A DNA stretch of 64,000 bases from positions 1 to 64,000 of the forward strand of contig CALZJQ010000001.1 in the NCBI GenBank assembly GCA_945787895.1. The letters run 5' to 3'. The translations under genes were made by a program, and so were the position numbers. Below are positions 1 to 64,000 of this stretch, piece after piece. This DNA is from an uncultured Prevotella sp. GTDB lineage: Bacteria > Bacteroidota > Bacteroidia > Bacteroidales > Bacteroidaceae. Under the pieces are notes generated by a model. It made no database searches. It worked only from the letters and a program-made list of their open reading frames with translations, and was not told the DNA's origin. The first letter of the stretch is position 1; every line of letters starts with the position of its first letter.

Positions 1-69
1 TATTTCCCGAAGGCCGTGTCTTATAACCGCTTTGTGGAGTTGGAAAGTCGCGTGTCCTTCCAACTTATC
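1..69 (+). pseudogene. IS982-like transposase fragment
   Basis: Frame 1 is open from the window edge and begins YFPKAVSYNRFVELESRVSF, which resembles the N-terminal part of IS982-family transposases of Bacteroidetes, where a YFP..VSYNRFVEL stretch is typical. Similarity seems to stop near base 69. The same frame then runs through the CRISPR repeat to a stop at 193-195, so the rest of the transposase (including the DDE residues) is missing here. It is a truncated remnant, perhaps from an IS that landed in or beside the array. The family assignment is from memory of the motif. Confidence 0.55.
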
Positions 70-87
70 CCGAACCGGGGTGTTATA

Positions 88-168
88 GTCGCTCCCTACG
101 TGGGAGCGTGGATTGAAACCATCAAGGCTGGTGATAAAGGTGCTTTGCTTGGATGTCGCTCCCTACGT
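88..168 (+). CRISPR. Degenerate end of a type I-C CRISPR array
   Basis: A complete 32-bp repeat lies at 88-119. It starts GTCGCTCCC, ends GGATTGAAAC and contains a perfect 7-bp stem (CGCTCCC/GGGAGCG), as in type I-C repeats. A 35-bp spacer follows (120-154), then a repeat that keeps only its first 14 bases (155-168), as at the worn terminal end of an array. There is no repeat at the expected distance upstream of 88, and no cas gene in the window. The frame that reads VAPYVGAWIET across the repeat is not a protein. Confidence 0.75.
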
Positions 169-198
169 CCTGACTTAATCAATGCGTCACCCTAAGTC

Positions 199-419
199 TT
201 CATTTTTTTGCATGACTAATCGATGTTCAATATGCGCTACGTGATGATGAACAAAAGTGACGAAGTCGGGAGATTATCTGCCAAAATGATTTGTTAAACC
301 CGATTATGGTGCTACTCTGTCATTCCGATGAATATAGAGCATGAAGTAATAGTCAATGTTTTATAAGCGATATTATGTACTGCGGTTTTGTATGTAATCT
401 TGCTTTTTTGCTTTTTTGC
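199..419. other. Intergenic, nothing recognised
   Basis: AT-rich stretch between the CRISPR remnant and the 3' end of the minus-strand acyltransferase gene. No convincing gene, hairpin terminator or repeat was seen. Bases 400-418 are a short run of GCTTTTTT words. Confidence 0.4.
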
Positions 420-1436
420 TCACTTCGCCCCCTCGCTCCCGTCGTTGCGGTTCTTATAGACAACCTTGTTGGCGCCGCTTGTCACCCACATTGCTTCGGG
501 GTGTTCCTTGACGAAAGACTCGATGTGGCGTACCCGCTTGCTTTCGAGTATCTCATCTACGGCGATGAGGATGCCAGTCTCTTCTACGTCGCCGAAGCCG
601 TAGTTGATGGCTGTGCCGAATAGTTTCATTGTCGGACTGAGGTTCATGTAGGCGTTGACTAAGGGCGGGATGTTGAATCCGAGGGCGCGTATGCCACCGT
701 TCAGTATGCGGTAGTCCTCCTTGAAGTCGCGTCCGCAGAAGACCTGTGCGAGTTCTTCCTCCGGTGTGTCGAGCGTGAGAGGCTTTGTCGGCGTTATGAG
801 GTTTTCCTTGTCATCGAAGTATTTCTTGAGGAAATAGAGTATCATGTCGCGTCCGAAGCGTATATAGCTTGGGTACATCGTCATCTTGCCGAAGTAATAG
901 CGCATCTTGGGATTGATGACCATGAGTGCTCCGAGTCCGTCCCACAGGTTGTCGAGTGCGAAAAGGCTTTTCGCTCCCATCTTGCTGCTTTGGTATTCCA
1001 CGCTGACCCATGATCTGCCCAGTTCGATAGTCTGAGGGGCATACTCTTTGATGAACTTGTCAGAGAAATGGAACATGTGGCTGGTGGCGAGGATGGGCTG
1101 TCCTTTCTCGTCGAATTCCCATTCGTCCCCCATGAGGTAACGGTAACCGCCGATTATCTCTTTCTCCTCTGGATTCCATACTATCAGCTGCTTGTAGCAG
1201 TTCTTGCAGGTGTCAAACTCGTCGATGTCAACGCTTTTGCCAGTGCCGCCGCCTGCCGTGCGGAAGGCTATCTCGCGCAGACGGCCTATCTCCTGCATCA
1301 CGTTGGGCGCATCGTGTGCCGTGACGATGTATATTTCGTTGTTGCTCTTGTTGGTCATCCGGAGCTGTTTGTCGTGTGTCAGCTCGCTCATGAGCACTTC
1401 CTTTGGAATCGGCTGGATGATTTCTTCTTCGTTCAT
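420..1436 (-). CDS. glsB: GNAT-type N-acyltransferase, GlsB-like (glycine lipid synthesis)
   Basis: 338 residues of the hemolysin/OlsB-like acyltransferase group (Acetyltransf_5). Visible marks are an N-terminal part reading REIAFRTAGGGTG, a beta strand IIGGYRYL and the ELGRSWV segment typical of the acyl-donor site. In Bacteroides a protein of this kind acylates the amino group of glycine with a 3-hydroxy fatty acid, the first step of glycine-lipid synthesis at the inner membrane. It lies 111 bp downstream of a PlsC-like O-acyltransferase on the same strand, the pairing expected for the gls genes. The function is transferred from that pairing and not proved here; an ornithine-lipid role is the alternative. 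Confidence 0.72.
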   Translation of the reverse strand: MNEEEIIQPIPKEVLMSELTHDKQLRMTNKSNNEIYIVTAHDAPNVMQEIGRLREIAFRTAGGGTGKSVDIDEFDTCKNCYKQLIVWNPEEKEIIGGYRYLMGDEWEFDEKGQPILATSHMFHFSDKFIKEYAPQTIELGRSWVSVEYQSSKMGAKSLFALDNLWDGLGALMVINPKMRYYFGKMTMYPSYIRFGRDMILYFLKKYFDDKENLITPTKPLTLDTPEEELAQVFCGRDFKEDYRILNGGIRALGFNIPPLVNAYMNLSPTMKLFGTAINYGFGDVEETGILIAVDEILESKRVRHIESFVKEHPEAMWVTSGANKVVYKNRNDGSEGAK

Positions 1437-1547
1437 CTTTTTGGTTGTAGTTTGAGTTCGGGGTGGTTCCGTGTGCGATGTGGGGCGTATGATGTGTTCT
1501 TTGTTACCGTTGCCCTGTGGTGTATGTTGTCTGACGGCAGGTGTTGC

Positions 1548-2375
1548 CTATAGCTCATATACTTTCTGACGTACCCAGGCGGCCCATTCGTTGGGTTTCT
1601 TTGACTTGTCGAATGTCTGGTAGGGTATGGGTTTTCCTATTTTGATGGTAAATGTTTTGTGCTTGTTTTTCAACATTTCATCTACGAGGAAGAGCATTGC
1701 TATGTTTACTTTGAGTTTCAATGCTTTACAGATGTTTGCTATGCGATAGAATTTCTCGGAGTTGCGTCCGCTGAAATAGATGGGTACGATGTCGCGTTGT
1801 GTCTCCACACTCTTTGTGATGAATGTCTTTTTCCATTCCAGGTCCTGTATCTTTCCGTCTATTTTGCGTGAGCAAAGTCCTGCAGGAAAGAGCAGCAGGT
1901 GGTGGTTGCTTGCAAAGCCGGCTTCTATCAGGGCGGGAAATGAGCGTTCTTTTTTTGTTGTGGTATTGACAGGGATGCAGAGGGGGGCGAGTCCTGGTAG
2001 TGACATGAGTATGTCGTTGACGATATATCTGAAATTATTGTCGTAGTGTCGTCCTATCACTGCTCCGAGGGCTACGCCGTCTGCTCCACCGAGCGGATGG
2101 TTGCTGACGAAGGTGTAACGCTTGGGGTCGTCGGGAGCTGGTAGGTTCTTCTTGCCTTCTATGTTCAGCGTGACGTCTAATTTGCGCAATCCTGCTTCCA
2201 GCCATTCGTAGCCTTCCAGTCCTCTGTTCTCCCAAAGTGTCTCATTGACAAAGTCTTGGTGGGCGATATTTGTGAGCCATTTGATGACAAATCCCGGCAC
2301 ATATTTCATTTTCTCGCCGAGTTTTCCTGCGAGGATTTCCCTGATGTCTATGGTCTTTTCTGTTATCTCTATCAT
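1548..2375 (-). CDS. glsA: PlsC-like O-acyltransferase, GlsA-like
   Basis: 275 residues from the start MIEITEKTIDIREIL. A longer frame reaches 2477, but the promoter at 2399-2429 lies inside that extension, so the start at 2375 is preferred. The acyltransferase block I reads SNHPLGGADG (an NHxxxxD-type catalytic motif) and is followed by a FPAGLCSRK segment matching the substrate-binding block. The protein would add the second fatty acid to an N-acyl glycine, partnering the GNAT gene downstream. It is probably the first gene of a two-gene transcript. Assignment to glycine lipids rather than phosphatidic acid rests on the neighbour. Confidence 0.7.
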   Translation of the reverse strand: MIEITEKTIDIREILAGKLGEKMKYVPGFVIKWLTNIAHQDFVNETLWENRGLEGYEWLEAGLRKLDVTLNIEGKKNLPAPDDPKRYTFVSNHPLGGADGVALGAVIGRHYDNNFRYIVNDILMSLPGLAPLCIPVNTTTKKERSFPALIEAGFASNHHLLLFPAGLCSRKIDGKIQDLEWKKTFITKSVETQRDIVPIYFSGRNSEKFYRIANICKALKLKVNIAMLFLVDEMLKNKHKTFTIKIGKPIPYQTFDKSKKPNEWAAWVRQKVYEL

Positions 2376-2398
2376 CTTGTGCGGATGCAAAAACTTTG

Positions 2399-2429
2399 CA
2401 AAGGTAATGATTTTTTTTATATTATCCAA
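2399..2429 (-). promoter_or_regulatory. Bacteroidetes-type promoter for the acyltransferase pair
   Basis: On the minus strand a TACCTTTG -7 box (2399-2406) is preceded, 20 bases upstream, by TTGG (2426-2429), close to the TTTG-N19-21-TANNTTTG consensus. Transcription would start near 2392, about 17 bases before the ATG at 2375. Confidence 0.6.
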
Positions 2430-3023
2430 TTTTTTACTATAATTATTGGTTTTTCCGACCTTTTCTCGCCATGGCATATCTCAATCAAGTTTGCCTCTGC
2501 TCTGCTAGCTTGACGAAAATGTCCTTTTTTTCTGAAACATTTTGTTACATTGCCTACAAGTGATTTTCTTGTCTCTTTTCGGTCTTTTTCCTGCTTATAC
2601 CAGTCTTTTTCTTTCTGTCTCTCAGCCTTTGCCTACGTCTTTTGCTTTCTTTTCTTTGCAAAAGCGTTGATATTGGGTCGTGATAACGCCCCTTTTGTCA
2701 TGTAATATCTATGATATTGTCTTGCGAAATGATAGGTTTTATCTCATGAAGGCAGTGCTTTTATCGTGGAATATGGTATTTTTGTCCGAAAACTTTGCAG
2801 ATAATTCCTGATGTTCCGACAATTGTGGTCTTCTCGTTTCTGCTCGCTGGCTGACACTTCTCCGTGAATTTCTTACTCACAACCCGTCATGAATGCCGTT
2901 TGATAAATTTTTGTTCGATTTTTCCGGATGTCCTTCTCTCTGCCTCTCTTGGGCATCTTGTGTCGGCGTGTCTTGACTTTCGTGAAAGTGTTAAATATGA
3001 TTAAAATCAAGATTGTTGAAAAA
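2430..3023. other. Divergent intergenic region, no gene seen
   Basis: About 600 bases between the divergent acyltransferase and mraZ transcripts, with no supported coding region. A 16-base stretch near 2658-2673 containing AAAGCGTTGATATT is shared, inverted, with the hairpin after trpB (near 29320-29380). Nothing else was recognised. Confidence 0.4.
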
Positions 3024-3053
3024 AAAGTGGGGCAAAGTGGTGTAAAGTGGGGA
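3024..3053 (+). promoter_or_regulatory. MraZ operator: three AAAGTGG repeats
   Basis: AAAGTGG occurs at 3024-3030, 3034-3040 and 3044-3050, a strict 10-bp period. This matches the AAAGTGKNNN/TGGGN direct repeats described for MraZ, which autoregulates dcw operons. The repeats sit just upstream of the -7 box at 3062, so bound MraZ would cover the -33 region and repress. Confidence 0.82.
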
Positions 3054-3061
3054 AAAAATTG

Positions 3062-3069
3062 TACCTTTG
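3062..3069 (+). promoter_or_regulatory. -7 promoter box of the dcw cluster
   Basis: TACCTTTG fits the Bacteroidetes -7 consensus TANNTTTG. No clear TTTG is present at the -33 distance, where the MraZ repeats lie. Transcription would start about 90 bases before mraZ. Confidence 0.55.
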
Positions 3070-3166
3070 TCCCACAAAACTTCATAGATAAGTACGTGCG
3101 TGTTAGATAATAAGCGCAAAGCATTGATAATTAGTCGTTAATACGAAAAAGGGTTAAGAATTTCAA

Positions 3167-3613
3167 ATGAGATTTCTTGGTAACATAGAAGCAAAGGTTG
3201 ATGCCAAAGGGCGTATCTTCCTCCCCGCAGCCTTCCGCAAGGTGATGCAGTCATTGGGCGAAGGTCAGGTGGTGGTGAGGAAGGATGCGTTTCAGGATTG
3301 CCTTGTCATCTATCCCGAGAGTGTATGGAACGACCAGGTTGATGCTCTTCGTATGCGTCTCAACCGCTGGAACAAACAGCATCAGCAGATATATCGTCAG
3401 TTTGTCTCTGACGTGGAAGTGATAACTCTTGATGCGAGTGGTAGATTGTTGCTCTCTCGCCGCTCTTTAGAGAAAGTGGGAATACAGTCGCAGGTTCGTT
3501 TTCTCGGAGTCGGAGATACGATAGAGATTTGGGCGGCTGATGACAGTTCCGGACCTTACATGGACGAGGAGGAGTTTGGCAAGGCTCTCGAGTCCCTCAT
3601 GCAGGGAGATTGA
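3167..3613 (+). CDS. mraZ: Transcriptional regulator MraZ
   Basis: 148 residues, first gene of the dcw cluster. It opens with MRFLGNIEAKVDAKGRIFLP, the first AbrB-like SpoVT half. The second copy lies near residues 85-100 (VITLDASGRLLLSRR). The family forms ring-shaped oligomers that bind short direct repeats upstream of their own gene, and exactly such repeats are found at 3024-3053. Usual length for the family is about 140-150. The gap to rsmH is 286 bp because a MITE and a 21-bp palindrome lie between them, so coupling with the rest of the cluster may be looser than usual. Confidence 0.93.
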   Translation: MRFLGNIEAKVDAKGRIFLPAAFRKVMQSLGEGQVVVRKDAFQDCLVIYPESVWNDQVDALRMRLNRWNKQHQQIYRQFVSDVEVITLDASGRLLLSRRSLEKVGIQSQVRFLGVGDTIEIWAADDSSGPYMDEEEFGKALESLMQGD

Positions 3614-3642
3614 TGACGTTATCTCTGCTCTGCCGTCCGGCG

Positions 3643-3663
3643 CTCTTCGAATTGGTCGAAGAG
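3643..3663. repeat. 21-bp intergenic palindrome, copy 1
   Basis: CTCTTCGA and TCGAAGAG arms around a 5-bp centre, between mraZ and the MITE. It is one of six related 21-bp palindromes in the window, all between plus-strand genes; the best copies have perfect 10-bp arms (CTCTTCGACC) around a single A. Confidence 0.65.
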
Positions 3664-3691
3664 AAAGAAAAAGTTGTAGCCAACCAATAAA

Positions 3692-3883
3692 GGTGGGTTC
3701 TATTAATTCCCACCGTCAAAAATATTAATTATGTAGGTTTGACGTTTTGTCATCTTTTGGTTTCTTTTCGGTACAAATCGTAAGTCTCATCGGTCACGTA
3801 GCCCGCTACGCTCCCTCTTCAACTTACAATTTGTCCTCGAAAATAAATCCAAAATATAACAAAGCGAATTAATAGAACCCACC
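3692..3883. mobile_element. 192-bp MITE, copy 1
   Basis: Perfect terminal inverted repeats of 18 bp (GGTGGGTTCTATTAATTC at the left end, its complement at 3866-3883) are flanked by a 4-bp direct repeat TAAA (3688-3691 and 3884-3887). The interior is also an imperfect inverted repeat, so the whole element could fold on itself, with a GTAGC/GCTAC hairpin near the centre. An almost identical 192-bp copy lies at 7697-7888 with a different 4-bp duplication. It encodes no protein and was presumably moved by the transposase of an unseen IS. It separates mraZ from rsmH. Confidence 0.88.
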
Positions 3884-3899
3884 TAAAAACAATAAGAAA

Positions 3900-4799
3900 A
3901 TGTACCATATCCCAGTCCTACTCAACGCAAGCATCGACGGCCTGAATATCCGTCAGGGAGGCATTTATGTCGATGTCACCTTTGGAGGAGGGGGGCACAG
4001 CAGGGAGATACTCCGACGCCTCAATGGTACAGGACGGCTGTTCAGTTTTGATCAAGACCCAGATGCTGAGAGTAATATTGGTGAAGCCCCTGATAATTTT
4101 ACGTTTGTGAGAAGCAATTTCCGTTATCTCGACAACTGGATGCGCTATTATGGCATAGATCATATCGACGGGTTGCTTGCAGATCTCGGAGTCAGTTCCC
4201 ATCATTTTGACGATGAGACGCGAGGGTTCTCTTTCCGTTTCGATGCTCCTCTCGATATGAGGATGAACAAGAGAGCAGGTATTACTGCGGCTGATGTGGT
4301 GAATACTTATGATGAGGAACGCCTTGCTGACCTCTTCTTTCTCTACGGCGAACTGAAGACCTCTCGCAAGATAGCGGCGGCCATCGTCAAGCATCGGGGC
4401 GTCGGAGCGATAAGGACAACGAATGATTTCCTTCGGGTAGTGGAACCTTTCTTCAAGAGGGAAAAAGAGAAGAAGGAGATGGCAAAGCTTTTCCAGGCTC
4501 TGCGCATTGAGGTAAACCACGAGATGGATGCCCTGCGCGAGATGCTTACGGCGGCAACGCAATGGATTGGCGAGGGTGGACGAATATCAGTCATCACTTA
4601 TCACTCCCTCGAAGACCGCATAGTGAAGAATCTTATCAAGACTGGTAATCCCGAGGGAAAACGCCATGAGGACTTCTTTGGAAGGGTCACTGCACCGTTC
4701 AAGGCGGTCAACAACAAGGTCATCGTACCTGATGAACAAGAACAAACGGAAAATCCGCGCTCCAGAAGCGCAAAACTCAGATTGGCAGAAAAACAATGA
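3900..4799 (+). CDS. rsmH: 16S rRNA m4C1402 methyltransferase RsmH
   Basis: 299 residues, formerly MraW. The enzyme N4-methylates C1402 of 16S rRNA using S-adenosylmethionine. The start MYHIPVLLNA is characteristic, followed by the SAM-binding loop YVDVTFGGGGHS (about residues 24-35), LLADLGVSS near residue 95, and the C-terminal VITYHSLEDRIVK block near 235. Its ATG lies 16 bp after the right end of the MITE. The stop overlaps the start of the next gene by 4 bp (ATGA), so the two are translationally coupled. Confidence 0.95.
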   Translation: MYHIPVLLNASIDGLNIRQGGIYVDVTFGGGGHSREILRRLNGTGRLFSFDQDPDAESNIGEAPDNFTFVRSNFRYLDNWMRYYGIDHIDGLLADLGVSSHHFDDETRGFSFRFDAPLDMRMNKRAGITAADVVNTYDEERLADLFFLYGELKTSRKIAAAIVKHRGVGAIRTTNDFLRVVEPFFKREKEKKEMAKLFQALRIEVNHEMDALREMLTAATQWIGEGGRISVITYHSLEDRIVKNLIKTGNPEGKRHEDFFGRVTAPFKAVNNKVIVPDEQEQTENPRSRSAKLRLAEKQ

Positions 4800-5392
4800 A
4801 CAACGAAGAGAAAAATGTAAAGCTCGTCATAAATGAGGAACCGCAAGAGGAAGCTGCTGCACCAAGGAGTTCTGAGTCTGCCATGACAGGCGAGGCAATG
4901 TCGGCTGAGATGGCGACGGAAAGGGAGGACAAGCCTGACAATACTTCCACTGGAGCATCGGAGCAGCAGGGAGAGACAATGGCGGAAAGAGATGCCGATG
5001 CCAGTCCTCAGTCGCTGCCAAGTATCGGAGAGATGATAAGGCAGGAGGTAAAAGAGGGGGAGGAAGTACCTCCCGGTAATTTTACCATGAGCAGAGTGCT
5101 GGGAGGAACGCTGATATTAAGTATCTTCCAAAGACAGGTAAAACTCGTGTTGCTCATTACGGTTTTCCTCATTATATATATTACCTGCCGATACCAATGC
5201 CAGAAACAGATGGTAGAAATCGACAGACTGGAAAGGAAACTCGTCACGATAAGGTACAAGGCTACCGTCTATTCCTGCGAACTGACAGAGATGAGCCGCG
5301 AGAGCAATATCCTCGATATGCTCGCACAGAGAGGCGACAGCACCCTCGTAATACCCAAGGAACCACCCTACAAAATTAACATACCCGAATGA
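4796..5392 (+). CDS. ftsL: FtsL-like division protein
   Basis: 198 residues in the usual ftsL position between rsmH and ftsI. The N-terminal ~95 residues are acidic and Glu/Ala/Ser-rich. A single membrane segment follows (LVLLITVFLIIYITCRY, near 120-137) and then a short periplasmic coiled coil with LERKLVTIRYKATVYSCEL. Canonical FtsL proteins are near 100 residues; Bacteroidetes versions often carry a cytoplasmic extension like this one. It would bridge FtsQ and the FtsW-FtsI synthase. It overlaps neighbours by 4 bp on both sides. Identification is mostly by position and topology. Confidence 0.75.
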   Translation: MNNEEKNVKLVINEEPQEEAAAPRSSESAMTGEAMSAEMATEREDKPDNTSTGASEQQGETMAERDADASPQSLPSIGEMIRQEVKEGEEVPPGNFTMSRVLGGTLILSIFQRQVKLVLLITVFLIIYITCRYQCQKQMVEIDRLERKLVTIRYKATVYSCELTEMSRESNILDMLAQRGDSTLVIPKEPPYKINIPE

Positions 5393-7620
5393 AGAAACCA
5401 GAATATGACAACCGCAATACGATGAAACGCTACAGGATTGTAGCGGCTATCTTCGCTGTCATGGCAGTATGTGTCGTGGCAAGGGCAGCATATATCATGA
5501 CGGCAGAGAAAGCTTATTGGCAGGATGTGGCTTCAAGGGTAAAAAAGGATAGGGTGACTATCAATCCCGTGCGCGGTGATATCCTCGCTGCCGGAAACCA
5601 GCCGTTGGCTTGCAACCTGCCAGAATATCGCCTCTGCATGGACTTTCAGGCTATCCGCGACTCTAAATGTGACACGCTCTGGCATGACTCTGTAGGAAAA
5701 CCTACCAGACATCTTATAGAACTATGCCAGGGACTGCACCGCATTTTCCCTACAAGGTCGGCGGAAGCTTTCCTCGACTCCCTTGAGTCGGCGTATTCTT
5801 ACGTAGATGACAAAGGAAGACATCGGCGTTATTATCCTATATGGCCACGACGTGTCGATTATATGACCTACAAGAGGGTGGCTGCTCTGCCTATCTTCAA
5901 GCTCGGACCCAACAAGAGTGGATTTGTGGGCAAGGAGTTTATGGTCAGAAAACGCCCCTACGGCAGTCTCGCTTCTTCTATCGTCGGTGACGTATATAAA
6001 GAGAGTGGCAAGGCATTCTCAGGACTTGAGCTTGCTTTAGACACAGCTCTCTCAGGCACTCCGGGCATCAAGCATCGCAGAAAGGTACTCAGCCGCTTCA
6101 TCGACATCAGCGACTCGGCTGCCATTGACGGAAATGATGTGGTTACTACCATTGACGTCTTTATGCAAGACCTGGCGGAACGCTCTCTGAAAAAGGAACT
6201 TATAAAGGATAATGCATATACTGGCGTCGCTATCGTCATGGAGGTAGAGACAGGGGATATCAAGGCTATGGTAAACCTTGACCGTGACTCTCTCGGACGA
6301 TACTATGAGGGAAGAAACCATGCCATCGCTGACCTCTTGGAGCCAGGCTCCGTGTTTAAGACGGCAAGTATTCTCACCGCTATCGACGACGGATATATCA
6401 AGGACACTGCCAACTGCATAGTGCATACCGGATGTGGCATCATGGAGATGCACGGCGCAAAGATGCGTGACCACAACTGGCATAGGGGGGGCTACGGAGA
6501 TATCAACGTATCGCGGATTCTTCAGGTGAGTTCCAATATTGGTGTCAGCGTTCTCATTGACAAGTTCTATGGCTCAGACCCAGGAAAATTCGTGGATGGA
6601 ATCCACAGGTTGGGACTTGCTGCTGACCTTGACCTGCCCTTCCCCGAATATGAAGCCCCGAGAATACGCCACCCAAAGATGGATAAGACAGGCAGACATT
6701 GGGCTAACTGGAGCAAGACAGCGTTGCCATGGATGAGCATCGGATATGAGACACAAGTGCCGCCAATATCTACACTGACCTTCTACAACGCTATAGCAAA
6801 TGGTGGAAAAATGGTGAAACCACGTTTCGTGACAAGGGTAGAGAAAGATGGACAGGTCATCAAGGAGTACCCCGTGGAGGTCATCAAGGAGCAGATATGC
6901 AAGAATCCCAGTTCCATAGGAGTGATACAGGACATTCTGTATAAGGTAGTAGATGTAGGACTTGGCAAGACTGCCGGCTCTAAGTCGTTCCACGTATCAG
7001 GCAAGACGGGTACCGCACAGAAGGCAAAAAAAGGCGGATACAAGTCAGGAGTAGTGGATTACCTGCTCAGTTTCTGCGGATATTTCCCCTCTGGAAAGGA
7101 CGCTGATGGCAACCCCGTGAAGCCAAAATATAGTTGCATCGTCTGCATACAGAAGTCAGGATTGCCTGCTTCGGGAGGACTCATGAGTGGACAGGTGTTC
7201 CACGACATTGCCGAGGGCATCATGGCACGCAACGTGCGCTATGACGTGTCATCGTCAAAGGACTCCATGTCATGCTTCATACCAGAGGTGAAATGTGGAA
7301 ATATCCTTGCAGCAGACTACGTACTCTCACGTCTCGGCATGAAGAAGACGACGGAATGGACTGGCTCATACGCTACGGGAAACCCTATATGGGGCGTTGC
7401 CGAGAGCGATAAGTCGCAGGTGAGGCTGTCACGTATTGCAGATACGAAACCAGGCATTATGCCAAATGTCACGGGTATGGGAGCACGTGATGCCGTCTTC
7501 CTCCTTGAATCAAAAGGACTAAAGGTAAGCATCAAAGGCAGAGGAAAGGTGAAAAAGCAAAGTCTTGCTCACGGCAAAACATACAAAAAAGGAGACAGGG
7601 TACTCCTCGAAATGCTTTAG
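5389..7620 (+). CDS. ftsI: Septal peptidoglycan transpeptidase (PBP3/FtsI type) with PASTA domain
   Basis: 743 residues. One N-terminal membrane anchor (about 14-36) is followed by a PBP dimerisation region and the transpeptidase domain with all three motifs: S321-V-F-K324 (nucleophile Ser321), S381-S-N383 and K539-T-G541. The last ~60 residues (PNVTGMGARDAVFLLE to the end) form one PASTA domain, typical of the Bacteroidetes enzyme. It cross-links septal peptidoglycan together with FtsW. The start overlaps the ftsL stop (ATGA); an internal Met12 is an alternative. A MITE copy follows 76 bp after the stop. Confidence 0.93.
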   Translation: MKKPEYDNRNTMKRYRIVAAIFAVMAVCVVARAAYIMTAEKAYWQDVASRVKKDRVTINPVRGDILAAGNQPLACNLPEYRLCMDFQAIRDSKCDTLWHDSVGKPTRHLIELCQGLHRIFPTRSAEAFLDSLESAYSYVDDKGRHRRYYPIWPRRVDYMTYKRVAALPIFKLGPNKSGFVGKEFMVRKRPYGSLASSIVGDVYKESGKAFSGLELALDTALSGTPGIKHRRKVLSRFIDISDSAAIDGNDVVTTIDVFMQDLAERSLKKELIKDNAYTGVAIVMEVETGDIKAMVNLDRDSLGRYYEGRNHAIADLLEPGSVFKTASILTAIDDGYIKDTANCIVHTGCGIMEMHGAKMRDHNWHRGGYGDINVSRILQVSSNIGVSVLIDKFYGSDPGKFVDGIHRLGLAADLDLPFPEYEAPRIRHPKMDKTGRHWANWSKTALPWMSIGYETQVPPISTLTFYNAIANGGKMVKPRFVTRVEKDGQVIKEYPVEVIKEQICKNPSSIGVIQDILYKVVDVGLGKTAGSKSFHVSGKTGTAQKAKKGGYKSGVVDYLLSFCGYFPSGKDADGNPVKPKYSCIVCIQKSGLPASGGLMSGQVFHDIAEGIMARNVRYDVSSSKDSMSCFIPEVKCGNILAADYVLSRLGMKKTTEWTGSYATGNPIWGVAESDKSQVRLSRIADTKPGIMPNVTGMGARDAVFLLESKGLKVSIKGRGKVKKQSLAHGKTYKKGDRVLLEML

Positions 7621-7696
7621 TACCTACGCTCTCATACAGAGTCTTCTCTTTTCCAAGACTGTCAATAGTGGCATTTAAGACAAACCATACATATAA

Positions 7697-7888
7697 GGTG
7701 GGTTCTATTAATTCCCACCGTCAAAAATATTAATTCTGTAGGTTTGACGTTTTGTCATCTTTTGGTTTCTTTTCGGTACAAATCGTAAGTCTCATCGGTC
7801 ACGTAGCCCGCTACGCTCCCTCTTCAACTTACAATTTGTCCTCGAAAATAAATCCAAAATATGACAAAGCGAATTAATAGAACCCACC
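7697..7888. mobile_element. 192-bp MITE, copy 2
   Basis: Near-identical to the copy at 3692-3883 (only a few base differences), with the same 18-bp terminal inverted repeats. Its flanking direct repeat is ATAA (7693-7696 and 7889-7892), different from the TAAA at copy 1. Two copies with different target duplications indicate independent insertion and recent activity. It lies between ftsI and murE, and a false upstream start for murE reads out of its right end. Confidence 0.88.
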
Positions 7889-7905
7889 ATAACAAAAATA
7901 GTATT

Positions 7906-9357
7906 ATGAAACTTAATGACCTCCTAATCAAAGTAGAAGCAAAGAAAATCCTTGGTAATCCCGACTGCGAGGTAAAGGGCATCACCATCGATTCCCGTAA
8001 CGTAGAGGAAGGATTTCTCTTTATCGCAATGAGAGGAACTCAGGTTGACGGGCACAAATATATCCCAAATGCTATAGAACAAGGGGCTGTAGCCATCCTG
8101 TGTGAGACGTTGCCCGAGACTATCGACCAGACTGTCACCTACGTTACAGTCAGCGATTGCGAAGATATAGTAGGTCTTGTGGCGACGGAATACAATGGCA
8201 ACCCGACGTCAAAGCTAAGACTCGTAGGTGTCACAGGTACTAATGGCAAGACTACTATCGCCACCTTGTTATATAATATGTTCCGCAAGATGGGACATAA
8301 ATGCGGACTCATATCTACCGTATGCAACTATGTAGATGGCGAAGCATACCCCACCGACCATACCACACCCGACCCGATAGAGCTTAATGCCTTGCTCGGC
8401 AAGATGGTGGAAGCAGGCTGCGAGTACGCTTTCATGGAATGTTCCAGCCATGCCATCGCACAGAAGAGAATAGGAGGACTGACCTTCGCAGGAGGAATCT
8501 TCACCAATCTTACACGTGATCACCTCGATTACCACAAGACGGTAGAGAACTATCGAGATGCGAAGAAGAAATTCTTTGACGACCTTCCCAAGACGGCATT
8601 TGCCATAACCAATGCTGATGACAGAAACGGAATGGTCATGACACAGAACACCAAAGCCGCTGTCAAGACATATTCTATACGTACCCTCGCTGATTTCCAT
8701 GCAAGAATTATCGAGTGCCACTTTGAAGGTATGTACCTCGAAATCAACGGACAGGAGGTAGGAGTGCAGTTTATCGGAAAGTTCAACGTCAGCAATCTCC
8801 TCGCTGTATATGGTGCAGCTGTCATGCTTGGCAAGAACCCGGAGGAAGTACTCGTAGTCCTCAGCACGCTGAAGAGCGTTGCCGGGCGTCTCGAACCCAT
8901 CCGTTCCTCAGCCGGCGTTACAGCCCTTGTCGATTATGCTCATACTCCTGATGCTCTGGAGAATGTGCTCAATGCCATACATGAAGTCATGGAAGGCAAG
9001 CAAGGACAAGTCATCACCGTATGTGGAGCAGGAGGAAACCGTGACAAAGGCAAACGTCCACTCATGGCGCAGGAGGCTGTCAAGCAGAGTGACCGCGTGA
9101 TAATAACCAGCGACAACCCCCGTTTTGAAGAGCCACAGGCCATCATCGACGATATGCTTGCAGGGCTTGACAAGAAGCAGATGAAGAAGGTGGTAAGCAT
9201 CGTAGATCGTCGTGAAGCAATACGCACTGCCGTCATGATGGCTGACAAAGGTGATGTAATCCTCATTGCAGGCAAGGGACACGAGGACTATCAAGATGTA
9301 AAGGGCGTAAAGCATCATTTCGACGACAGGGAAGAGGTACGCAAAGCCTTCGCATAA
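7906..9357 (+). CDS. murE: UDP-MurNAc-L-Ala-D-Glu:meso-DAP ligase MurE
   Basis: 483 residues from [10 protein letters not shown]; a longer frame begins inside the MITE and is rejected. The cytoplasmic ATP-dependent ligase adds the third amino acid of the stem peptide. The ATP loop reads VTGTNGKTT (about residues 107-115). The DNPR motif near residue 403 is the meso-diaminopimelate recognition motif, so this cell probably makes DAP-type peptidoglycan. HEDYQ lies near the C-terminus. The insertion upstream separates it from ftsI by 285 bp. Confidence 0.95.
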
Positions 9358-9372
9358 GCCGCCGATTCGGTA

Positions 9373-9393
9373 TTCTTCGACCTCGTAGAAGAA
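9373..9393. repeat. 21-bp intergenic palindrome, copy 2
   Basis: Imperfect version of the family (TTCTTCGACC on the left, TAGAAGAA on the right), in the 102-bp gap between murE and mraY, followed by an A/C-rich leader to the ATG. Confidence 0.6.
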
Positions 9394-9459
9394 CCCCAAA
9401 CCACACCATCCCCCATACCAAAAGAAGCCTCGCAAGAAAATAATAACAACAATAAAGAA

Positions 9460-10722
9460 ATGCTATACTATCTCTTTAGATTTCTCGAACAATGGAACAT
9501 TCCAGGCTCAGGAATGTGGAGCTACATCTCTTTCCGCTCCATCCTTGCGCTCATAATCTCCCTTGTCATCTCTATATGGTTCGGAGAGTATTTCATCAAG
9601 TGGATGAAGCGCAACAATGCGACAGAGACACAGCGTGACGCAAGCATTGACCCCTACAATGTAGGCAAGAAAGGAGTGCCTACTATGGGAGGTATTATCA
9701 TCCTTGTTGCTACGATAGTGCCATGCTTGCTCTTCGGAAGACTGCGCAATATCTACATGATACTGATGCTTGTCACCACAGTATGGCTTGGAGCTATAGG
9801 CTTTGCTGACGACTATATCAAGATGAAGAAGACCAAGGATGGGCTTCGTCCTATATATAAACTATTCGGGCAGGCGGCTCTCGGACTCATCGTGGGACTC
9901 ACACTGTGGGCAAGTCCTGATGCTGTAGTGCATGAAAATATCTCAAGAGAAAAGCAGGGTACAGAGATTATCGTACACAAGAGTGAACCAGTCAAATCCA
10001 CCATCACCACGATACCCTTCGTAAAGCACAACAATCTCGATTATTCCAACATCTTCTCCTGGCTTGGACAGTACAAGAGTGCAGCGACATGGATTTTCTT
10101 CGTACTCCTTACCACATTCATCGTGATGGCTGTAAGCAACGGAAGTAACCTCAATGACGGAATGGACGGAATGTGTGCAGGCAACTCTGCCATAATATGC
10201 GTTGCGCTCGGAATACTGGCTTATGTCTCCAGTCACATGGTCTATGCCTCGTATTTCGACATCATGTATATCCCAGAGTCGCAGGAGCTCGTCATCTTCC
10301 TTTCCGCTTTCGTCGGTGCGCTCATAGGCTTCCTTTGGTATAACGCATACCCGGCGCAAGTCTTTATGGGAGATACAGGTTCCCTTGCCATCGGTGGTAT
10401 CATCGCTGTCACCGCCATCATCATCCACAAGGAACTCCTTATTCCTCTTCTCTGCTTCATCTTCTTCATGGAAAGCCTAAGCGTCATGATACAGATGCAG
10501 GTAGCAAAATATGGAAATAAGCGAGGAAAGAAGATAAGATTCTTCAAGCGGGCACCAATACATGATACATTCAGAGTCAAGCCCGACCAACTCATTCCTG
10601 ATGCTCACTATATCCTCAAGTGGCCAAAAGGATGCTGGTTGGAGTCAAAGATTACGACACGATTCTGGATTATCACCATCCTCTTGGCTTCTCTTGCCAT
10701 CATTACCTTGAAGATAAGGTAA
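9460..10722 (+). CDS. mraY: Phospho-MurNAc-pentapeptide transferase MraY
   Basis: 420 residues, about ten membrane segments. It transfers phospho-MurNAc-pentapeptide to undecaprenyl phosphate, giving lipid I. Conserved marks are GVPTMGGI near residue 70, FADDYIK near 110, the NGSNLNDGMDGM loop near 227-238 with catalytic acidic residues, and the HDTFR-like APIHDTF segment near 368. The region 165-205, carrying soluble residues (REKQGTEIIVHKSEP), is an extracytoplasmic or loop insertion common in Bacteroidetes MraY. Confidence 0.95.
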   Translation: MLYYLFRFLEQWNIPGSGMWSYISFRSILALIISLVISIWFGEYFIKWMKRNNATETQRDASIDPYNVGKKGVPTMGGIIILVATIVPCLLFGRLRNIYMILMLVTTVWLGAIGFADDYIKMKKTKDGLRPIYKLFGQAALGLIVGLTLWASPDAVVHENISREKQGTEIIVHKSEPVKSTITTIPFVKHNNLDYSNIFSWLGQYKSAATWIFFVLLTTFIVMAVSNGSNLNDGMDGMCAGNSAIICVALGILAYVSSHMVYASYFDIMYIPESQELVIFLSAFVGALIGFLWYNAYPAQVFMGDTGSLAIGGIIAVTAIIIHKELLIPLLCFIFFMESLSVMIQMQVAKYGNKRGKKIRFFKRAPIHDTFRVKPDQLIPDAHYILKWPKGCWLESKITTRFWIITILLASLAIITLKIR

Positions 10723-10745
10723 CTTATGTGTTGCGATGGCTGGTA

Positions 10746-10766
10746 TTCTTCGACCACATAGAAGAA
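10746..10766. repeat. 21-bp intergenic palindrome, copy 3
   Basis: TTCTTCGACC left arm with a degenerate right arm ending GAAGAA, in the gap between mraY and murD. Confidence 0.6.
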
Positions 10767-10820
10767 CACAAGATGCACAAAGGAATGAAACCTACAACCA
10801 CAAAATGAAAAGAAACGACA

Positions 10821-12158
10821 ATGAAAATAGCAATCTTAGGAGCTGGAGAGAGCGGAGTAGGAACGGCAATACTTGCCAAGAAACAAGGCTATGACGTCTT
10901 TGTATCTGACATGGGCACTGTAAAGGAGAAGTACAGACAACGACTTGACGAATGCCAGATACGATGGGAGGAAGGCAAGCACACCGAGGAAGAGATATTG
11001 TCAGCCAATGAAGTAGTGAAAAGCCCCGGCATTCCTGACAATGCGCCAATGGTGGAAAAAATCAATGCAAGGCGGATTCCTATACTCAGCGAACTCGAGT
11101 TTGCATCAAGATACAGCAAGGGAAAGACCATTTGCATCACAGGAAGCAATGGAAAAACAACCACCACGACCCTCATCTACTACATCATGCAGAAGGCAGG
11201 ATTGGATGTCGGTCTCGCTGGCAACATAGGAAGAAGCTACGCTCTGCAGGTTGCAGAAGGCGACCATGAGTGGTATGTGCTGGAGATTAGCTCGTTCCAG
11301 CTTGACAACATGTACGATTTCAGGGCTGACATAAGTGTATTGATGAATATTACCCCCGATCATCTCGACCGCTACGGACTGGCAGAGGAAGGAGAGGAGA
11401 CGGCTATGCAGAACTATACCGACTCCAAGATGCGCATCATACAGAACCAGACACCTGACCAGAGCTTCGTCTATTGGGCGCAGGATGACCACATCATAGA
11501 GGAATTGTCAAAGCGACAGCAGGGATATGCACCACAGCCGACACCCACTTCAAGACCAGCAAAACCAGGGCATCCTTCGCTTTTAGGCTTTGATGACAGC
11601 GATTTCGAACGCTACTCTCTGTCTTTCACCCAGATGGGACAGCACAACAAGCGAAATGCTCTCGCTGCCTATCTCGCCACGATGCAGGCAGGCATTGACG
11701 AGAATATCATACGCCAGTGTCTCGATACCTTCCCGGGAGTGGAACACAGACTGGAGAGAGTGGAGGAAAAAGACGGAGTATTATACATCAATGACTCAAA
11801 GGCTACAAACGTAGATGCCTGCAAGGTAGCTCTTGAAGCAATGGACAGACCTACCATTCTCATCGTAGGAGGAAAGGACAAAGGCAATGACTACTCTACG
11901 ATACACGACCTCGTGGCTGAGAAATGCGCAGGTATCGTATATCTCGGAGCTGATAACAGCAAACTGCATGCTGCCTTCGACGACCTCGATATGCCAAAGG
12001 CTGATACGCATTCCATGCAGGATTGTGTCAGAGCCTGCCACGAAATGGCAAAGCAAGGCGACGTAGTATTGCTCAGTCCGTGTTGTGCCAGCTTCGACCT
12101 CTTTAAGAATATGGAGCAAAGAGGCGAACTGTTCCGTGAGAATGTCAAGGCTCTATAA
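10821..12158 (+). CDS. murD: UDP-MurNAc-L-Ala:D-Glu ligase MurD
   Basis: 445 residues. It adds D-glutamate to UDP-MurNAc-L-alanine in the cytoplasm. The N-terminal Rossmann part starts MKIAILGAGESGVG, the ATP loop ITGSNGKTTTT is near residue 112, NITPDHLDRY near 178, and GVEHRLERV with YINDSKATN near 312-333 marks the C-terminal domain. Length and order are normal for the family. Confidence 0.95.
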   Translation: MKIAILGAGESGVGTAILAKKQGYDVFVSDMGTVKEKYRQRLDECQIRWEEGKHTEEEILSANEVVKSPGIPDNAPMVEKINARRIPILSELEFASRYSKGKTICITGSNGKTTTTTLIYYIMQKAGLDVGLAGNIGRSYALQVAEGDHEWYVLEISSFQLDNMYDFRADISVLMNITPDHLDRYGLAEEGEETAMQNYTDSKMRIIQNQTPDQSFVYWAQDDHIIEELSKRQQGYAPQPTPTSRPAKPGHPSLLGFDDSDFERYSLSFTQMGQHNKRNALAAYLATMQAGIDENIIRQCLDTFPGVEHRLERVEEKDGVLYINDSKATNVDACKVALEAMDRPTILIVGGKDKGNDYSTIHDLVAEKCAGIVYLGADNSKLHAAFDDLDMPKADTHSMQDCVRACHEMAKQGDVVLLSPCCASFDLFKNMEQRGELFRENVKAL

Positions 12159-12254
12159 CCTGCAGGATAGTCATTCTTATTTACGAAAGAAGGGTGGCAG
12201 AGGTTACAACAGCAAGTGAAAACGATTAGTAATCAAACAGAAAGGAAATCGACC

Positions 12255-13598
12255 ATGGGATTTTTATCCAAACTGCAATTGATAAAGGGCGACAAAGTGA
12301 TATGGATTATCTTCCTATTGCTTTGCGTTATCAGTATCGTGGAGGTCTATTCTTCTTCATCCAGCCTTGGATATAAGACAGGAAACTATTGGTTTGCGGC
12401 TTTCAAGCATACTGCTTTGCTTGGTGTGGGCATATTTTTGATGGTGGTCCTGCTGCATGTCAAGTGCCGATATTTCAAGCTACTCACTCCAGTGCTCTCC
12501 CTCATAGCCTTGCCAATGCTTATCTTTGTCCTCTTCTTCGGTGTCTCGGAGAATGACGCTTCACGATGGATTGACCTCGGATTGTTCAAACTTCAGCCCT
12601 CGGAGGTAGGAAAGGCTGCAATGGTTTTCGTCACGGCGCAGATATTAAGTGCTATGCAGACAAAGGAAGGAGTGGCACCCAACACTATGAAATACGTCCT
12701 TACTGCTGCGGCTTGCTTCATACTTCCTGTCGCTCCGGAGAACCTTTCTACGGCAGCAATGATGTGTGTCGTAGTCTTCTTAATGATGTTTGTCGGACGA
12801 GTACCGTTGCGACAACTTGGCTATCTCTTCTCGGTCGTGGTCATCTTTCTCATCTTTGTTGTCGGAATGGTGTTCCTCGTAGGAGACACTACCACCCCAG
12901 AGGAAGAGAAAGCAAGGGAAAGCATGCACCTCACAGAGCTGTCTGCAACGCCAGAACTACAGGGACTTGACATTTCTGCCATACCCGAGTCACACTTGAA
13001 GAAATATGAGAAAAAGGAGGAGGTCTCCAAACTCGACAAACTGACCCACCGCTTCGGAACGTGGAAACGCAGGATGCTTGAGTTCTTTGATGACAAGGAA
13101 GTGGCATCAAGCGAATATGACCTCGACAAGAATAGGCAGAAAGGGTATGCCAACGTGGCGATAGCAACGTCGAATATTGTAGGAAAAGGACCAGGAAACT
13201 CCGTACAACGTGATTTCCTACCGCAGGCTTATTCCGACTTTATCTACGCTATCATCATTGAAGAGTTTGGCATCTTTGGAGCTTTCTTTGTCGCAATGCT
13301 TTATATCATACTGCTTTACCGCACAAATCATATAGCAAAGAACTGCAAAAACCCTTTCCCCGCATACCTCGCTATGGGACTTGCCTTGCTCATCGTCATG
13401 CAGGCACTCATCAATATGTGTGTCGCTGTAGGATTGTTACCCGTCACAGGACAACCATTGCCACTGATAAGCAGAGGAGGTTCTTCATCGGTCATCAATT
13501 GTATGTACATCGGTATCATCCTCAGCATAAGCAGAACGGCTGCCAAGAGAGATACTCCTGTCAGGGAAAACGTAGAGATGCAGTTGGCAAGGGCATAG
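12255..13598 (+). CDS. ftsW: Septal glycan polymerase FtsW (SEDS)
   Basis: 447 residues from MGFLSKLQLI; a frame open 13 codons further upstream lacks support. It is a multi-spanning SEDS protein that polymerises lipid II at the septum with the FtsI enzyme. Conserved marks are DASRWIDLG, QPSEVGKAA, SDFIYAIIIEEFG and PLPLISRGGSS. A charged loop of roughly 90 residues (EEEKARESMHLTE onward) sits before the YANVAIATSN segment. It matches the large extracytoplasmic loop, which is long in Bacteroidetes. Confidence 0.93.
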   Translation: MGFLSKLQLIKGDKVIWIIFLLLCVISIVEVYSSSSSLGYKTGNYWFAAFKHTALLGVGIFLMVVLLHVKCRYFKLLTPVLSLIALPMLIFVLFFGVSENDASRWIDLGLFKLQPSEVGKAAMVFVTAQILSAMQTKEGVAPNTMKYVLTAAACFILPVAPENLSTAAMMCVVVFLMMFVGRVPLRQLGYLFSVVVIFLIFVVGMVFLVGDTTTPEEEKARESMHLTELSATPELQGLDISAIPESHLKKYEKKEEVSKLDKLTHRFGTWKRRMLEFFDDKEVASSEYDLDKNRQKGYANVAIATSNIVGKGPGNSVQRDFLPQAYSDFIYAIIIEEFGIFGAFFVAMLYIILLYRTNHIAKNCKNPFPAYLAMGLALLIVMQALINMCVAVGLLPVTGQPLPLISRGGSSSVINCMYIGIILSISRTAAKRDTPVRENVEMQLARA

Positions 13599-13713
13599 CA
13601 TTCACGATGCAATACAGCTGACATCATAGGCAGCAGTAGCATCATCAGTGCAACACGACCAGAACGAAGTGGACCAACCCACAAGAAAACAAACAGAAAA
13701 GAAGGAAAACATC

Positions 13714-14835
13714 ATGAATAAGGAACTCAGAGTCATAGTCAGTGGAGGTGGCACAGGAGGACATATTTTTCCTGCCGTATCTATTGCGAATGCCATCAAA
13801 TCACTACGCCCCGATGCAAAGATAAAGTTTGTCGGAGCTAAGGGAAGGATGGAAATGGAGAAAGTGCCTGCTGCAGGATACGAGATAGTGGGGCTGCCAG
13901 TACGTGGACTTATCCGCCCTTTGTGGAGTCCCAAGAATATTGGAGTGATGATTGACTTCCTGAAAAGTCGCTCGCTCGTGAAGAGTATCATAAAGGAGTT
14001 TAAGCCCAATGTGGCGGTAGGAGTAGGAGGTTATGCCTCTGCACCAACGCTTAACGCTGCTTATAGCATGGGAATACCTTGCCTTATTCAGGAGCAAAAC
14101 TCGTATGCAGGAGTGACCAACAAGTCGCTTGCCAGGAAAGCAAAGAAGATATGCGTGGCATACGATGGCATGGAGCGTTTCTTCCCAGAAGAACGTATAG
14201 TAAAGACAGGAAACCCCGTAAGGCAGGCTCTCCTTGATAATACCATGACAAAGGGGCAGGCAAGACAGGCTATGGGGATTGAAGCCGAAAGACCCACAAT
14301 ACTCGTCATAGGAGGATCGCTCGGAGCACGCACCATTAATGAGTCAATAGCCGCAGGAATAGAGCGTTTTGAAAAGGCTGGAATACAGGTGATATGGCAG
14401 ACAGGAAACTACTATGCAGAGGAATGTCAGCGCATAGCAAAGGAAAAGAATGCTGTATTAGTAAGACCGCAGGCCTTTATCTCTGACATGGCAACAGCTT
14501 ATCGTGCCGCAGACATCGTCATAAGCAGGGCAGGAGCCAGTTCTATCAGTGAGCTATGTATTCTTGCTAAGGCTTCAATACTCGTGCCCTCACCCAATGT
14601 TGCCGAAGACCATCAGACAAAGAATGCACGAGCTCTCTCGGACAAAGACGCTGCTCTGTTCGTGGCTGACAAGGAGGCACGCGAGAAACTCGTGGATACG
14701 GCTATCTCCTTGATACGTGATAACGCAAAAATTGCTGACATGGAGAAGAAAGTATATCAGCTTGCATACCGCAACAGCGCAGAGGTTATTGCCAAGGAAG
14801 TAATTCTTCTTGCAGAGAAATCAGGTGAGGAGTAA
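13714..14835 (+). CDS. murG: Lipid II-forming GlcNAc transferase MurG
   Basis: 373 residues from MNKELRVIVSGGG; a longer frame to 13648 reads through a polar non-conserved leader and is rejected. The membrane-associated GT28 enzyme transfers GlcNAc from UDP-GlcNAc to lipid I. SGGGTGGHIFPA at residues 8-19 and the QEQNSYAG and VIGGSLGAR segments are diagnostic, as is SRAGASSISEL near 270 in the UDP-GlcNAc site. Confidence 0.95.
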   Translation: MNKELRVIVSGGGTGGHIFPAVSIANAIKSLRPDAKIKFVGAKGRMEMEKVPAAGYEIVGLPVRGLIRPLWSPKNIGVMIDFLKSRSLVKSIIKEFKPNVAVGVGGYASAPTLNAAYSMGIPCLIQEQNSYAGVTNKSLARKAKKICVAYDGMERFFPEERIVKTGNPVRQALLDNTMTKGQARQAMGIEAERPTILVIGGSLGARTINESIAAGIERFEKAGIQVIWQTGNYYAEECQRIAKEKNAVLVRPQAFISDMATAYRAADIVISRAGASSISELCILAKASILVPSPNVAEDHQTKNARALSDKDAALFVADKEAREKLVDTAISLIRDNAKIADMEKKVYQLAYRNSAEVIAKEVILLAEKSGEE

Positions 14836-14895
14836 CACGACAATTAGGCTTCATCACATATCATACTACGACAATCATACATATTACCCAAACCA

Positions 14896-16272
14896 ATGGA
14901 TCAGAAGAAACTCAAATCAGTATATTTCGTAGGGGCTGGCGGCATAGGAATGTCTGCCATAGCACGCTACTTTATCAGAAAAGGGCTTGTCGTAGCAGGC
15001 TATGACAAGACTCCGTCTGCACTGACTAAGCAGCTCGAAAAGGAGGGTATGCTCTTACATTATGAGGAGAATGTAGATGAGATACCCCAGGCTTGCAGGG
15101 ATAAAGAGCGGTGTCTCGTCATTTATACTCCTGCCATTCCTGAAGAACATGCAGAGTTGCAGTTCTTCCGCAACGCAGGTTTCGAGATACAAAAACGGGC
15201 GCAGGTGCTCGGTACACTGACGCAATCCCACAAAGGACTATGCTTCGCCGGTACTCATGGAAAGACGACTACTTCAACGATGTGCGCACATATCATGCAC
15301 CAAAGCACCCCTGACTGCAACGCTTTCCTCGGAGGAATATCCAAGAACTATGGCACTAACTACATTCTCTCCGATGATTCTGACTACGTAGTGATAGAAG
15401 CAGATGAGTTTGACCGCTCTTTCCATTGGTTGAGACCATGGATGTCTGTCATAACAGCCACCGACCCAGACCACCTTGATATATATGGTACGAAAGAGGC
15501 TTACCTCGAATCATTCACGCATTACTCGTCATTGATACAACCAGGGGGAGCACTCATCATACATAAGGGACTGGAGATGCAGCCCGATGTGCAGGAAGGA
15601 GTCACCATATATACATATTCTGTAGAAGAAGGAGATTTCCATGCAGAAAATATCAAGATAGAGAACGGAGAGATTACCTTCGACTTCATATCGCCAGTGG
15701 AGAACGTCATAGGTGTAAGTCTCGGACAACCGGTGCCTATCAATATTGACAATGGTATCGCTGCAATGGCAATGGCTCAGCTGAATGGATGTTCTGCAGA
15801 AGAATTGAAGTATGGAATGATGACATATAAGGGCGTGGACAGACGATTTGATTTCCGCATACGCAATGACAAGCACGTCCTGCTATCTGACTATGCCCAT
15901 CATCCGAAAGAGATATATCAAAGTGCGAAAAGCCTAAAAGAGGTCTATCGTGACAGGCATATCACAGCAATCTTCCAGCCGCATCTATATACTCGGACAC
16001 GAGATTTCTACAAAGACTTCGCTGATGCCCTCTCACAGCTCGACGAGGTAATACTTACAGAAATATATCCTGCGCGGGAATTGCCAATAGAGGGCGTCAC
16101 ATCGCAACTCATATATGACAACCTCCGCCCAGGTATAGAGAAGAGTATGATAGAGAAAAAGGACGTCTTAGACCTCATAAAGCAAAGGGATTTCGATGTC
16201 CTCGTAATACTCGGAGCGGGCGACCTCGACAACTATATGCAGGACATAACCTCTGTCATCGAGAAAAAATAA
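14896..16272 (+). CDS. murC: UDP-MurNAc:L-Ala ligase MurC
   Basis: 458 residues. It adds L-alanine to UDP-MurNAc, the first stem-peptide step. FVGAGGIGMSAIARY at residues 10-24 binds the nucleotide sugar, FAGTHGKTTT near 117 is the ATP loop, and DYAHHPKEI near 330 lies in the C-terminal domain. Order murG-murC-ftsQ is as usual in Bacteroidetes. Confidence 0.95.
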   Translation: MDQKKLKSVYFVGAGGIGMSAIARYFIRKGLVVAGYDKTPSALTKQLEKEGMLLHYEENVDEIPQACRDKERCLVIYTPAIPEEHAELQFFRNAGFEIQKRAQVLGTLTQSHKGLCFAGTHGKTTTSTMCAHIMHQSTPDCNAFLGGISKNYGTNYILSDDSDYVVIEADEFDRSFHWLRPWMSVITATDPDHLDIYGTKEAYLESFTHYSSLIQPGGALIIHKGLEMQPDVQEGVTIYTYSVEEGDFHAENIKIENGEITFDFISPVENVIGVSLGQPVPINIDNGIAAMAMAQLNGCSAEELKYGMMTYKGVDRRFDFRIRNDKHVLLSDYAHHPKEIYQSAKSLKEVYRDRHITAIFQPHLYTRTRDFYKDFADALSQLDEVILTEIYPARELPIEGVTSQLIYDNLRPGIEKSMIEKKDVLDLIKQRDFDVLVILGAGDLDNYMQDITSVIEKK

Positions 16273-16337
16273 TCCTTCTCCTTTCATAATATAAACCTCT
16301 CATTCCAAGACAACACTCTCTCTGAACGCATATTCTT

Positions 16338-17393
16338 ATGAGAATAAACTGGAAATACTGTCTCTTAGTCATCGTAGATATTTGCATTTTTATCTACATC
16401 GGATTCGCTATGGTCTCATGGAACAAGCCCGATGAGACTAAGAAACTGTGTACAAGAGTAGAAATAAATATCGAAGATGAGAATGAGAATGGTTTCCTAA
16501 AGACTGCTGAGATAAAGCAACTACTGGAATCACGCTCTATCTATCCTCTGTCAAAGAAGATTACGGACATCAATACCCGACATATTGAGGACGTACTGCT
16601 CAAGACTCCATTTGTCAAGACAGCAGAATGTTGGATTTCTACAGAGGGGTTCGTCTATATTTCCATGACTCAAAGGACACCGATAATGAGGGTAAAGGCT
16701 GATAATGGGGAGGATTATTACATAGATGATAATGGAGGAGTCATGCCAAACTCGCAATATACATCAGATATGATTATCGTAACGGGTAAGGTAAACCGTG
16801 CCTTTGCGTGCAAATACCTCAGTCTTATGGCAAAAGAGATAATGCAGAATGACCTTTGGCGAAATCAGATCGAACAAATAAATGTGCTCGAAGATAATAC
16901 AATAGAGATTATTCCACGTGTCGGTGACCATATTATAAATATAGGAGAACTGCCCAGAAGCGAAAGAACTGAACGCAGGCAGGAACTCGTCACACAATAC
17001 ATCGACAACCAACTCCATCGTATTGAGTTCTTCTATCGATATGGTCTCAAGGAAGCAGGGTGGAATAAATACTCGTATATCTCATTAGAATATGCTAATC
17101 AGGTCATCTGTACTCGTAGGGAATTGGATAAACATGAACGTCCTATACCTGTTGCGGTAAAGAAACAGGACTCGGAGACAACTCAGGACTCACCTGCTTC
17201 TGCTGAAGAAAAGAAAGAGCAGACAGACAAAAAACAGGAGAAGAAACAGGAGAGTGTTACCGAGAAAAAGCAGGAAACTACTACCGAAAAGAAGCAGGAA
17301 AAAAAGGTGCAATCCTCCAAAAGTACTGTTGTCAGTAGCAAAAACACTGGTACCAAGACAGGGAATTCTACAAAAAACAAGACAAAACAATAA
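16338..17393 (+). CDS. ftsQ: FtsQ/DivIB-type division protein with charged C-terminal tail
   Basis: 351 residues. One N-terminal membrane segment (about 8-27) is followed by a periplasmic POTRA-like region (about 45-115; FVKTAECWIS near 92) and the FtsQ beta domain (to about 255). The last ~85 residues are almost entirely Lys, Glu, Gln, Ser and Thr (KKQEKKQESVTEKK), disordered and outside the conserved domain. The role is division scaffold between FtsA/FtsZ and the synthase. Sequence identity in this family is low, so position between murC and ftsA is important evidence. Confidence 0.85.
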   Translation: MRINWKYCLLVIVDICIFIYIGFAMVSWNKPDETKKLCTRVEINIEDENENGFLKTAEIKQLLESRSIYPLSKKITDINTRHIEDVLLKTPFVKTAECWISTEGFVYISMTQRTPIMRVKADNGEDYYIDDNGGVMPNSQYTSDMIIVTGKVNRAFACKYLSLMAKEIMQNDLWRNQIEQINVLEDNTIEIIPRVGDHIINIGELPRSERTERRQELVTQYIDNQLHRIEFFYRYGLKEAGWNKYSYISLEYANQVICTRRELDKHERPIPVAVKKQDSETTQDSPASAEEKKEQTDKKQEKKQESVTEKKQETTTEKKQEKKVQSSKSTVVSSKNTGTKTGNSTKNKTKQ

Positions 17394-17408
17394 TTATCGG
17401 ATCAGTAT

Positions 17409-18848
17409 ATGCCTTCAAAGAATTTTATCGTAGCCATCGAACTTGGCTCCACAAAGATTACGGGAGTTGCCGGACAAAAGAACCATGACGGCAGTTTTAC
17501 TGTCAATGCAGTAGTAAGAGAGGACTCTACATCGTGCATCCGAAAGGGTGTAGTCTATAACGCTGACAAGACAGTGCAGTGTATCACAAATGTCATCTCA
17601 AGACTAAAGACCGCTATGAAGACAGAGATAGCTCAGGTCTATGTCGGCGTAGGGGGACAGTCCATTCACTCTGTACGTAATGTTATGGTCAGAGACCTTG
17701 CTGAGCCCGCTATTGTTTCTACCGATATGGTCAACGAACTCATGGACTCCAACCGTGCAATGCAGTACAAGGACTTTGAGATCGTAGATTTCGTAGCCCA
17801 TGAATATAAGGTGGATAACCAGTATCAACTGGAGCCAGTAGGAATAGAATGCACGCATTTGGAGGGTAATTTCCTAAATATCCTGCAAAGGAAGAAATAT
17901 TACCATAGTCTGAACAACTGCTTCGACCGTGCAGGAGTGAAGATAGCAGAGATGTATCTCGCCCCTATTGCTCTCGCTGACGGTGTGCTCACTGATGCAG
18001 AAAAGCGTTCTGGATGTATGCTTGTCGATATGGGAGCAGAGACTACCACGGTGCTTGTCTTCAACAAGAATATACTGCGTCATCTTGCTGTCATTCCGCT
18101 TGGAGGCAATAACATCACTAAGGACATCGCTTATCTCCAGATGGAAGAGGCTGATGCAGAGATGATGAAGCTGCGGCACGCTTCGGCATATACAGAGAAC
18201 AATGAGATTGATGCGTCATTGTCTTATAATATCGACAATGAAAGAAAGGTAGAGAGCCGCAAATTCATAGAGTTGGTAGAAGGACGTGTGCAGGAAATCG
18301 TGCAGAATGCCTGGCATCAAGTGCCGGAGGAACTCACTGACAAGCTCGTGGCGGGCATCATCCTTACGGGAGGTGCAAGCAATATGAAGAATATGGACGT
18401 AGCTTTCCGCAATCATACGCATATCTCCAAGGTGCGTATTGCCAAGAGTGTCAACTTTAAGGTGCATTCTTCCAACAGCGAGATTTCCTCGTCAAATGGC
18501 ACTATGAACACTATTCTCAGTCTCCTTGCCAAGGGTGAAATCAACTGTGCCGGCTCGGATGTTATGGCACAGAAGAATATATTTGAAGAAACAGCAACCT
18601 CTACCACAGTAGAAGAGCAGCCCAAAGCCATCAAATCAACGGAGGAACAACCTGGTACTGGTAAGGTAAAGACTCCTACAGAGAAAGCAAAAGAGGAGGA
18701 AGAACGACGTGCTGCCGAGGAAGCTCGCCGCCAACAGGAGGAAGAAGAGCGTAAGGCTGCTGAGGAAGAGAAGAAGGAAAAGAAACCTGGAGTGAAGACA
18801 AAGTTCATAAATTGGATGAAAACTTTCATCGTTGCTGACGAGGAATAA
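17409..18848 (+). CDS. ftsA: Division actin-like protein FtsA
   Basis: 479 residues. IALELGSTKITG-like start (residues 8-18), SHS2 insertion with QVYVGVGGQSIHSV near 77, MLVDMGAETTTV near 205 (phosphate 2) and GIILTGGASNMKN near 317 (adenosine loop). Residues from about 395 on form an extended Glu/Ala/Arg/Lys-rich helix (EEERRAAEEARRQQ), and the end (KFINWMKTFIVADEE) is an amphipathic membrane-targeting helix. It tethers FtsZ to the membrane. Confidence 0.93.
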   Translation: MPSKNFIVAIELGSTKITGVAGQKNHDGSFTVNAVVREDSTSCIRKGVVYNADKTVQCITNVISRLKTAMKTEIAQVYVGVGGQSIHSVRNVMVRDLAEPAIVSTDMVNELMDSNRAMQYKDFEIVDFVAHEYKVDNQYQLEPVGIECTHLEGNFLNILQRKKYYHSLNNCFDRAGVKIAEMYLAPIALADGVLTDAEKRSGCMLVDMGAETTTVLVFNKNILRHLAVIPLGGNNITKDIAYLQMEEADAEMMKLRHASAYTENNEIDASLSYNIDNERKVESRKFIELVEGRVQEIVQNAWHQVPEELTDKLVAGIILTGGASNMKNMDVAFRNHTHISKVRIAKSVNFKVHSSNSEISSSNGTMNTILSLLAKGEINCAGSDVMAQKNIFEETATSTTVEEQPKAIKSTEEQPGTGKVKTPTEKAKEEEERRAAEEARRQQEEEERKAAEEEKKEKKPGVKTKFINWMKTFIVADEE

Positions 18849-19011
18849 GCATCTACACAGAGATTTTTACTATTGTTTCGACTCGTCCCTACAATATCTT
18901 CCGGCCGTAGAGGCAATGACTAAAAGGCAAGCGAACGATGATTATGACACGAGGTCAGGAAGTAAAGAGCGAGCGTAACGTGAATGATTGCATATAAAGA
19001 ATTAAAAGATT
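18849..19011. other. ftsA-ftsZ gap
   Basis: 163 bases without a gene, terminator or member of the repeat families seen elsewhere in the window. Confidence 0.4.
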
Positions 19012-20340
19012 ATGGCAGATTTTAATAATAATATCCTCGATTTCGGTGAGGTGGAAAAAGAAAATAGCATTATCAAAGTCATTGGTGTAGGTGGCGGAGG
19101 CGGCAATGCTGTCAATCACATGTATCGTGAAGGCATACATGATGTAAGTTTTGTGCTGTGTAATACGGATGCCCAAGCCCTGAATGATTCTCCCGTTCCA
19201 GTGCATCTTCAATTGGGAAAAGAGGGACTTGGAGCAGGAAACCGTCCGGAACGAGCACGTGAAGCTGCTGAAGAGACTATTGAGGACATACGTCGTATGC
19301 TTGATGACGGCACACGTATGGCTTTCATTACTGCTGGTATGGGTGGAGGAACTGGTACCGGAGCCGCTCCTGTCATAGCGCGAGAGTCAAAGAATATGGG
19401 TATCCTGACAGTGGGTATTGTCACTATTCCTTTCCGTTTTGAGGGTGCAAGGAAGATAGATCAGGCACTTGACGGAGTAGAGGAGATGGCAAAGAACGTC
19501 GATGCGCTTCTCGTAATCAATAATGAACGTCTGCGTCGCATCTACGGAGAGCTCCCCGTACTCAAGGCTTTCGGCAAGGCTGACGATACTCTCAGCGTGG
19601 CAGCGAAGAGTATTGCGGAGATTATCACTGTGCACGGACTCATCAATCTCGACTTCAACGATGTGAAGACTGTGCTCAAAGACGGCGGCGTAGCCATCAT
19701 GAGTACAGGATTTGGCGAGGGTGACGGCAGGGTAAAGCTTGCTATTGAGGACGCTCTCAACTCACCGTTGCTCAACGATAACGATATATTCAATGCCAAG
19801 CGCATACTTCTCTCTATCTCTTTCCATAGCAATGACAAGGACTGCGAGGGACTTATGATGGACGAGATGAGCGATGTCAATGACTTTATGGATAAGTTCG
19901 GACGTGACTTTGAGATAAAATGGGGATTGGCTCTCGACCCGACACTCGGAGAGAAAGTCAAGGTTACCATCCTTGCTACAGGCTTTGGCATCAACGATAT
20001 TGATGGTATGAGCGCACATCGTCGCACTCATCAGAGTCAAGAGGAGATAGCAAAGCAGGCGGCAGAGGAGGAAGCACGCGCTAAACGCAATGAGCGTCGC
20101 GACAGATACTACGGTCCTAACGAAAAGAACCATCAGTACAAGAGCCGCCCGCAGGTGTTCCTCTTTGAGCCGGATGACCTTGATAACGAAGATGTTATCC
20201 TCGCTGTAGAGAATACTCCTACGGCAAAGCGTACTCGTCAGCAGCTTGAAGAGTTGAGTCGTCAGTCACGTGCTACAAAGGTAATACCTGAAGAAACGAT
20301 ACAGAGCGGTAACATCGCTCCTGATATTATTCATTTTTAG
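19012..20340 (+). CDS. ftsZ: Cell division tubulin FtsZ
   Basis: 442 residues, a GTPase forming the division ring. Marks: GVGGGGGNAVNHM near 25-37, the tubulin signature GGGTGTGAAPV near 105-115, and the T7 loop NLDFNDVKTV near 207. After residue ~335 comes a charged linker (RRTHQSQEEIAKQAAEEEARAK is its start). The last residues read VIPEETIQSGNIAPDIIHF; I see no obvious PxFLR-type conserved tail. The stop codon borders directly on a word-repeat hairpin. Confidence 0.96.
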   Translation: MADFNNNILDFGEVEKENSIIKVIGVGGGGGNAVNHMYREGIHDVSFVLCNTDAQALNDSPVPVHLQLGKEGLGAGNRPERAREAAEETIEDIRRMLDDGTRMAFITAGMGGGTGTGAAPVIARESKNMGILTVGIVTIPFRFEGARKIDQALDGVEEMAKNVDALLVINNERLRRIYGELPVLKAFGKADDTLSVAAKSIAEIITVHGLINLDFNDVKTVLKDGGVAIMSTGFGEGDGRVKLAIEDALNSPLLNDNDIFNAKRILLSISFHSNDKDCEGLMMDEMSDVNDFMDKFGRDFEIKWGLALDPTLGEKVKVTILATGFGINDIDGMSAHRRTHQSQEEIAKQAAEEEARAKRNERRDRYYGPNEKNHQYKSRPQVFLFEPDDLDNEDVILAVENTPTAKRTRQQLEELSRQSRATKVIPEETIQSGNIAPDIIHF

Positions 20341-20508
20341 GGTTGTTTGGTTGTTTGGTCGTTTAGTTGTTTAGTTGTTTAGTTGTTTAGTTGTTTGGTT
20401 GGCTGTGCCGCAATTGAGTCGAATACTATCAACCAGACCACCAGACAACAAAACCACCAAACAACTAAACCACTAAACAACAAAACAACCAAACCACAAA
20501 ACCACAAG
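20341..20508. repeat. Word-repeat hairpin, family A, copy 1
   Basis: Fills the ftsZ-yqeY gap. Left arm 20341-20400 consists of GTTTGG/GTTTAG/GTTG words; core 20401-20434 contains GAGTCGAATACTATCAAC; right arm to 20508 is the complementary AC-rich set (CAACTAAAC, AACCAAAC). The transcript could form one long hairpin with the core as loop. Related elements occur at 23052, 25872, 37788 and, in degenerate form, 60604. Confidence 0.85.
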
Positions 20509-20511
20509 AAA

Positions 20512-20958
20512 ATGTTATTCGATCAAATAAGCAACGACATCAAGGAAGCAATGAAGGCACGCGACAAAGTGCGCCTCGAAGCATTGCGTAATATTAAGAA
20601 AGTATTCATAGAAGCAAAGACAGCCCCTGGTGCAGGTGACTCTCTTGATGATGCACAGGCACTCAAGATACTCCAGAAACTGGCAAAACAGGGACATGAT
20701 TCCGCTGACCTCTATACATCTCAGAATCGTTCCGACCTTGCAGAGGCAGAGTTGGCACAGGTTGCAGTCATTGAGTCATACCTCCCAAAGCAGATGACAG
20801 AGGAGGAGATAGAAGCCGCAGTGCGTGACATTATCGCCCAAACTGGAGCCCAAAGCATGAAGGAAATGGGAAAGGTCATGGGAGTGGCAAGCAAACAACT
20901 TGCCGGAAAGGCTGACGGAAAGAAGATTTCTGAGGTCGTAAAGCGTCTCCTTGCGTAG
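20512..20958 (+). CDS. YqeY/GatB-like protein
   Basis: 148 residues from MLFDQISNDIKEAMKARDK; an open frame to 20383 only translates the word-repeat hairpin and is rejected. It is a standalone GatB/YqeY tRNA-amidotransferase-like helical domain, with LEALRNIKKVFIEAK near residue 22, YLPKQMTEEEIE near 90 and a C-terminal GKVMGVASKQLAGKADGKKISE. The exact role of such proteins is not known; some assist tRNA-dependent amidation. The last bases of the gene belong to a 22-bp direct repeat copied 33 bp downstream. Confidence 0.88.
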   Translation: MLFDQISNDIKEAMKARDKVRLEALRNIKKVFIEAKTAPGAGDSLDDAQALKILQKLAKQGHDSADLYTSQNRSDLAEAELAQVAVIESYLPKQMTEEEIEAAVRDIIAQTGAQSMKEMGKVMGVASKQLAGKADGKKISEVVKRLLA

Positions 20959-21001
20959 TAAGACAGGCATGAAATCTTCCTCCTTGCGTAGTAAGACAGG
21001 C
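20947..21001 (+). repeat. 22-bp direct repeat across the yqeY stop
   Basis: An identical 22-bp segment (beginning CTCCTTGCGTAG) occurs at 20947-20968, including the stop codon of the YqeY-like gene, and again at 20980-21001. It is a small tandem-type duplication between this gene and dgt. Confidence 0.75.
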
Positions 21002-21058
21002 GCAATATAAGTCGCAGAGCGACCCTTTTGACAATAATTTATCTCATTCTTGGATTGC

Positions 21059-22396
21059 ATGAACTGGCAACAACTGATATCAAGCAAGCGACTCGGACAG
21101 GAATATCGGCATACGGAGCGACATGATGACCGCTCGGAGTTTAAGCGAGATTATGACCGTCTTATCTTCTCTGCCCCTTTCCGTCGCCTTCAAAACAAGA
21201 CACAGGTATTCCCTTTGCCGGGCAGTATCTTTGTTCACAACCGCCTTACGCATAGTCTTGAGGTGGCAAGTGTAGGTATGTCGCTTGGCAATGATGTGGC
21301 TCGTGACGTGATACGTCGCCATCCTGAACTTGCCGGCACATTGATGGAAGAGATTGGCACGGTGGTAGCAACAGCTTGTTTGGCTCACGATATGGGCAAT
21401 CCTCCTTTCGGACATTCAGGAGAGAAAGCACTCCAGGCGTTCTTTACGGAGGGAAAGGGTGCTCGTCTCCGTCAGTTGTTGGACAAGGAATTCTGGGACG
21501 ACATTACTCATTTTGAGGGCAATGCCAATGCTTTCCGTCTTCTTACCCATCGCTTTTGCGGCAGAAGGAAGGGAGGCTTTGTCATGACCTACACAATGCT
21601 TGCATCCATAGTGAAATATCCTTTCGCTTCGGCTTACGCTGGGGAACATGGCAAGTTCGGCTTCTTTACATCAGAATCAGAATTGTTCTATCGCGTGGCA
21701 GAAGAGTTGGGAATGAAGTGTCTCAGTGCAAATGGTGAGCCATTGCGTTATGCGCGTCATCCTCTCGTCTATCTTGTCGAGGCTGCCGATGACATATGTT
21801 ATGAGATAATGGACATCGAGGATGCGCACAAGCTCAGGATATTGTCCTTTGAGGAGACGAAGGAACTGCTCCTCGGCTTCTTCGATGACGATGTAAGGGA
21901 AAGCATTCTCCACCGTATCACGGACGAGGAGTTGCTGGATGAGAATGAGCAGGTGGTGTATATGCGTGCCAGTGTCATCGGAAAACTGGAGAATGTGTGT
22001 GTCGAAGCCTTTCTGAATCATGAACAGGAGATACTTGACGGCACTTTCGAAGGGTGTCTTATCGACCATATTCCAGAGCGTGAACGGCAGGCATACCATC
22101 GTTGTACAGAGACTGCCTTTGCCAAGATATATTGCAGCAAGCCTGTTCTTGACATAGAGTTGGCGGGTTATCACATTATCAACACGCTTATGGAGCAGAT
22201 GACAGATGCAGCAGAGCATCCTGACCGCTTTTATTCCAAGCAGTTGTTGCGAAGGGTAAGCAGTCAGTATGACATACATTCTGCTGACCTTCAGACGCGT
22301 ATCATGGCGGTAATAGACTTTGTAAGCGGTATGACTGATGTCTTCGCACTTGACTTCTACCAGAAGCTCAACGGCACCAGCCTGCCTATTGTATAG
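21059..22396 (+). CDS. dgt: dGTP triphosphohydrolase-like HD protein
   Basis: 445 residues from MNWQQLISSKRLGQEY; an in-frame TTG three codons earlier is less likely. This is a deoxyguanosinetriphosphate triphosphohydrolase-type HD-domain enzyme, which would cleave dNTPs to nucleoside and triphosphate. Seen: FRRLQNKTQVFPL near 46, RLTHSLEVA near 66 (first metal His), and the HD motif in CLAHDMGNPPFGHSGE near 113-128. It is followed by dut, so dNTP-pool control genes sit together. Confidence 0.9.
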   Translation: MNWQQLISSKRLGQEYRHTERHDDRSEFKRDYDRLIFSAPFRRLQNKTQVFPLPGSIFVHNRLTHSLEVASVGMSLGNDVARDVIRRHPELAGTLMEEIGTVVATACLAHDMGNPPFGHSGEKALQAFFTEGKGARLRQLLDKEFWDDITHFEGNANAFRLLTHRFCGRRKGGFVMTYTMLASIVKYPFASAYAGEHGKFGFFTSESELFYRVAEELGMKCLSANGEPLRYARHPLVYLVEAADDICYEIMDIEDAHKLRILSFEETKELLLGFFDDDVRESILHRITDEELLDENEQVVYMRASVIGKLENVCVEAFLNHEQEILDGTFEGCLIDHIPERERQAYHRCTETAFAKIYCSKPVLDIELAGYHIINTLMEQMTDAAEHPDRFYSKQLLRRVSSQYDIHSADLQTRIMAVIDFVSGMTDVFALDFYQKLNGTSLPIV

Positions 22397-22471
22397 GGAA
22401 TCAGGCATCAAGGTCATCCTGTTGGAAAATAGATTATTCATCTTTCGCTTGTTATTGACTTGCTCAGTTTC

Positions 22472-22574
22472 ATACGGTTATGCGGTTTTAAGGTTATACG
22501 GTTATGCGGATTATAGCGTAACCTCCGTAAAAGCGAAGCGACCGTACAACCATATAACCTTAAAACCGAAGAAG
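22472..22574. repeat. Word-repeat hairpin, family C, copy 1
   Basis: Lies between dgt and dut. The left arm has GGTTATGCGG, GGTTTTAAGG and GGTTATACGG words; the centre includes CTCCGTAAAA; the right arm has the complement (ACCGTACAACC, ATATAACC, TTAAAACCG). A second member is at 39416-39533. Confidence 0.75.
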
Positions 22575-22609
22575 TTGAGCCTGCGAAACTTCATTAGATA
22601 ATATAGAAT

Positions 22610-23047
22610 ATGTTGAAAGTAAAAGTAATAAATAAAGGTTCACAACCTCTTCCGGAGTATGCCACGCCGCAGAGTGCAGGCATGGATCTCCGTGCGAATA
22701 TCTCTGAGTCTGTCACTCTCAATCCTCTTGAGCGCAGGCTGATACCTACAGGATTGCACATTGCTCTGCCCATAGGTTATGAGGCGCAGATACGTCCTCG
22801 TAGCGGTCTTGCCTTGAAACATGGCATTACAGTGCTCAATTCTCCTGGTACTATAGATGCGGATTACCGCGGAGAATTGATGACATTGCTCATCAATCTC
22901 TCGCAAGAGCCTTTTGTCATCAATCCTGGTGAGCGTATAGCACAGATGGTTGTGGCACGCCACGAGCAGGTAGATTTCGTCCTTGTCGATGAACTTGACG
23001 ACACGGAGCGTGGCGCTGGCGGTTATGGACATACAGGGAGGAAGTGA
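22610..23047 (+). CDS. dut: dUTP diphosphatase (trimeric dUTPase)
   Basis: 145 residues. It hydrolyses dUTP to dUMP, keeping uracil out of DNA. The five family motifs are present in order: [38 protein letters not shown] and [10 protein letters not shown] (the C-terminal arm closing over the active site of the neighbouring subunit). Normal length. Confidence 0.95.
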
Positions 23048-23051
23048 ATGC

Positions 23052-23226
23052 TTGTTGTTTAGATGTTTAGTTGTTTGGTTGTTTGGTTGTTTAGTTGTTT
23101 AGTTGTTTAGTTGGATGTGTCGCAAATGAGTCGAATGCTATCAACAAAACAACCAAACAATAAAACAACCAAACAACCAAACAACAAAACAACTAAACAA
23201 CAAAACAACCAAACAACAAAACCACA
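23052..23226. repeat. Word-repeat hairpin, family A, copy 2
   Basis: Fills the gap from the dut stop to the TPR-gene ATG at 23228. Left arm 23052-23112 (GTTTAG/GTTTGG words), core 23113-23145 (GAGTCGAATGCTATCAAC), right arm of AACCAAACAA-type words. The right arm is open in frame with the TPR gene and mimics a longer N-terminus rich in Asn, Lys, Thr and Gln. Confidence 0.85.
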
Positions 23227-23227
23227 C

Positions 23228-25009
23228 ATGCGCATAATATCCATCATATTCCTCATGTTCTTCGCCGTTCCCTCTTTCTCACAGCAGAAAGAGCAGGGTA
23301 AAGGGGCGGAGATAACTACGCAGAAGCAAGGCCTTTCTGTGGAGGAGATGCTCAAGTACCGTTACTATTACTTGGAATATGCCCGACATGAGGAGGCGAG
23401 GGAATATGCAGAAGCCTATGAGTTGTTGCGTCATTGCCTGCAGGTAAATCCCCAGGCTGCCGAGGCGCATTTCTCTATCTCTGCTTATGAAACTATATTA
23501 GGACATGACTCTGTAGCGATAAGTCATTTGGAGACTGCAGTCAGTCTTGAACCATGGAATGATGATTTTCTGGAGGGATTGGCAGAACAGTATTTCTATA
23601 TTGCTACAAAGGAAAATAATAAGAGAGATGAGAAATATCTGAAACTATCGGCAGAGGTATATGAGACTCTCTCGACTACATATCCCGACCGTACAGAATA
23701 TCTTCAGGCTCTTGTTCAGATATATGGTAATACCCGTGACTATGCCAAGATGCTGGATGTCCTCAATCGCATAGAGATACAGGAGGGACAGAACGAAGAT
23801 CTGACTCTGACAAAGATGCAGGTCTATTCAGCCATGGGTGATGAGCAGGGAGCATACGATGAGTTGCAACGCCTCATGAAGAATAATCCCAATGACCTCA
23901 ATTACAGGGTGATGACAGGCAACTGGCTTCTCAGCGTAGGACGTAAGGACGAGGCTTATAAAGAGTATGTAGCCGTATTGGAGGAAGAACCAGAGAATGC
24001 TCTGGCTCAGATGTCGCTGATGGATTATTATCGCAGTATTGGCAAGACAGACGACGCTGACAGTCTCATGTATGCTATTCTTGAAAATCCAAGAACAGAA
24101 GCCGATACCCGTATCACACTGATGCGACAGGTGGTGCAGGACAGCGAACTGACAGGAGGAGATAGTTTGCGCGTGCTCAATATCTTCAACCGTGTGCTCT
24201 CTCTTCCGCAGCGCACGTCGGAGATGGCAGAGATGAAAGTGGCATATCTTGCGGAGAAAAAGATGTCGGAGGACAGTATAAAGGTTGCTCTCCGTCAGGT
24301 GTTGGAGATTACTCCAGAGAATACTCAGGCACGTCTCACGCTTATTGATATGCTATGGCGTGACTCTGTCAGTGAAGAGGTGATAAAGGAATGCGAGGAA
24401 GCCATAGCCTATAACCCGGAGGAAGCGGCTTTGTATTATTATCTCGGCTTGGCACACTACTTCGTGGAGGATAACAATGGCGCATTAGAGGCTTTCCGTC
24501 GAGGTACGGAGCATTTTGATGAAGAGACACCGATAGTCATAAAGTCCAACACATATATGCTGATGGGCGACTTGCTCCATGGCATGAACCGCCCAAAGGA
24601 GGCATACGAGGCCTATGACAGTTGCCTTGTATTCAGTCCTGACAAGGTGGAGTGTCTCAACAACTATGCCTACTACCTCTCTGAGGAGGGTATTGATCTA
24701 AAGAAGGCTGAGCAGATGAGTCTAAAGACTATCAAGGCTGAGCCGGAAAATTATACATATCTCGACACTTACGCATGGATACTCTACAAGCAGCAGCGGT
24801 ATGAGGAGGCACGTATCTACATCGATCAGGCGGTGAGAGCTGATATGGACAGTATCTCTGCCGTGTTCTATGACCATGCAGGCGATATATATATAAAGTT
24901 GGGGCTTAGAGATGAAGCAACGGAGTTTTGGCAAAAGGCTCTCGACGACGATATAGAGAATGCTGCCGAAATAAGAAAGAAGATAACAAAAGCGAGGAAA
25001 AAGAAATGA
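23228..25009 (+). CDS. Exported tetratricopeptide-repeat protein
   Basis: 593 residues from MRIISIIFLMFFAVPSFSQQ, a clear signal peptide; the longer frame starting at 23111 translates repeat DNA and would bury it. Helical TPR pairs run through most of the protein (for example YAEAYELLRHCLQVNPQAAEAH near 60, and ALYYYLGLAHYFVEDNNGALEAFRRG near 405). It is probably periplasmic, or outer-membrane associated, with a scaffold role. The stop overlaps the next gene by 4 bp, so it is coupled to the DUF4292 lipoprotein and may act with it. Specific function unknown. Confidence 0.85.
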   Translation: MRIISIIFLMFFAVPSFSQQKEQGKGAEITTQKQGLSVEEMLKYRYYYLEYARHEEAREYAEAYELLRHCLQVNPQAAEAHFSISAYETILGHDSVAISHLETAVSLEPWNDDFLEGLAEQYFYIATKENNKRDEKYLKLSAEVYETLSTTYPDRTEYLQALVQIYGNTRDYAKMLDVLNRIEIQEGQNEDLTLTKMQVYSAMGDEQGAYDELQRLMKNNPNDLNYRVMTGNWLLSVGRKDEAYKEYVAVLEEEPENALAQMSLMDYYRSIGKTDDADSLMYAILENPRTEADTRITLMRQVVQDSELTGGDSLRVLNIFNRVLSLPQRTSEMAEMKVAYLAEKKMSEDSIKVALRQVLEITPENTQARLTLIDMLWRDSVSEEVIKECEEAIAYNPEEAALYYYLGLAHYFVEDNNGALEAFRRGTEHFDEETPIVIKSNTYMLMGDLLHGMNRPKEAYEAYDSCLVFSPDKVECLNNYAYYLSEEGIDLKKAEQMSLKTIKAEPENYTYLDTYAWILYKQQRYEEARIYIDQAVRADMDSISAVFYDHAGDIYIKLGLRDEATEFWQKALDDDIENAAEIRKKITKARKKK

Positions 25010-25872
25010 AGAAATACCTTTATATATTTGTAATAGTCACATTAATGGCATCATGTGCCACTCAGAAGAGGGTGGGGGATGCTGGAGACACACCGTCGGC
25101 ACTTGTCGATAACAATCTTGCAGTGCAGAAGATAAACTATCTCCGCAAGGTGATGGATAATGCTGTATATAGTCAGAACATAGTGTCGAAGATAGACTTT
25201 ACCCTCAATGCCATGGGGAAAAAGACTTCTGTAGATGGCAAACTGCAGATGAGGAAAAATGAAGTAGTGCGTATCACGCTCTCGCCCCTTGGCATTATGG
25301 AGGTGGGCAGACTGGAGTTTACCCCTGACGGAGTGCTCCTCGTGGATCGTATTAATAAGGAGTACGTACAAGCCTCCTATTCCGACCTTGATTTCCTGCG
25401 TGACAACGGTCTCGATTTCTATTCACTGCAGGCTTTGTTCTGGAATCAGTTGTTCCTTCCTGACGTGCAAAGGGTAAGCGATGCGGCGCTCCGTAATTTC
25501 GATGTGGATATGCTGACACAGAACTATCGCACTGTCACGATGAAGTCAAAAGATTTGCATTTCACGTGGACTACCGACCCAAAGGATGCGCATATCACAT
25601 CAGCAAAAGTGGAATATGCTAAAGGAACGTCACGTTCCTCAGTGGCAAGTTGGGAGTACAGTAACTTTACTGCCGTAGGCAAGAAATCGTTTCCTGCCCA
25701 ACAGGTTCTCTCATTCTCTACCGAAGCCATGCGGCAAGAAGCTTCTTTGTCGATGACTATCAAGATGAAGAAGATGACTACAGATAGCGACTGGGAATCA
25801 AGGACCACGGTATCAGGCAAGTACACTAAGGTGAATGCAGATGATGTGCTTCGCAAGTTGATGGGAATGTAG
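25006..25872 (+). CDS. DUF4292 lipoprotein
   Basis: 288 residues from MKKYLYIFVIVTLMASCATQ, where LMASC is a lipobox (lipid on Cys17). The body resembles DUF4292, a Bacteroidetes family with a LolB/LolA-like fold expected (repeated amphipathic strands such as VVRITLSPLGIMEVGRLEF). It follows the TPR gene with a 4-bp overlap and precedes an EnvC-like gene, a common Bacteroidetes order. A role in envelope lipid or lipoprotein handling is plausible but unproved. Confidence 0.82.
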   Translation: MKKYLYIFVIVTLMASCATQKRVGDAGDTPSALVDNNLAVQKINYLRKVMDNAVYSQNIVSKIDFTLNAMGKKTSVDGKLQMRKNEVVRITLSPLGIMEVGRLEFTPDGVLLVDRINKEYVQASYSDLDFLRDNGLDFYSLQALFWNQLFLPDVQRVSDAALRNFDVDMLTQNYRTVTMKSKDLHFTWTTDPKDAHITSAKVEYAKGTSRSSVASWEYSNFTAVGKKSFPAQQVLSFSTEAMRQEASLSMTIKMKKMTTDSDWESRTTVSGKYTKVNADDVLRKLMGM

Positions 25873-26050
25873 TTGTTTTGTTGTTTAGTTGTTTTGTTGT
25901 TTAGTTGGCTGTGCCGCAATTGAGTCGAATACTGTAAACTAAATCACTAAACAACAGAACAACATAACAACCAAACAACAAAACAACCAGACAACAAAAA
26001 CAACAGAACAACCAAACAACAAAACAACCAGACAACAAAACAACAAAAAA
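25872..26050. repeat. Word-repeat hairpin, family A, copy 3
   Basis: Begins at the last base of the DUF4292 stop codon (TAGTTGTTTTG) and ends just before the next ATG. Core 25907-25940 has GAGTCGAATACTGTAAAC. The right arm is longer than the left, with many AACAACCAGAC and AACAACAGAAC words. Confidence 0.82.
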
Positions 26051-26055
26051 AATAA

Positions 26056-27705
26056 ATGTCTCGCTTACTCATCATAATACTCTGTTTCGTCATGTTCCTG
26101 ACTCCGACATTAGCCCAAACGAAGTCGAAGACAGCGACAAAGAAGCCTACGTCTTCACGTACAGTCGCGCAGAAAAGCAGGACTTCGGGCAGTACGAAAC
26201 AAAGTACAAAGACAAAAACAAAAACAAAGACAAAAACAAAAACCGCAAAGGCACAAAACAGCAAAACAACCAAACCACAAAACAACAAAATCTCCGGTCT
26301 CCGCAGTGAGCAGGAGAAGATAAAGCGTAATATCCGCAAGCAGGAACAGGCATTGCGTGCCAACAAAGCACAGGTGAAGGAAAAACTGAAGAACCTGATG
26401 ATTATCAACGGGGAGATGGATCGCCGCCGTCAGAGCATCGACTCCATCAACCATGACATCAATCGCATCGACAACAATATCTCTTTGCTGCAGTCACAGT
26501 TGGACGAACTGCAGAGCCAACTTGATGGTCGTAAACAGGAGTACATGAAATCTCTGAGGTATATGGCAAAGCGGCGTGGTATTCATAACGAACTGATGTT
26601 TATCTTTTCTGGCAAGGATTTCAAACAGATATATCGTCGTATGCGTTTCATGCGTCAATATGCAGCCTATCAGCGTACGCAGGGCAAGGCATTGCAGATG
26701 CAACAACAGAAAGTGACTGATAAGCGTGAACAACTGCAACAGACGCGCGGCGAGAAATCTACACTCCTCCGCAAGGGACAGAAAGAGCATGCCGCCCTTG
26801 AGGGACAGAAAGTGGAGCAGCAAAAGGTGGTCTCCTCTCTGCAGAAACAGCAGAAAACCATCCAAAGCGTCATCGACGAACAGCGCAAGAAAGACGCTGC
26901 CATCAACGCACAGATTGACCGTCTCGTGGCGGAAGAAGTGGAGCGTGCACGTCAGGCTGCCATAGCAGAAGCCAAACGCAAGGCAGAGCAGGCTGCGGAA
27001 GCGAAGCGCAAGGCAGAACTGCTGGCAAAGAAAAAGGCCATTGCCGAGGCTGCCGCACGTGAGAATGCCCGTCGCGTGGCGGAAGCAAAGGAGGCGGAAC
27101 GCCGTGCCAAGGCGGTTGCCAAGGCTTCAGTCAACAAGGATGCAGAGGAGCGTGCCCGTGCCGAACAAGTAGCGCGTGAGGCAGAGTCGGCACGTATAGC
27201 GATGGAGAAAAAGGCACGCATGGATGAAGAACGGGCAGCCAAGGAGGTGGAGTCAGCAAAGAAAGCCTCCGAGGAAGTGGCACGGCTGAGTAGTGCCGAC
27301 CGCCTTATCAGTGGTGGCTTTGAGGCTAACAAGGGGCGTCTGCCCTCTCCATTGGCGGGCGGACGCATAGTAAGCCATTTCGGACAGCACGGAGTAGATG
27401 GACTCCCCGGCGTGGTCCTCGACAACAAAGGCATCAATATCCTTGGGCAACCAGGCAGTGTGGCACGCAGCATCTACGACGGAGTAGTCAGTGCGGTGTT
27501 CAATGCAGGAGGCATGATGGGCGTCCTCGTGCGCCACGGAGCTTATATCTCAGTCTATTGCAACCTCAGAAGCGTCAGCGTCTCACGAGGACAGAAGGTC
27601 TCCGCACGCCAGGCTCTCGGCACTGTCGGTAGAGACAACATCCTGCAGTTCCAGCTTCGGCGCGAGCGTGACAAACTCAATCCTGAAAAGTGGATAGGGA
27701 GGTAG
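26056..27705 (+). CDS. EnvC-like murein hydrolase activator (degenerate LytM)
   Basis: 549 residues. Signal peptide (about 1-21), a Lys/Thr-rich low-complexity linker (about 22-78), coiled coils (about 80-260), a long Ala/Glu/Lys helix (about 270-410) and a C-terminal LytM/M23 domain (from GGRIVSHFGQHG to the end). The zinc-binding HxH of active enzymes is not seen: the segments read HGAYISVYCNL and ILQFQLRRE. That argues for an amidase activator like EnvC rather than a peptidase. Part of the linker, AQNSKTTKPQNNK, is encoded by the same AC-rich words as the hairpin upstream. Confidence 0.85.
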   Translation: MSRLLIIILCFVMFLTPTLAQTKSKTATKKPTSSRTVAQKSRTSGSTKQSTKTKTKTKTKTKTAKAQNSKTTKPQNNKISGLRSEQEKIKRNIRKQEQALRANKAQVKEKLKNLMIINGEMDRRRQSIDSINHDINRIDNNISLLQSQLDELQSQLDGRKQEYMKSLRYMAKRRGIHNELMFIFSGKDFKQIYRRMRFMRQYAAYQRTQGKALQMQQQKVTDKREQLQQTRGEKSTLLRKGQKEHAALEGQKVEQQKVVSSLQKQQKTIQSVIDEQRKKDAAINAQIDRLVAEEVERARQAAIAEAKRKAEQAAEAKRKAELLAKKKAIAEAAARENARRVAEAKEAERRAKAVAKASVNKDAEERARAEQVAREAESARIAMEKKARMDEERAAKEVESAKKASEEVARLSSADRLISGGFEANKGRLPSPLAGGRIVSHFGQHGVDGLPGVVLDNKGINILGQPGSVARSIYDGVVSAVFNAGGMMGVLVRHGAYISVYCNLRSVSVSRGQKVSARQALGTVGRDNILQFQLRRERDKLNPEKWIGR

Positions 27706-27710
27706 GATGA

Positions 27711-27882
27711 TGGTTGTAGTACTTGGATGTGGGTTTTGGGTTGTTGGTTTTTGGTTAGGTTACCTTTTCCTCTTGAGAAATCTCCATTGGCAACGCATTA
27801 CAAACCAACAACCAAAAACCCACAACCCACAACCAGGTACTACACCCCACAACCAAAAACCTAAAACCAAAAACCAAAAATA
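27711..27882. repeat. Word-repeat hairpin, family B, copy 1 (inverted core)
   Basis: Fills the envC-trpB gap. Left arm of GGTTTTTGG/GGGTTTTGGG words, core about 27758-27802, right arm of CCAAAAACC/CCACAACC words. The core, including CTCCATTGG and GCATTAC, matches the reverse complement of the cores at 40830-41040 and 42725-42850, so the element lies in the opposite orientation here. TACCTTTT at the left edge of the core would be a -7 box pointing towards trpB. Confidence 0.8.
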
Positions 27883-27889
27883 TAAAATC

Positions 27890-29257
27890 ATGACCAAAAT
27901 TCCTTACAAGATTTATCTCAGCGAAGATGAGATGCCCACACAGTGGTACAACGTGCGTGCTGACATGAAGAATAAACCAGCACCGTTGCTCAACCCCGCA
28001 ACGCTCCAGCCGTTGAAGAAAGAAGAACTGGAACCAATCTTCTGTTCCGACCTCTGCGACCAGGAACTGGACAACGACACGAAATGGTTTGACATCCCAG
28101 TAGAGATACAGGACTTCTACAAGATGTGCCGTCCCTCACCCCTCATCCGTGCCTACTATCTTGAGAAAGCACTCGACACTCCTGCCAAGATATACTATAA
28201 GTTTGAGGGCAACAACACCTCCGGCAGCCATAAGCTCAACTCTGCCATAGCGCAGGCTTACTATGCCAAGAAGCAGGGACTCAAAGGTGTAACCACTGAG
28301 ACAGGAGCAGGACAGTGGGGCACGGCACTAAGCATGGCGTGCTCATACTTCAACCTCGACTGTCAGGTTTATATGGTGAAATGCTCATACGAGCAGAAGC
28401 CATTCCGCCGTGAGGTCATGCGCACCTACGGTGCCAAGGTAACTCCATCTCCAAGTCAGACCACGGAGATAGGTCGCAAGATACTTGCCGAGCATCCTGA
28501 TACGACGGGAAGTCTCGGCTGTGCTATCTCCGAAGCCGTAGAGGCTGCAATGACACAGGAGGGTTACAGATATGTCCTCGGCTCCGTGCTCAATCAAGTG
28601 CTGCTCCATCAGACTATCATAGGTCTTGAAGCAAAGACAGCGTTGGATAAATATGGAGTGAAGCCCGACATTGTCATCGGTTGTGCTGGAGGTGGTTCCA
28701 ACCTCGGTGGTCTTATATCTCCATTCGTCGGCGAGATGCTGCGAGGCGAAGCAGACTATCGCATCATCGCCGTAGAACCAGCATCCTGCCCCAGTTTCAC
28801 ACGAGGAAAGTTTGCCTACGACTTCTGCGATACGGGCATGATATGTCCGTTGTCTAAGATGTACACCCTCGGCAGCCAGTTTATGCCTTCAGCCAATCAT
28901 GCGGGCGGACTGCGTTTCCATGGCATGAGCACCATCCTTTCCCAACTCTATGCCGACGGATATATGGAGGCAAAGGCAGTGGAGCAGACAGAAGTATTCG
29001 AGGCTGCTACCCAGTTTGCCCGTGTAGAGGGAATCCTCCCGGCACCAGAGAGCAGTCACGCCATCCGTGCAGCTATAGACGAGGCCTTGAAATGCAAGGA
29101 GACAGGTGAGGAGAAGACCATCCTCTTCGGTCTCACTGGCACTGGATATTTCGACCTCTATGCCTACGAGAAGTTCAACAACGGCACAATGTCCGACATC
29201 ATCCCTACCGATGATGTCATCCGCGAGAGTCTCGCCAAGTTGCCGAAGGTGGAGTAG
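27890..29257 (+). CDS. trpB: TrpB2-type tryptophan synthase beta chain
   Basis: 455 residues from MTKIPYKIYLSEDEMPTQWYN; the frame upstream to 27707 is repeat DNA. This long form is the TrpB2 subfamily (N-terminal extension relative to the ~390-residue TrpB1). The PLP Schiff-base lysine is Lys115 in NTSGSHKLNSA, and the phosphate loop is GCAGGGSNLGG. It condenses indole with serine to tryptophan. No trpA or other trp gene is nearby, as usual for TrpB2, which may salvage free indole. Confidence 0.92.
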   Translation: MTKIPYKIYLSEDEMPTQWYNVRADMKNKPAPLLNPATLQPLKKEELEPIFCSDLCDQELDNDTKWFDIPVEIQDFYKMCRPSPLIRAYYLEKALDTPAKIYYKFEGNNTSGSHKLNSAIAQAYYAKKQGLKGVTTETGAGQWGTALSMACSYFNLDCQVYMVKCSYEQKPFRREVMRTYGAKVTPSPSQTTEIGRKILAEHPDTTGSLGCAISEAVEAAMTQEGYRYVLGSVLNQVLLHQTIIGLEAKTALDKYGVKPDIVIGCAGGGSNLGGLISPFVGEMLRGEADYRIIAVEPASCPSFTRGKFAYDFCDTGMICPLSKMYTLGSQFMPSANHAGGLRFHGMSTILSQLYADGYMEAKAVEQTEVFEAATQFARVEGILPAPESSHAIRAAIDEALKCKETGEEKTILFGLTGTGYFDLYAYEKFNNGTMSDIIPTDDVIRESLAKLPKVE

Positions 29258-29317
29258 CATTTTGTCCTATATGACAGTCGGTTGATTGACTAACGCAACT
29301 TATTAGTTTTCAACAGA

Positions 29318-29380
29318 ATATAGAAAGCGTTGATAATATCGTGCGAAAGCAGTGCTTTTGCATGGTAATATCAACGCTTT
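29318..29380. terminator. Hairpin downstream of trpB
   Basis: AAAGCGTTGATA (about 29327) and its complement TATCAACGCTTT (about 29369-29380) form a perfect 12-bp stem with further partial pairing inside, followed by TGTCGT rather than a long T tract. It may be a terminator or processing hairpin. The stem sequence recurs near 2658. Confidence 0.45.
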
Positions 29381-29578
29381 TGTCGTCTAATCTCAATGAT
29401 ATTGTGGTGTGAAGTCATTGAGTTTGTTTTTGTATCATTTTGTCCTATTGTCTTTGTCCTATCCGCCAAGCAGGCAGGCGGGCATGGAAGCTGGAAATGA
29501 CCCATATGTCTGATATATGTTGGAAAATGAGCAGGATATTCGTTTTTGTGCGACGACAAAGCGTATAAATCGACTCTC

Positions 29579-29629
29579 ATATCGTACATTTTGACCTTCA
29601 TATCGTATCTTTTTACTAACATATTGTAC
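29579..29629 (+). promoter_or_regulatory. Three 9-bp direct repeats at 21-bp period
   Basis: ATATCGTAC (29579-29587), ATATCGTAT (29600-29608) and ATATTGTAC (29621-29629) are spaced exactly 21 bp, two helical turns. The 9-bp repeat plus 12-bp gap is the layout reported for LytTR-family response regulators. They lie 76-126 bp upstream of the -7 box at 29705, so they are a candidate activator site for the C10 protease gene. Confidence 0.6.
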
Positions 29630-29704
29630 AAACGGCTAAAAATCAGCGGGTTAATGAAGGCGTGTTTTTTTGGTTTCCATAAGGCTGAAATGAAAAACAT
29701 TCTT

Positions 29705-29712
29705 TATATTTG
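29705..29712 (+). promoter_or_regulatory. -7 box of the C10 protease gene
   Basis: TATATTTG matches TANNTTTG exactly, 51 bases before the ATG. No TTTG at the right -33 distance is evident, consistent with activator dependence. Confidence 0.5.
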
Positions 29713-29763
29713 CAGCCCAGCGAAACTTGAGTTAAGATAGTTGAATTATAAAATTTTGTCTTT

Positions 29764-32700
29764 ATGGGAAGATTACTGACTTTTCTGTCTGTCCTGCTCA
29801 TTGCACACCATGTGTGGGCAGATGACGTGACGGTTGAACAGGCAAGGGAGATTGCCGCAAGGTTCCTCAACAACAGATTGTCGTCTGGGAGCGGCGGTGT
29901 CGCCCGGGCAAAACGTGTCATGAACGAAAACGCGCTCCGTCCTGCCTACGTGGCACGAAAGACGCCGGATGCACTGGCAGACCTCTACGTCTTCAACCAA
30001 GATGACGGCAAGGGCTTCGTCATCGTGGCCGGAACAGATGCCGTGCCGGGCAGTGTCCTTGCCTACAGCGACGAAAACAGTCTGGTCATTGACGGGAACA
30101 CTCCGGAGACTGTACTTTTTTTGCTGGAAGGATTCCAGAGCGGCGTGCAGCAGATGCGCCGGCTGGATGTCAAGGTTGCGTCCGGTGAATCGGAAAGTTC
30201 TGAGGTGAGGCCTATAGTCGGTCCCTTGCTTAAGGTGAACTACAATCAAAGTGAGCCTTTCAATGCTTTCACTCCTGTTGTCAGCGGCAAGAATTGCACC
30301 ACAGGCTGTGTGCCTACCGCCGCAGCCCAGATAATGGCATACTATCACTGGCCTGAGAGCGGCTTGGGCGAGCATACCTCAACCTGGACGACGGGGCAGT
30401 ATGGTCACTTCTCTGAGTCAGACTATACAGATTGGAGCGACAGCGGAGTTGCACGGCTGATGGCAGACCTTGGCACGGCTGCTGACACGCAATATGCCAT
30501 ATCTTTGACGGGTACGGAGGAAGAGTCTCTTTTCCGTGCCTTACGCATGTATTTCAGGTACTCCGTAAATGATATGTACCGTTCGGACGAACATCTGAAG
30601 GAAGTTCTCGACGCTGGTCGCCCCGTCTATTATTGTGGAAAGGGAAATAGCCCCGGTTCGCCAAGAAATATACATTCATTTGTATGTGACGGATATGATT
30701 CCAACGATTTTTTCCATTTCAACTTTGGCTGGGGCGGAGATTATAATGGATACTATCTCACGACATGGGTGCGGCCGGGATATGACAATTTCAGTGGTTG
30801 GTTTACAGCCAAGGTCTTTATCCCGGACTTTTCTCCGGCGGTAGAGCACGAGCGTTGTGTGTATCGTGCGGTGGGTGATGATGAAGCAGAATTGTTGGCT
30901 TGCAGCGAAGTCAGGGATTTGGTCATTCCCTCCGAGGTGATTATAGAAGGCAAGGTGAGGAAGGTGACCGGAATTAATGAAACTGCCTTCCAAAACGCTT
31001 ATGTGGAGTCGTTGTCCTTGCCTGGCTCGATTAAGTCGGTCAGGCGGGAATGGTTCAGGAACTACTACGGAAGGATAAAGAGCATCACCCTTGGTGAGGG
31101 CACTGCGGAGATTGGGCCGAAGTGTTTTATGTCTGTCCCTTTACTTGAGACCATAACCCTGCCTTCCACGCTGGAAAAGATAGGCAGTGCGGCATTTGAC
31201 AATCTCACAAAACTGACTACCGTAAGGGGATTGGAAAACTCAAGGGTGACAGAGTTGGGCGACAGTTGCTTCATGTACTGTTCTGCCCTGAGACAAATCA
31301 ATACTTCAGGGATAAAATACTTTGGAGCGAGAAGTTTCTACAATTGTAATGAGTTGCGGTCCATTACCCTGCAGGACGGAGCCGCAATAGGCGACCGTGC
31401 ATTCATAGGATGCAAAAATCTGGACGCATACGACCTCAACATTGAGAATCTCAGTTCCATAGGAGATTATGCATTCTGTAACTGTCAGATATTCCGCAAC
31501 AAGCTTGTGTTCAGTCAGGTCAAGTACGTTGGCGTCGGTGCCTTTGACTTCACTCCCATAGATGGCGTCAATGTCAGCAGCAACGATATTCGCGAGGTCG
31601 TCATACCGTCATGTACGGAATTTATCGGTGCCTGCGCCTTCAACATCAGCAATCTGGCGAACATAGAGGTGGCTGAGGATAATCCTGATTATGTGTCGAT
31701 AGATGGAGCGTTGTTTTCAAAGGACAGGAAAACCCTTTGTTTCGTGCCTTGCCAAAACATACAGCCTATAAACCAGAGTAGCGGACCGGGCTGCTACAGT
31801 GTACCGGAAGGCGTGACTCACATCATGGAGGGTGCCCTTGCCGGCCATAACTACATTCATATTCCAGAGTCCGTCACGATGATAGATTCTACGGCTTTTA
31901 ATTCGCCTTATCGTATATACTGTTATTCGCAGACCCCGCCAACGTATCAGAAACAAAACAGCTTGACTTGTCACACTGAGATACACATGCCTTACGGATG
32001 TCTTGACAAGTACCGCGAAGCTAAAGGATGGAGGGACAGCTACTATTTCAAGGATGACATTTATGGTGGCTATCCTGATGCAAGCAAGGTGCAGATGATG
32101 AAAGTGTATTATCATCACAGTGTATGGGATGGCATGGCCTGGGTAGAGAAGAATCTGCAAAAGAACATTGGTTTCAGTGAAATACGTTTTGAAGAAGATA
32201 ACATCTGGTCCGTATTCATGGGGGATATAAGATATGAAGAGCTCGACAGCATTGTGCTAAGTGGAGTGTTTGATGGTTCAAACTTCCGTTATCTGGCTCT
32301 GGAACACTGGGAAGACGGCAAGATGGTAGTTGAAAGTCAGGTTGCCCTGAAAGATATCAACAAGCTGGTGATTGAGAACCGCGTCTTGAAGATTCTGGAC
32401 AGCAAGGGGAATGTAATCAAGGGCAAAAATGTTGACGAATATTTTGAATGTGCATTCACTACGACGGACTCATATTCAGACGTATTCCTCTGCAAATACA
32501 AATATCTGTCGATGTATAACGAATGGATTGACGCTGAATTGTCGGTACCACTAACCAGATATGTCGCTTTCCATGCAGAGGATGATTTCGTACTCTTTGA
32601 CACTTCTTTTCCGGATATAAACATGGGAAAATACCTGAAGGAACTCACAGTCCCCAAGCCGCGCATTGATGACTATCCCGTATGGGGCAACATTCTCGTA

Positions 32701-35322
32701 TCTTTCCGCAACGGCAACCAAATCACTATTCCAAGGGAGAACTTTGCGCAGCTCACTTTCAAGGATGGTCTTGCCAACGTAATAGGCTATGATGGAGAGT
32801 TGCAAAACTCATTCGATGCCAAGAAGCTGCGCAACATCATTTTGTGTGACTATGACCTCACCTCATATCGTAATGCAGATTGGGCGGGGGACAATTCTCC
32901 CAAGATGTATGTACACTCGGGTAACGGGTATAAGGAAATACCTATCGCTGAGTGCGACTCCGTGCTGTCGGATGGCGTCGCCCTGCTCATTGACGATGAA
33001 GAGTACGGCATGAGCAGTATTGACAGCATCACGTTCGCACGTCCTGCGGCAGCAGGGAAGGGAGTGTTCCAGGTAAGCGACATGTGCCGTGAAATCGTCA
33101 CGCCTTCCTACCGCATCGACTTCGGAGCAGCCATTGATCTGGGTGAGGGCAAGACAGTCACCGTAGAGCCGATGCGCAGTGACGCCATGATTTTCAGAAA
33201 GAATCTGAGAGACGTGAAGTCATACGAGGTCAGCATGAGCGACGGGACTCACGAGCTTGGCGGCGTGGCAAGGATAAGGATTCCGCTGGAGATGGCTGAG
33301 GGCTATGCCCCCGGGGCGGCATGGTACAATCAGGACTCTGCCCGCTGGGAATCCATATGTTCATTCTATGACGGGAAGGCACGTGAAGTAGTGATTCTTA
33401 CCGACCACCTCTCTGAGTTCTCTGTCTTTAACGTCAAGCGCAAGGACACCAGGGCAGAATACATCGTGCTCTCAGACTTCGACAATTTCATGCTGCAAAA
33501 TGACATATCGAGCCAAGAGGCTGCAAAGCTGCTTCTTGAATTGTCGAATATCGATTCTTGGGACACCGAAGGCTACCGCGACTGGGCTGCAGAGAAGTAT
33601 GGCAACGCATCGCTGTGGGGCTTAGACATCGGCTATAACCTGGTCAAGGCGGCCGGCTATGAAAATGCGTTCCTTGAGAGATTTGGAGATGCTATCGGAC
33701 GTTTCGGAGCGGCTGTGAGCGCATTTCAGATTCTCCGCAACATTGAGGACGGAAAGGACTACGATGCTGCGGCAGGGATGCTGAAACTTGCACTCGACCA
33801 AGGAATAAGTTACCTCTGCACCATCATTGGCGGTTCGGCAATGTATGCGACAGCCGCATCGGTTGCCTTCATCAACTATGCACTCAATAAGATTGGTGAA
33901 GAGGCATGGAATGGTCGCAAGGACCTGTATCGTGCAGCCTACAGTATGTATTATCATTCGCGGGAAGGCTATCGTTCGCGACCTAAGTGGGTGGAGATGA
34001 TTAAACCGCTGTTTACCACCCAAAACCTTTCCGAGGACGAGATGAAAGAGGAAATCGACAGAATGGTGACCGAATACTCCAGAAAGTTCTGGGAAGACGC
34101 AGGAGTCATAGGATACTATCTCAACGAGGCCCGTAACCTTAAATTCACGGCACTTGGAGGTATGACGGAGTCTCTCCAAAATGAAATATCAAACGAAGGA
34201 AAGGCATGGGTTTACCAATTCTCCATTGCGCCTGCAATAAAGAGCATCAATGATGAAGCCATGAAGATGAACTGGGATGAATGTTACAAGCAGATAAAGA
34301 GATATACGGATATACTCAATGAGGTCATGACACTCAATCTCTACGACCGCACTTCCACGTCTGAAGGCAGCGAGTTTGCAGGCTGCATCGTCCGTTTCCA
34401 GGAGTTGCCGGAGACGATTCTCGATCCCCAGAATTGGCAATGCCGTCTCGACGAAGATGGAAATGGTCAGATTCAGTTCAGAGCCTTCGCACAGATCGCC
34501 AATCAGATAGAACCTATACTTGAAGTCTATGACCCCGAGGAAGACAGGGTGGTCAATGCCATTACGTTCTCGCTCGGTTATGGTCCCAGGAGTATTGATG
34601 TAAGCAAAGGTGCCGAGGATTATGAACCGATGGCATACATAGACGACATGGAACTGCATGTCACTACCGATCCCGACACCTTGAAAATTACGACACCCAT
34701 GAGCGGCGAGACGCTGAGGCATCATTATGACGGCAGCTATTCAAAGGTGTTCAAGCAGTATGACCATTATTCCTATGTATATCCGGGAATGTTCACGGAT
34801 GACATCCGCGAATGTATAATGCAGAGCATTCCACTGCTCGGCAGGTTGCCTTCTGGAAACATTGAAATCAAGAGCGACGGGCTGACATTGACTGGAACGT
34901 TCAGCGAAAAGACCGGGACAGGCGATGGAACATTCACACTCGACTGCGAGAAATTCTTCCAGTACGCCACTGCGGAAGAAGCCAAGAGCTGGTGGATTTC
35001 GTTCTACGAAGGTATAGACATAGTGCCGGATGCCTGGGACGATACCGACTGGATCGTCCACGGTAATTTACTCGACGGAACGGTGGGGCATAAGATTACC
35101 GGCAATTTCACCGTTGAGCAGGTGACGCCTTACCGCCTGTCATATACGTTCATGGGCAGCGGAACATTCACCATTGACGGCAATACGCTCGAAATCAAGG
35201 ACTACGTGCCAGAGATGTCGGATTACCGTAAAGCCGATGCTTGCTCCAACCCATGGTCAATCAGCGGAACTTGTGATTGGAAAGACACTTTCCAGATGAA
35301 GATAGTGAAAGAAGACAGATGA
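29764..35322 (+). CDS. Streptopain-like C10 cysteine protease with BspA-type leucine-rich repeats
   Basis: 1852 residues. Signal peptide 1-19, then a propeptide (about 20-130; ADLYVFNQDDGKGFVIVAG) and a C10 peptidase domain (about 140-350). The active site is intact: Gln162, catalytic Cys182 in TGCVPTAAAQIM, His304 in IHSFVCDGYD and the following GWGG at 322-325. Residues about 385-700 are BspA-like LRR_5 repeats (for example LPGSIKSVRREWF, LPSTLEKIGSAAF). Later parts hold strand-rich segments (DSIVLSG, DSITFARP) and a helical region around 1230-1550. No sorting domain is evident at its own end. It is probably a secreted or surface protease that binds host or diet proteins. Its small neighbour may be its partner. 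Confidence 0.85.
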   Translation: MGRLLTFLSVLLIAHHVWADDVTVEQAREIAARFLNNRLSSGSGGVARAKRVMNENALRPAYVARKTPDALADLYVFNQDDGKGFVIVAGTDAVPGSVLAYSDENSLVIDGNTPETVLFLLEGFQSGVQQMRRLDVKVASGESESSEVRPIVGPLLKVNYNQSEPFNAFTPVVSGKNCTTGCVPTAAAQIMAYYHWPESGLGEHTSTWTTGQYGHFSESDYTDWSDSGVARLMADLGTAADTQYAISLTGTEEESLFRALRMYFRYSVNDMYRSDEHLKEVLDAGRPVYYCGKGNSPGSPRNIHSFVCDGYDSNDFFHFNFGWGGDYNGYYLTTWVRPGYDNFSGWFTAKVFIPDFSPAVEHERCVYRAVGDDEAELLACSEVRDLVIPSEVIIEGKVRKVTGINETAFQNAYVESLSLPGSIKSVRREWFRNYYGRIKSITLGEGTAEIGPKCFMSVPLLETITLPSTLEKIGSAAFDNLTKLTTVRGLENSRVTELGDSCFMYCSALRQINTSGIKYFGARSFYNCNELRSITLQDGAAIGDRAFIGCKNLDAYDLNIENLSSIGDYAFCNCQIFRNKLVFSQVKYVGVGAFDFTPIDGVNVSSNDIREVVIPSCTEFIGACAFNISNLANIEVAEDNPDYVSIDGALFSKDRKTLCFVPCQNIQPINQSSGPGCYSVPEGVTHIMEGALAGHNYIHIPESVTMIDSTAFNSPYRIYCYSQTPPTYQKQNSLTCHTEIHMPYGCLDKYREAKGWRDSYYFKDDIYGGYPDASKVQMMKVYYHHSVWDGMAWVEKNLQKNIGFSEIRFEEDNIWSVFMGDIRYEELDSIVLSGVFDGSNFRYLALEHWEDGKMVVESQVALKDINKLVIENRVLKILDSKGNVIKGKNVDEYFECAFTTTDSYSDVFLCKYKYLSMYNEWIDAELSVPLTRYVAFHAEDDFVLFDTSFPDINMGKYLKELTVPKPRIDDYPVWGNILVSFRNGNQITIPRENFAQLTFKDGLANVIGYDGELQNSFDAKKLRNIILCDYDLTSYRNADWAGDNSPKMYVHSGNGYKEIPIAECDSVLSDGVALLIDDEEYGMSSIDSITFARPAAAGKGVFQVSDMCREIVTPSYRIDFGAAIDLGEGKTVTVEPMRSDAMIFRKNLRDVKSYEVSMSDGTHELGGVARIRIPLEMAEGYAPGAAWYNQDSARWESICSFYDGKAREVVILTDHLSEFSVFNVKRKDTRAEYIVLSDFDNFMLQNDISSQEAAKLLLELSNIDSWDTEGYRDWAAEKYGNASLWGLDIGYNLVKAAGYENAFLERFGDAIGRFGAAVSAFQILRNIEDGKDYDAAAGMLKLALDQGISYLCTIIGGSAMYATAASVAFINYALNKIGEEAWNGRKDLYRAAYSMYYHSREGYRSRPKWVEMIKPLFTTQNLSEDEMKEEIDRMVTEYSRKFWEDAGVIGYYLNEARNLKFTALGGMTESLQNEISNEGKAWVYQFSIAPAIKSINDEAMKMNWDECYKQIKRYTDILNEVMTLNLYDRTSTSEGSEFAGCIVRFQELPETILDPQNWQCRLDEDGNGQIQFRAFAQIANQIEPILEVYDPEEDRVVNAITFSLGYGPRSIDVSKGAEDYEPMAYIDDMELHVTTDPDTLKITTPMSGETLRHHYDGSYSKVFKQYDHYSYVYPGMFTDDIRECIMQSIPLLGRLPSGNIEIKSDGLTLTGTFSEKTGTGDGTFTLDCEKFFQYATAEEAKSWWISFYEGIDIVPDAWDDTDWIVHGNLLDGTVGHKITGNFTVEQVTPYRLSYTFMGSGTFTIDGNTLEIKDYVPEMSDYRKADACSNPWSISGTCDWKDTFQMKIVKEDR

Positions 35323-35348
35323 CAGTTCAATAATCAGACAATAGAACA

Positions 35349-35867
35349 ATGAAACATACAAATCATATCATGGCAGCAGCCTTGGCGTTGCTTACGGCAA
35401 TGCCGGCAGCAGCACAGGGTGACAGCACCGTCACGGACTATGAATACATGAATGTCCTGACTGCGGATAGGAATATCAAGTACGAAAGGGCAACGGTCCG
35501 GAAAATCACTTTCGGAAATGGCAAGGTGAAGGTGTATTCCAGTGAGGGCATACGCGAGTTTGACCAGATAGACCTCAGGATGCTCATCTTCAGCAACGAT
35601 ATGATTGTCGATGATATTCGGGAGACAGACGCCTCACCCGAAGGGGGTGTCTTCAGGAAAGGGATACTCGGCAATCTCAATGTGCCTGACGGCACGCCTG
35701 TGCATGTCTATTCCATCTCAGGACTGCTCTTCTCAACAGCGGAGGTAAATCAAAACGCAGTAAACCTTTCCAGCCTGCCCAAAGCCACCTATATAGTGAA
35801 GGTGGGAAAGAATGCCTACAAGATTCAAGTTGAGGAAAACCCTCAGAGGTTTTCCATGATGAAATGA
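35349..35867 (+). CDS. Small exported protein with T9SS-like sorting domain
   Basis: 172 residues, 26 bp after the protease gene and probably in the same transcript. Signal peptide ends near AAAQG (residue 24). The middle (VRKITFGNGKVKVYSSEGIREFDQID) resembles the strand modules found in Prevotella surface proteins. The last ~50 residues (VPDGTPVHVYSISG, then LSSLPKATYIVKVGKNAYKI) look like a type IX secretion C-terminal sorting domain. Possibly a separate carrier or surface anchor for the protease; that pairing is inference. Confidence 0.65.
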   Translation: MKHTNHIMAAALALLTAMPAAAQGDSTVTDYEYMNVLTADRNIKYERATVRKITFGNGKVKVYSSEGIREFDQIDLRMLIFSNDMIVDDIRETDASPEGGVFRKGILGNLNVPDGTPVHVYSISGLLFSTAEVNQNAVNLSSLPKATYIVKVGKNAYKIQVEENPQRFSMMK

Positions 35868-35874
35868 TACGATA

Positions 35875-35908
35875 AAGGCTGTAATCGGAGACTCAGGATT
35901 GTAGCCTT
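35875..35908 (+). terminator. Terminator after the protease pair
   Basis: Stem AAGGCTGTAATC with GATTGTAGCCTT (10 of 12 pairs), a 10-base loop, followed by the T-rich ATTTCTTG. Confidence 0.6.
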
Positions 35909-35917
35909 ATTTCTTGT

Positions 35918-36150
35918 ACGCTCGGCATGAGTGTTGTCTAACGGGTGCAAGTCCCGAAGCCGCCCTGATAGCGGGAAGGCTATAGTCCGAGGCAAGCAAA
36001 TCCTCCAACGAGGCGGAATATGAATGAAGCCTGCGGAGCAGATGTGGAGCACACGCACCTTGGGGCGTAATGTTTCCACACAAGACTATGGCGCATGACG
36101 GCTTAGCAACGCCATCAGACTGACCTCCGTTGCCAACAGTTGAATCCGCG
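35918..36150 (+). ncRNA. Group II intron-like RNA remnant
   Basis: About 230 bases of structured, non-coding sequence: GTGTTGTCTAACGGGTGCAAG at its start with a CGGG/CCCG stem, then AGTCCGAGGCAAG, and TGAATGAAGCC followed by GCGGAGCAGATG. These resemble domain I of bacterial group II introns. No reverse transcriptase and no domain V/VI hairpin were found, so it looks like a 5' fragment. The assignment is by visual resemblance only. Confidence 0.45.
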
Positions 36151-36226
36151 GGCTACGGACTGCAGGATTTCTTGTTAATCAGTGTTAAAGAAGCAATCTT
36201 GTTTTCGTTCTACGAATGGAAATGTG

Positions 36227-36234
36227 TATTTTTG
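36227..36234 (+). promoter_or_regulatory. -7 box upstream of the FabK-like gene
   Basis: TATTTTTG matches TANNTTTG, 38 bases before the ATG. A weak TTTC lies 20 bases upstream (36203-36206). Confidence 0.45.
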
Positions 36235-36272
36235 TGTCGTGAAACTTTTTTTGAATACAAACTAATGACATT

Positions 36273-37211
36273 ATGAGTATGAAATCATCAAGGATATGTG
36301 AGTTGTTCGGAATAGAATATCCTATCATAGCTGGTGGGATGGTATGGTGTAGCGGTTGGCGATTGGCGGCAGCGGTGAGTAATGCAGGAGGCCTGGGACT
36401 GATAGGAGCGGGAAGTATGCACCCTGAGACCTTGGAGGAGCATATCATAAAGATGAAGTCGGCTACTGATAAGCCTTGGGGCGTCAATCTGCCATTGATG
36501 TATCCAGAAATAGAGAATGTGGTGGATATCCTTGTCAGGCATGGCGTGAAGATAGTGTTCACATCGGCTGGCAGTCCGAAGAAACTGACCCCTCGTCTCC
36601 ATGAAGCAGGGATGAAGGTGGCTCATGTGGTGTCGAGCAGTCTCTTTGCAAAGAAATGTGAGGAGGCAGGAGTCGATGCTGTCGTGGCAGAAGGCTTTGA
36701 GGCTGGTGGGCACAACGGCAGAGAGGAATTGACCACGATGGTACTCGTGCCGCAGGTGAGGAAAGCAACGTCACTGCCACTCATTGCTGCTGGTGGCATC
36801 GCGTCGGGTGCTGCCATGGCTGCAGCAGAATGTCTTGGCGCAGAGGGCGTGCAGATAGGTACTCTCTTTGCACTGAGCAAGGAGAGTTCGGCGGCAGATG
36901 AGTTTAAGAACTACTGTCTCTCCTTGGGGGAGAATGATACTATGCTGGTGTTGAAGAAACTGGCTCCGTCACGATTGGCAAAGAATGCGCTCTTCGACCG
37001 CATCAAGGAGGCTGAGGACAGGGGTGCATCGGTAGAGGAGCTGAGGGCTATTCTCGGTCAGAAATCTACTAAGCGAGGTATCTTTGAAGGAGATGTGGTA
37101 GGAGGAGAGATAGAAATCGGACAGGCTGTAGCGGGCATCACGGAGATAAGGAGTGTGGCAGATATCATGAATGACATTATTGGAGAATATGATAAGAAAC
37201 ATATTATTTGA
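36273..37211 (+). CDS. FabK / nitronate monooxygenase-type FMN enzyme
   Basis: 312 residues, a TIM-barrel flavoprotein. The start gives CELFGIEYPIIAGGMVWCS; later come AVSNAGGLGLIGAGSM (about 34-49), VDAVVAEGFEAGGHNG (about 134-149) and LPLIAAGGIASGAAM (about 170-184), the FMN phosphate site. Such proteins are either enoyl-ACP reductase FabK or nitronate monooxygenase, and the sequence alone does not decide. Met3 is an equally good start. The 3' end overlaps the HAD gene by 23 bp, so the two are co-transcribed. Confidence 0.82.
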   Translation: MSMKSSRICELFGIEYPIIAGGMVWCSGWRLAAAVSNAGGLGLIGAGSMHPETLEEHIIKMKSATDKPWGVNLPLMYPEIENVVDILVRHGVKIVFTSAGSPKKLTPRLHEAGMKVAHVVSSSLFAKKCEEAGVDAVVAEGFEAGGHNGREELTTMVLVPQVRKATSLPLIAAGGIASGAAMAAAECLGAEGVQIGTLFALSKESSAADEFKNYCLSLGENDTMLVLKKLAPSRLAKNALFDRIKEAEDRGASVEELRAILGQKSTKRGIFEGDVVGGEIEIGQAVAGITEIRSVADIMNDIIGEYDKKHII

Positions 37212-37806
37212 CATGGGTGGCGTCATCTTTCGGCAGACGACGAAAGAGGCGGTCCGCAGGTTTGCTGAAGCGGGAATAGATACTGAAAAGTATATGGGAG
37301 AGCATGGGCAGAAGGGTTTCTTCCTCGACATAGAGACGGGGAGGATAGACACTGACGAGTTCTGCCGCAGGATGGCTGAGGAGAGCCATCGCGAGAGTGT
37401 CACTTACGAGGAGGCGGAATACTGCTGGCTCGGCTTTGTGGGCGAGGTGAGGCGTGAGTACCTCGACTGTCTGACGAGACTCAAGGAGTCATATCATCTC
37501 TGTCTGCTTACCAATACCAATCCGTTTATCATGAACTATATGCGCAGCAGCAGGTTTTGTGCAGAGGGGAAGCCTATCTCCGATTATTTCCACAAGCTCT
37601 ATTGCAGTTATGAGATGCAGCTCTATAAGCCGCATCCCGACTTCTTCCGTCATGTCCTTGAAGCAGAGGGAATGAATGCAGACGAATGTCTGTTCATTGA
37701 TGATAGTATAAAGAACGTGCGTGGGGCGGAAGCTGTTGGCATTCACGGACTACACGTTCAGCAGAACGAGGATTGGACACCGTTGGTCAGTTGTTTGGTT
37801 GTTTAG
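37189..37806 (+). CDS. HAD-family phosphatase (IA-type)
   Basis: 205 residues from MIRNILFDMGGVIF. HAD motif I is seen as LFDMGGVIF (the second Asp is replaced by Gly, as in the HAD-IA epoxide-hydrolase-like group), motif II as LLTNTNP, the motif III lysine near YKPHPDFF, and motif IV as CLFIDDSIKN. Substrate unknown. The last codons (SCLVV) and the stop codon TAG are supplied by a family A word-repeat, so the natural C-terminus may have been replaced or extended. Confidence 0.85.
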   Translation: MIRNILFDMGGVIFRQTTKEAVRRFAEAGIDTEKYMGEHGQKGFFLDIETGRIDTDEFCRRMAEESHRESVTYEEAEYCWLGFVGEVRREYLDCLTRLKESYHLCLLTNTNPFIMNYMRSSRFCAEGKPISDYFHKLYCSYEMQLYKPHPDFFRHVLEAEGMNADECLFIDDSIKNVRGAEAVGIHGLHVQQNEDWTPLVSCLVV

Positions 37807-37896
37807 TTGTTTAGTTGTTTAGTTGTTTAGTTGGCTGTGGCAATGAGTCGAATACTATCAACCAAACAACCAAACAACAAGACAACTAAACAACAG
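37788..37896. repeat. Word-repeat hairpin, family A, copy 4
   Basis: GTTTAG/GTTTGG arm overlapping the HAD gene end, core 37833-37863 (shortened to GGCTGTGGCAATGAGTCG, then AATACTATCAAC), and an AC-rich right arm. A GAACCCACCT string at 37934-37943 resembles one end of the MITE but has no partner. Confidence 0.8.
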
Positions 37897-37964
37897 CACT
37901 TTGTAGGTTGTTTTCTCCTACCTTACCTTGACAGAACCCACCTTAAATTAAATAGATTTGCAAA

Positions 37965-38165
37965 ATGGGAGATTTGAATCGAATCAAAGTTGTACTCGTT
38001 GAAAAGAAGCGGACGGCCAAATGGCTTGCTGAGGAATTAGGGAAAAAACCGGCTACTGTAAGCAAGTGGTGTACTAATGTGTCTCAGCCAGACCTGTACA
38101 CTTTAGACAAGATTGCGATATTGCTTGATATTGACAAGCGAGAACTTATAACGGGGAAAGACTGA
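37965..38165 (+). CDS. XRE-family helix-turn-helix regulator
   Basis: 66 residues, one HTH domain: RTAKWLAEELGKKPATVSKW with the recognition helix KPATVSKWCTN, then LDKIAILLDIDKREL. It stands 4 bp before the DUF1016 nuclease gene and is probably its regulator or antitoxin-like partner. A TAGATTTG box (37953-37960) ends four bases before the ATG, so a nearly leaderless transcript is possible. Confidence 0.82.
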   Translation: MGDLNRIKVVLVEKKRTAKWLAEELGKKPATVSKWCTNVSQPDLYTLDKIAILLDIDKRELITGKD

Positions 38166-38169
38166 GGTT

Positions 38170-39228
38170 ATGACAGATATTACACAAATCCAAGAATCAG
38201 AGTATGACGCAATTCTGCGACAGGCTGTCGCAGTTATTGACCGAACAAGAGCAATGGTGGCAACAGCAGTAAGTTCTGCCATCGGTACTGCTCATTGGGA
38301 AATAGGAAAATTGCTTCACGACAGAAAAGTCGAGAGCAAGCATGGAAGCGGTGTCGTCAATCGTCTGTCCTATGACTTGAAGCAACGCTATCCTCAGATG
38401 GGTGTTTCTCCCAGAAATCTCTGGGATATGAAGAAATTCTACGAACGTTTCTGCAACAGCGAATCAAAACTGCGACAGGCTGTCGCAGTTATACCATGGG
38501 GACATATACTGACCTTGATGCGTAAGTTTGGTGAAGATGACAATGCCATATTATACTATGCACAGGAAATAACGTCAAAAGGCTGGAACCGTGAACTTCT
38601 ATCCAGTGCCATATCTCTGAAAATGCACATGAGGAAGGACACCCCTTCTGACAATAATTTTGAGCAGACTCTGCCTGCTACACAGGCGATGTTTGCAAAT
38701 GAAGTGTTCAGAAGCGGTTATAACCTTGGCTTCCTTGGAGTTAAAGACCCTATATTGGAAACAGAGCTTGAGACCCGACTGGTGGAGAAGGTAAAGCAGT
38801 TCCTTTTGGAACTTGGCAAGGGCTTCACCTATATTGGTAACCAGTATGTGCTCGAATACAACGGAAAGCGGAGTAAGGTAGATATGCTTTTCTTCCATCG
38901 TGACCTGCATTGCCTCGTAGCCATTGACCTGAAGATTGGTGAGTTTAAGCCGGAATATGCAGGCAAGATGAACTACTATCTGTCTTTGCTTGACCGTTTG
39001 GAGCGTAGGGAAGATGAGAATCGTTCTATCGGCATTATTCTATGCGCCGAGAAAGACCGTGTGGAAGTAGAACTGGCATTAGAAGATATGGGGAAACCCA
39101 TTGGTGTGGCAGATTATCAACTGATAGTTCCGCAAGAAGAATTAAAGAAAGTGGTAGCAGATGAAGTAGAGGCTTTTGGCAAAGAACTTCCTTTTCGTTC
39201 AGAGACTGAGGTTGAATCACAAACATGA
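38170..39228 (+). CDS. DUF1016 / YhcG-type PD-(D/E)xK nuclease protein
   Basis: 352 residues. The N-terminal DUF1016 domain (about 15-180; AHWEIGKLLHDRK, YPQMGVSPRNLWDMKKFY) precedes a PD-(D/E)xK domain with Asp238 in SKVDMLFF and Asp253-Leu-Lys255 in VAIDLKIGEF. Related proteins are found near restriction-modification and toxin-antitoxin loci; no methylase or other defence gene is near. The N-terminal part holds two copies of a 23-bp palindromic DNA repeat, both encoding LRQAVAVI. Confidence 0.85.
   Translation: MTDITQIQESEYDAILRQAVAVIDRTRAMVATAVSSAIGTAHWEIGKLLHDRKVESKHGSGVVNRLSYDLKQRYPQMGVSPRNLWDMKKFYERFCNSESKLRQAVAVIPWGHILTLMRKFGEDDNAILYYAQEITSKGWNRELLSSAISLKMHMRKDTPSDNNFEQTLPATQAMFANEVFRSGYNLGFLGVKDPILETELETRLVEKVKQFLLELGKGFTYIGNQYVLEYNGKRSKVDMLFFHRDLHCLVAIDLKIGEFKPEYAGKMNYYLSLLDRLERREDENRSIGIILCAEKDRVEVELALEDMGKPIGVADYQLIVPQEELKKVVADEVEAFGKELPFRSETEVESQT
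38215..38492 (+). repeat. Two intragenic 23-bp palindromic repeats
   Basis: Identical 23-bp segments at 38215-38237 and 38470-38492, inside the DUF1016 gene and in the same reading frame. Each contains CTGCGACAG and CTGTCGCAG as perfect 9-bp arms around one G. Identity at DNA level 255 bp apart suggests insertion or gene-conversion of a small mobile repeat, or a binding site. Confidence 0.75.
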
Positions 39229-39415
39229 ATACAATGATACTACATTTCACTGACATTGTTCATATCGGTATATGTTGTATGTAGATCATCCATTAGACAA
39301 TACACCTCATTCAGAAAGTTGTCATCATCACAAATATCCCAACCCTTCTTCAAATCCACGTTTTGCAGAAACGAGAAACTGTCTTAAGACGGTATGAATT
39401 ATTCAGTTTTTTTTT
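39229..39415. other. Intergenic, nothing recognised
   Basis: Between the DUF1016 gene and the family C hairpin. No supported gene or regulatory site was seen. Confidence 0.4.
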
Positions 39416-39533
39416 CGGTTGTGCGGTTTTAAGGTTATACGGTTGTGCGGAAGTTACCAATAGCCCTCACAAATCTCCGTAAAACCGTATAACCGTATAA
39501 CCGTACAACCGCATAACCGCATAACCGCATAAC
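39416..39533. repeat. Word-repeat hairpin, family C, copy 2
   Basis: Left arm GGTTGTGCGG, GGTTTTAAGG, GGTTATACGG; centre with CTCCGTAAAA as at 22530; right arm ACCGTATAACC and ACCGCATAACC words, longer than the left arm. A C8 run follows at 39557-39564. Confidence 0.75.
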
Positions 39534-39587
39534 CTCATGACCTAAATCAAAAAATACCCCCCCCATAACAGTTTTGTGCTGAATATA

Positions 39588-39619
39588 TTTGGAAATGGAG
39601 GGATAAAATATTAAATTTG
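39588..39619 (+). promoter_or_regulatory. Promoter of the fimbrillin cluster
   Basis: TTTG (39588-39591), exactly 20 bases, then TAAATTTG (39612-39619): an ideal Bacteroidetes promoter. It faces the first fimbrillin-like gene at 39714, leaving a leader of about 85 bases. Confidence 0.7.
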
Positions 39620-39713
39620 CAGTACTGATATAGTTTGTAATTAGTAGTTCCCGGTTGTATCTTTTAATTAGCTTTCCATTCTGTCGGTTATGAAGTGGGT
39701 CCATGATAATGTC

Positions 39714-40760
39714 ATGAAGAGATTGGCGGTATTGATGTCACTTGCGCTTATAGACATATGTGAGGTAGCTGGTGTCACATATACGTATGCAGAGGGCAAG
39801 GGCTTGCTCTTCGCATGGCAGACCGACGACCTCGTTGGCATCACGGCAGGAATACAGGATGACGGCAAGACGGAGCAGATGGCATATTTCGTGAGCAGTA
39901 CGGCGCAGGCGTTGCCTAACGACCGCACGGTGTATTCCATAGGCTACATGCTGAAGCCGGGGATGCGCTACTATGCTTATTATCCTTATTCTAATGATGC
40001 TCTCGGTAGCGGCATGACGCTGTCTCTCGACTATGTATGGCAGACGCAGCGTGGCAACGGCTCTACGGCGCATCTCCCGCTGATGGACTATGCCTTAGCT
40101 GAGACAGTGACTTCCTCTGCGAGTGGGGAGTTCCGTTTCGCGCATCTTGGCGGTGTGCTCCGCATAGAGTTTGTTGCGCCGTTCGCTTTCGGCAGTGCCG
40201 ACCTTAACATATATGGCGACAGGGCAGTGCTGCCTACCATAGCGCGTGCCGACCTGAACAGCGGACAACTGTACGTGATGACCGCCAACAGGCTGTTTCC
40301 CGTCACTCTCGAAGACTTCAACGTCCGTGCCGGCGACCTCGTCACGGTATATGTCACTCTGCCCGCTGTCCGCCTCTCCAGTGAACTGCTGACGCTGACA
40401 CTGCGGACATGGGGTGGTGCGAACGAATACACTTTCCCCCGTTTCTATGCTCCGGATATAAAGAGAGGTATGCTCTACGACATTGACCTTACGTTGCCCG
40501 TAAGCAGAGCGGCAGTGCAGGAGGCGAAGACGTTCCCCATGCCCTTTGCTGCTTCGGCAACGCTGCGCAATCCCCTCGTCCATGCCGATGACATCCTGTT
40601 TGACACGTCCTACAAACTGACCTACGAGGAGAAGCCTCCTGTGACGGCGGTGCGGGACGTAGAGAAAAGAGCGGACGAGGTTGCGGCACGGTATGTCACG
40701 ATTGACGGCAAGCCGGTAAGGAGGTTGCGGCAGGGTATGGTTTATAAACGGGTGAGATAG
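39714..40760 (+). CDS. Fimbrillin-like protein without lipobox
   Basis: 348 residues from MKRLAVLMSLALI; an ATG 8 codons earlier is an alternative. The N-terminus is hydrophobic but its Cys (LIDICE) is not in a good lipobox, and no Thr-Arg processing site is seen. The body has fimbrillin features: FAWQTDDLVGI at the start, RYYAYYPYSNDA near 100, and FRFAHLGGVLRIEF near 145, the central conserved strand. It is the first gene of the cluster, so it may be an accessory subunit, or its N-terminus may be damaged. Moderate certainty on family, low on role. Confidence 0.65.
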   Translation: MKRLAVLMSLALIDICEVAGVTYTYAEGKGLLFAWQTDDLVGITAGIQDDGKTEQMAYFVSSTAQALPNDRTVYSIGYMLKPGMRYYAYYPYSNDALGSGMTLSLDYVWQTQRGNGSTAHLPLMDYALAETVTSSASGEFRFAHLGGVLRIEFVAPFAFGSADLNIYGDRAVLPTIARADLNSGQLYVMTANRLFPVTLEDFNVRAGDLVTVYVTLPAVRLSSELLTLTLRTWGGANEYTFPRFYAPDIKRGMLYDIDLTLPVSRAAVQEAKTFPMPFAASATLRNPLVHADDILFDTSYKLTYEEKPPVTAVRDVEKRADEVAARYVTIDGKPVRRLRQGMVYKRVR

Positions 40761-41090
40761 GTTGTTGGGTTGTAGTACCTGGTTGTAGTACCTGGTTGTC
40801 GGTTTTGGGTTGTCGGTTTTTGGTTAGTAATGTCTTTCCAATGGAGTCTTCCTTATGAGACAAAGGTAACCCAACCTAAAACCTAAAACCCAAAACCTAC
40901 AACCAGCACTGATATAATGTCTTTCCAATGGAGTCTTCCTTATGAGACAAAGGTAACCCAACCTAAAACCCAAAACCCAAAACCTACAACCAGCACTGAT
41001 ATAATGTCTTTCCAATGGAGACTTCCTTATGAGACAAAGGTAACCCAACCTAAAACCGACAACCAGCAACCGACAACCAACAACGACACT
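40761..41090. repeat. Word-repeat hairpin, family B, copy 2, with 87-bp tandem units
   Basis: GT-rich left arm (GGTTGT, GGTTTTGGGTT), then core starts at 40830, 40917 and 41004: two complete 87-bp units and a partial third. Each core reads ATGTCTTTCCAATGG and ends in ACAAAGGTAACC, followed by CCTAAAACC-type words. TACCTTTG is present on the minus strand of each unit. As 87 is divisible by 3, the last two units are open in frame with the next gene. Confidence 0.85.
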
Positions 41091-41093
41091 GAT

Positions 41094-41312
41094 ATGAAGA
41101 AGCGACAATATATACATCCTCAAATAGAGATAGTAGTCTTGACGGACTGCAACGAACTGTTGAGTGGGACTATGGGGGCAGTAACTGGAGGTATGGGGAG
41201 CGAAAGTAAGCCAGATAATCCTGAATTAAGCAAGCAATCCTCGTTCTCTATATTTGACGACCCCGAGGATATATATGATATTGAGGACATTAATGTATTT
41301 GATGGATATTAA
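41094..41312 (+). CDS. Small acidic protein of unknown function
   Basis: 72 residues beginning MKKRQYIHPQIEIVVLTDC; the longer frame from 40917 only translates the 87-bp repeats. It resembles short Bacteroidetes proteins with a K-x-YI-x-P start and an L-L-(S/A)-G segment (here ELLSGTMGAVTGG), whose role is unknown. No signal peptide or membrane helix. The last third is Asp/Glu-rich (IFDDPEDIYDIEDINVFD). It lies 13 bp before a fimbrillin lipoprotein gene and is probably co-transcribed. Confidence 0.6.
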   Translation: MKKRQYIHPQIEIVVLTDCNELLSGTMGAVTGGMGSESKPDNPELSKQSSFSIFDDPEDIYDIEDINVFDGY

Positions 41313-41325
41313 CAAGGAACTCTAA

Positions 41326-42672
41326 ATGCGCATTAAGCAACCATATATAATCTTATCTTTTCTGCTGGTGGCAATGTTGTCGGTGCTGGTGACAGGATGT
41401 TGCGGTGATGACATTGGCGTGTCGGACGATGGCATACCTGCTGACTGGCAGGGAGTGGTAATCCATCGCACTGGCTTTGAGGCTGGCGATGAACCGACAC
41501 GCTCTTCCCTGATATTCGGAGAGGGGGGCATGATGTTCAGTTGGAATGTAGGCGATGAGATGGGAATGTATCCCACGGCGGCTGTTCCTAAAAAGGAAAC
41601 AGATGCAGAGGGGAAGTATAATTTCGACGGACTGATAAATGCCAACGAAGAGGGGAAGTCTGGATACTGGCATTACGCAAACTCCAAGCATTCGAACGAA
41701 TCCTTTTTCCTTACCGACCCGACAAAGCAACAGCAGACGAAATACCGCTGTACAGTATTGAGGCAGGGTGGATTATTTGCTAAATTGGAGGCATCGGGTA
41801 CGAGTACAGTAAACTGGGACGTGCAGAATGAGGACACCACACGATGGACGTTGTATTCTCCTTACAATGCGGACTATGTGCCGACAGGACTGAAAGGCAG
41901 TCAGAATTACGATAGCCTGCATTTTGATTTCAAAGGGCAGATACAGAAGGGATGGGTGAACATAGGAGCTTTTAAGAGTCCGTCAAAACCTAACGGCTAT
42001 GACAATCCCGATTATAAGAAGTCGGAAGCAGAGGCCTGTGCTCATCTCGGAAAGAAAGATGTGCTGATTTCGGCAGAAACAAAGTTTAGTTTCCCTCACA
42101 CCGTCTTTTATCTCCGACACCTTGGATCTGTTGCGAGGTTCTATATGCTTGCACCAGCCAAGGACTTGGAAATGGTATCATTGCGTCTTATCTGTGACTC
42201 AAAGATATTCTATACGGGAGGGACTTTCAACCTTACGTCACGAGAATATAAGAACGATGAGAGCAAGGGACTTGCTCTCGTGGGCGATGATGCTCCTTTG
42301 CAGATGAGTCCTGACAAGGGGACGCTGACAAATAACCTCCTGCTGAATTTCGAGGGAGTGGAAATGAAATATGACCCTAATGAAAAGTATAGCAATTACT
42401 TCGTCGCTTACCTCATGATGTATCCCATCATTTATAAGCAGGAAGAGCACGGCAACCTATTTGTCTATGTTACGGCAAAGGATAAGGACGGCAATGAAGT
42501 CAATTTCGTGACAGAACCGCTTGCCGACAAGACGATGAAGTCGGGTTTCTATTATCAGTGGACATCACGCACCAACGAACAGAATGGACTCTACCCTATA
42601 CAGATGACCGCAACGCTGAAACCGTGGGAAGAACTTGTAGGAGGGGACATATCTACTGATTTGGAGAAGTAG
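41326..42672 (+). CDS. Fimbrillin-like lipoprotein 1
   Basis: 448 residues. Lipobox LVTGC gives lipidated Cys25; a Thr-Arg site (DEPTRSS) places Arg59 34 residues later. FSWNVGDEMGMYP starts the fimbrillin domain, VFYLRHLGSVARFYM (about 260) is the central conserved strand, and ATLKPWEEL with Trp434 closes it. A single-domain pilin-like subunit, exported by the lipoprotein route and probably assembled at the cell surface. Confidence 0.75.
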   Translation: MRIKQPYIILSFLLVAMLSVLVTGCCGDDIGVSDDGIPADWQGVVIHRTGFEAGDEPTRSSLIFGEGGMMFSWNVGDEMGMYPTAAVPKKETDAEGKYNFDGLINANEEGKSGYWHYANSKHSNESFFLTDPTKQQQTKYRCTVLRQGGLFAKLEASGTSTVNWDVQNEDTTRWTLYSPYNADYVPTGLKGSQNYDSLHFDFKGQIQKGWVNIGAFKSPSKPNGYDNPDYKKSEAEACAHLGKKDVLISAETKFSFPHTVFYLRHLGSVARFYMLAPAKDLEMVSLRLICDSKIFYTGGTFNLTSREYKNDESKGLALVGDDAPLQMSPDKGTLTNNLLLNFEGVEMKYDPNEKYSNYFVAYLMMYPIIYKQEEHGNLFVYVTAKDKDGNEVNFVTEPLADKTMKSGFYYQWTSRTNEQNGLYPIQMTATLKPWEELVGGDISTDLEK

Positions 42673-42679
42673 GGGTTAG

Positions 42680-42890
42680 CTGGTTTTTGGTTTTTGGTTT
42701 TTGGTTTTTGGTTTTTGGTTAGTAATGTCTTTCCAATGGGGTCTTTCTCATGAGACAAAGGTAACTCAACCTAAAACCTAAAACCCAAAACCTACAACCA
42801 GCACGGATATAATGTCTTTCCAATGGAGTCTTCCTTATGAGACAAAGGTAACCTAACCTAAAACCTACAACCAAAAACCCACAACCAACG
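42680..42890. repeat. Word-repeat hairpin, family B, copy 3
   Basis: Left arm is five almost pure GGTTTTT words; cores start at 42725 and 42812, again 87 bp apart; right arm CCTAAAACC and CCAAAAACCC words. Same orientation as the 40.8-kb copy. Confidence 0.82.
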
Positions 42891-42937
42891 ATAGGTTCTT
42901 GGTTTCGGATTGAAAAAGATTTGAAAATATATATAAT

Positions 42938-44596
42938 ATGCTTTACACAAATCAAATAAAGACGTTCGTCCTCGCAGTCGTGGCACTGCTCCCTGTTGCC
43001 ACTTGGGGACAGACGGACATCACTACCGAAGAGGCGTTGAGGCAGGCGATAACATATGCTTCTGCCGATGCCACCACCGTCACGCTCACTGCTGACATTA
43101 CGCTCACTGCCGACGGCAGGCTGACCATTGATGCAGGGAAAGACATCACGCTCAATCTCAACGGTCACAGCATAACAAGCACTACGAATTGTGTCATCAT
43201 CAACAATGGCAAACTGACCGTCAAGGACGACAGCGAAAGCAAAGCCGGCGCTATCATCGCCACAAAATACCAAGGCATCGCGATGGGCAACAGCTCCACC
43301 ACCGTCATAGAATCCGGAAACATCAAGGCTGTCGAGGGATGCGTCATCACGAGCTATGCCACCGGAGCGACGCTGACCGTCAGAGGCGGCACGTTCACCT
43401 GTACGGACAATGCCGTCATTGCGGGCAACGGTTCTTCAAAATTGCCTGACGGCACACTTCGTGAAACGCCCAACACGATAATCATCAGCGGCGGCACGTT
43501 CAACGGACAAATCAAGTCGGCGGGCTACGTGGCTTGCGGCATCTACTGTCCGTGGAAAGACAATGTTACTGTCAGCGGAGGCACGTTCAACATCACGGGC
43601 GGTGCAGGCATAGTGTCACGCTCCGGCACGGTGACTGTCACGGGCGGCACGTTCAACTGCACAGGCAAGGTGACCGGCAAGGTGGGCGACTCACGAGTGG
43701 TAGTGCCTTGCTCGCCTGTTGTCTTCGACTCGGAGACCGCCTATCCTTCGATGACAGAGGAGTCGAAGATTGAGATTTCAGGAGGTACGTTCACTGCAGA
43801 GGATGGTATTGCCCCTGTCTCTGTCATAGCAAAGACAGAGGACGCTGCACAGCGTGTGGCAGTCAGCGGTGGCTCATACTCCGCACCCGTCAGTCAGGAA
43901 TATTGCAAGGAGGGCTTCACTACGGCGCAGAACGCCGACGGAACGTATGGCGTTTCCTCTACGTTCACGGTCAGTGACGGCAAACCCCTCTCCATATCAT
44001 CCACAGACGATTTCACAGTCACCACGGCGACATACACCCGCGAGATGCCAGCAGGCACGGAGTGGGGCACAGTATGCCTGCCTTTCAACATAAAATCAAC
44101 TGAGGATGTACCGCTCTACACCATCAACCGTATAGAAAACGGTGTGCTGTACCTCGATAAAAAGACAGAGGCGGAAGCAGGAACTCCGGTCATATTCCAT
44201 ACTAACAGCACTTCGGTGACATTCACCACGGAGAATGCCCGTGTGAAAGGAGCGTCGCCCACAACCAAGGCCTCTCTCGCAGGCACTTACACCGACCTCG
44301 TGATTACGGACAACCTCGGCAGCATATACTATATCAACTCCGACGCCTTTCATCAGGCAAAAGCTTCGCTGAGAGTGCCCGCCTACAGAGCCTATATTAT
44401 ATATAATAAGGAGCAGGGAGCCAAGCCCTCCGTGCTCTTCATCGGTGACGGCACTACCGGTATCGAAGAGACCGGCACTGCTCCCGCAACGACAAAGGCT
44501 TGCTACTCCGTGGGAGGAGTAAGACGCAGTGCCGCAGTCAGAGGTCTCAACATCGTACGTCTCAGCGACGGACGAACCATAAAGGTGGTAAAATAA
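42938..44596 (+). CDS. Secreted beta-helix protein
   Basis: 552 residues with a signal peptide (about 1-25, ending TWGQ). Residues about 60-330 are right-handed beta-helix-like repeats of the pectate-lyase fold: NGHSITSTTNCVIINNGKL, then four SGGTFN/RGGTFT turns (e.g. VSGGTFNITGGAGIV). The second half contains MPAGTEWGTVCLPFNI, common in Prevotella surface proteins, and the end (RGLNIVRLSDGRTIKVVK) resembles a surface-targeting C-terminus. No catalytic residues are evident, so it is more likely an adhesin or accessory surface protein of the fimbrial cluster than a lyase. Confidence 0.7.
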   Translation: MLYTNQIKTFVLAVVALLPVATWGQTDITTEEALRQAITYASADATTVTLTADITLTADGRLTIDAGKDITLNLNGHSITSTTNCVIINNGKLTVKDDSESKAGAIIATKYQGIAMGNSSTTVIESGNIKAVEGCVITSYATGATLTVRGGTFTCTDNAVIAGNGSSKLPDGTLRETPNTIIISGGTFNGQIKSAGYVACGIYCPWKDNVTVSGGTFNITGGAGIVSRSGTVTVTGGTFNCTGKVTGKVGDSRVVVPCSPVVFDSETAYPSMTEESKIEISGGTFTAEDGIAPVSVIAKTEDAAQRVAVSGGSYSAPVSQEYCKEGFTTAQNADGTYGVSSTFTVSDGKPLSISSTDDFTVTTATYTREMPAGTEWGTVCLPFNIKSTEDVPLYTINRIENGVLYLDKKTEAEAGTPVIFHTNSTSVTFTTENARVKGASPTTKASLAGTYTDLVITDNLGSIYYINSDAFHQAKASLRVPAYRAYIIYNKEQGAKPSVLFIGDGTTGIEETGTAPATTKACYSVGGVRRSAAVRGLNIVRLSDGRTIKVVK

Positions 44597-44635
44597 TAAG
44601 GTACGGACATAAACAGTAAAAAAAAATATCACGAT

Positions 44636-46681
44636 ATGAAAAAAATACATTTCCCTATTCTCTTGGCAACAGCCCTCTGCCTTACGGCTTGTTCAAATGA
44701 TGATGATGTCTCATCAAACGATGACGGCAAGGCTCTCATAAGCCTTGGCGGCGTAGGTCAAAACAATATGACACGCGCTGGCTTCACTGACGCAGAAACA
44801 ACGCTCAAGATTCATTATGTAAGTACACGAAAGGCGAATAGTGAGACTTTCCCGTACAACGACGGTATGAAGAACGAGACGGTAGCAAAGGGTGATCTCT
44901 ATATGACTTCTACTGCTACCGCAGCAAAAGATGTGACAAATAAGGTGGAAAGCTACAGTGATGTGACGCAGACTCCGACACAGCAACGTTTCTGGGATGA
45001 TGCACACGGAAGAAACTCTCTCATTGCGCTCTATGCCGTCGCCGTGCCAAACAAGACGAACATCACGAATACTATCAACTCTTCTGCTTTCAGTGGTTGG
45101 GATACCAATCAGAAAGTGGGAACGGAGACTCCTGTCGGACAAACTATTGCATGGACTGTCAGCAGTACGCAGACTAAGGATGCAATCGCTGATGAAGACC
45201 TCGCTTATAGTAACAATGTCAGTGGCGTTAAAACCATCGGCTTTGATGCAGTTACAAAGAAGTTTGAAAAGGCAGAGGGTGAAAAGTCCCTCCTTTTCAA
45301 CCATGCACTCTCTCGCTTTACCGTAAACGTGAAGAAAGGCGAGGGTTTCGGTGAAATCTCTGCAACGGAGTTTAATGTTACTAAGGCAATGTTCAGCGGA
45401 ATGACGACAGCAGGTACGTTAGACGTTTCTGCTGGTAGCATGACACCTACCACTCAGAACCAGAATGTAGATTTTGTAGGGACGAGAAGTGACTATAAAA
45501 ATGAATCCAACGAACTTATTGGCTATACGTTCTGCGCCCAGGTGTTTCCTGGTGTAAAGCTGAAAGATGTTGATGTCACAATGCTGACTCTCGTCATCGA
45601 CGGTAATAACTATTACATAAAAGGTAGTGAAATATATGAAGCTCTCGCCAATACAACTGAGGACGCTGCGGAGAAGACTGCCCGTGAATCCCTAAAGGAG
45701 GGAAAGAACTATAACCTTAACATCACAATCAACAAGAAGGGTGTGGTCATTACATCAGCAAAACTCATAGACTGGGATGACATCAGTGGTGATGAACAAT
45801 CACCAAGCAATGCCATAGACATCAGCGCAGAGATGGAAAAGACAGCCGGCACTCAGACCAATATTGCGTCCGACATATACCGTTCTTCAACTGCTGACGG
45901 CAAGAGCGGATATACAGTGACAGGAAATAAAAACACCCTTGCTGCTGACAACACCCTCGGCACAACATGGTACTGGCCGAACAATAGCACAAATTATCAT
46001 TTCCGCACTATTTCTCCGCAGACCACGCCTGTCACTTCTTCCACGAGTGACCACATCACCATGACAGGCGGAGCAATCGCAACCGACAACGACTATATCT
46101 GGGGTGCGCCACTTAAGGAAAATCATACAGGCGAAGAAGAGCATACGTTCACCTACAATGACGGATATGAAGCCTATCTTTACCCGGCTATCGGTGCCAC
46201 GAGTAGCGAGATACATATTACGCAGTTCCACATGATGAGCAACATCGAGGTGAAACTCTCCACTTCCGAGGATGACAGCAAGGTAGATTTGACAGCTGCT
46301 ACCGTTGAGCTCTTGAATTTCTACAACACCGCCACCCTTGACCTTTACGATGCAAAGATTGCTATGACAGGAGTTAAGACCGAGACGCAAACAATTTCAC
46401 GGACGGAAGACGGTGCTACATCATCCAAGCACACCTACCGTGTCATTCCGCAGGCATTAGAGACACTGAGGTTCAAAATCACCGCACAAGGAAACATTTA
46501 TTATGTAGATGTGAAGGATGTACAGTTCGGTGGCAGCACAATAACACAGTGGATGCCGGGCAAGTCATATTCGTACAATTTCAAACTCACTAAGAAAGGT
46601 ATAGAAATCATGACAGCAAAACTCGTGGATTGGACTACCGTCACAGGTGATAATCAGAATATTGACCTCGAAGGAGTGTAA
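44636..46681 (+). CDS. Two-domain fimbrillin-like lipoprotein 2
   Basis: 681 residues. Lipobox LTAC gives Cys19; Thr-Arg (NNMTRAG) gives Arg47. Two fimbrillin-like domains stand in tandem, each closed by a strand ending in an Asp-Trp motif: AKLIDWDD (Trp near 380) and AKLVDWTT (Trp near 665). SLLFNHALSRFTVNV (about 220) is the conserved core strand of the first domain; HMMSNIEVKL (about 530) plays that part in the second. Confidence 0.78.
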   Translation: MKKIHFPILLATALCLTACSNDDDVSSNDDGKALISLGGVGQNNMTRAGFTDAETTLKIHYVSTRKANSETFPYNDGMKNETVAKGDLYMTSTATAAKDVTNKVESYSDVTQTPTQQRFWDDAHGRNSLIALYAVAVPNKTNITNTINSSAFSGWDTNQKVGTETPVGQTIAWTVSSTQTKDAIADEDLAYSNNVSGVKTIGFDAVTKKFEKAEGEKSLLFNHALSRFTVNVKKGEGFGEISATEFNVTKAMFSGMTTAGTLDVSAGSMTPTTQNQNVDFVGTRSDYKNESNELIGYTFCAQVFPGVKLKDVDVTMLTLVIDGNNYYIKGSEIYEALANTTEDAAEKTARESLKEGKNYNLNITINKKGVVITSAKLIDWDDISGDEQSPSNAIDISAEMEKTAGTQTNIASDIYRSSTADGKSGYTVTGNKNTLAADNTLGTTWYWPNNSTNYHFRTISPQTTPVTSSTSDHITMTGGAIATDNDYIWGAPLKENHTGEEEHTFTYNDGYEAYLYPAIGATSSEIHITQFHMMSNIEVKLSTSEDDSKVDLTAATVELLNFYNTATLDLYDAKIAMTGVKTETQTISRTEDGATSSKHTYRVIPQALETLRFKITAQGNIYYVDVKDVQFGGSTITQWMPGKSYSYNFKLTKKGIEIMTAKLVDWTTVTGDNQNIDLEGV

Positions 46682-46709
46682 TGACAACGACCAACAAACA
46701 TTGACAGGA

Positions 46710-48806
46710 ATGAAAAGAAACTTCCTACATATCCCGTTCCTTGCAGTCCTCCTGACCATGACGTCATGTTCGCAGGATGAGGAGGGGAACGTCACTTATG
46801 ACAGCGAGAAGACCCCGATACTGTTCACGGTAGGGCAGACGGGGGTATCTCCGCTGACACGCACCGTGGTGTCGGGTGGTGAACCCGCAAGGGCGTTCAC
46901 AAAGGACACTCGCCTCTTCCTGTATATGGAAGCGGAGAAGGATGGTGCGGCAAAGAAGAAATGGGGATGCAACTACGGCACGGCGGCAGGAGTGGCTGAT
47001 GCGGCAGACGGCAGCAAGTCAGCGGTTGCGTTCAGCGGCAACTATCTCTATTGGGACGATGCTTTCGCACGCGATACGAAGCTCACTGTCTATTCCCTCG
47101 CCATGGCAAATAGTATGGCTGAGAGTATGACGACTACCTCGCCTGATGTCACGCTCAACGCGACAACCTCTCGCTTCCCCTTCACCGAAGAGACAACAGA
47201 CATCTCCCCGACTGTCAGCATCACGCTCGGCAAGGACAACAAGCAGGATGTCACATCCGTGTCACAGCAGGACCTTGTGTTCAGCAACAATGTCAGCGAA
47301 CTGAGTGGAGACAGCAGAATGAAATACAACCAAGGGACGAAACTCTTCGACAAAGGAGAACTCGTCTATAACCACGCCCTTGCGTCCATGACATTCAAAC
47401 TGAAAGCAGGCGATGGCTTCGATGGCGTGTATGATTTCAAATTCGTCGATGCTACAGGCAAGCCCACTGGCTTTGAACTGAAAGGTTTCTATGGCATGGG
47501 AACGTTCAACGTCAAGGAGGGGACGTTCTCTTCTAAGGATGTAGTAGATTTCAAAGACATCTGTCACGCAGCAACACCGACAGCAGAGACCAAGGCGCAT
47601 ACGCTGAAAGCCCTCCTCCTGCCTGGCTCTGACATGACTGCTGAGACAGAAGCTGTCAGCTTCATTATCGAGGGCAACAAATATGTGCTCACTAAGGCGC
47701 AACTATATAACGCCATAAAGGCAAATCCCGCCAACGTGGAGGGTGACAACGTGAAGGAGGCAGTCCTCGCTGGCGGAAAATGTCTCAAGGCTGGTGTCAA
47801 CTACGAGTTCGTGTTCCGCGTGAGCAAGACGGACATCGAAATCACCGCAGCCGTAAAGGACTGGGAGAACGTGACGGCAGAGGAAGAAGAGCCGCTCATT
47901 AATGTCACAACCTCTGTGGGCGATAATACTTCCGGGAAACAGGATGCTTTCACGTCATTCGACTTCTATCTCAGCGATGCAGCCAGTGTGAATGCCGAGA
48001 CTGCATACACTCAGATGTCAAAAGCAACCGGGACAAAGACAGACGGCAGCGAGAAATGGGCATTTACCTCACCGCTCTACTGGCCAAACCATGCCACCCA
48101 CTATTTCATGCGTGGTGTCTTCCCCACAGAGACCACCGTTACGGATGGAAAGATAACCATCACTAACACCACATACGACAACCAGGCATTCCCCTCTAAC
48201 CTCCTCGTGGGAGCACCGGTAATAGACACTGGTAAGATGTGCGGCAGCGACAGCCACACACCTGTAGATATGAGTACTCATGGTGTCTGTGCCCGTGAGG
48301 CAACCGTCAACCTCACTTTCAACTATATGACGACACAGATAGAGGTGAGGCTATCAACACCCGACACAGGCAGTGACCGCGTGACGCTCACTAACGCAAA
48401 GGTGGAAATCGTAGATGGCTACACGGCAGGAGAGGTCAATATCCATGACAAGAGCGTTGCCGTGACAGGAAATGTCACCGACTATATGTTGCCGCACATT
48501 GCAACGGAGGATGCCAACTGCCGTCACGCCACGGTGGTGCCACAGTCCCTGACCAACAGCGACCGCAATGACCTCCGCTTCCGCATCACGCTGACTGGCG
48601 AAAATGGCACGACGGACATATATTATGCTACGATAAAGAATATCAAGGTGAAGACCAGTGCCGAGGCAACGTCTGAGAATATCACGAAGTGGGAGCCTGG
48701 TAAGCACTACATATACAGCCTCTTGATGAGGAAGACGAAACTGGAAGTCTCCGCTTCGATAGTCGATTGGATTCCTGTTCAGGGGTCGGACGATGTATGG
48801 TTCTAA
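46710..48806 (+). CDS. Two-domain fimbrillin-like lipoprotein 3
   Basis: 698 residues from MKRNFLHIPFLAV, starting 28 bp after the preceding stop. Lipobox MTSC gives Cys20; SPLTRTV gives Arg51. Domain 1 has LYWDDAFARDTKLTVY and VYNHALASMTFKL and closes with VKDWENV (Trp near 385); domain 2 has LYWPNHATHYFMRGVFP and closes with IVDWIPV (Trp near 687). Architecture matches its two neighbours, suggesting gene duplication. Confidence 0.78.
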   Translation: MKRNFLHIPFLAVLLTMTSCSQDEEGNVTYDSEKTPILFTVGQTGVSPLTRTVVSGGEPARAFTKDTRLFLYMEAEKDGAAKKKWGCNYGTAAGVADAADGSKSAVAFSGNYLYWDDAFARDTKLTVYSLAMANSMAESMTTTSPDVTLNATTSRFPFTEETTDISPTVSITLGKDNKQDVTSVSQQDLVFSNNVSELSGDSRMKYNQGTKLFDKGELVYNHALASMTFKLKAGDGFDGVYDFKFVDATGKPTGFELKGFYGMGTFNVKEGTFSSKDVVDFKDICHAATPTAETKAHTLKALLLPGSDMTAETEAVSFIIEGNKYVLTKAQLYNAIKANPANVEGDNVKEAVLAGGKCLKAGVNYEFVFRVSKTDIEITAAVKDWENVTAEEEEPLINVTTSVGDNTSGKQDAFTSFDFYLSDAASVNAETAYTQMSKATGTKTDGSEKWAFTSPLYWPNHATHYFMRGVFPTETTVTDGKITITNTTYDNQAFPSNLLVGAPVIDTGKMCGSDSHTPVDMSTHGVCAREATVNLTFNYMTTQIEVRLSTPDTGSDRVTLTNAKVEIVDGYTAGEVNIHDKSVAVTGNVTDYMLPHIATEDANCRHATVVPQSLTNSDRNDLRFRITLTGENGTTDIYYATIKNIKVKTSAEATSENITKWEPGKHYIYSLLMRKTKLEVSASIVDWIPVQGSDDVWF

Positions 48807-48897
48807 GGACCGAATTCCGAGAAGCCGAATGCAAGGGCATAAGGCAGGAATCAGGAGCTAAGGACAGGAGACAAGGAAAAAGGAATAAAGACCAGTA

Positions 48898-48918
48898 CTC
48901 TTCGACCAGGTCGAAGAG
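48898..48918. repeat. 21-bp intergenic palindrome, copy 4
   Basis: Perfect: 10-bp arms CTCTTCGACC and its complement around a single A, 31 bp before the next fimbrillin ATG. Confidence 0.8.
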
Positions 48919-48949
48919 CCTCCCCATAAACAAAAAAAACAGCAAAGGC

Positions 48950-51031
48950 ATGAAGAATGCTAATTATCTGACAGCAGCATTGACGGCACTCGCCATCGTC
49001 AGTTGCACCGACAGCGATACGGCGGAGAATACACTCGGAGATGACGGACAGAAGACACCTCTCGTGGTGACGGCAGCCATCGACGATGTCGCTGCCACTA
49101 CACGTGCCAAAGACAAGGAGTTCGAGGCAGGCGACAAACTCACCGCCTATATCCGCCACGTCACGTGGGACGGGACGGAAGAAGGCGCACGCACTTCTGT
49201 CACGGCAGACAACGCGCCACGCCTCGTGACCTTCACATACAACGGAGGTGCACTGACCGCAAAGGACGAGAACACCAACGCCACCACCGACCTCACCGTC
49301 GATGGCGGACTGTATTGGGACGACTTCAGCGATTCGCAGTCTGAGGCGACAGACCTGCGCACCGACGGACATTATCTGCAGTCATACTACGGCTATTGCT
49401 ACAACGGCGGAGAGGGAAACATCACCACGCCGCTGAACGAGGAAACAGGAGTCATCGGATGGACCGTGCCGAAAGAGCAAGCGACAAAAGACATCGTGAA
49501 GCACGCCGACCTCTTGTGGAGCGGAGAGCAGACGCCAGTGGCATACGCACACAGCAACGCCGTGACAGGCGAGCGAAGCGGACTGTCACTGCCCTACTCG
49601 CACGCCATGAGTGAGGTGACGATAATCATAAAGACAGGCAACGGCTTTGATGCTAAGGACAAACCCTTGGAACGCACCTCCGTCATACTGAACGGATGGA
49701 ATACCCAAACCACGCTGAACGCACCGCAGAAAACACTCGAAGCGTCTGAAAAAAAGAATATCACGATGTGCAAGGGAGAAGTCCAGACATCAGGGACTGC
49801 CGCACAGTGCACATATATTGCCATGACGGCACCGCTGACAAACCTCAGCATCGGCAACACCCTCGCACGCATCATGGATGCTGACGGCAACAACTATGAC
49901 ATAAAGGTGACCGAAGCACTACTGTCACCCTCGGCATGGGGCGCACAGCTCGATGAGGCAACTTCCGAGACAGAGAACGGAGTGGCACAGGCAAAGGGCA
50001 GGGAAATGCAGGTCACACGCAGCGGAGAGATACCGCAGGGAAAGGGATATACGACACGTCCCGGCGTTCACTACACCCTGACTGTCACCCTGCATAAGGT
50101 GCAGGTGCAGGTGGAAGCCTCCATATCATCATGGGTTGACGTCCATGCTGCAACGACTGCAACGTCCGACTTCCAAAATGATGTCGTGTCATTCAGCTTC
50201 ACTGACGGCACTTTCTCGCAGAGCGATGCTTTCTCTCTCTATGCCCTCAACTCCAACGGTGTCGCAGAGGATGCCCTTTCCGCAGCCTTTGCCACTGCGG
50301 CTGTCAGTTGTTCTACCGCCACATACAATGGCACAGCAAAGAAATGGGACTGCACGCCTGTGCTCTATTGGCCTAACGGCAACGATGCCCTCTATTTCCG
50401 CGCCGTAGCCACGCTGAAGGATAGCAAATACACCGCCAATGCGGAAGTAGCACAGGGTAATGACATAGTATGGGCAACGACAGCAAAGCACAGCGGTACG
50501 GACGTTACGGGTGCAGCTTTCAGTTATGAGGCAGGCGATGCCATCAAGCCACGCACGGGACAGATACCTCTGCAACTGGAGCACGCCATGAGCCGTCTCT
50601 CAATACAGTTGCAGACAGTGGCAGGAGCTGCTGCAGTGAACCTCACCAGTGCCAAGATAAGCATCACAAACCTTGCGACAACAGGCGTCATCGACCTCGC
50701 CACGGGCAATATCACGGCGGCAGAAACAAGCAAGACAGCCATTGATGCCATGTCGGCACCGATAGAAGAACTCTGTGTCGTGCCACAGACGCTGACCGAC
50801 AATGCCGTCATACGCATCACACTCGATGACGGCACGACGTACAAGGCGCAGCTTAACCTATGCGATGTCACCACAGCCGGAGGCATGGGTGGAAAGATTA
50901 CCGAGTGGAAGCGTGGCACACACTACAAGTATGTCATCACCCTGCAGAAAGAGGCAATCACCTTGAGGGTGATGATAAAGGACTGGGAAGAAACAAAGGG
51001 TGGCGGAAATGCCAACCTTGATTGGGACTAA
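48950..51031 (+). CDS. Two-domain fimbrillin-like lipoprotein 4
   Basis: 693 residues from MKNANYLTAALTALAIVSCT, chosen because it begins the signal peptide; the upstream extension crosses a palindromic repeat. Lipobox AIVSC gives Cys19; AATTRAKD gives Arg52. Domain 1 includes LYWDDFSDS and LPYSHAMSEVTIII and closes with ISSWVDV (Trp near 395); domain 2 includes LYWPNGNDALYF and LQLEHAMSRLSIQL and closes with IKDWEET (Trp near 679). Confidence 0.78.
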   Translation: MKNANYLTAALTALAIVSCTDSDTAENTLGDDGQKTPLVVTAAIDDVAATTRAKDKEFEAGDKLTAYIRHVTWDGTEEGARTSVTADNAPRLVTFTYNGGALTAKDENTNATTDLTVDGGLYWDDFSDSQSEATDLRTDGHYLQSYYGYCYNGGEGNITTPLNEETGVIGWTVPKEQATKDIVKHADLLWSGEQTPVAYAHSNAVTGERSGLSLPYSHAMSEVTIIIKTGNGFDAKDKPLERTSVILNGWNTQTTLNAPQKTLEASEKKNITMCKGEVQTSGTAAQCTYIAMTAPLTNLSIGNTLARIMDADGNNYDIKVTEALLSPSAWGAQLDEATSETENGVAQAKGREMQVTRSGEIPQGKGYTTRPGVHYTLTVTLHKVQVQVEASISSWVDVHAATTATSDFQNDVVSFSFTDGTFSQSDAFSLYALNSNGVAEDALSAAFATAAVSCSTATYNGTAKKWDCTPVLYWPNGNDALYFRAVATLKDSKYTANAEVAQGNDIVWATTAKHSGTDVTGAAFSYEAGDAIKPRTGQIPLQLEHAMSRLSIQLQTVAGAAAVNLTSAKISITNLATTGVIDLATGNITAAETSKTAIDAMSAPIEELCVVPQTLTDNAVIRITLDDGTTYKAQLNLCDVTTAGGMGGKITEWKRGTHYKYVITLQKEAITLRVMIKDWEETKGGGNANLDWD

Positions 51032-51045
51032 TCACACATACCAAC

Positions 51046-52311
51046 ATGGCAAACAGATACACCACATATATTCTCTCTTCCCTCATGGCATTGACATCGG
51101 CAGCGTGCAGCGATAATGCCATGACAGACGACGTACCCGAGAATGGGAATACACCGCATACGGGAGAGATGGTGCTCTTCACGGTGGGGGCTACGGAGAA
51201 TCTCGCCGGGGTGGCGAGGGCGGAGGACGACCCTGCCGCCAATGAAGCCAGGGCGTATTACATGCCTGACGGCTCACGTTTCGTATGCCGTATGTACTAC
51301 GTGGCCAATACGGAGACTGACGATATTGACGTCACTGGTACTGACCAGACAACCTTTCTCAAGGTGAAAGGCAATGTCGGCAACTCCCTCTATTGGAACA
51401 GTTCTTATCAGGAGGCTCAGAGGACGGACGAGTACGGAAACGACTATGACGCACCCTGCTTCTATTGGCAGAACAGGAAAAGGCACGTATTCCTGGCATG
51501 GACCGACCTCAATCATGCCACAACGATGGCGTACGGTAAGGCGAGAGGGAGTTTGAAGTTTGCACCTGCGGATATCCTGTATGGAGTATCTGCGGACCAT
51601 ACGGCAGGGGAGGAGAATGATGCGGAGGAATTTCCTGCCAACGTGTTCAGCCTGAAACGCACCGAGAAAATGAACAGCATCACCGACCAGCCTGACGTGG
51701 TGAGGGCGGTAACGGTGCAGGCACCACTTGGCGCTACACAGGCGGCAAACCGCGTGAATCTCTATTTCAAACATCAGTTTGCGCAGGTGGAAGTGAACAT
51801 CAGGAACTCCGCTGACAACTCCGTGATGATTGCCTCCTCTGATATCATAAGCGTTGAACTCCTTGGAGTCAGTGAGGAGGCTTACCTCTTTACCACGGCA
51901 GATAAGGACGGCAACGTGAAGCCTACGACATATAAGGATGTCAATGTCACCGACTACACCGACGAACAACTTGCGGAAAACCCTTATGGCACAGCTTTCA
52001 GTCTCTTCGACATGTATGATATGGAAAAGGACAACAACGGCTATGCCACGGGTTATCTGAAATCTTTCAACGGCATAGCTTTCGGAATGCTTCAGGCTAT
52101 ACGCATCAAATGGGAAGAGGCTTCGACAGACATCGTACATACCGTGGTCTATCGAGTCACCAATACCGACCTGCAGAACCTTGAAGGCGGCAAGCGATAT
52201 GTGTGGAACATGGAACTGCGAAGAGGTACGCTCGCTGTGATACGTGCTGAGATAGCTGATTGGGAGATAGACCCTACGGCATATTCTGCCGACGGCACGA
52301 TAAAAAACTAA
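51046..52311 (+). CDS. Fimbrillin-like lipoprotein 5
   Basis: 421 residues from MANRYTTYILSSLMAL, 14 bp after the previous stop. Lipobox TSAAC gives Cys21. The processing site reads GVARAED (Arg58), with Ala in place of Thr. Single domain: LYWNSSYQEAQ, FYWQNRKRHVFLAW, LYFKHQFAQVEVNI (central strand) and AEIADWEID near the C-terminus (Trp near 406). Confidence 0.77.
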   Translation: MANRYTTYILSSLMALTSAACSDNAMTDDVPENGNTPHTGEMVLFTVGATENLAGVARAEDDPAANEARAYYMPDGSRFVCRMYYVANTETDDIDVTGTDQTTFLKVKGNVGNSLYWNSSYQEAQRTDEYGNDYDAPCFYWQNRKRHVFLAWTDLNHATTMAYGKARGSLKFAPADILYGVSADHTAGEENDAEEFPANVFSLKRTEKMNSITDQPDVVRAVTVQAPLGATQAANRVNLYFKHQFAQVEVNIRNSADNSVMIASSDIISVELLGVSEEAYLFTTADKDGNVKPTTYKDVNVTDYTDEQLAENPYGTAFSLFDMYDMEKDNNGYATGYLKSFNGIAFGMLQAIRIKWEEASTDIVHTVVYRVTNTDLQNLEGGKRYVWNMELRRGTLAVIRAEIADWEIDPTAYSADGTIKN

Positions 52312-52333
52312 CCCTGAAAGTATCCCATACTTT

Positions 52334-55300
52334 ATGAAACCATACATAAACACGATACAGCACCGGCTGCTGACATACATCTCACTGCTTCTTGGCATCA
52401 TCACGATGCACAGCTGCAGCGACATAATCGATGCCATCGGAGGCGACAACACCATCAGTGAGGGCGAGGAAGTGAGATTCACCACTCTCGTGCCTGACCA
52501 TGCCCCTTCCACACGTTCGGCAAAGGACGAATGGCAGGAGGGCGTGAAGGCATACAAACCAGTGAACCGGGACTACGAGCTCACGGTCAGCATGTATCGC
52601 GAAGGCGACGACAACGCCCACAGCAGCACTTTCTTGCCCATGGTCACAGACGGCACGTCACCCGCAGACTATGACGGCACACTTCAGTTGAAGGAGGGGG
52701 CGACACCGCTCTATTGGCAGGACAACGTCAGCCGTTGGGGATTTACAGCCGAGGCAAATTCTTCCTCTCTTTCTCACGACCAGGACAGCCAGCAGAAATG
52801 GCTCGGCATGGACCATATCAAGGGTTATTCCTATCTCCCGATATGGCTGGACGGTGATGACAATGAGAAAGACGATGTGAATAAAATAAACTACCGCACG
52901 GCGAAAGAATGGTATGAAGACAATAAACTCTCGCACCAGTTGTCGGGACTTATGGTGGAGGGAGAGACTGGTGAGTCTTTCAAGAAGATACCGCTTTACA
53001 TGAGGCATCAAAGGGCATGGATAACCGTTATCCTAAAGGCTGACGACGGTGTCTCGCGCGAACAATTATATTATAAGGGAGGCAAGAACAATATCTCGGC
53101 CTCTGTCACAAGCTATGATGAGACGAATGAAGAACTGCGCATCACGGCACCATGGGAGCAGGGCGAGACAATAGAATACACCAAAGATAAGAACGGCGAG
53201 GCCTGTACTGACAGCACTACACGCTTTGATGCCATCGTGATGCCGCATCGTTATGAGGCAGAGCAGAAGATAGCAGAGGTGTCGCTGTCGGGACAGAAAT
53301 TCTCTTTCGCCCCTGCCAATGACTACAATTATGAGGCTTCACTCAACCCTGCCAACGAAAACTATGACTCTGCCGTGAAGGCAATGAAGGTCTATGACTT
53401 GAAAGCCGGACAACATCTTACCATAACGGCGACACTTTCCCGAAAAAGCCGTATGGTGCTCATCACTGCTTGGGTGGAGGACTGGACGGAGGTGGCTACA
53501 TCCACCGTATGTGATGACTACGGACAAGAGGGAGACCCGATAACCATCAACTCCAAGCAAGAACTCATCGACTTCCTCAGTTCCTCGGAAACCAACAAGG
53601 CGGGCATGGTGGGAATTATCGGACCGCAGACTATGAACCTTGATTACGAAGGAAGTTGGGATAGCAAATATGACCTGAAAGCCACGCTGAACTTAGCCGG
53701 GGCTACGCTTTCCACAAGTAAAAGGCTGTTCTCAAATATATTACAATCAGGTACCATAACCAATGGTACTGTAAGGCTGGTGGACAACGCAACGGTAGAT
53801 GCCACCATAGCACTGAACAATAACGGCACTATAGAACGACTTAATGTAACGACGACAGGGAATACCGAGGAGAAAGGCAGGGCAACTCTTGCAGGCGTAG
53901 TGGAGGTAAACCGCGGCACCATTTTCCGTTGTACTTCTGATATCCCCGTCTGCTATAGCGGCACTCCTGAGGATGCCAACACTATATACATCGGAGGAAT
54001 AGCAGCAAGGAATATCTACAATGAAAGCAACAGGAACGTTATGCCAATCATAGACGACTGCACCGTGACAGCATCAGTGAGATCGGGCAGCAATAACGTG
54101 AAAGGAGGAGGTATTGTCGGACTCACGGCAGGGCGCGTCACAAACAATACGTTCACCTACGGCATGACCATCAGCCAGAATCCCGATAATTTCAAGAATA
54201 TCCTTTCCGACACTGACGGCGATCCAAATGACGTGAGGGCATACAACAACGCATGGCCTACAATAGCACTCAACAGCATCGACGATGATGCAGCGACAAA
54301 TGTCAACATCTGGAGTACTCGTTTCAATGCCGTCATTGACAATCAGGAGGAACTTGCGTTGCTCCTTACGGAACAGTATAATCGGTCAGACTGCAGTTAC
54401 AGAATATCGGATAGTTTCACGGTTAACAGCGAAACGTGGATTTACGGTGTGCAGGATGATAATCTGGAATTGCTGGGTGAGCATAGCGGCGGCAATGTGG
54501 TCTTCTCGCTTGACGGCAACGACTGCACTATAACGCTGACCGGCACTCCTGGCCAAGAGCATAGTACCGTGACGTATTGGAGCAAAGCACCGAATGAGGG
54601 AGACAAGACTGTCGTCACAACGGCTCCGATGCTCTTCACCAATATCATGGGTGAGGTGAAAAACCTTCTGCTGTATCTTGAAAAACCCATAGTGGCACAT
54701 CCTGGTATAGCCGACAATCAGACAGCGTATAGCGGTGCGGATGCTATAGCCCCTCTCGGATATGCGGTGAAAGGCGGGAATGCACGGCTGTCGAACATCA
54801 GAGTGACAGGTGCTGATGGTACGTACGTTCAGTCTGCCACGCCTGCCGGACTCGTGGTATATGCTTATGATGATGCCACGGTGGAGGATTGCAGGTTGGA
54901 TGTCAATGTGACGATGTGGTTGCCATACAACAGCAACAGCACCAAAGATGCCCGCAATTATGCCGGTGGCATCGTGGCATGTGCAGGCAAGGCAACCATC
55001 ACACGTTGTCAGTACAACGGGAAACTCCTCCCTGCTAACAAATCCTCAGATATTGAGAAATGCTACTATGGCGGCATTGTCGGAGGAACGATACGTAAGG
55101 TTGTAGCTAACAAAGAGTATATCCCACAACTCACCATCACCGATTGCAGCAGTTGGTGGGACACTGGTAAAGACAATGAGCAGCGGAAAGGCGGAATAAT
55201 AGGATTCACTGCCTATATCTCAGCTACGTCCTCGAACGATGTTTATAACGGTATGGCAAAAGGCAATGAGGGTAACTGGTGGACAGCCGAGTCAAAGGGA

Positions 55301-55384
55301 ACAGGCTATCGCATCAATACTGTCACCGAAAAGGATGCTATTGGCGCGAAGAACAGCATTACACCGATATGGACAGCGGAATGA
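52334..55384 (+). CDS. Fimbrillin-like lipoprotein 6 with beta-helix extension
   Basis: 1016 residues. Lipobox MHSC gives Cys28; PSTRSAK gives Arg61. The fimbrillin domain occupies about 48-395 (YMRHQRAWITVIL central strand; WVEDWTEV closing, Trp near 384). The remaining ~620 residues are strand-rich repeats with turns such as GGIAARNIYN, GGGIVGLTAG and GGIVGGTIR, like GLUG/beta-helix adhesins. An N-terminal pilin domain with a long repeat region suits a fimbrial tip subunit. Confidence 0.72.
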   Translation: MKPYINTIQHRLLTYISLLLGIITMHSCSDIIDAIGGDNTISEGEEVRFTTLVPDHAPSTRSAKDEWQEGVKAYKPVNRDYELTVSMYREGDDNAHSSTFLPMVTDGTSPADYDGTLQLKEGATPLYWQDNVSRWGFTAEANSSSLSHDQDSQQKWLGMDHIKGYSYLPIWLDGDDNEKDDVNKINYRTAKEWYEDNKLSHQLSGLMVEGETGESFKKIPLYMRHQRAWITVILKADDGVSREQLYYKGGKNNISASVTSYDETNEELRITAPWEQGETIEYTKDKNGEACTDSTTRFDAIVMPHRYEAEQKIAEVSLSGQKFSFAPANDYNYEASLNPANENYDSAVKAMKVYDLKAGQHLTITATLSRKSRMVLITAWVEDWTEVATSTVCDDYGQEGDPITINSKQELIDFLSSSETNKAGMVGIIGPQTMNLDYEGSWDSKYDLKATLNLAGATLSTSKRLFSNILQSGTITNGTVRLVDNATVDATIALNNNGTIERLNVTTTGNTEEKGRATLAGVVEVNRGTIFRCTSDIPVCYSGTPEDANTIYIGGIAARNIYNESNRNVMPIIDDCTVTASVRSGSNNVKGGGIVGLTAGRVTNNTFTYGMTISQNPDNFKNILSDTDGDPNDVRAYNNAWPTIALNSIDDDAATNVNIWSTRFNAVIDNQEELALLLTEQYNRSDCSYRISDSFTVNSETWIYGVQDDNLELLGEHSGGNVVFSLDGNDCTITLTGTPGQEHSTVTYWSKAPNEGDKTVVTTAPMLFTNIMGEVKNLLLYLEKPIVAHPGIADNQTAYSGADAIAPLGYAVKGGNARLSNIRVTGADGTYVQSATPAGLVVYAYDDATVEDCRLDVNVTMWLPYNSNSTKDARNYAGGIVACAGKATITRCQYNGKLLPANKSSDIEKCYYGGIVGGTIRKVVANKEYIPQLTITDCSSWWDTGKDNEQRKGGIIGFTAYISATSSNDVYNGMAKGNEGNWWTAESKGTGYRINTVTEKDAIGAKNSITPIWTAE

Positions 55385-55440
55385 CAACAGATAGCAGAAA
55401 TTCCCCACCCCTCATATCCAATAATATAGCAGATCTGGTA

Positions 55441-55461
55441 TTCTTCGACCAGGTCGAAGAA
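55441..55461. repeat. 21-bp intergenic palindrome, copy 5
   Basis: Perfect 10-bp arms TTCTTCGACC and its complement around one A, 36 bp before the next ATG. Confidence 0.8.
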
Positions 55462-55497
55462 CACAGAAGAAGAATCCCCCAAGAAAAAAAGAAAGAG

Positions 55498-57927
55498 ATG
55501 CCCACACTCCGAAGCATAATAATATATATGATGCTTGCCATCATGATGGCAGGCTGTTCCGACATAGTTTCAGATACAGGAGATGAGACGGAAGAACGAG
55601 GTGACGTTATCCGTCTCGGAGGGATAGAGACGGACATCCTGACCCTCACGTCAGCGACCGGACAGACAGAAGGCATAACGCGTGCAGTGGAAAACCAGGA
55701 AGAGGAGACTTACCGCCCAAGCATGGCTGCCGACTCTGTCTCATGGTTGATACAGCCGTTGAGCCAGGGTCTGGACATCACATACTGCAAGACCAACGAA
55801 GCAGATGACAGCCGACAGGTGGCTATCCTGAAATTACTGACACATGAAGATGGTAGCGTAGTGCGTGACGAGGTCAGCAATTACGCTGTCTATACGTTCA
55901 AATACCGTGACAAAGACAACGGTGAAGTTACCAATGTTGATGCCTGTTGGCATGGCAACGGTTCACATACCTTTGAGGGCGTGCATGTGCCGATGCGCCT
56001 GAGAGATTGCAAATATGACATGGGAGAATCAATAAAGAAAGCAGAAAATCTTACCACAGACCAGCATGATGACACATCCACAGGCACAGATGCACAACTT
56101 GGCAACTACACCCTGCTCTCACACTATCTCGGTATGCCTGCCAACTGTAACATCAATGCCACGGTGCAGCGGATAAAACTGCCTTTCAAGCATCGTCTGG
56201 CACGTGTGCTGACTTTTTTGCTCATCGACCCGGAACTCGAGGGGGTGAAGCTGAAAGGATACAAAAAGAATGCGCAGGGAGAGGACACGAAGACGGAGGA
56301 TGCCACTACGACAGAGTTTAGATTCTGTAACGTCGATGTGCTGAAAGAGGTGAAGGATGATTATAATGAGACGACACAGATACATACGCTGACACCGATA
56401 TGGGAAACTGCCCGCAAGGTCATACCTCATTTTGAAGGAGAAATGGGCAGTTATGACTATTCATCCAACAAGTCTTTGGCAGAAAACTTCTATGCCTACA
56501 GGAAGATACAAGGCTCTGCCGCCACGCAGACGACTCTCTTTCCCTCTTCCAAAGGATGGAAACAGATTCATGAAGCCTACAGCAATGCGCTGAATGGCAG
56601 TGACACTCCGCAGGCACACAGAATAGCGGAGGAAACCTGTGGGTATTCCCGCATAGACTATGGGAAGGTACCTGTATATGATGCCATCGTCCGCCCGACA
56701 TATACTTCCGTGGATAATGTGATGTATGACGAGGAGTTTACGAAGACGAAGACAAAGCAATGGTACTATAATCTTACTAACAAGATATACTTCGAGATAA
56801 GTCTTGACAATGGTCTTCACTACGAGAAAGAGTTTACTTTCGACCTCGATGCCAACTATCAGACTGTGGTGTATCTCCAGATTTCACGCGAGCAGGTAGA
56901 TTACAGCAGTTCGGGAGCCGTGAAATGGATAGAGACGGTCTCTTCCGATGACTATTACGGAATAGACAACACCAACGGCAATACGCTCTCAAAGGCAGGC
57001 TCAAGTTGGCAGCGCGCTTTCATCTGTGGTGAGAAGGTTGGCAACGACGATATTACGGATGGCGGGAAGTATAACGGTGACGGTGCTGCTGAGGCAGGTC
57101 AATATATCTCGGAAAAAGAATGGATAAGACGCTTTGCCCAGGCATACAAGGGCGGAGAGCATCACGGTGACTATTTCGTACTGCTGAAGGACATCACGAT
57201 TGATGCTTCGCAACTGCCCTCGGACTTTGTCTTCACAGGGCATCTTGACGCTCAGGACCATACGATAACCTTTACTGGTGCGGGATCTCCTATCTACGAG
57301 GTGACAAAGGATTATTCCTTGTACCCGGATGGCATATATATAAAGGAGGAAAGTGAATACAGCAAGTACCAGTTGCCGGAACTATATGTCAGCGAGGAAA
57401 CAGCGCAGGCAAAGCCCTCGGAAATACATACACGCTCAACGGATGCTGACATACCGGCAGGCAACGGGATGATGAAGAAGGTTACTCCTTCACTTGCCGA
57501 TATTATGGCTGACGACATCACTTACTACATCTGTAATGGTGATACATACGAAGAATACAACCCTCGCTCATGGACTTTCTATGCAAGGCGCATTGGCAGC
57601 ACTGCTCTCTTTGAGGGCCTTGACGGCAACTATATTACGAATCAGGAACTCGCTCCTGACCGCAACGCTACCGATGTGGTATGGGAGGCAAATGTCCACT
57701 TCGAGAAATATAATGCACATGATTTCTGGATTCCGTATTGTAACGACAGAAACGGATGGCGTGCGGAAATCCTTAATCTCAGGGTCAATGGCAGACTGTT
57801 CAGTGACGGGGCGAAGATGACAGGTAATGTGCAGAACTGCTGGGAGAACGGCAGCAGATACCCCGACCACATTCCCGAACTCCCGCCCTACGAGCAAGAA
57901 CACAACCCTGCAAAGAAAACAGAGTAA
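55498..57927 (+). CDS. Fimbrillin-like lipoprotein 7 with C-terminal strand-rich region
   Basis: 809 residues from MPTLRSIIIYMMLAIMMAGC; the start avoids an extension through a palindrome. Lipobox MMAGC gives Cys20; EGITRAV gives Arg62. The fimbrillin domain spans about 60-480 (LPFKHRLARVLTFLL central strand; VKWIETV closing, Trp near 477). Residues about 530-809 include LLKDITIDASQLP and FTGHLDAQDHTITF, the start of a GLUG/beta-helix-type region, then a long non-repetitive tail. Confidence 0.72.
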   Translation: MPTLRSIIIYMMLAIMMAGCSDIVSDTGDETEERGDVIRLGGIETDILTLTSATGQTEGITRAVENQEEETYRPSMAADSVSWLIQPLSQGLDITYCKTNEADDSRQVAILKLLTHEDGSVVRDEVSNYAVYTFKYRDKDNGEVTNVDACWHGNGSHTFEGVHVPMRLRDCKYDMGESIKKAENLTTDQHDDTSTGTDAQLGNYTLLSHYLGMPANCNINATVQRIKLPFKHRLARVLTFLLIDPELEGVKLKGYKKNAQGEDTKTEDATTTEFRFCNVDVLKEVKDDYNETTQIHTLTPIWETARKVIPHFEGEMGSYDYSSNKSLAENFYAYRKIQGSAATQTTLFPSSKGWKQIHEAYSNALNGSDTPQAHRIAEETCGYSRIDYGKVPVYDAIVRPTYTSVDNVMYDEEFTKTKTKQWYYNLTNKIYFEISLDNGLHYEKEFTFDLDANYQTVVYLQISREQVDYSSSGAVKWIETVSSDDYYGIDNTNGNTLSKAGSSWQRAFICGEKVGNDDITDGGKYNGDGAAEAGQYISEKEWIRRFAQAYKGGEHHGDYFVLLKDITIDASQLPSDFVFTGHLDAQDHTITFTGAGSPIYEVTKDYSLYPDGIYIKEESEYSKYQLPELYVSEETAQAKPSEIHTRSTDADIPAGNGMMKKVTPSLADIMADDITYYICNGDTYEEYNPRSWTFYARRIGSTALFEGLDGNYITNQELAPDRNATDVVWEANVHFEKYNAHDFWIPYCNDRNGWRAEILNLRVNGRLFSDGAKMTGNVQNCWENGSRYPDHIPELPPYEQEHNPAKKTE

Positions 57928-57932
57928 TAATT

Positions 57933-60605
57933 ATGAGGAAAACAAAATACATATATCTATACTCTTTTGCTTCACTCCTGATGCTATGCAGCATGATGGT
58001 ATCGTGCAGTGACGAAAGCGATGAGATACTCAGCGCGGAGCAGCAGGAGCTTATAGGCAGGGCTGTGGATTTCAATGCCTCTGTCGCTGATGCCTATCTC
58101 TCTGGCACGCGTGGCTATTATGATGACTCGGGCGTGTTCAATGACTATGAACTGATGCGCATCTTCAGGGAGTATTGGGAGAACGGCAGTTGGGGAGCGG
58201 AGGAATACCGCACCTATCATCTCGCCACGCAGACAGCGAGCGGCACGTCCATTCTCCTTAACCGCAACTGGAAGGTCAGAGCGGGGAAAAAAGGAAAACG
58301 TAGCGGAGAGGCGGAAGAGTTTGTGCAGACAGATGCCGACTCCCTTACATGGGACAACGGCAAGACCGTAAGGTTCAGGGCATGGAGTCGAAGCAACTTC
58401 GGCAATTCCGCTTATTCGGACAACAAGGACTACTATTACCCGGATTTCTGTATCTCCGACTATTGCAACGTCTCGGGACCTACCAAGGCAATTCCCCTCG
58501 TGATGAAACATCTCGGCTGTCGTATCGTCTTCTCCGTAAAAGAGAGTGGCAATGAGTTGCATTCCGTTGAGATATGCACCGATTGGGAGGACTACAAGCG
58601 TGCCGACAACAGTGACACAGAGGAGAACGACAACTCTGCCGATGAGGCAGGCAAGACAGATGAGCTGGCTAAGGAAGAATGTAAGCGCGTCAGGGAGGTC
58701 TATGAGAGAATGTGTATGCCGGCGGGAGTAGATATTCAGCTCTTGCACCTCAGGGCTATGACTGCCTCCTATTACGATGAAGTCACGGATTTCAAGGACT
58801 TGGAGAATGCCGATGTGTCAGAACTTTACTGTTATGGTACTGAAGACGCCAATTATATCAGGGATAAAGTGAAGCGTCCTGTTTTCAATAAGCTGTACAA
58901 CAGTTGTTACCTCATCAGCATTCCTTACGACATGAGTAACGATGTGGAACGTCAGGGTGAGACACTTGTTCTTCCTGCTTGCACGAGATTCAGGGTTTGG
59001 CTGAGGGATGTGAACAACGGTGATGGGGAGAATACCACAGGTAAGGAGGGCAACTATCATATCTTTACCCTCTCTGATATTAAGGATGAGGAGGAAAATG
59101 CCCTTTATAGGGAGGGTCTGCCCCTGCGTGCCGGTTACAGTTATAGGTTCAGAGTGGGCTACAGATACAAAACGTTTACCATAACAGCCGATGATAATTT
59201 CTCGTGGACTGAACAGGATAGCGAAGAGAAGACGCTTGAGGGACAGCAACTCGGGAAACCTGTCTCAGCAAGCAAAGATTATCTGTGGTGGAAGAAGGCT
59301 ATAAAGGATGCTATCCCGCAAAGCACGAGTGACGTGTTCAATCCCGTTTTCCATATCACGAACGCAAAGGAATTTCTTGAGTTTATCAATCTCGTCAATG
59401 CCACGGCGACGAATATGACCACTGGTCTATACCGTGCGAAGCGTGATAAAGTCAATCCGGAGCGCAAGGACCTGAATACATCTGACAAATATAACTGGTG
59501 GTATGAGGGAACTGACGGAAGTGATACATTGTGGATAACGACAGAGGAGGCAGAGAAAAGAGGATATATATTCTATCAGCACTATCATGCGGCAAATGCC
59601 GATAAGGCTGCATATTCTGAGGAGGACTATCTGAGAGGCAGTTATCCTTTCTATAATGAGGATTTGAATCGTCGCTTCACCGTATATCTTGATGCTGACC
59701 TTGACCTGAGCGACTGGCTGATATCACGGATAGGCACGACCGAGGGAATGCCTTTTAAGGGAAACTTTGACGGACAGGGGCATACGATAAGTAATCTATA
59801 CACTGCCGAGGGACACCTCTTCGGATATACCGATGGGGCTGCAATACGTAACCTTACTATCTCTTCGACACATAATGTCATGCTTCTGGACAACGGAACC
59901 AACGGCGGGTATATCGTCGGTGTGAGCGTTCTCGGCAACAGTAGCGGGGCAAGTATAGCATCGCGCCTTATGGGAACATCCTATGTCATAGGCTGCCAGC
60001 ATATCGGAACCGAGGGAAAGGCTCTTGTAGGCATAGCGGATGACCTCACGATGCAGGGGTGTATGCAGGCAGCCGTTGGAATTGTCGGCGGAGCATTGCT
60101 TGGCGATTATGCGGATGCCGCTGACAAGTTCCTGTCCCCTCAAATCTCTTATGCCATGCAGGTCTCAACGAAGCAGTGGAATCAGAAACCAGTTTTTGGA
60201 CGTTTCATGTGTAATTATTACGACAAGTCCCTTTCTCCTAATGCCAATGCCGTATCGGATATAAAGGATGACTATTCCCGCCTGGAGTATATACGTGGAG
60301 CAAAGACGTATGTAATGAATGCTGTCAACGATAATCTGTTGCAGGATAACGAACCTTACGGCATACTGACGGAGGCAATGCGGCAGGGATATTATGGACT
60401 CGCACCATGGAAGGCGATGAACTATGCCATATACAATTACAACAAATCATCCGTAGGAAATACTCATCCGTGCAACGTTCACTATCTGCCGGCATCTGCC
60501 AGTTACTCCCACAGGTATCCCTCACTCGTCCCCAATCCAGCGGCACCAGGTGACGGAACAGGTCTCGACTATAGCAAAATCAATCCGTTGGAACAGAATA
60601 ATTGA
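57933..60605 (+). CDS. Fimbrillin-like lipoprotein 8 with GLUG region
   Basis: 890 residues, starting 5 bp after the previous stop. Lipobox MVSC gives Cys25; LSGTRGY gives Arg60. Fimbrillin domain: VMKHLGCRIVFSV central strand (about 190), FSWTEQD near 425. A GLUG-like part follows, with FKGNFDGQGHTISNLYTAEG near 608 and GAAIRNLTISS. Fused pilin and repeat architecture again suggests a tip or adhesive subunit. Confidence 0.72.
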   Translation: MRKTKYIYLYSFASLLMLCSMMVSCSDESDEILSAEQQELIGRAVDFNASVADAYLSGTRGYYDDSGVFNDYELMRIFREYWENGSWGAEEYRTYHLATQTASGTSILLNRNWKVRAGKKGKRSGEAEEFVQTDADSLTWDNGKTVRFRAWSRSNFGNSAYSDNKDYYYPDFCISDYCNVSGPTKAIPLVMKHLGCRIVFSVKESGNELHSVEICTDWEDYKRADNSDTEENDNSADEAGKTDELAKEECKRVREVYERMCMPAGVDIQLLHLRAMTASYYDEVTDFKDLENADVSELYCYGTEDANYIRDKVKRPVFNKLYNSCYLISIPYDMSNDVERQGETLVLPACTRFRVWLRDVNNGDGENTTGKEGNYHIFTLSDIKDEEENALYREGLPLRAGYSYRFRVGYRYKTFTITADDNFSWTEQDSEEKTLEGQQLGKPVSASKDYLWWKKAIKDAIPQSTSDVFNPVFHITNAKEFLEFINLVNATATNMTTGLYRAKRDKVNPERKDLNTSDKYNWWYEGTDGSDTLWITTEEAEKRGYIFYQHYHAANADKAAYSEEDYLRGSYPFYNEDLNRRFTVYLDADLDLSDWLISRIGTTEGMPFKGNFDGQGHTISNLYTAEGHLFGYTDGAAIRNLTISSTHNVMLLDNGTNGGYIVGVSVLGNSSGASIASRLMGTSYVIGCQHIGTEGKALVGIADDLTMQGCMQAAVGIVGGALLGDYADAADKFLSPQISYAMQVSTKQWNQKPVFGRFMCNYYDKSLSPNANAVSDIKDDYSRLEYIRGAKTYVMNAVNDNLLQDNEPYGILTEAMRQGYYGLAPWKAMNYAIYNYNKSSVGNTHPCNVHYLPASASYSHRYPSLVPNPAAPGDGTGLDYSKINPLEQNN

Positions 60606-60712
60606 TTTGGTTGTTTGGTTGGCAGTGTCGCAGACAAAAACAAAAAACAAAAACAAAAAACAAAAACAAAAAACAAAAACAAAAAACAATAACAAAAACA
60701 AAAAAGCAAGCC
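60604..60712. repeat. Degenerate family A word-repeat with AAAAAC tract
   Basis: A short GTTTGG arm and a partial core (GGCAGTGTCGCAGAC) are followed by about 75 bases of alternating AAAAAC/AAAAAAC words instead of the usual right arm. It precedes palindrome copy 6. Confidence 0.65.
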
Positions 60713-60729
60713 CCCAACAACGCCTGGTA

Positions 60730-60750
60730 CTCTTCGACCAGGTCGAAGAG
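60730..60750. repeat. 21-bp intergenic palindrome, copy 6
   Basis: Perfect 10-bp arms around one A, extended by GGTA/TACC to 14-bp arms (60726-60754), 39 bp before the next ATG. Confidence 0.8.
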
Positions 60751-60789
60751 TACCTCCAAAACATACACCTCCCCATTATAAAAAAAACT

Positions 60790-61953
60790 ATGCACACCTA
60801 CTTGACAAAACTCATAATCCCTCTCCTGCTTGCCTCTCTTGCCTTGGCATGCAGCGACACGACTCTTCCTGATCAGCAACGGGAGGAATCCCCTCAACTG
60901 TGCATCACGTCGTCCGTAGAGCCGTATCAGGATGACGTTTCAGGCACACGTGTATGTGCAGCAGGTAACAGTTTCAAGGACGGGGATTTCATCATGATAA
61001 AGATTATCTGCCCGTTTGTCCCCTCTGTGGAAATAGGAGAATCCACCGCTGGCGGCAGTAACGATGCTTTCTTCCTCCTAAAGCGTAAAGGCGACAGTTG
61101 GGTAAACCTGACGACTGCCGACGGCTTCGACGTTAATGGCGATTATTCGCCTGGATATAGTCCCGATATCTATGGCGGTGGTTATACTGAGGTGCAACAG
61201 ACACCTTATATATATACGGCTGTCACGTGGAGCGAAGAGAAACTCTTTATTGCCAAAAATCAGCTCCTCGACCAGTTTACCAACGTCTTTCATGCTGACC
61301 AGAGACTTGAGCGAGACTATTGTGCGAGTGACATACTATGGGCGCAGACCGTCATGCAGACAGGCGCATGGAACATCCACCTCTCTTTTCAGCATAAGAT
61401 GGCTTGCCTTGACATAACCGTGGATGACGTAAATATGCAGGACGCTGAGGGCAAAGCCGTGAAATTGTCCAACAATGCGGTGCTCACGCTTGAGGGAATG
61501 CCGGACATAGACAGGGCTGAGGTCTGCGTAGGCAACTATTATGCCAACCGCAGCAAGGTCAATTCTCCGTTCGGCTATCAGCAGAAGACGGTGTGCAGCT
61601 ATGACAATAACGGCAAGGTCATCGGTATTGCAGTCATTGACGAGGCTGACGGCAAGGCCGTGGCATACCCCATGACCGGAAATCCCAATCCAGCGGGCGG
61701 ATATGCCTATAATAAGACACCGCTGACTCCAGTAGCCAATACCGGCATTTATACCGCATACAAGTACGAAGACAAGCATTTCCGCCTCATAGTTCCACCC
61801 TGCATTCTTACGGTTAATCCCACGTTCTGGCTGCGTGACGGTGACCGCCGCTACAGCATACAGCTTGACCGTAAGACTTTTGAAGAAGGCAAGCTCTATC
61901 CCGTCAAACTCTTTATTCCGTCAAACTCTCTTCCTGATATTCCTGCTATATGA
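60790..61953 (+). CDS. Fimbrillin-like lipoprotein 9
   Basis: 387 residues from MHTYLTKLIIPLLLASLALAC. The lipobox LALAC gives Cys21; VSGTRVC gives Arg54. Single domain with LSFQHKMACLDITV (central strand, about 205) and an end (YSIQLDRKTFEEGKLYPVKLFI) that lacks the Asp-Trp closing motif of its neighbours. Its stop overlaps the next gene by 4 bp, indicating coupled synthesis. Confidence 0.75.
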   Translation: MHTYLTKLIIPLLLASLALACSDTTLPDQQREESPQLCITSSVEPYQDDVSGTRVCAAGNSFKDGDFIMIKIICPFVPSVEIGESTAGGSNDAFFLLKRKGDSWVNLTTADGFDVNGDYSPGYSPDIYGGGYTEVQQTPYIYTAVTWSEEKLFIAKNQLLDQFTNVFHADQRLERDYCASDILWAQTVMQTGAWNIHLSFQHKMACLDITVDDVNMQDAEGKAVKLSNNAVLTLEGMPDIDRAEVCVGNYYANRSKVNSPFGYQQKTVCSYDNNGKVIGIAVIDEADGKAVAYPMTGNPNPAGGYAYNKTPLTPVANTGIYTAYKYEDKHFRLIVPPCILTVNPTFWLRDGDRRYSIQLDRKTFEEGKLYPVKLFIPSNSLPDIPAI

Positions 61954-64000
61954 AATACTGGCATATACCATTCATATTCGTTCTGCTTCTCATGTCCTCC
62001 TGCTCTGAAGACTCTGGCGACAACTCCTCTCCGGAGAATGGCGGGGCAGTGGAGATAAGTTCTGTCTCCGCACGTATCGGCGAGGCTTCAACGCGTGCTT
62101 CTGTCGGTGGTATCTACATCGGCAGGGATGCCTTTGTCGCTGGTGACAGGATGACTCTCACCGACATCCGTCGCACCATTAAGCCTATTCCTGCATTCAA
62201 CTATAGCGACATGGCGTTCGATTGTGGCGAAGAGGGAGGATGGACACGTGACCTCAATACCGGCTCTACCGAGGAAAAGCCTGACCTCCATCCGGAACGT
62301 ATCTATTGGAGTGATGCCCACAGTGAGCACACTTTCATTGGTTACAGCGTTCCACAGCAGCTTGCAGAGAATGCTTTTGACTGGATGTCTCGTGCCACAG
62401 ATGACGGCAAGACAGTATTCTATGGCTCGCTGGGCGACCCGACCGTTACGACAATGACGCAGGATGATGCGGAAGTTGCGGCCTTTATCGACTATACGGC
62501 AGGCAATGACGCATTGAAAGGAGAGGATATCCTGTTTGCTTACCATGATGATATGGTGTCTGTTTCCGGAGGTTCTGAGGCTCTTGTCACGTTTCAGCAT
62601 GGTCTTGCCAACGTCAAGGTGGTGGTGAATATCAGCGGTTACACAGGTTCTCAGGCTGATATTCAGACGCGTGTGTCGGATCTCAGGCTTTGCGGTATGC
62701 ACACGATGTATAAGTGGACTAAGAATAACGGCAGTGCAACGTCGCTGACTGCGGACGACAAGACTGCCCTTGATGCCTTGTACAGGGATAATAATGTCAG
62801 CTACGCCCAAAAGAAAGATATCCGTCTTTGGCTTCCAGACTCAGAGGGCACGGATGTCGGGTCCAACCGTCGCTTTACGTTCCACGGCATTGTGGTGCCA
62901 GAGACCATTGGAGAGACGGTGGCTGACAGGCTGACCATGCAGTTCACGGCGAGATACCCTAACCCTATCCGTCCTTCTGAAGATGTGATATACACCTATT
63001 CCGCCACAATGCCGGGAGCCGTCACGTTCTATGCCGGCAAGACGACAACAATAAACATCAACCTCAACCATAAGGACGAACTGATTACCATCGGAGCGGA
63101 ATACAACGACTGGGAGTTTACAGATACTCCTGACCAAGGCTCGCTGAAGAAGAAATCCACGTTTCTCTCTTACAACAGCAAGGCGGAAGGCAGGATAACC
63201 ACCCACAACGATGCGAAAGCCACCATTGATGACGCTACGTGGCTTTATAAGAAAACCGATGGTTCTGTCGTGGATATTTACGGGCATTCTGGCAATAGTT
63301 TCGATGACCCTTATACCATCACCTGTGCCGAAGAACTTCTCTCATTCGCATACGAGGTGAAGGAAGGTTTCTCAGAGACGAGACAGGACTATGGCACGTC
63401 AACAACTGAACACGTCAACTTCAAAGGCAAGCATGTAAAACTTGACGCCGACATCGTCATGCAGCGCTCCGTCACGGCAGACGACATCACATGGGCGGGT
63501 ATAGGTGATGCCGCACATCCCTTTGACGGGCGTTTTGACGGCGGCATGCGTGCCATTTCCTTTCTCCAGGGTTCGCCGTTCTTTGCTGCTCTCGGACAGA
63601 ACAGCCACGTCACGCAGATTCGTATTGTCTCAACAGCGGGAGAGGGGGTGACCGGAACTGGAGGTATCACAGGCAGTAATGCCGGCACTATCTGTGCCAG
63701 TTCCTTTAACGGTACGGTGACTCATACCGGCTCCGCAGATTTTGTAGGAGGAATAGCGGGCAGCAATACCGGCTCTATTGTGGCATGCTGTCACGTGGGA
63801 GATATAGTTACTGATGGCAATGCAGCCGGTATATCAGGGCAAAACAGCGGTTATATCGTTGCCTCCTACAGTGCAGGAAGACTGACAATAGGGGATGGTT
63901 GCTCCAGTAGTGGTGTGGCAAGGCAGGTCGGTGATGCGGCGAGGGTGGACTCGTGTTATTATGACAATACCCTGCTTTCTCCCACTGACAATTCTGATAA
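61950..64000 (+). CDS. Fimbrillin-like lipoprotein 10 with GLUG repeats (partial, runs off the window)
   Basis: At least 683 residues, open to the window end. MKYWHIPFIFVLLLMSSC is a lipoprotein signal (Cys18); EASTRAS gives Arg49. Fimbrillin domain: LVTFQHGLANVKVVV central strand (about 213), EYNDWEFT closing (Trp near 388). From about residue 470 there are repeats: FDGGMRAIS, GGITGSNAGTICAS, VGGIAGSNTGSIVA and AAGISGQNSGYIVA, i.e. GLUG-type turns, then DSCYYD. A likely tip adhesin. The ATG overlaps the previous stop (ATGA). Confidence 0.75.
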   Translation, partial: MKYWHIPFIFVLLLMSSCSEDSGDNSSPENGGAVEISSVSARIGEASTRASVGGIYIGRDAFVAGDRMTLTDIRRTIKPIPAFNYSDMAFDCGEEGGWTRDLNTGSTEEKPDLHPERIYWSDAHSEHTFIGYSVPQQLAENAFDWMSRATDDGKTVFYGSLGDPTVTTMTQDDAEVAAFIDYTAGNDALKGEDILFAYHDDMVSVSGGSEALVTFQHGLANVKVVVNISGYTGSQADIQTRVSDLRLCGMHTMYKWTKNNGSATSLTADDKTALDALYRDNNVSYAQKKDIRLWLPDSEGTDVGSNRRFTFHGIVVPETIGETVADRLTMQFTARYPNPIRPSEDVIYTYSATMPGAVTFYAGKTTTININLNHKDELITIGAEYNDWEFTDTPDQGSLKKKSTFLSYNSKAEGRITTHNDAKATIDDATWLYKKTDGSVVDIYGHSGNSFDDPYTITCAEELLSFAYEVKEGFSETRQDYGTSTTEHVNFKGKHVKLDADIVMQRSVTADDITWAGIGDAAHPFDGRFDGGMRAISFLQGSPFFAALGQNSHVTQIRIVSTAGEGVTGTGGITGSNAGTICASSFNGTVTHTGSADFVGGIAGSNTGSIVACCHVGDIVTDGNAAGISGQNSGYIVASYSAGRLTIGDGCSSSGVARQVGDAARVDSCYYDNTLLSPTDNSD

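Follow-up and report, generated by a model that had tools for sequence, protein, structure and literature searches.

The window, the whole stretch of 64,000 nucleotides analysed here, is part of the genome of an uncultured Prevotella sp. and harbors four copies of a palindromic intergenic repeat, in the following denoted as family A. The first copy is located between ftsZ and yqeY, and all four are found where the earlier note had placed hairpins of this family, at positions 20342, 23052, 25872 and 37790. In each copy the core is flanked by an arm of GTTGTTTR words on one side and by a complementary arm on the other. The constituent features are:

20342..20397, + strand: copy 1, left arm composed of GTTGTTTR words, immediately 3' of the ftsZ stop codon (20340)
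20398..20433, + strand: copy 1, core GTTGGCTGTGCCGCAATTGAGTCGAATACTATCAAC, a match of the core
20434..20505, + strand: copy 1, right arm of AC words, which stops a few nt 5' of the yqeY ATG (20512)
23052..23109, + strand: copy 2, left arm, 3' of the stop codon 23045-23047
23110..23145, + strand: copy 2, core, with 1 difference within the 18-nt motif
23146..23225, + strand: copy 2, right arm, which stops just short of the ATG at 23228
25872..25903, + strand: copy 3, left arm, overlapping the stop codon 25870-25872 by its final base
25904..25939, + strand: copy 3, core, with 2 differences within the 18-nt motif
25940..26044, + strand: copy 3, right arm, 5' of the ATG at 26056
37790..37829, + strand: copy 4, left arm, which provides the stop codon TAG (37804-37806) for the upstream frame
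37830..37862, + strand: copy 4, core, 3 bases shorter on its left side
37863..37894, + strand: copy 4, right arm
60610..60632, + strand: left half only, GTTGTTTGGTTGGCAGTGTCGCA, followed by a ACAAAAAC tract up to ~60705; without core motif and without hairpin

The elements span positions 20342-20505, 23052-23225, 25872-26044 and 37790-37894, corresponding to lengths of 105-174 bp (about 100-190 bp in round figures). Matches of the core GAGTCGAATACTATCAAC with at most 3 mismatches occur four times in the window versus 0.03 expected, and none of 100 shuffles gave four. The left and right arm of copy 1 form an inverted repeat (82-84%). The predicted RNA hairpins of the window copies (−41 to −63 kcal/mol for stretches of 115-146 nt) are more stable than those of 200 dinucleotide shuffles, with z-scores of −8.7, −9.1, −5.0 and −6.4 for copies 1 to 4, respectively. 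Three of the four copies occupy nearly the whole gap between stop and start codon (20341-20511, 23048-23227 and 25873-26055), as had been proposed for the family in general. The gap of copy 4 is only partly filled, since ~70 nt remain between the element and the next ATG; its upstream stop codon lies within the left arm. A fifth, degenerate copy had been suggested at 60604. This site retains a left half and is not confirmed as a copy: it lacks the GAGTCGAAT core and forms no hairpin, given that the fold is matched or surpassed by 193 of 200 shuffles (z = +1.64).

The family is not confined to the window. In the genome assembly to which the window belongs (2.76 Mb in 198 contigs, 88.85% complete; referred to as own genome), the core has 89 matches with at most 3 mismatches of 19, and the reversed control has none. 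Together with the excess within the window, this rules out a chance origin of the core matches. The number is a lower bound, because contigs without core matches still hold two-armed elements: in 10-kb stretches from 19 such contigs there are 4 two-armed elements, and in 3 of these no core is recognised even with 4 mismatches allowed. These 190 kb are not a random sample and serve, together with the window, as background for the comparison of gap lengths. An assembly artefact is likewise ruled out, as the copies are found on many contigs with differing flanks and relatives hold comparable families. The cores are related across copies, and the description as a single family with a conserved core and variable arms is therefore supported; neither unrelated cores nor an origin in one faulty assembly, either of which would have dissolved the family, was found.

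Each element consists of a 5' arm of 8-nt words, a core of ~36 nt, and a 3' arm of complementary words. The commonest words of the 5' arm are GTTGTTTG, GTTGTTTA, GTTGTTTT and GTTGTCTT, the right end of the core is GAGTCGAATRCTATCAAC or a near variant, and the complementarity of the arms is 82-95% in the listed inverted-repeat pairs. In the fetched DNA of the own genome, the GT arm comes first and the AC arm last in 92 of 92 two-armed clusters, and 24 further clusters are one-armed. The same DNA contains 95 distinct core places, of which 8 without an arm were dropped and 87, all two-armed, were kept for the analysis of gene context, gap fill, arm pairing, terminal tags and target duplications. 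The core-pairing test, the column table of the core, the in-register arm identity, the median of convergent gaps and the count of TANNTTTG refer to an earlier set of 85 copies, for which the search pattern skipped weaker cores preceding a stronger one in the same source (omitting the copy at 25872). We note that the search pattern itself accounts for part of the conservation seen in the right half of the core. Counting both strands, 15 kb of element sequence contain the promoter motif TANNTTTG 12 times, an uncontrolled count.

The two arms of an element are no better matched to each other than to the arms of other copies. The lengths of left and right arms are uncorrelated (r = −0.04), the 40 nt adjoining the core pair with their own partner hardly better than with foreign arms (−32.7 versus −31.9 kcal/mol; p = 0.09, 62 copies), and the in-register identity does not distinguish own from foreign arms (p = 0.32, 61 copies of the earlier set). 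A copying of one arm from the other was therefore rejected, and the suggestion that arms may grow by slippage is supported. The hairpin seems to stay paired because the arms draw on a common vocabulary of words, rather than through base-by-base compensation, a mode for which family A provides an example and which agrees with independent slippage of the arms and exchange between copies.

The strong predicted RNA hairpins, their location directly 3' of stop codons and the orientation of all four window copies along the direction of transcription would suit an operon mRNA element, in which the core acts at the RNA level between the genes of one transcript and the hairpin serves in processing or protection. 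Such a role was among the possibilities raised in the earlier note. Across the genome, however, the core faces either way. Genes were called on either side of 75 copies. Of these, 55 are located in co-directional gaps, where the core runs with transcription in 28 cases and against it in 27, while 13 lie between convergent and 7 between divergent genes; 12 of the 87 two-armed copies lie at contig edges and have no gene called on both sides. The uniform orientation is therefore local to the window: the claim of one orientation relative to transcription is correct for the four window copies and does not extend to the family. Some of the gene contexts may be wrong, since the convergent class shows long apparent gaps (median 875 nt in the earlier set) and the calling of start codons and small genes relied on a simple script. 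A stem conserved within the core is ruled out by the absence of covarying pairs across the core halves in the 75 distinct cores of the earlier set, and the core folds hardly better than shuffled sequence (−6.0 versus −5.0 kcal/mol). With these observations against it, an operon mRNA element is very unlikely, and the role in mRNA processing or protection loses its basis in a single orientation. The equal numbers of both orientations and the presence at convergent and divergent sites rather point to a spread at the level of DNA, with any effect being independent of the strand.

Of 190 word tracts of the own genome, 1 is located inside a called gene. The outer ends of the arms are found within 16 nt of the codon in 53 of 88 stop-facing cases versus 26 of 92 start-facing cases (Fisher p = 2e−5), a difference that is in part expected, because starts were assigned by the same simple script and a start requires free upstream sequence. 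As a two-armed element reads alike on both strands, stop codons are followed by GT words and start codons are preceded by AC words. The elements fill at least 90% of the gap in 28 of 48 gaps shorter than 400 nt; this figure is too high, as the script used for arm extension overshoots by ~20-40 nt in the window copies (median length according to the script 169).

The core, for which the earlier note considered a role as the functional part and which may have one, is, so far as the sampled sequences go, restricted to this species. The exact core is absent from all 397 other congeners sampled (1 of 398 genomes of the genus, the own genome, contains it). With 1 mismatch allowed, 59 other relatives give a single match without arm words; this near-match (G010) resembles coding sequence and was rejected as a copy of family A. 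A search of 84,980 named species yields 17 core matches, each of them single, which is fewer than a rough chance estimate of ~60, and none of the 17 has arm words nearby. A spread by phages or plasmids was rejected as well, with no core match in viral contigs and no match of copy 1 to plasmids.

The arm words are more widely distributed than the core. The word string GTTGTTTDGTTGTTTDGTTG is found in 8 of 99 other congeners, with matches of the reversed control in 5 genomes and 74 such matches in the own genome; one of the eight (G028) has 13 reversed-control versus 2 true matches and is not relied on. Of 248 other genomes from the bacterial family, 9 contain three consecutive GTYGTTTR words; they belong to the own genus and to three further genera, and the reversed control gave no match. 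In other species the words flank different cores (G021, G084) or make up one-armed tracts, several of which stop a few nt 5' of an ATG. Where two-armed clusters are seen in other species the GT arm comes first (10 of 10), and the cores of these two-armed cases differ from that of family A. Among the tracts at loci fetched from other genomes, 27 are start-facing and 13 stop-facing, whereas 8 fall within a called gene and 5 lie where no gene was called.

These tracts bear on a reading without any mobile element, according to which slippage-prone word tracts arise in situ between genes, with the core as a passive part. Other species and genera have the same words in the absence of this core, frequently as a single arm a few nt 5' of an ATG, which is consistent with it, as are the 14 of 92 two-armed clusters of the own genome without a recognisable core and the 18 additional clusters that are both one-armed and coreless. 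A conserved core of ~36 nt at dozens of unrelated sites, however, requires copying, and we consider an origin purely in situ unlikely.

The statement that family A fits no named repeat class is upheld: the window has no Rfam match at gathering score, and full-text literature, a collection that excludes most subscription journals, contains no report of family A that could be found by arm words or repeat type. An identity with integron attC sites was set aside on the order of motifs alone. Intrinsic terminators differ as well, since all 4 window copies have an AC-rich 3' arm and no T run after it. The closest comparison is with REP and BIME palindromes, which in PMC3733652 are described as high-copy, extragenic, present in several types per organism and located mostly behind genes in co-directional or convergent gaps; REPs are given as 20-40 bp in length with a GTAG or CGTC tag, the GTAG types being linked to RAYT, and proposed roles include termination and message stability. 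Family A is similar in being high-copy (89 core matches), extragenic, palindromic, located 3' of genes and mostly in co-directional or convergent gaps. A RAYT-type REP family, or alternatively a MITE that has conserved terminal repeats and is mobilised by one of the known insertion sequences in the genome, would account for these traits. Several features that define these classes, however, are not found. All window copies exceed the size of a REP by far. A GTAG or CGTC tag is located within 10 nt of the outer end in 24 of 87 copies versus 29 of 87 control windows 50-70 nt outside. The search for a Y1 transposase (RAYT, PF01797) in the own genome, 88.85% complete as it is, gave a single match of 22 bits, below the cut-off of 23 bits; the positive control matched in 5 of 14 genomes, and the transposase search was confined to the Y1 family. 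With respect to MITEs, the arms are inverted, yet vary in length and word order, and no fixed terminus was found. Target-site duplications are not in excess (3 of 85 copies share at least 5 nt versus 6.7 expected by re-pairing), in what is a weak test given the low complexity of the ends. Family A therefore acts like a REP or a MITE but lacks the REP tag, the REP size, a RAYT above cut-off and the duplication of a MITE, and membership in either class is quite unlikely. A non-autonomous dispersed element, one of the options raised at the outset, is supported as an option.

The nearest lineage-specific repeats of related bacteria are BrickBuilt and PINSR, and both differ from family A in build. 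BrickBuilt is a MITE of Porphyromonas gingivalis whose tandem units expand and contract between strains; according to PMC4596501 it consists of one block of 23-nt units between a leader and a tail, with small inverted ends and a reported GAAA or AAAA duplication. It resembles family A in being lineage-specific, intergenic, built from repeat units and harbored by a related bacterium. Family A, in contrast, has two opposed arms of 8-nt words around a core, and no duplication is seen. PINSR is a lineage-specific intergenic repeat with 177-184 copies, no gene inside, and a 188-bp consensus reported without terminal inverted repeats. The inverted arms of family A set it apart from that description.

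The corresponding gene gaps of relatives are informative with respect to mobility. The gap between ftsZ and yqeY, 171 bp in the window, is 5-90 bp long and element-free in 10 of 10 relatives in which the pair is adjacent (29 loci examined). The nearest relatives among 299 genomes of the genus are G135, G182 and G095, with 77% DNA identity at ftsZ. All three keep much of the gene order of the window, and the mean amino-acid identity between matched proteins is 93-95% for G135, G095 and the long stretch of G182. None of the three contains an exact core of family A, whereas two other hairpin families are frequent. The first is built from TGAAAAR words, which surround an inner ATACAAGTTA...TAACTTGTAT repeat; a probe with 1 mismatch allowed has 256, 112 and 481 matches in G135, G182 and G095, respectively, versus 51, 21 and 75 in the reversed control, and 1 match for both probe and control in the own genome. 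The second has C/G-rich arms (GGCCTCTCCCCCCGCCCTCCCCCGTAGGGAGGGAGCCGG), with 177, 95 and 125 probe matches in G135, G182 and G095, none in the own genome and none in the control. Both families resemble family A in that the hairpin starts at the stop codon, fills most of the gap and is present in many copies; they differ in that no shared sequence is seen. At one locus of G135 (L279), one TGAAAAR element is nested within another.

Several gaps of the window are occupied by these unrelated hairpins in the relatives. A C/G-rich hairpin is located directly 3' of ftsZ in all three species, G095 holds a TGAAAAR hairpin behind the gene matching 22610-23047, and upstream of the gene matching 26056-27705, G135 holds a C/G-rich hairpin. 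In the gap that follows the gene matching 21278-22396, each of the three species has a hairpin of its own (z = −14.9, −6.9 and −10.6), and more exchanges of hairpin family are found at matching gaps among G135, G182 and G095. Since unrelated hairpin repeats occupy some of the same gaps, the hairpins in this genome and in its nearest relatives are likely mobile or replaceable parts. For family A itself, we infer movement from its absence in species that are no closer than 77% at ftsZ.

Taken with the copy number and the gene context, we consider it probable that family A is a dispersed non-coding palindromic repeat of this species, which has likely spread as DNA into short gene gaps, where it would constitute a strand-symmetric hairpin boundary, as predicted from its fold. 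Copies would be moved or copied as DNA by some enzyme, probably not a RAYT, while the arms would lengthen and shorten by replication slippage in steps of 8 nt, with words being shared between copies. Transcribed from either side, the RNA is predicted to fold right behind the stop codon. By analogy with proposals for REPs in PMC3733652, the folded RNA might shield the 3' end of the upstream message or slow down read-through, which would explain why hairpins of different derivation are tolerated or retained in gene gaps; by the same analogy, the hairpins of family A are probably boundary structures between genes.

Whether intergenic palindromes are selfish DNA or devices at gene boundaries is an old question, and different hairpin families at the same gene pairs of close species (G135, G095 and G182) amount to a natural replacement experiment, by which the notion of a hairpin that is kept while its sequence is free becomes directly testable. 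A possible, though rather doubtful, generalization is that gene gaps in this clade serve as hairpin slots. In this view the presence of a long hairpin from stop to start codon is kept, its sequence is free, and each lineage fills the slot with its own repeats of 7-8-nt words (GTTGTTTR in the present genome; in the nearest relatives TGAAAAR or C/G-rich arms), so that unrelated hairpins interchange at the same gene pairs. Several observations run counter to such a rule. Matching gaps are short in some species (6 bp at G135_17, 17 bp at G182a_14), the gaps of copies 2 and 3 measure 0-53 bp in 8 of 9 measurements from distant relatives (the ninth being 144 bp as called), and the stretches first cut out for the gap of copy 3 fold only weakly above shuffled sequence in G135, G095 and G182 (z = −2.7, −2.8 and −3.1, respectively). 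Independent insertion into short gaps accounts for most of the hairpin replacement without a slot rule. Strong hairpins (z ≤ −4) are found in 8 of 24 window gaps of 40-450 nt; for gaps of the same size in the relatives, the contig of G135 yields 8 of 14 and G095 yields 3 of 12, while the two stretches of G182 yield 8 of 16 and 1 of 3.

Family A, the dispersed intergenic palindromic repeat, has other repeats beside or within some of its copies. An insertion-sequence-like end, TAGGGTGTCCAGTTA, directly abuts family A arm words (loci L019, L025, L056 and L057) in four of the five instances detected in the fetched DNA, as if this end targeted family A arms. A MITE-like repeat of ~196 bp with inverted ends AAGGTGGGTTCTATTAATTC occurs in two copies in the window and one in L024, where it interrupts the family A element between left arm and core. 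Another intergenic repeat is rich in hairpins (TTTTGTCCTATCGACTTATTTT... and GCGTTGATATTAC...GTAATATCAACGC); of its five probe matches, four have family A as a neighbor (L004, L009, L010, L019), with the adjoining family A copy in opposite orientation in L009.

Repeats other than family A
Window 2656-2718: stretch resembling the hairpin-rich repeat
Window 29310-29403: stretch resembling the hairpin-rich repeat
Window 3690-3885: MITE-like repeat
Window 7695-7890: MITE-like repeat
L024 3923-4118: MITE-like repeat
Window 22475-22568: word-built inverted repeat, in the gap behind gene 21278-22396

Parts of family A itself also recur. Two loci of the window's genome (L012 and L061) carry a full copy adjoined by an inverted left-half core (GTTGGCTGTGCCGCAAT, other strand). 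A tandem array of family A GT words with a 45-nt period spans positions 1909-2213 of L103, a locus of the relative G034, and is located within an open reading frame according to our own gene calling.

The inverted repeat at 22475-22568 is the second one made of words, with a vocabulary (GGTTATGCGG, GGTTATACGG) that differs from that of family A; the gap as a whole folds only weakly better than shuffled sequence (z -2.6 to -2.8). The nearest relatives found (G135, G182 and G095) harbor several more gap-filling hairpin families, both C/G-rich and A/T-rich (loci L254-L257, L269-L296 and L298-L305), and the families occupying the same gene pairs differ between these close species.
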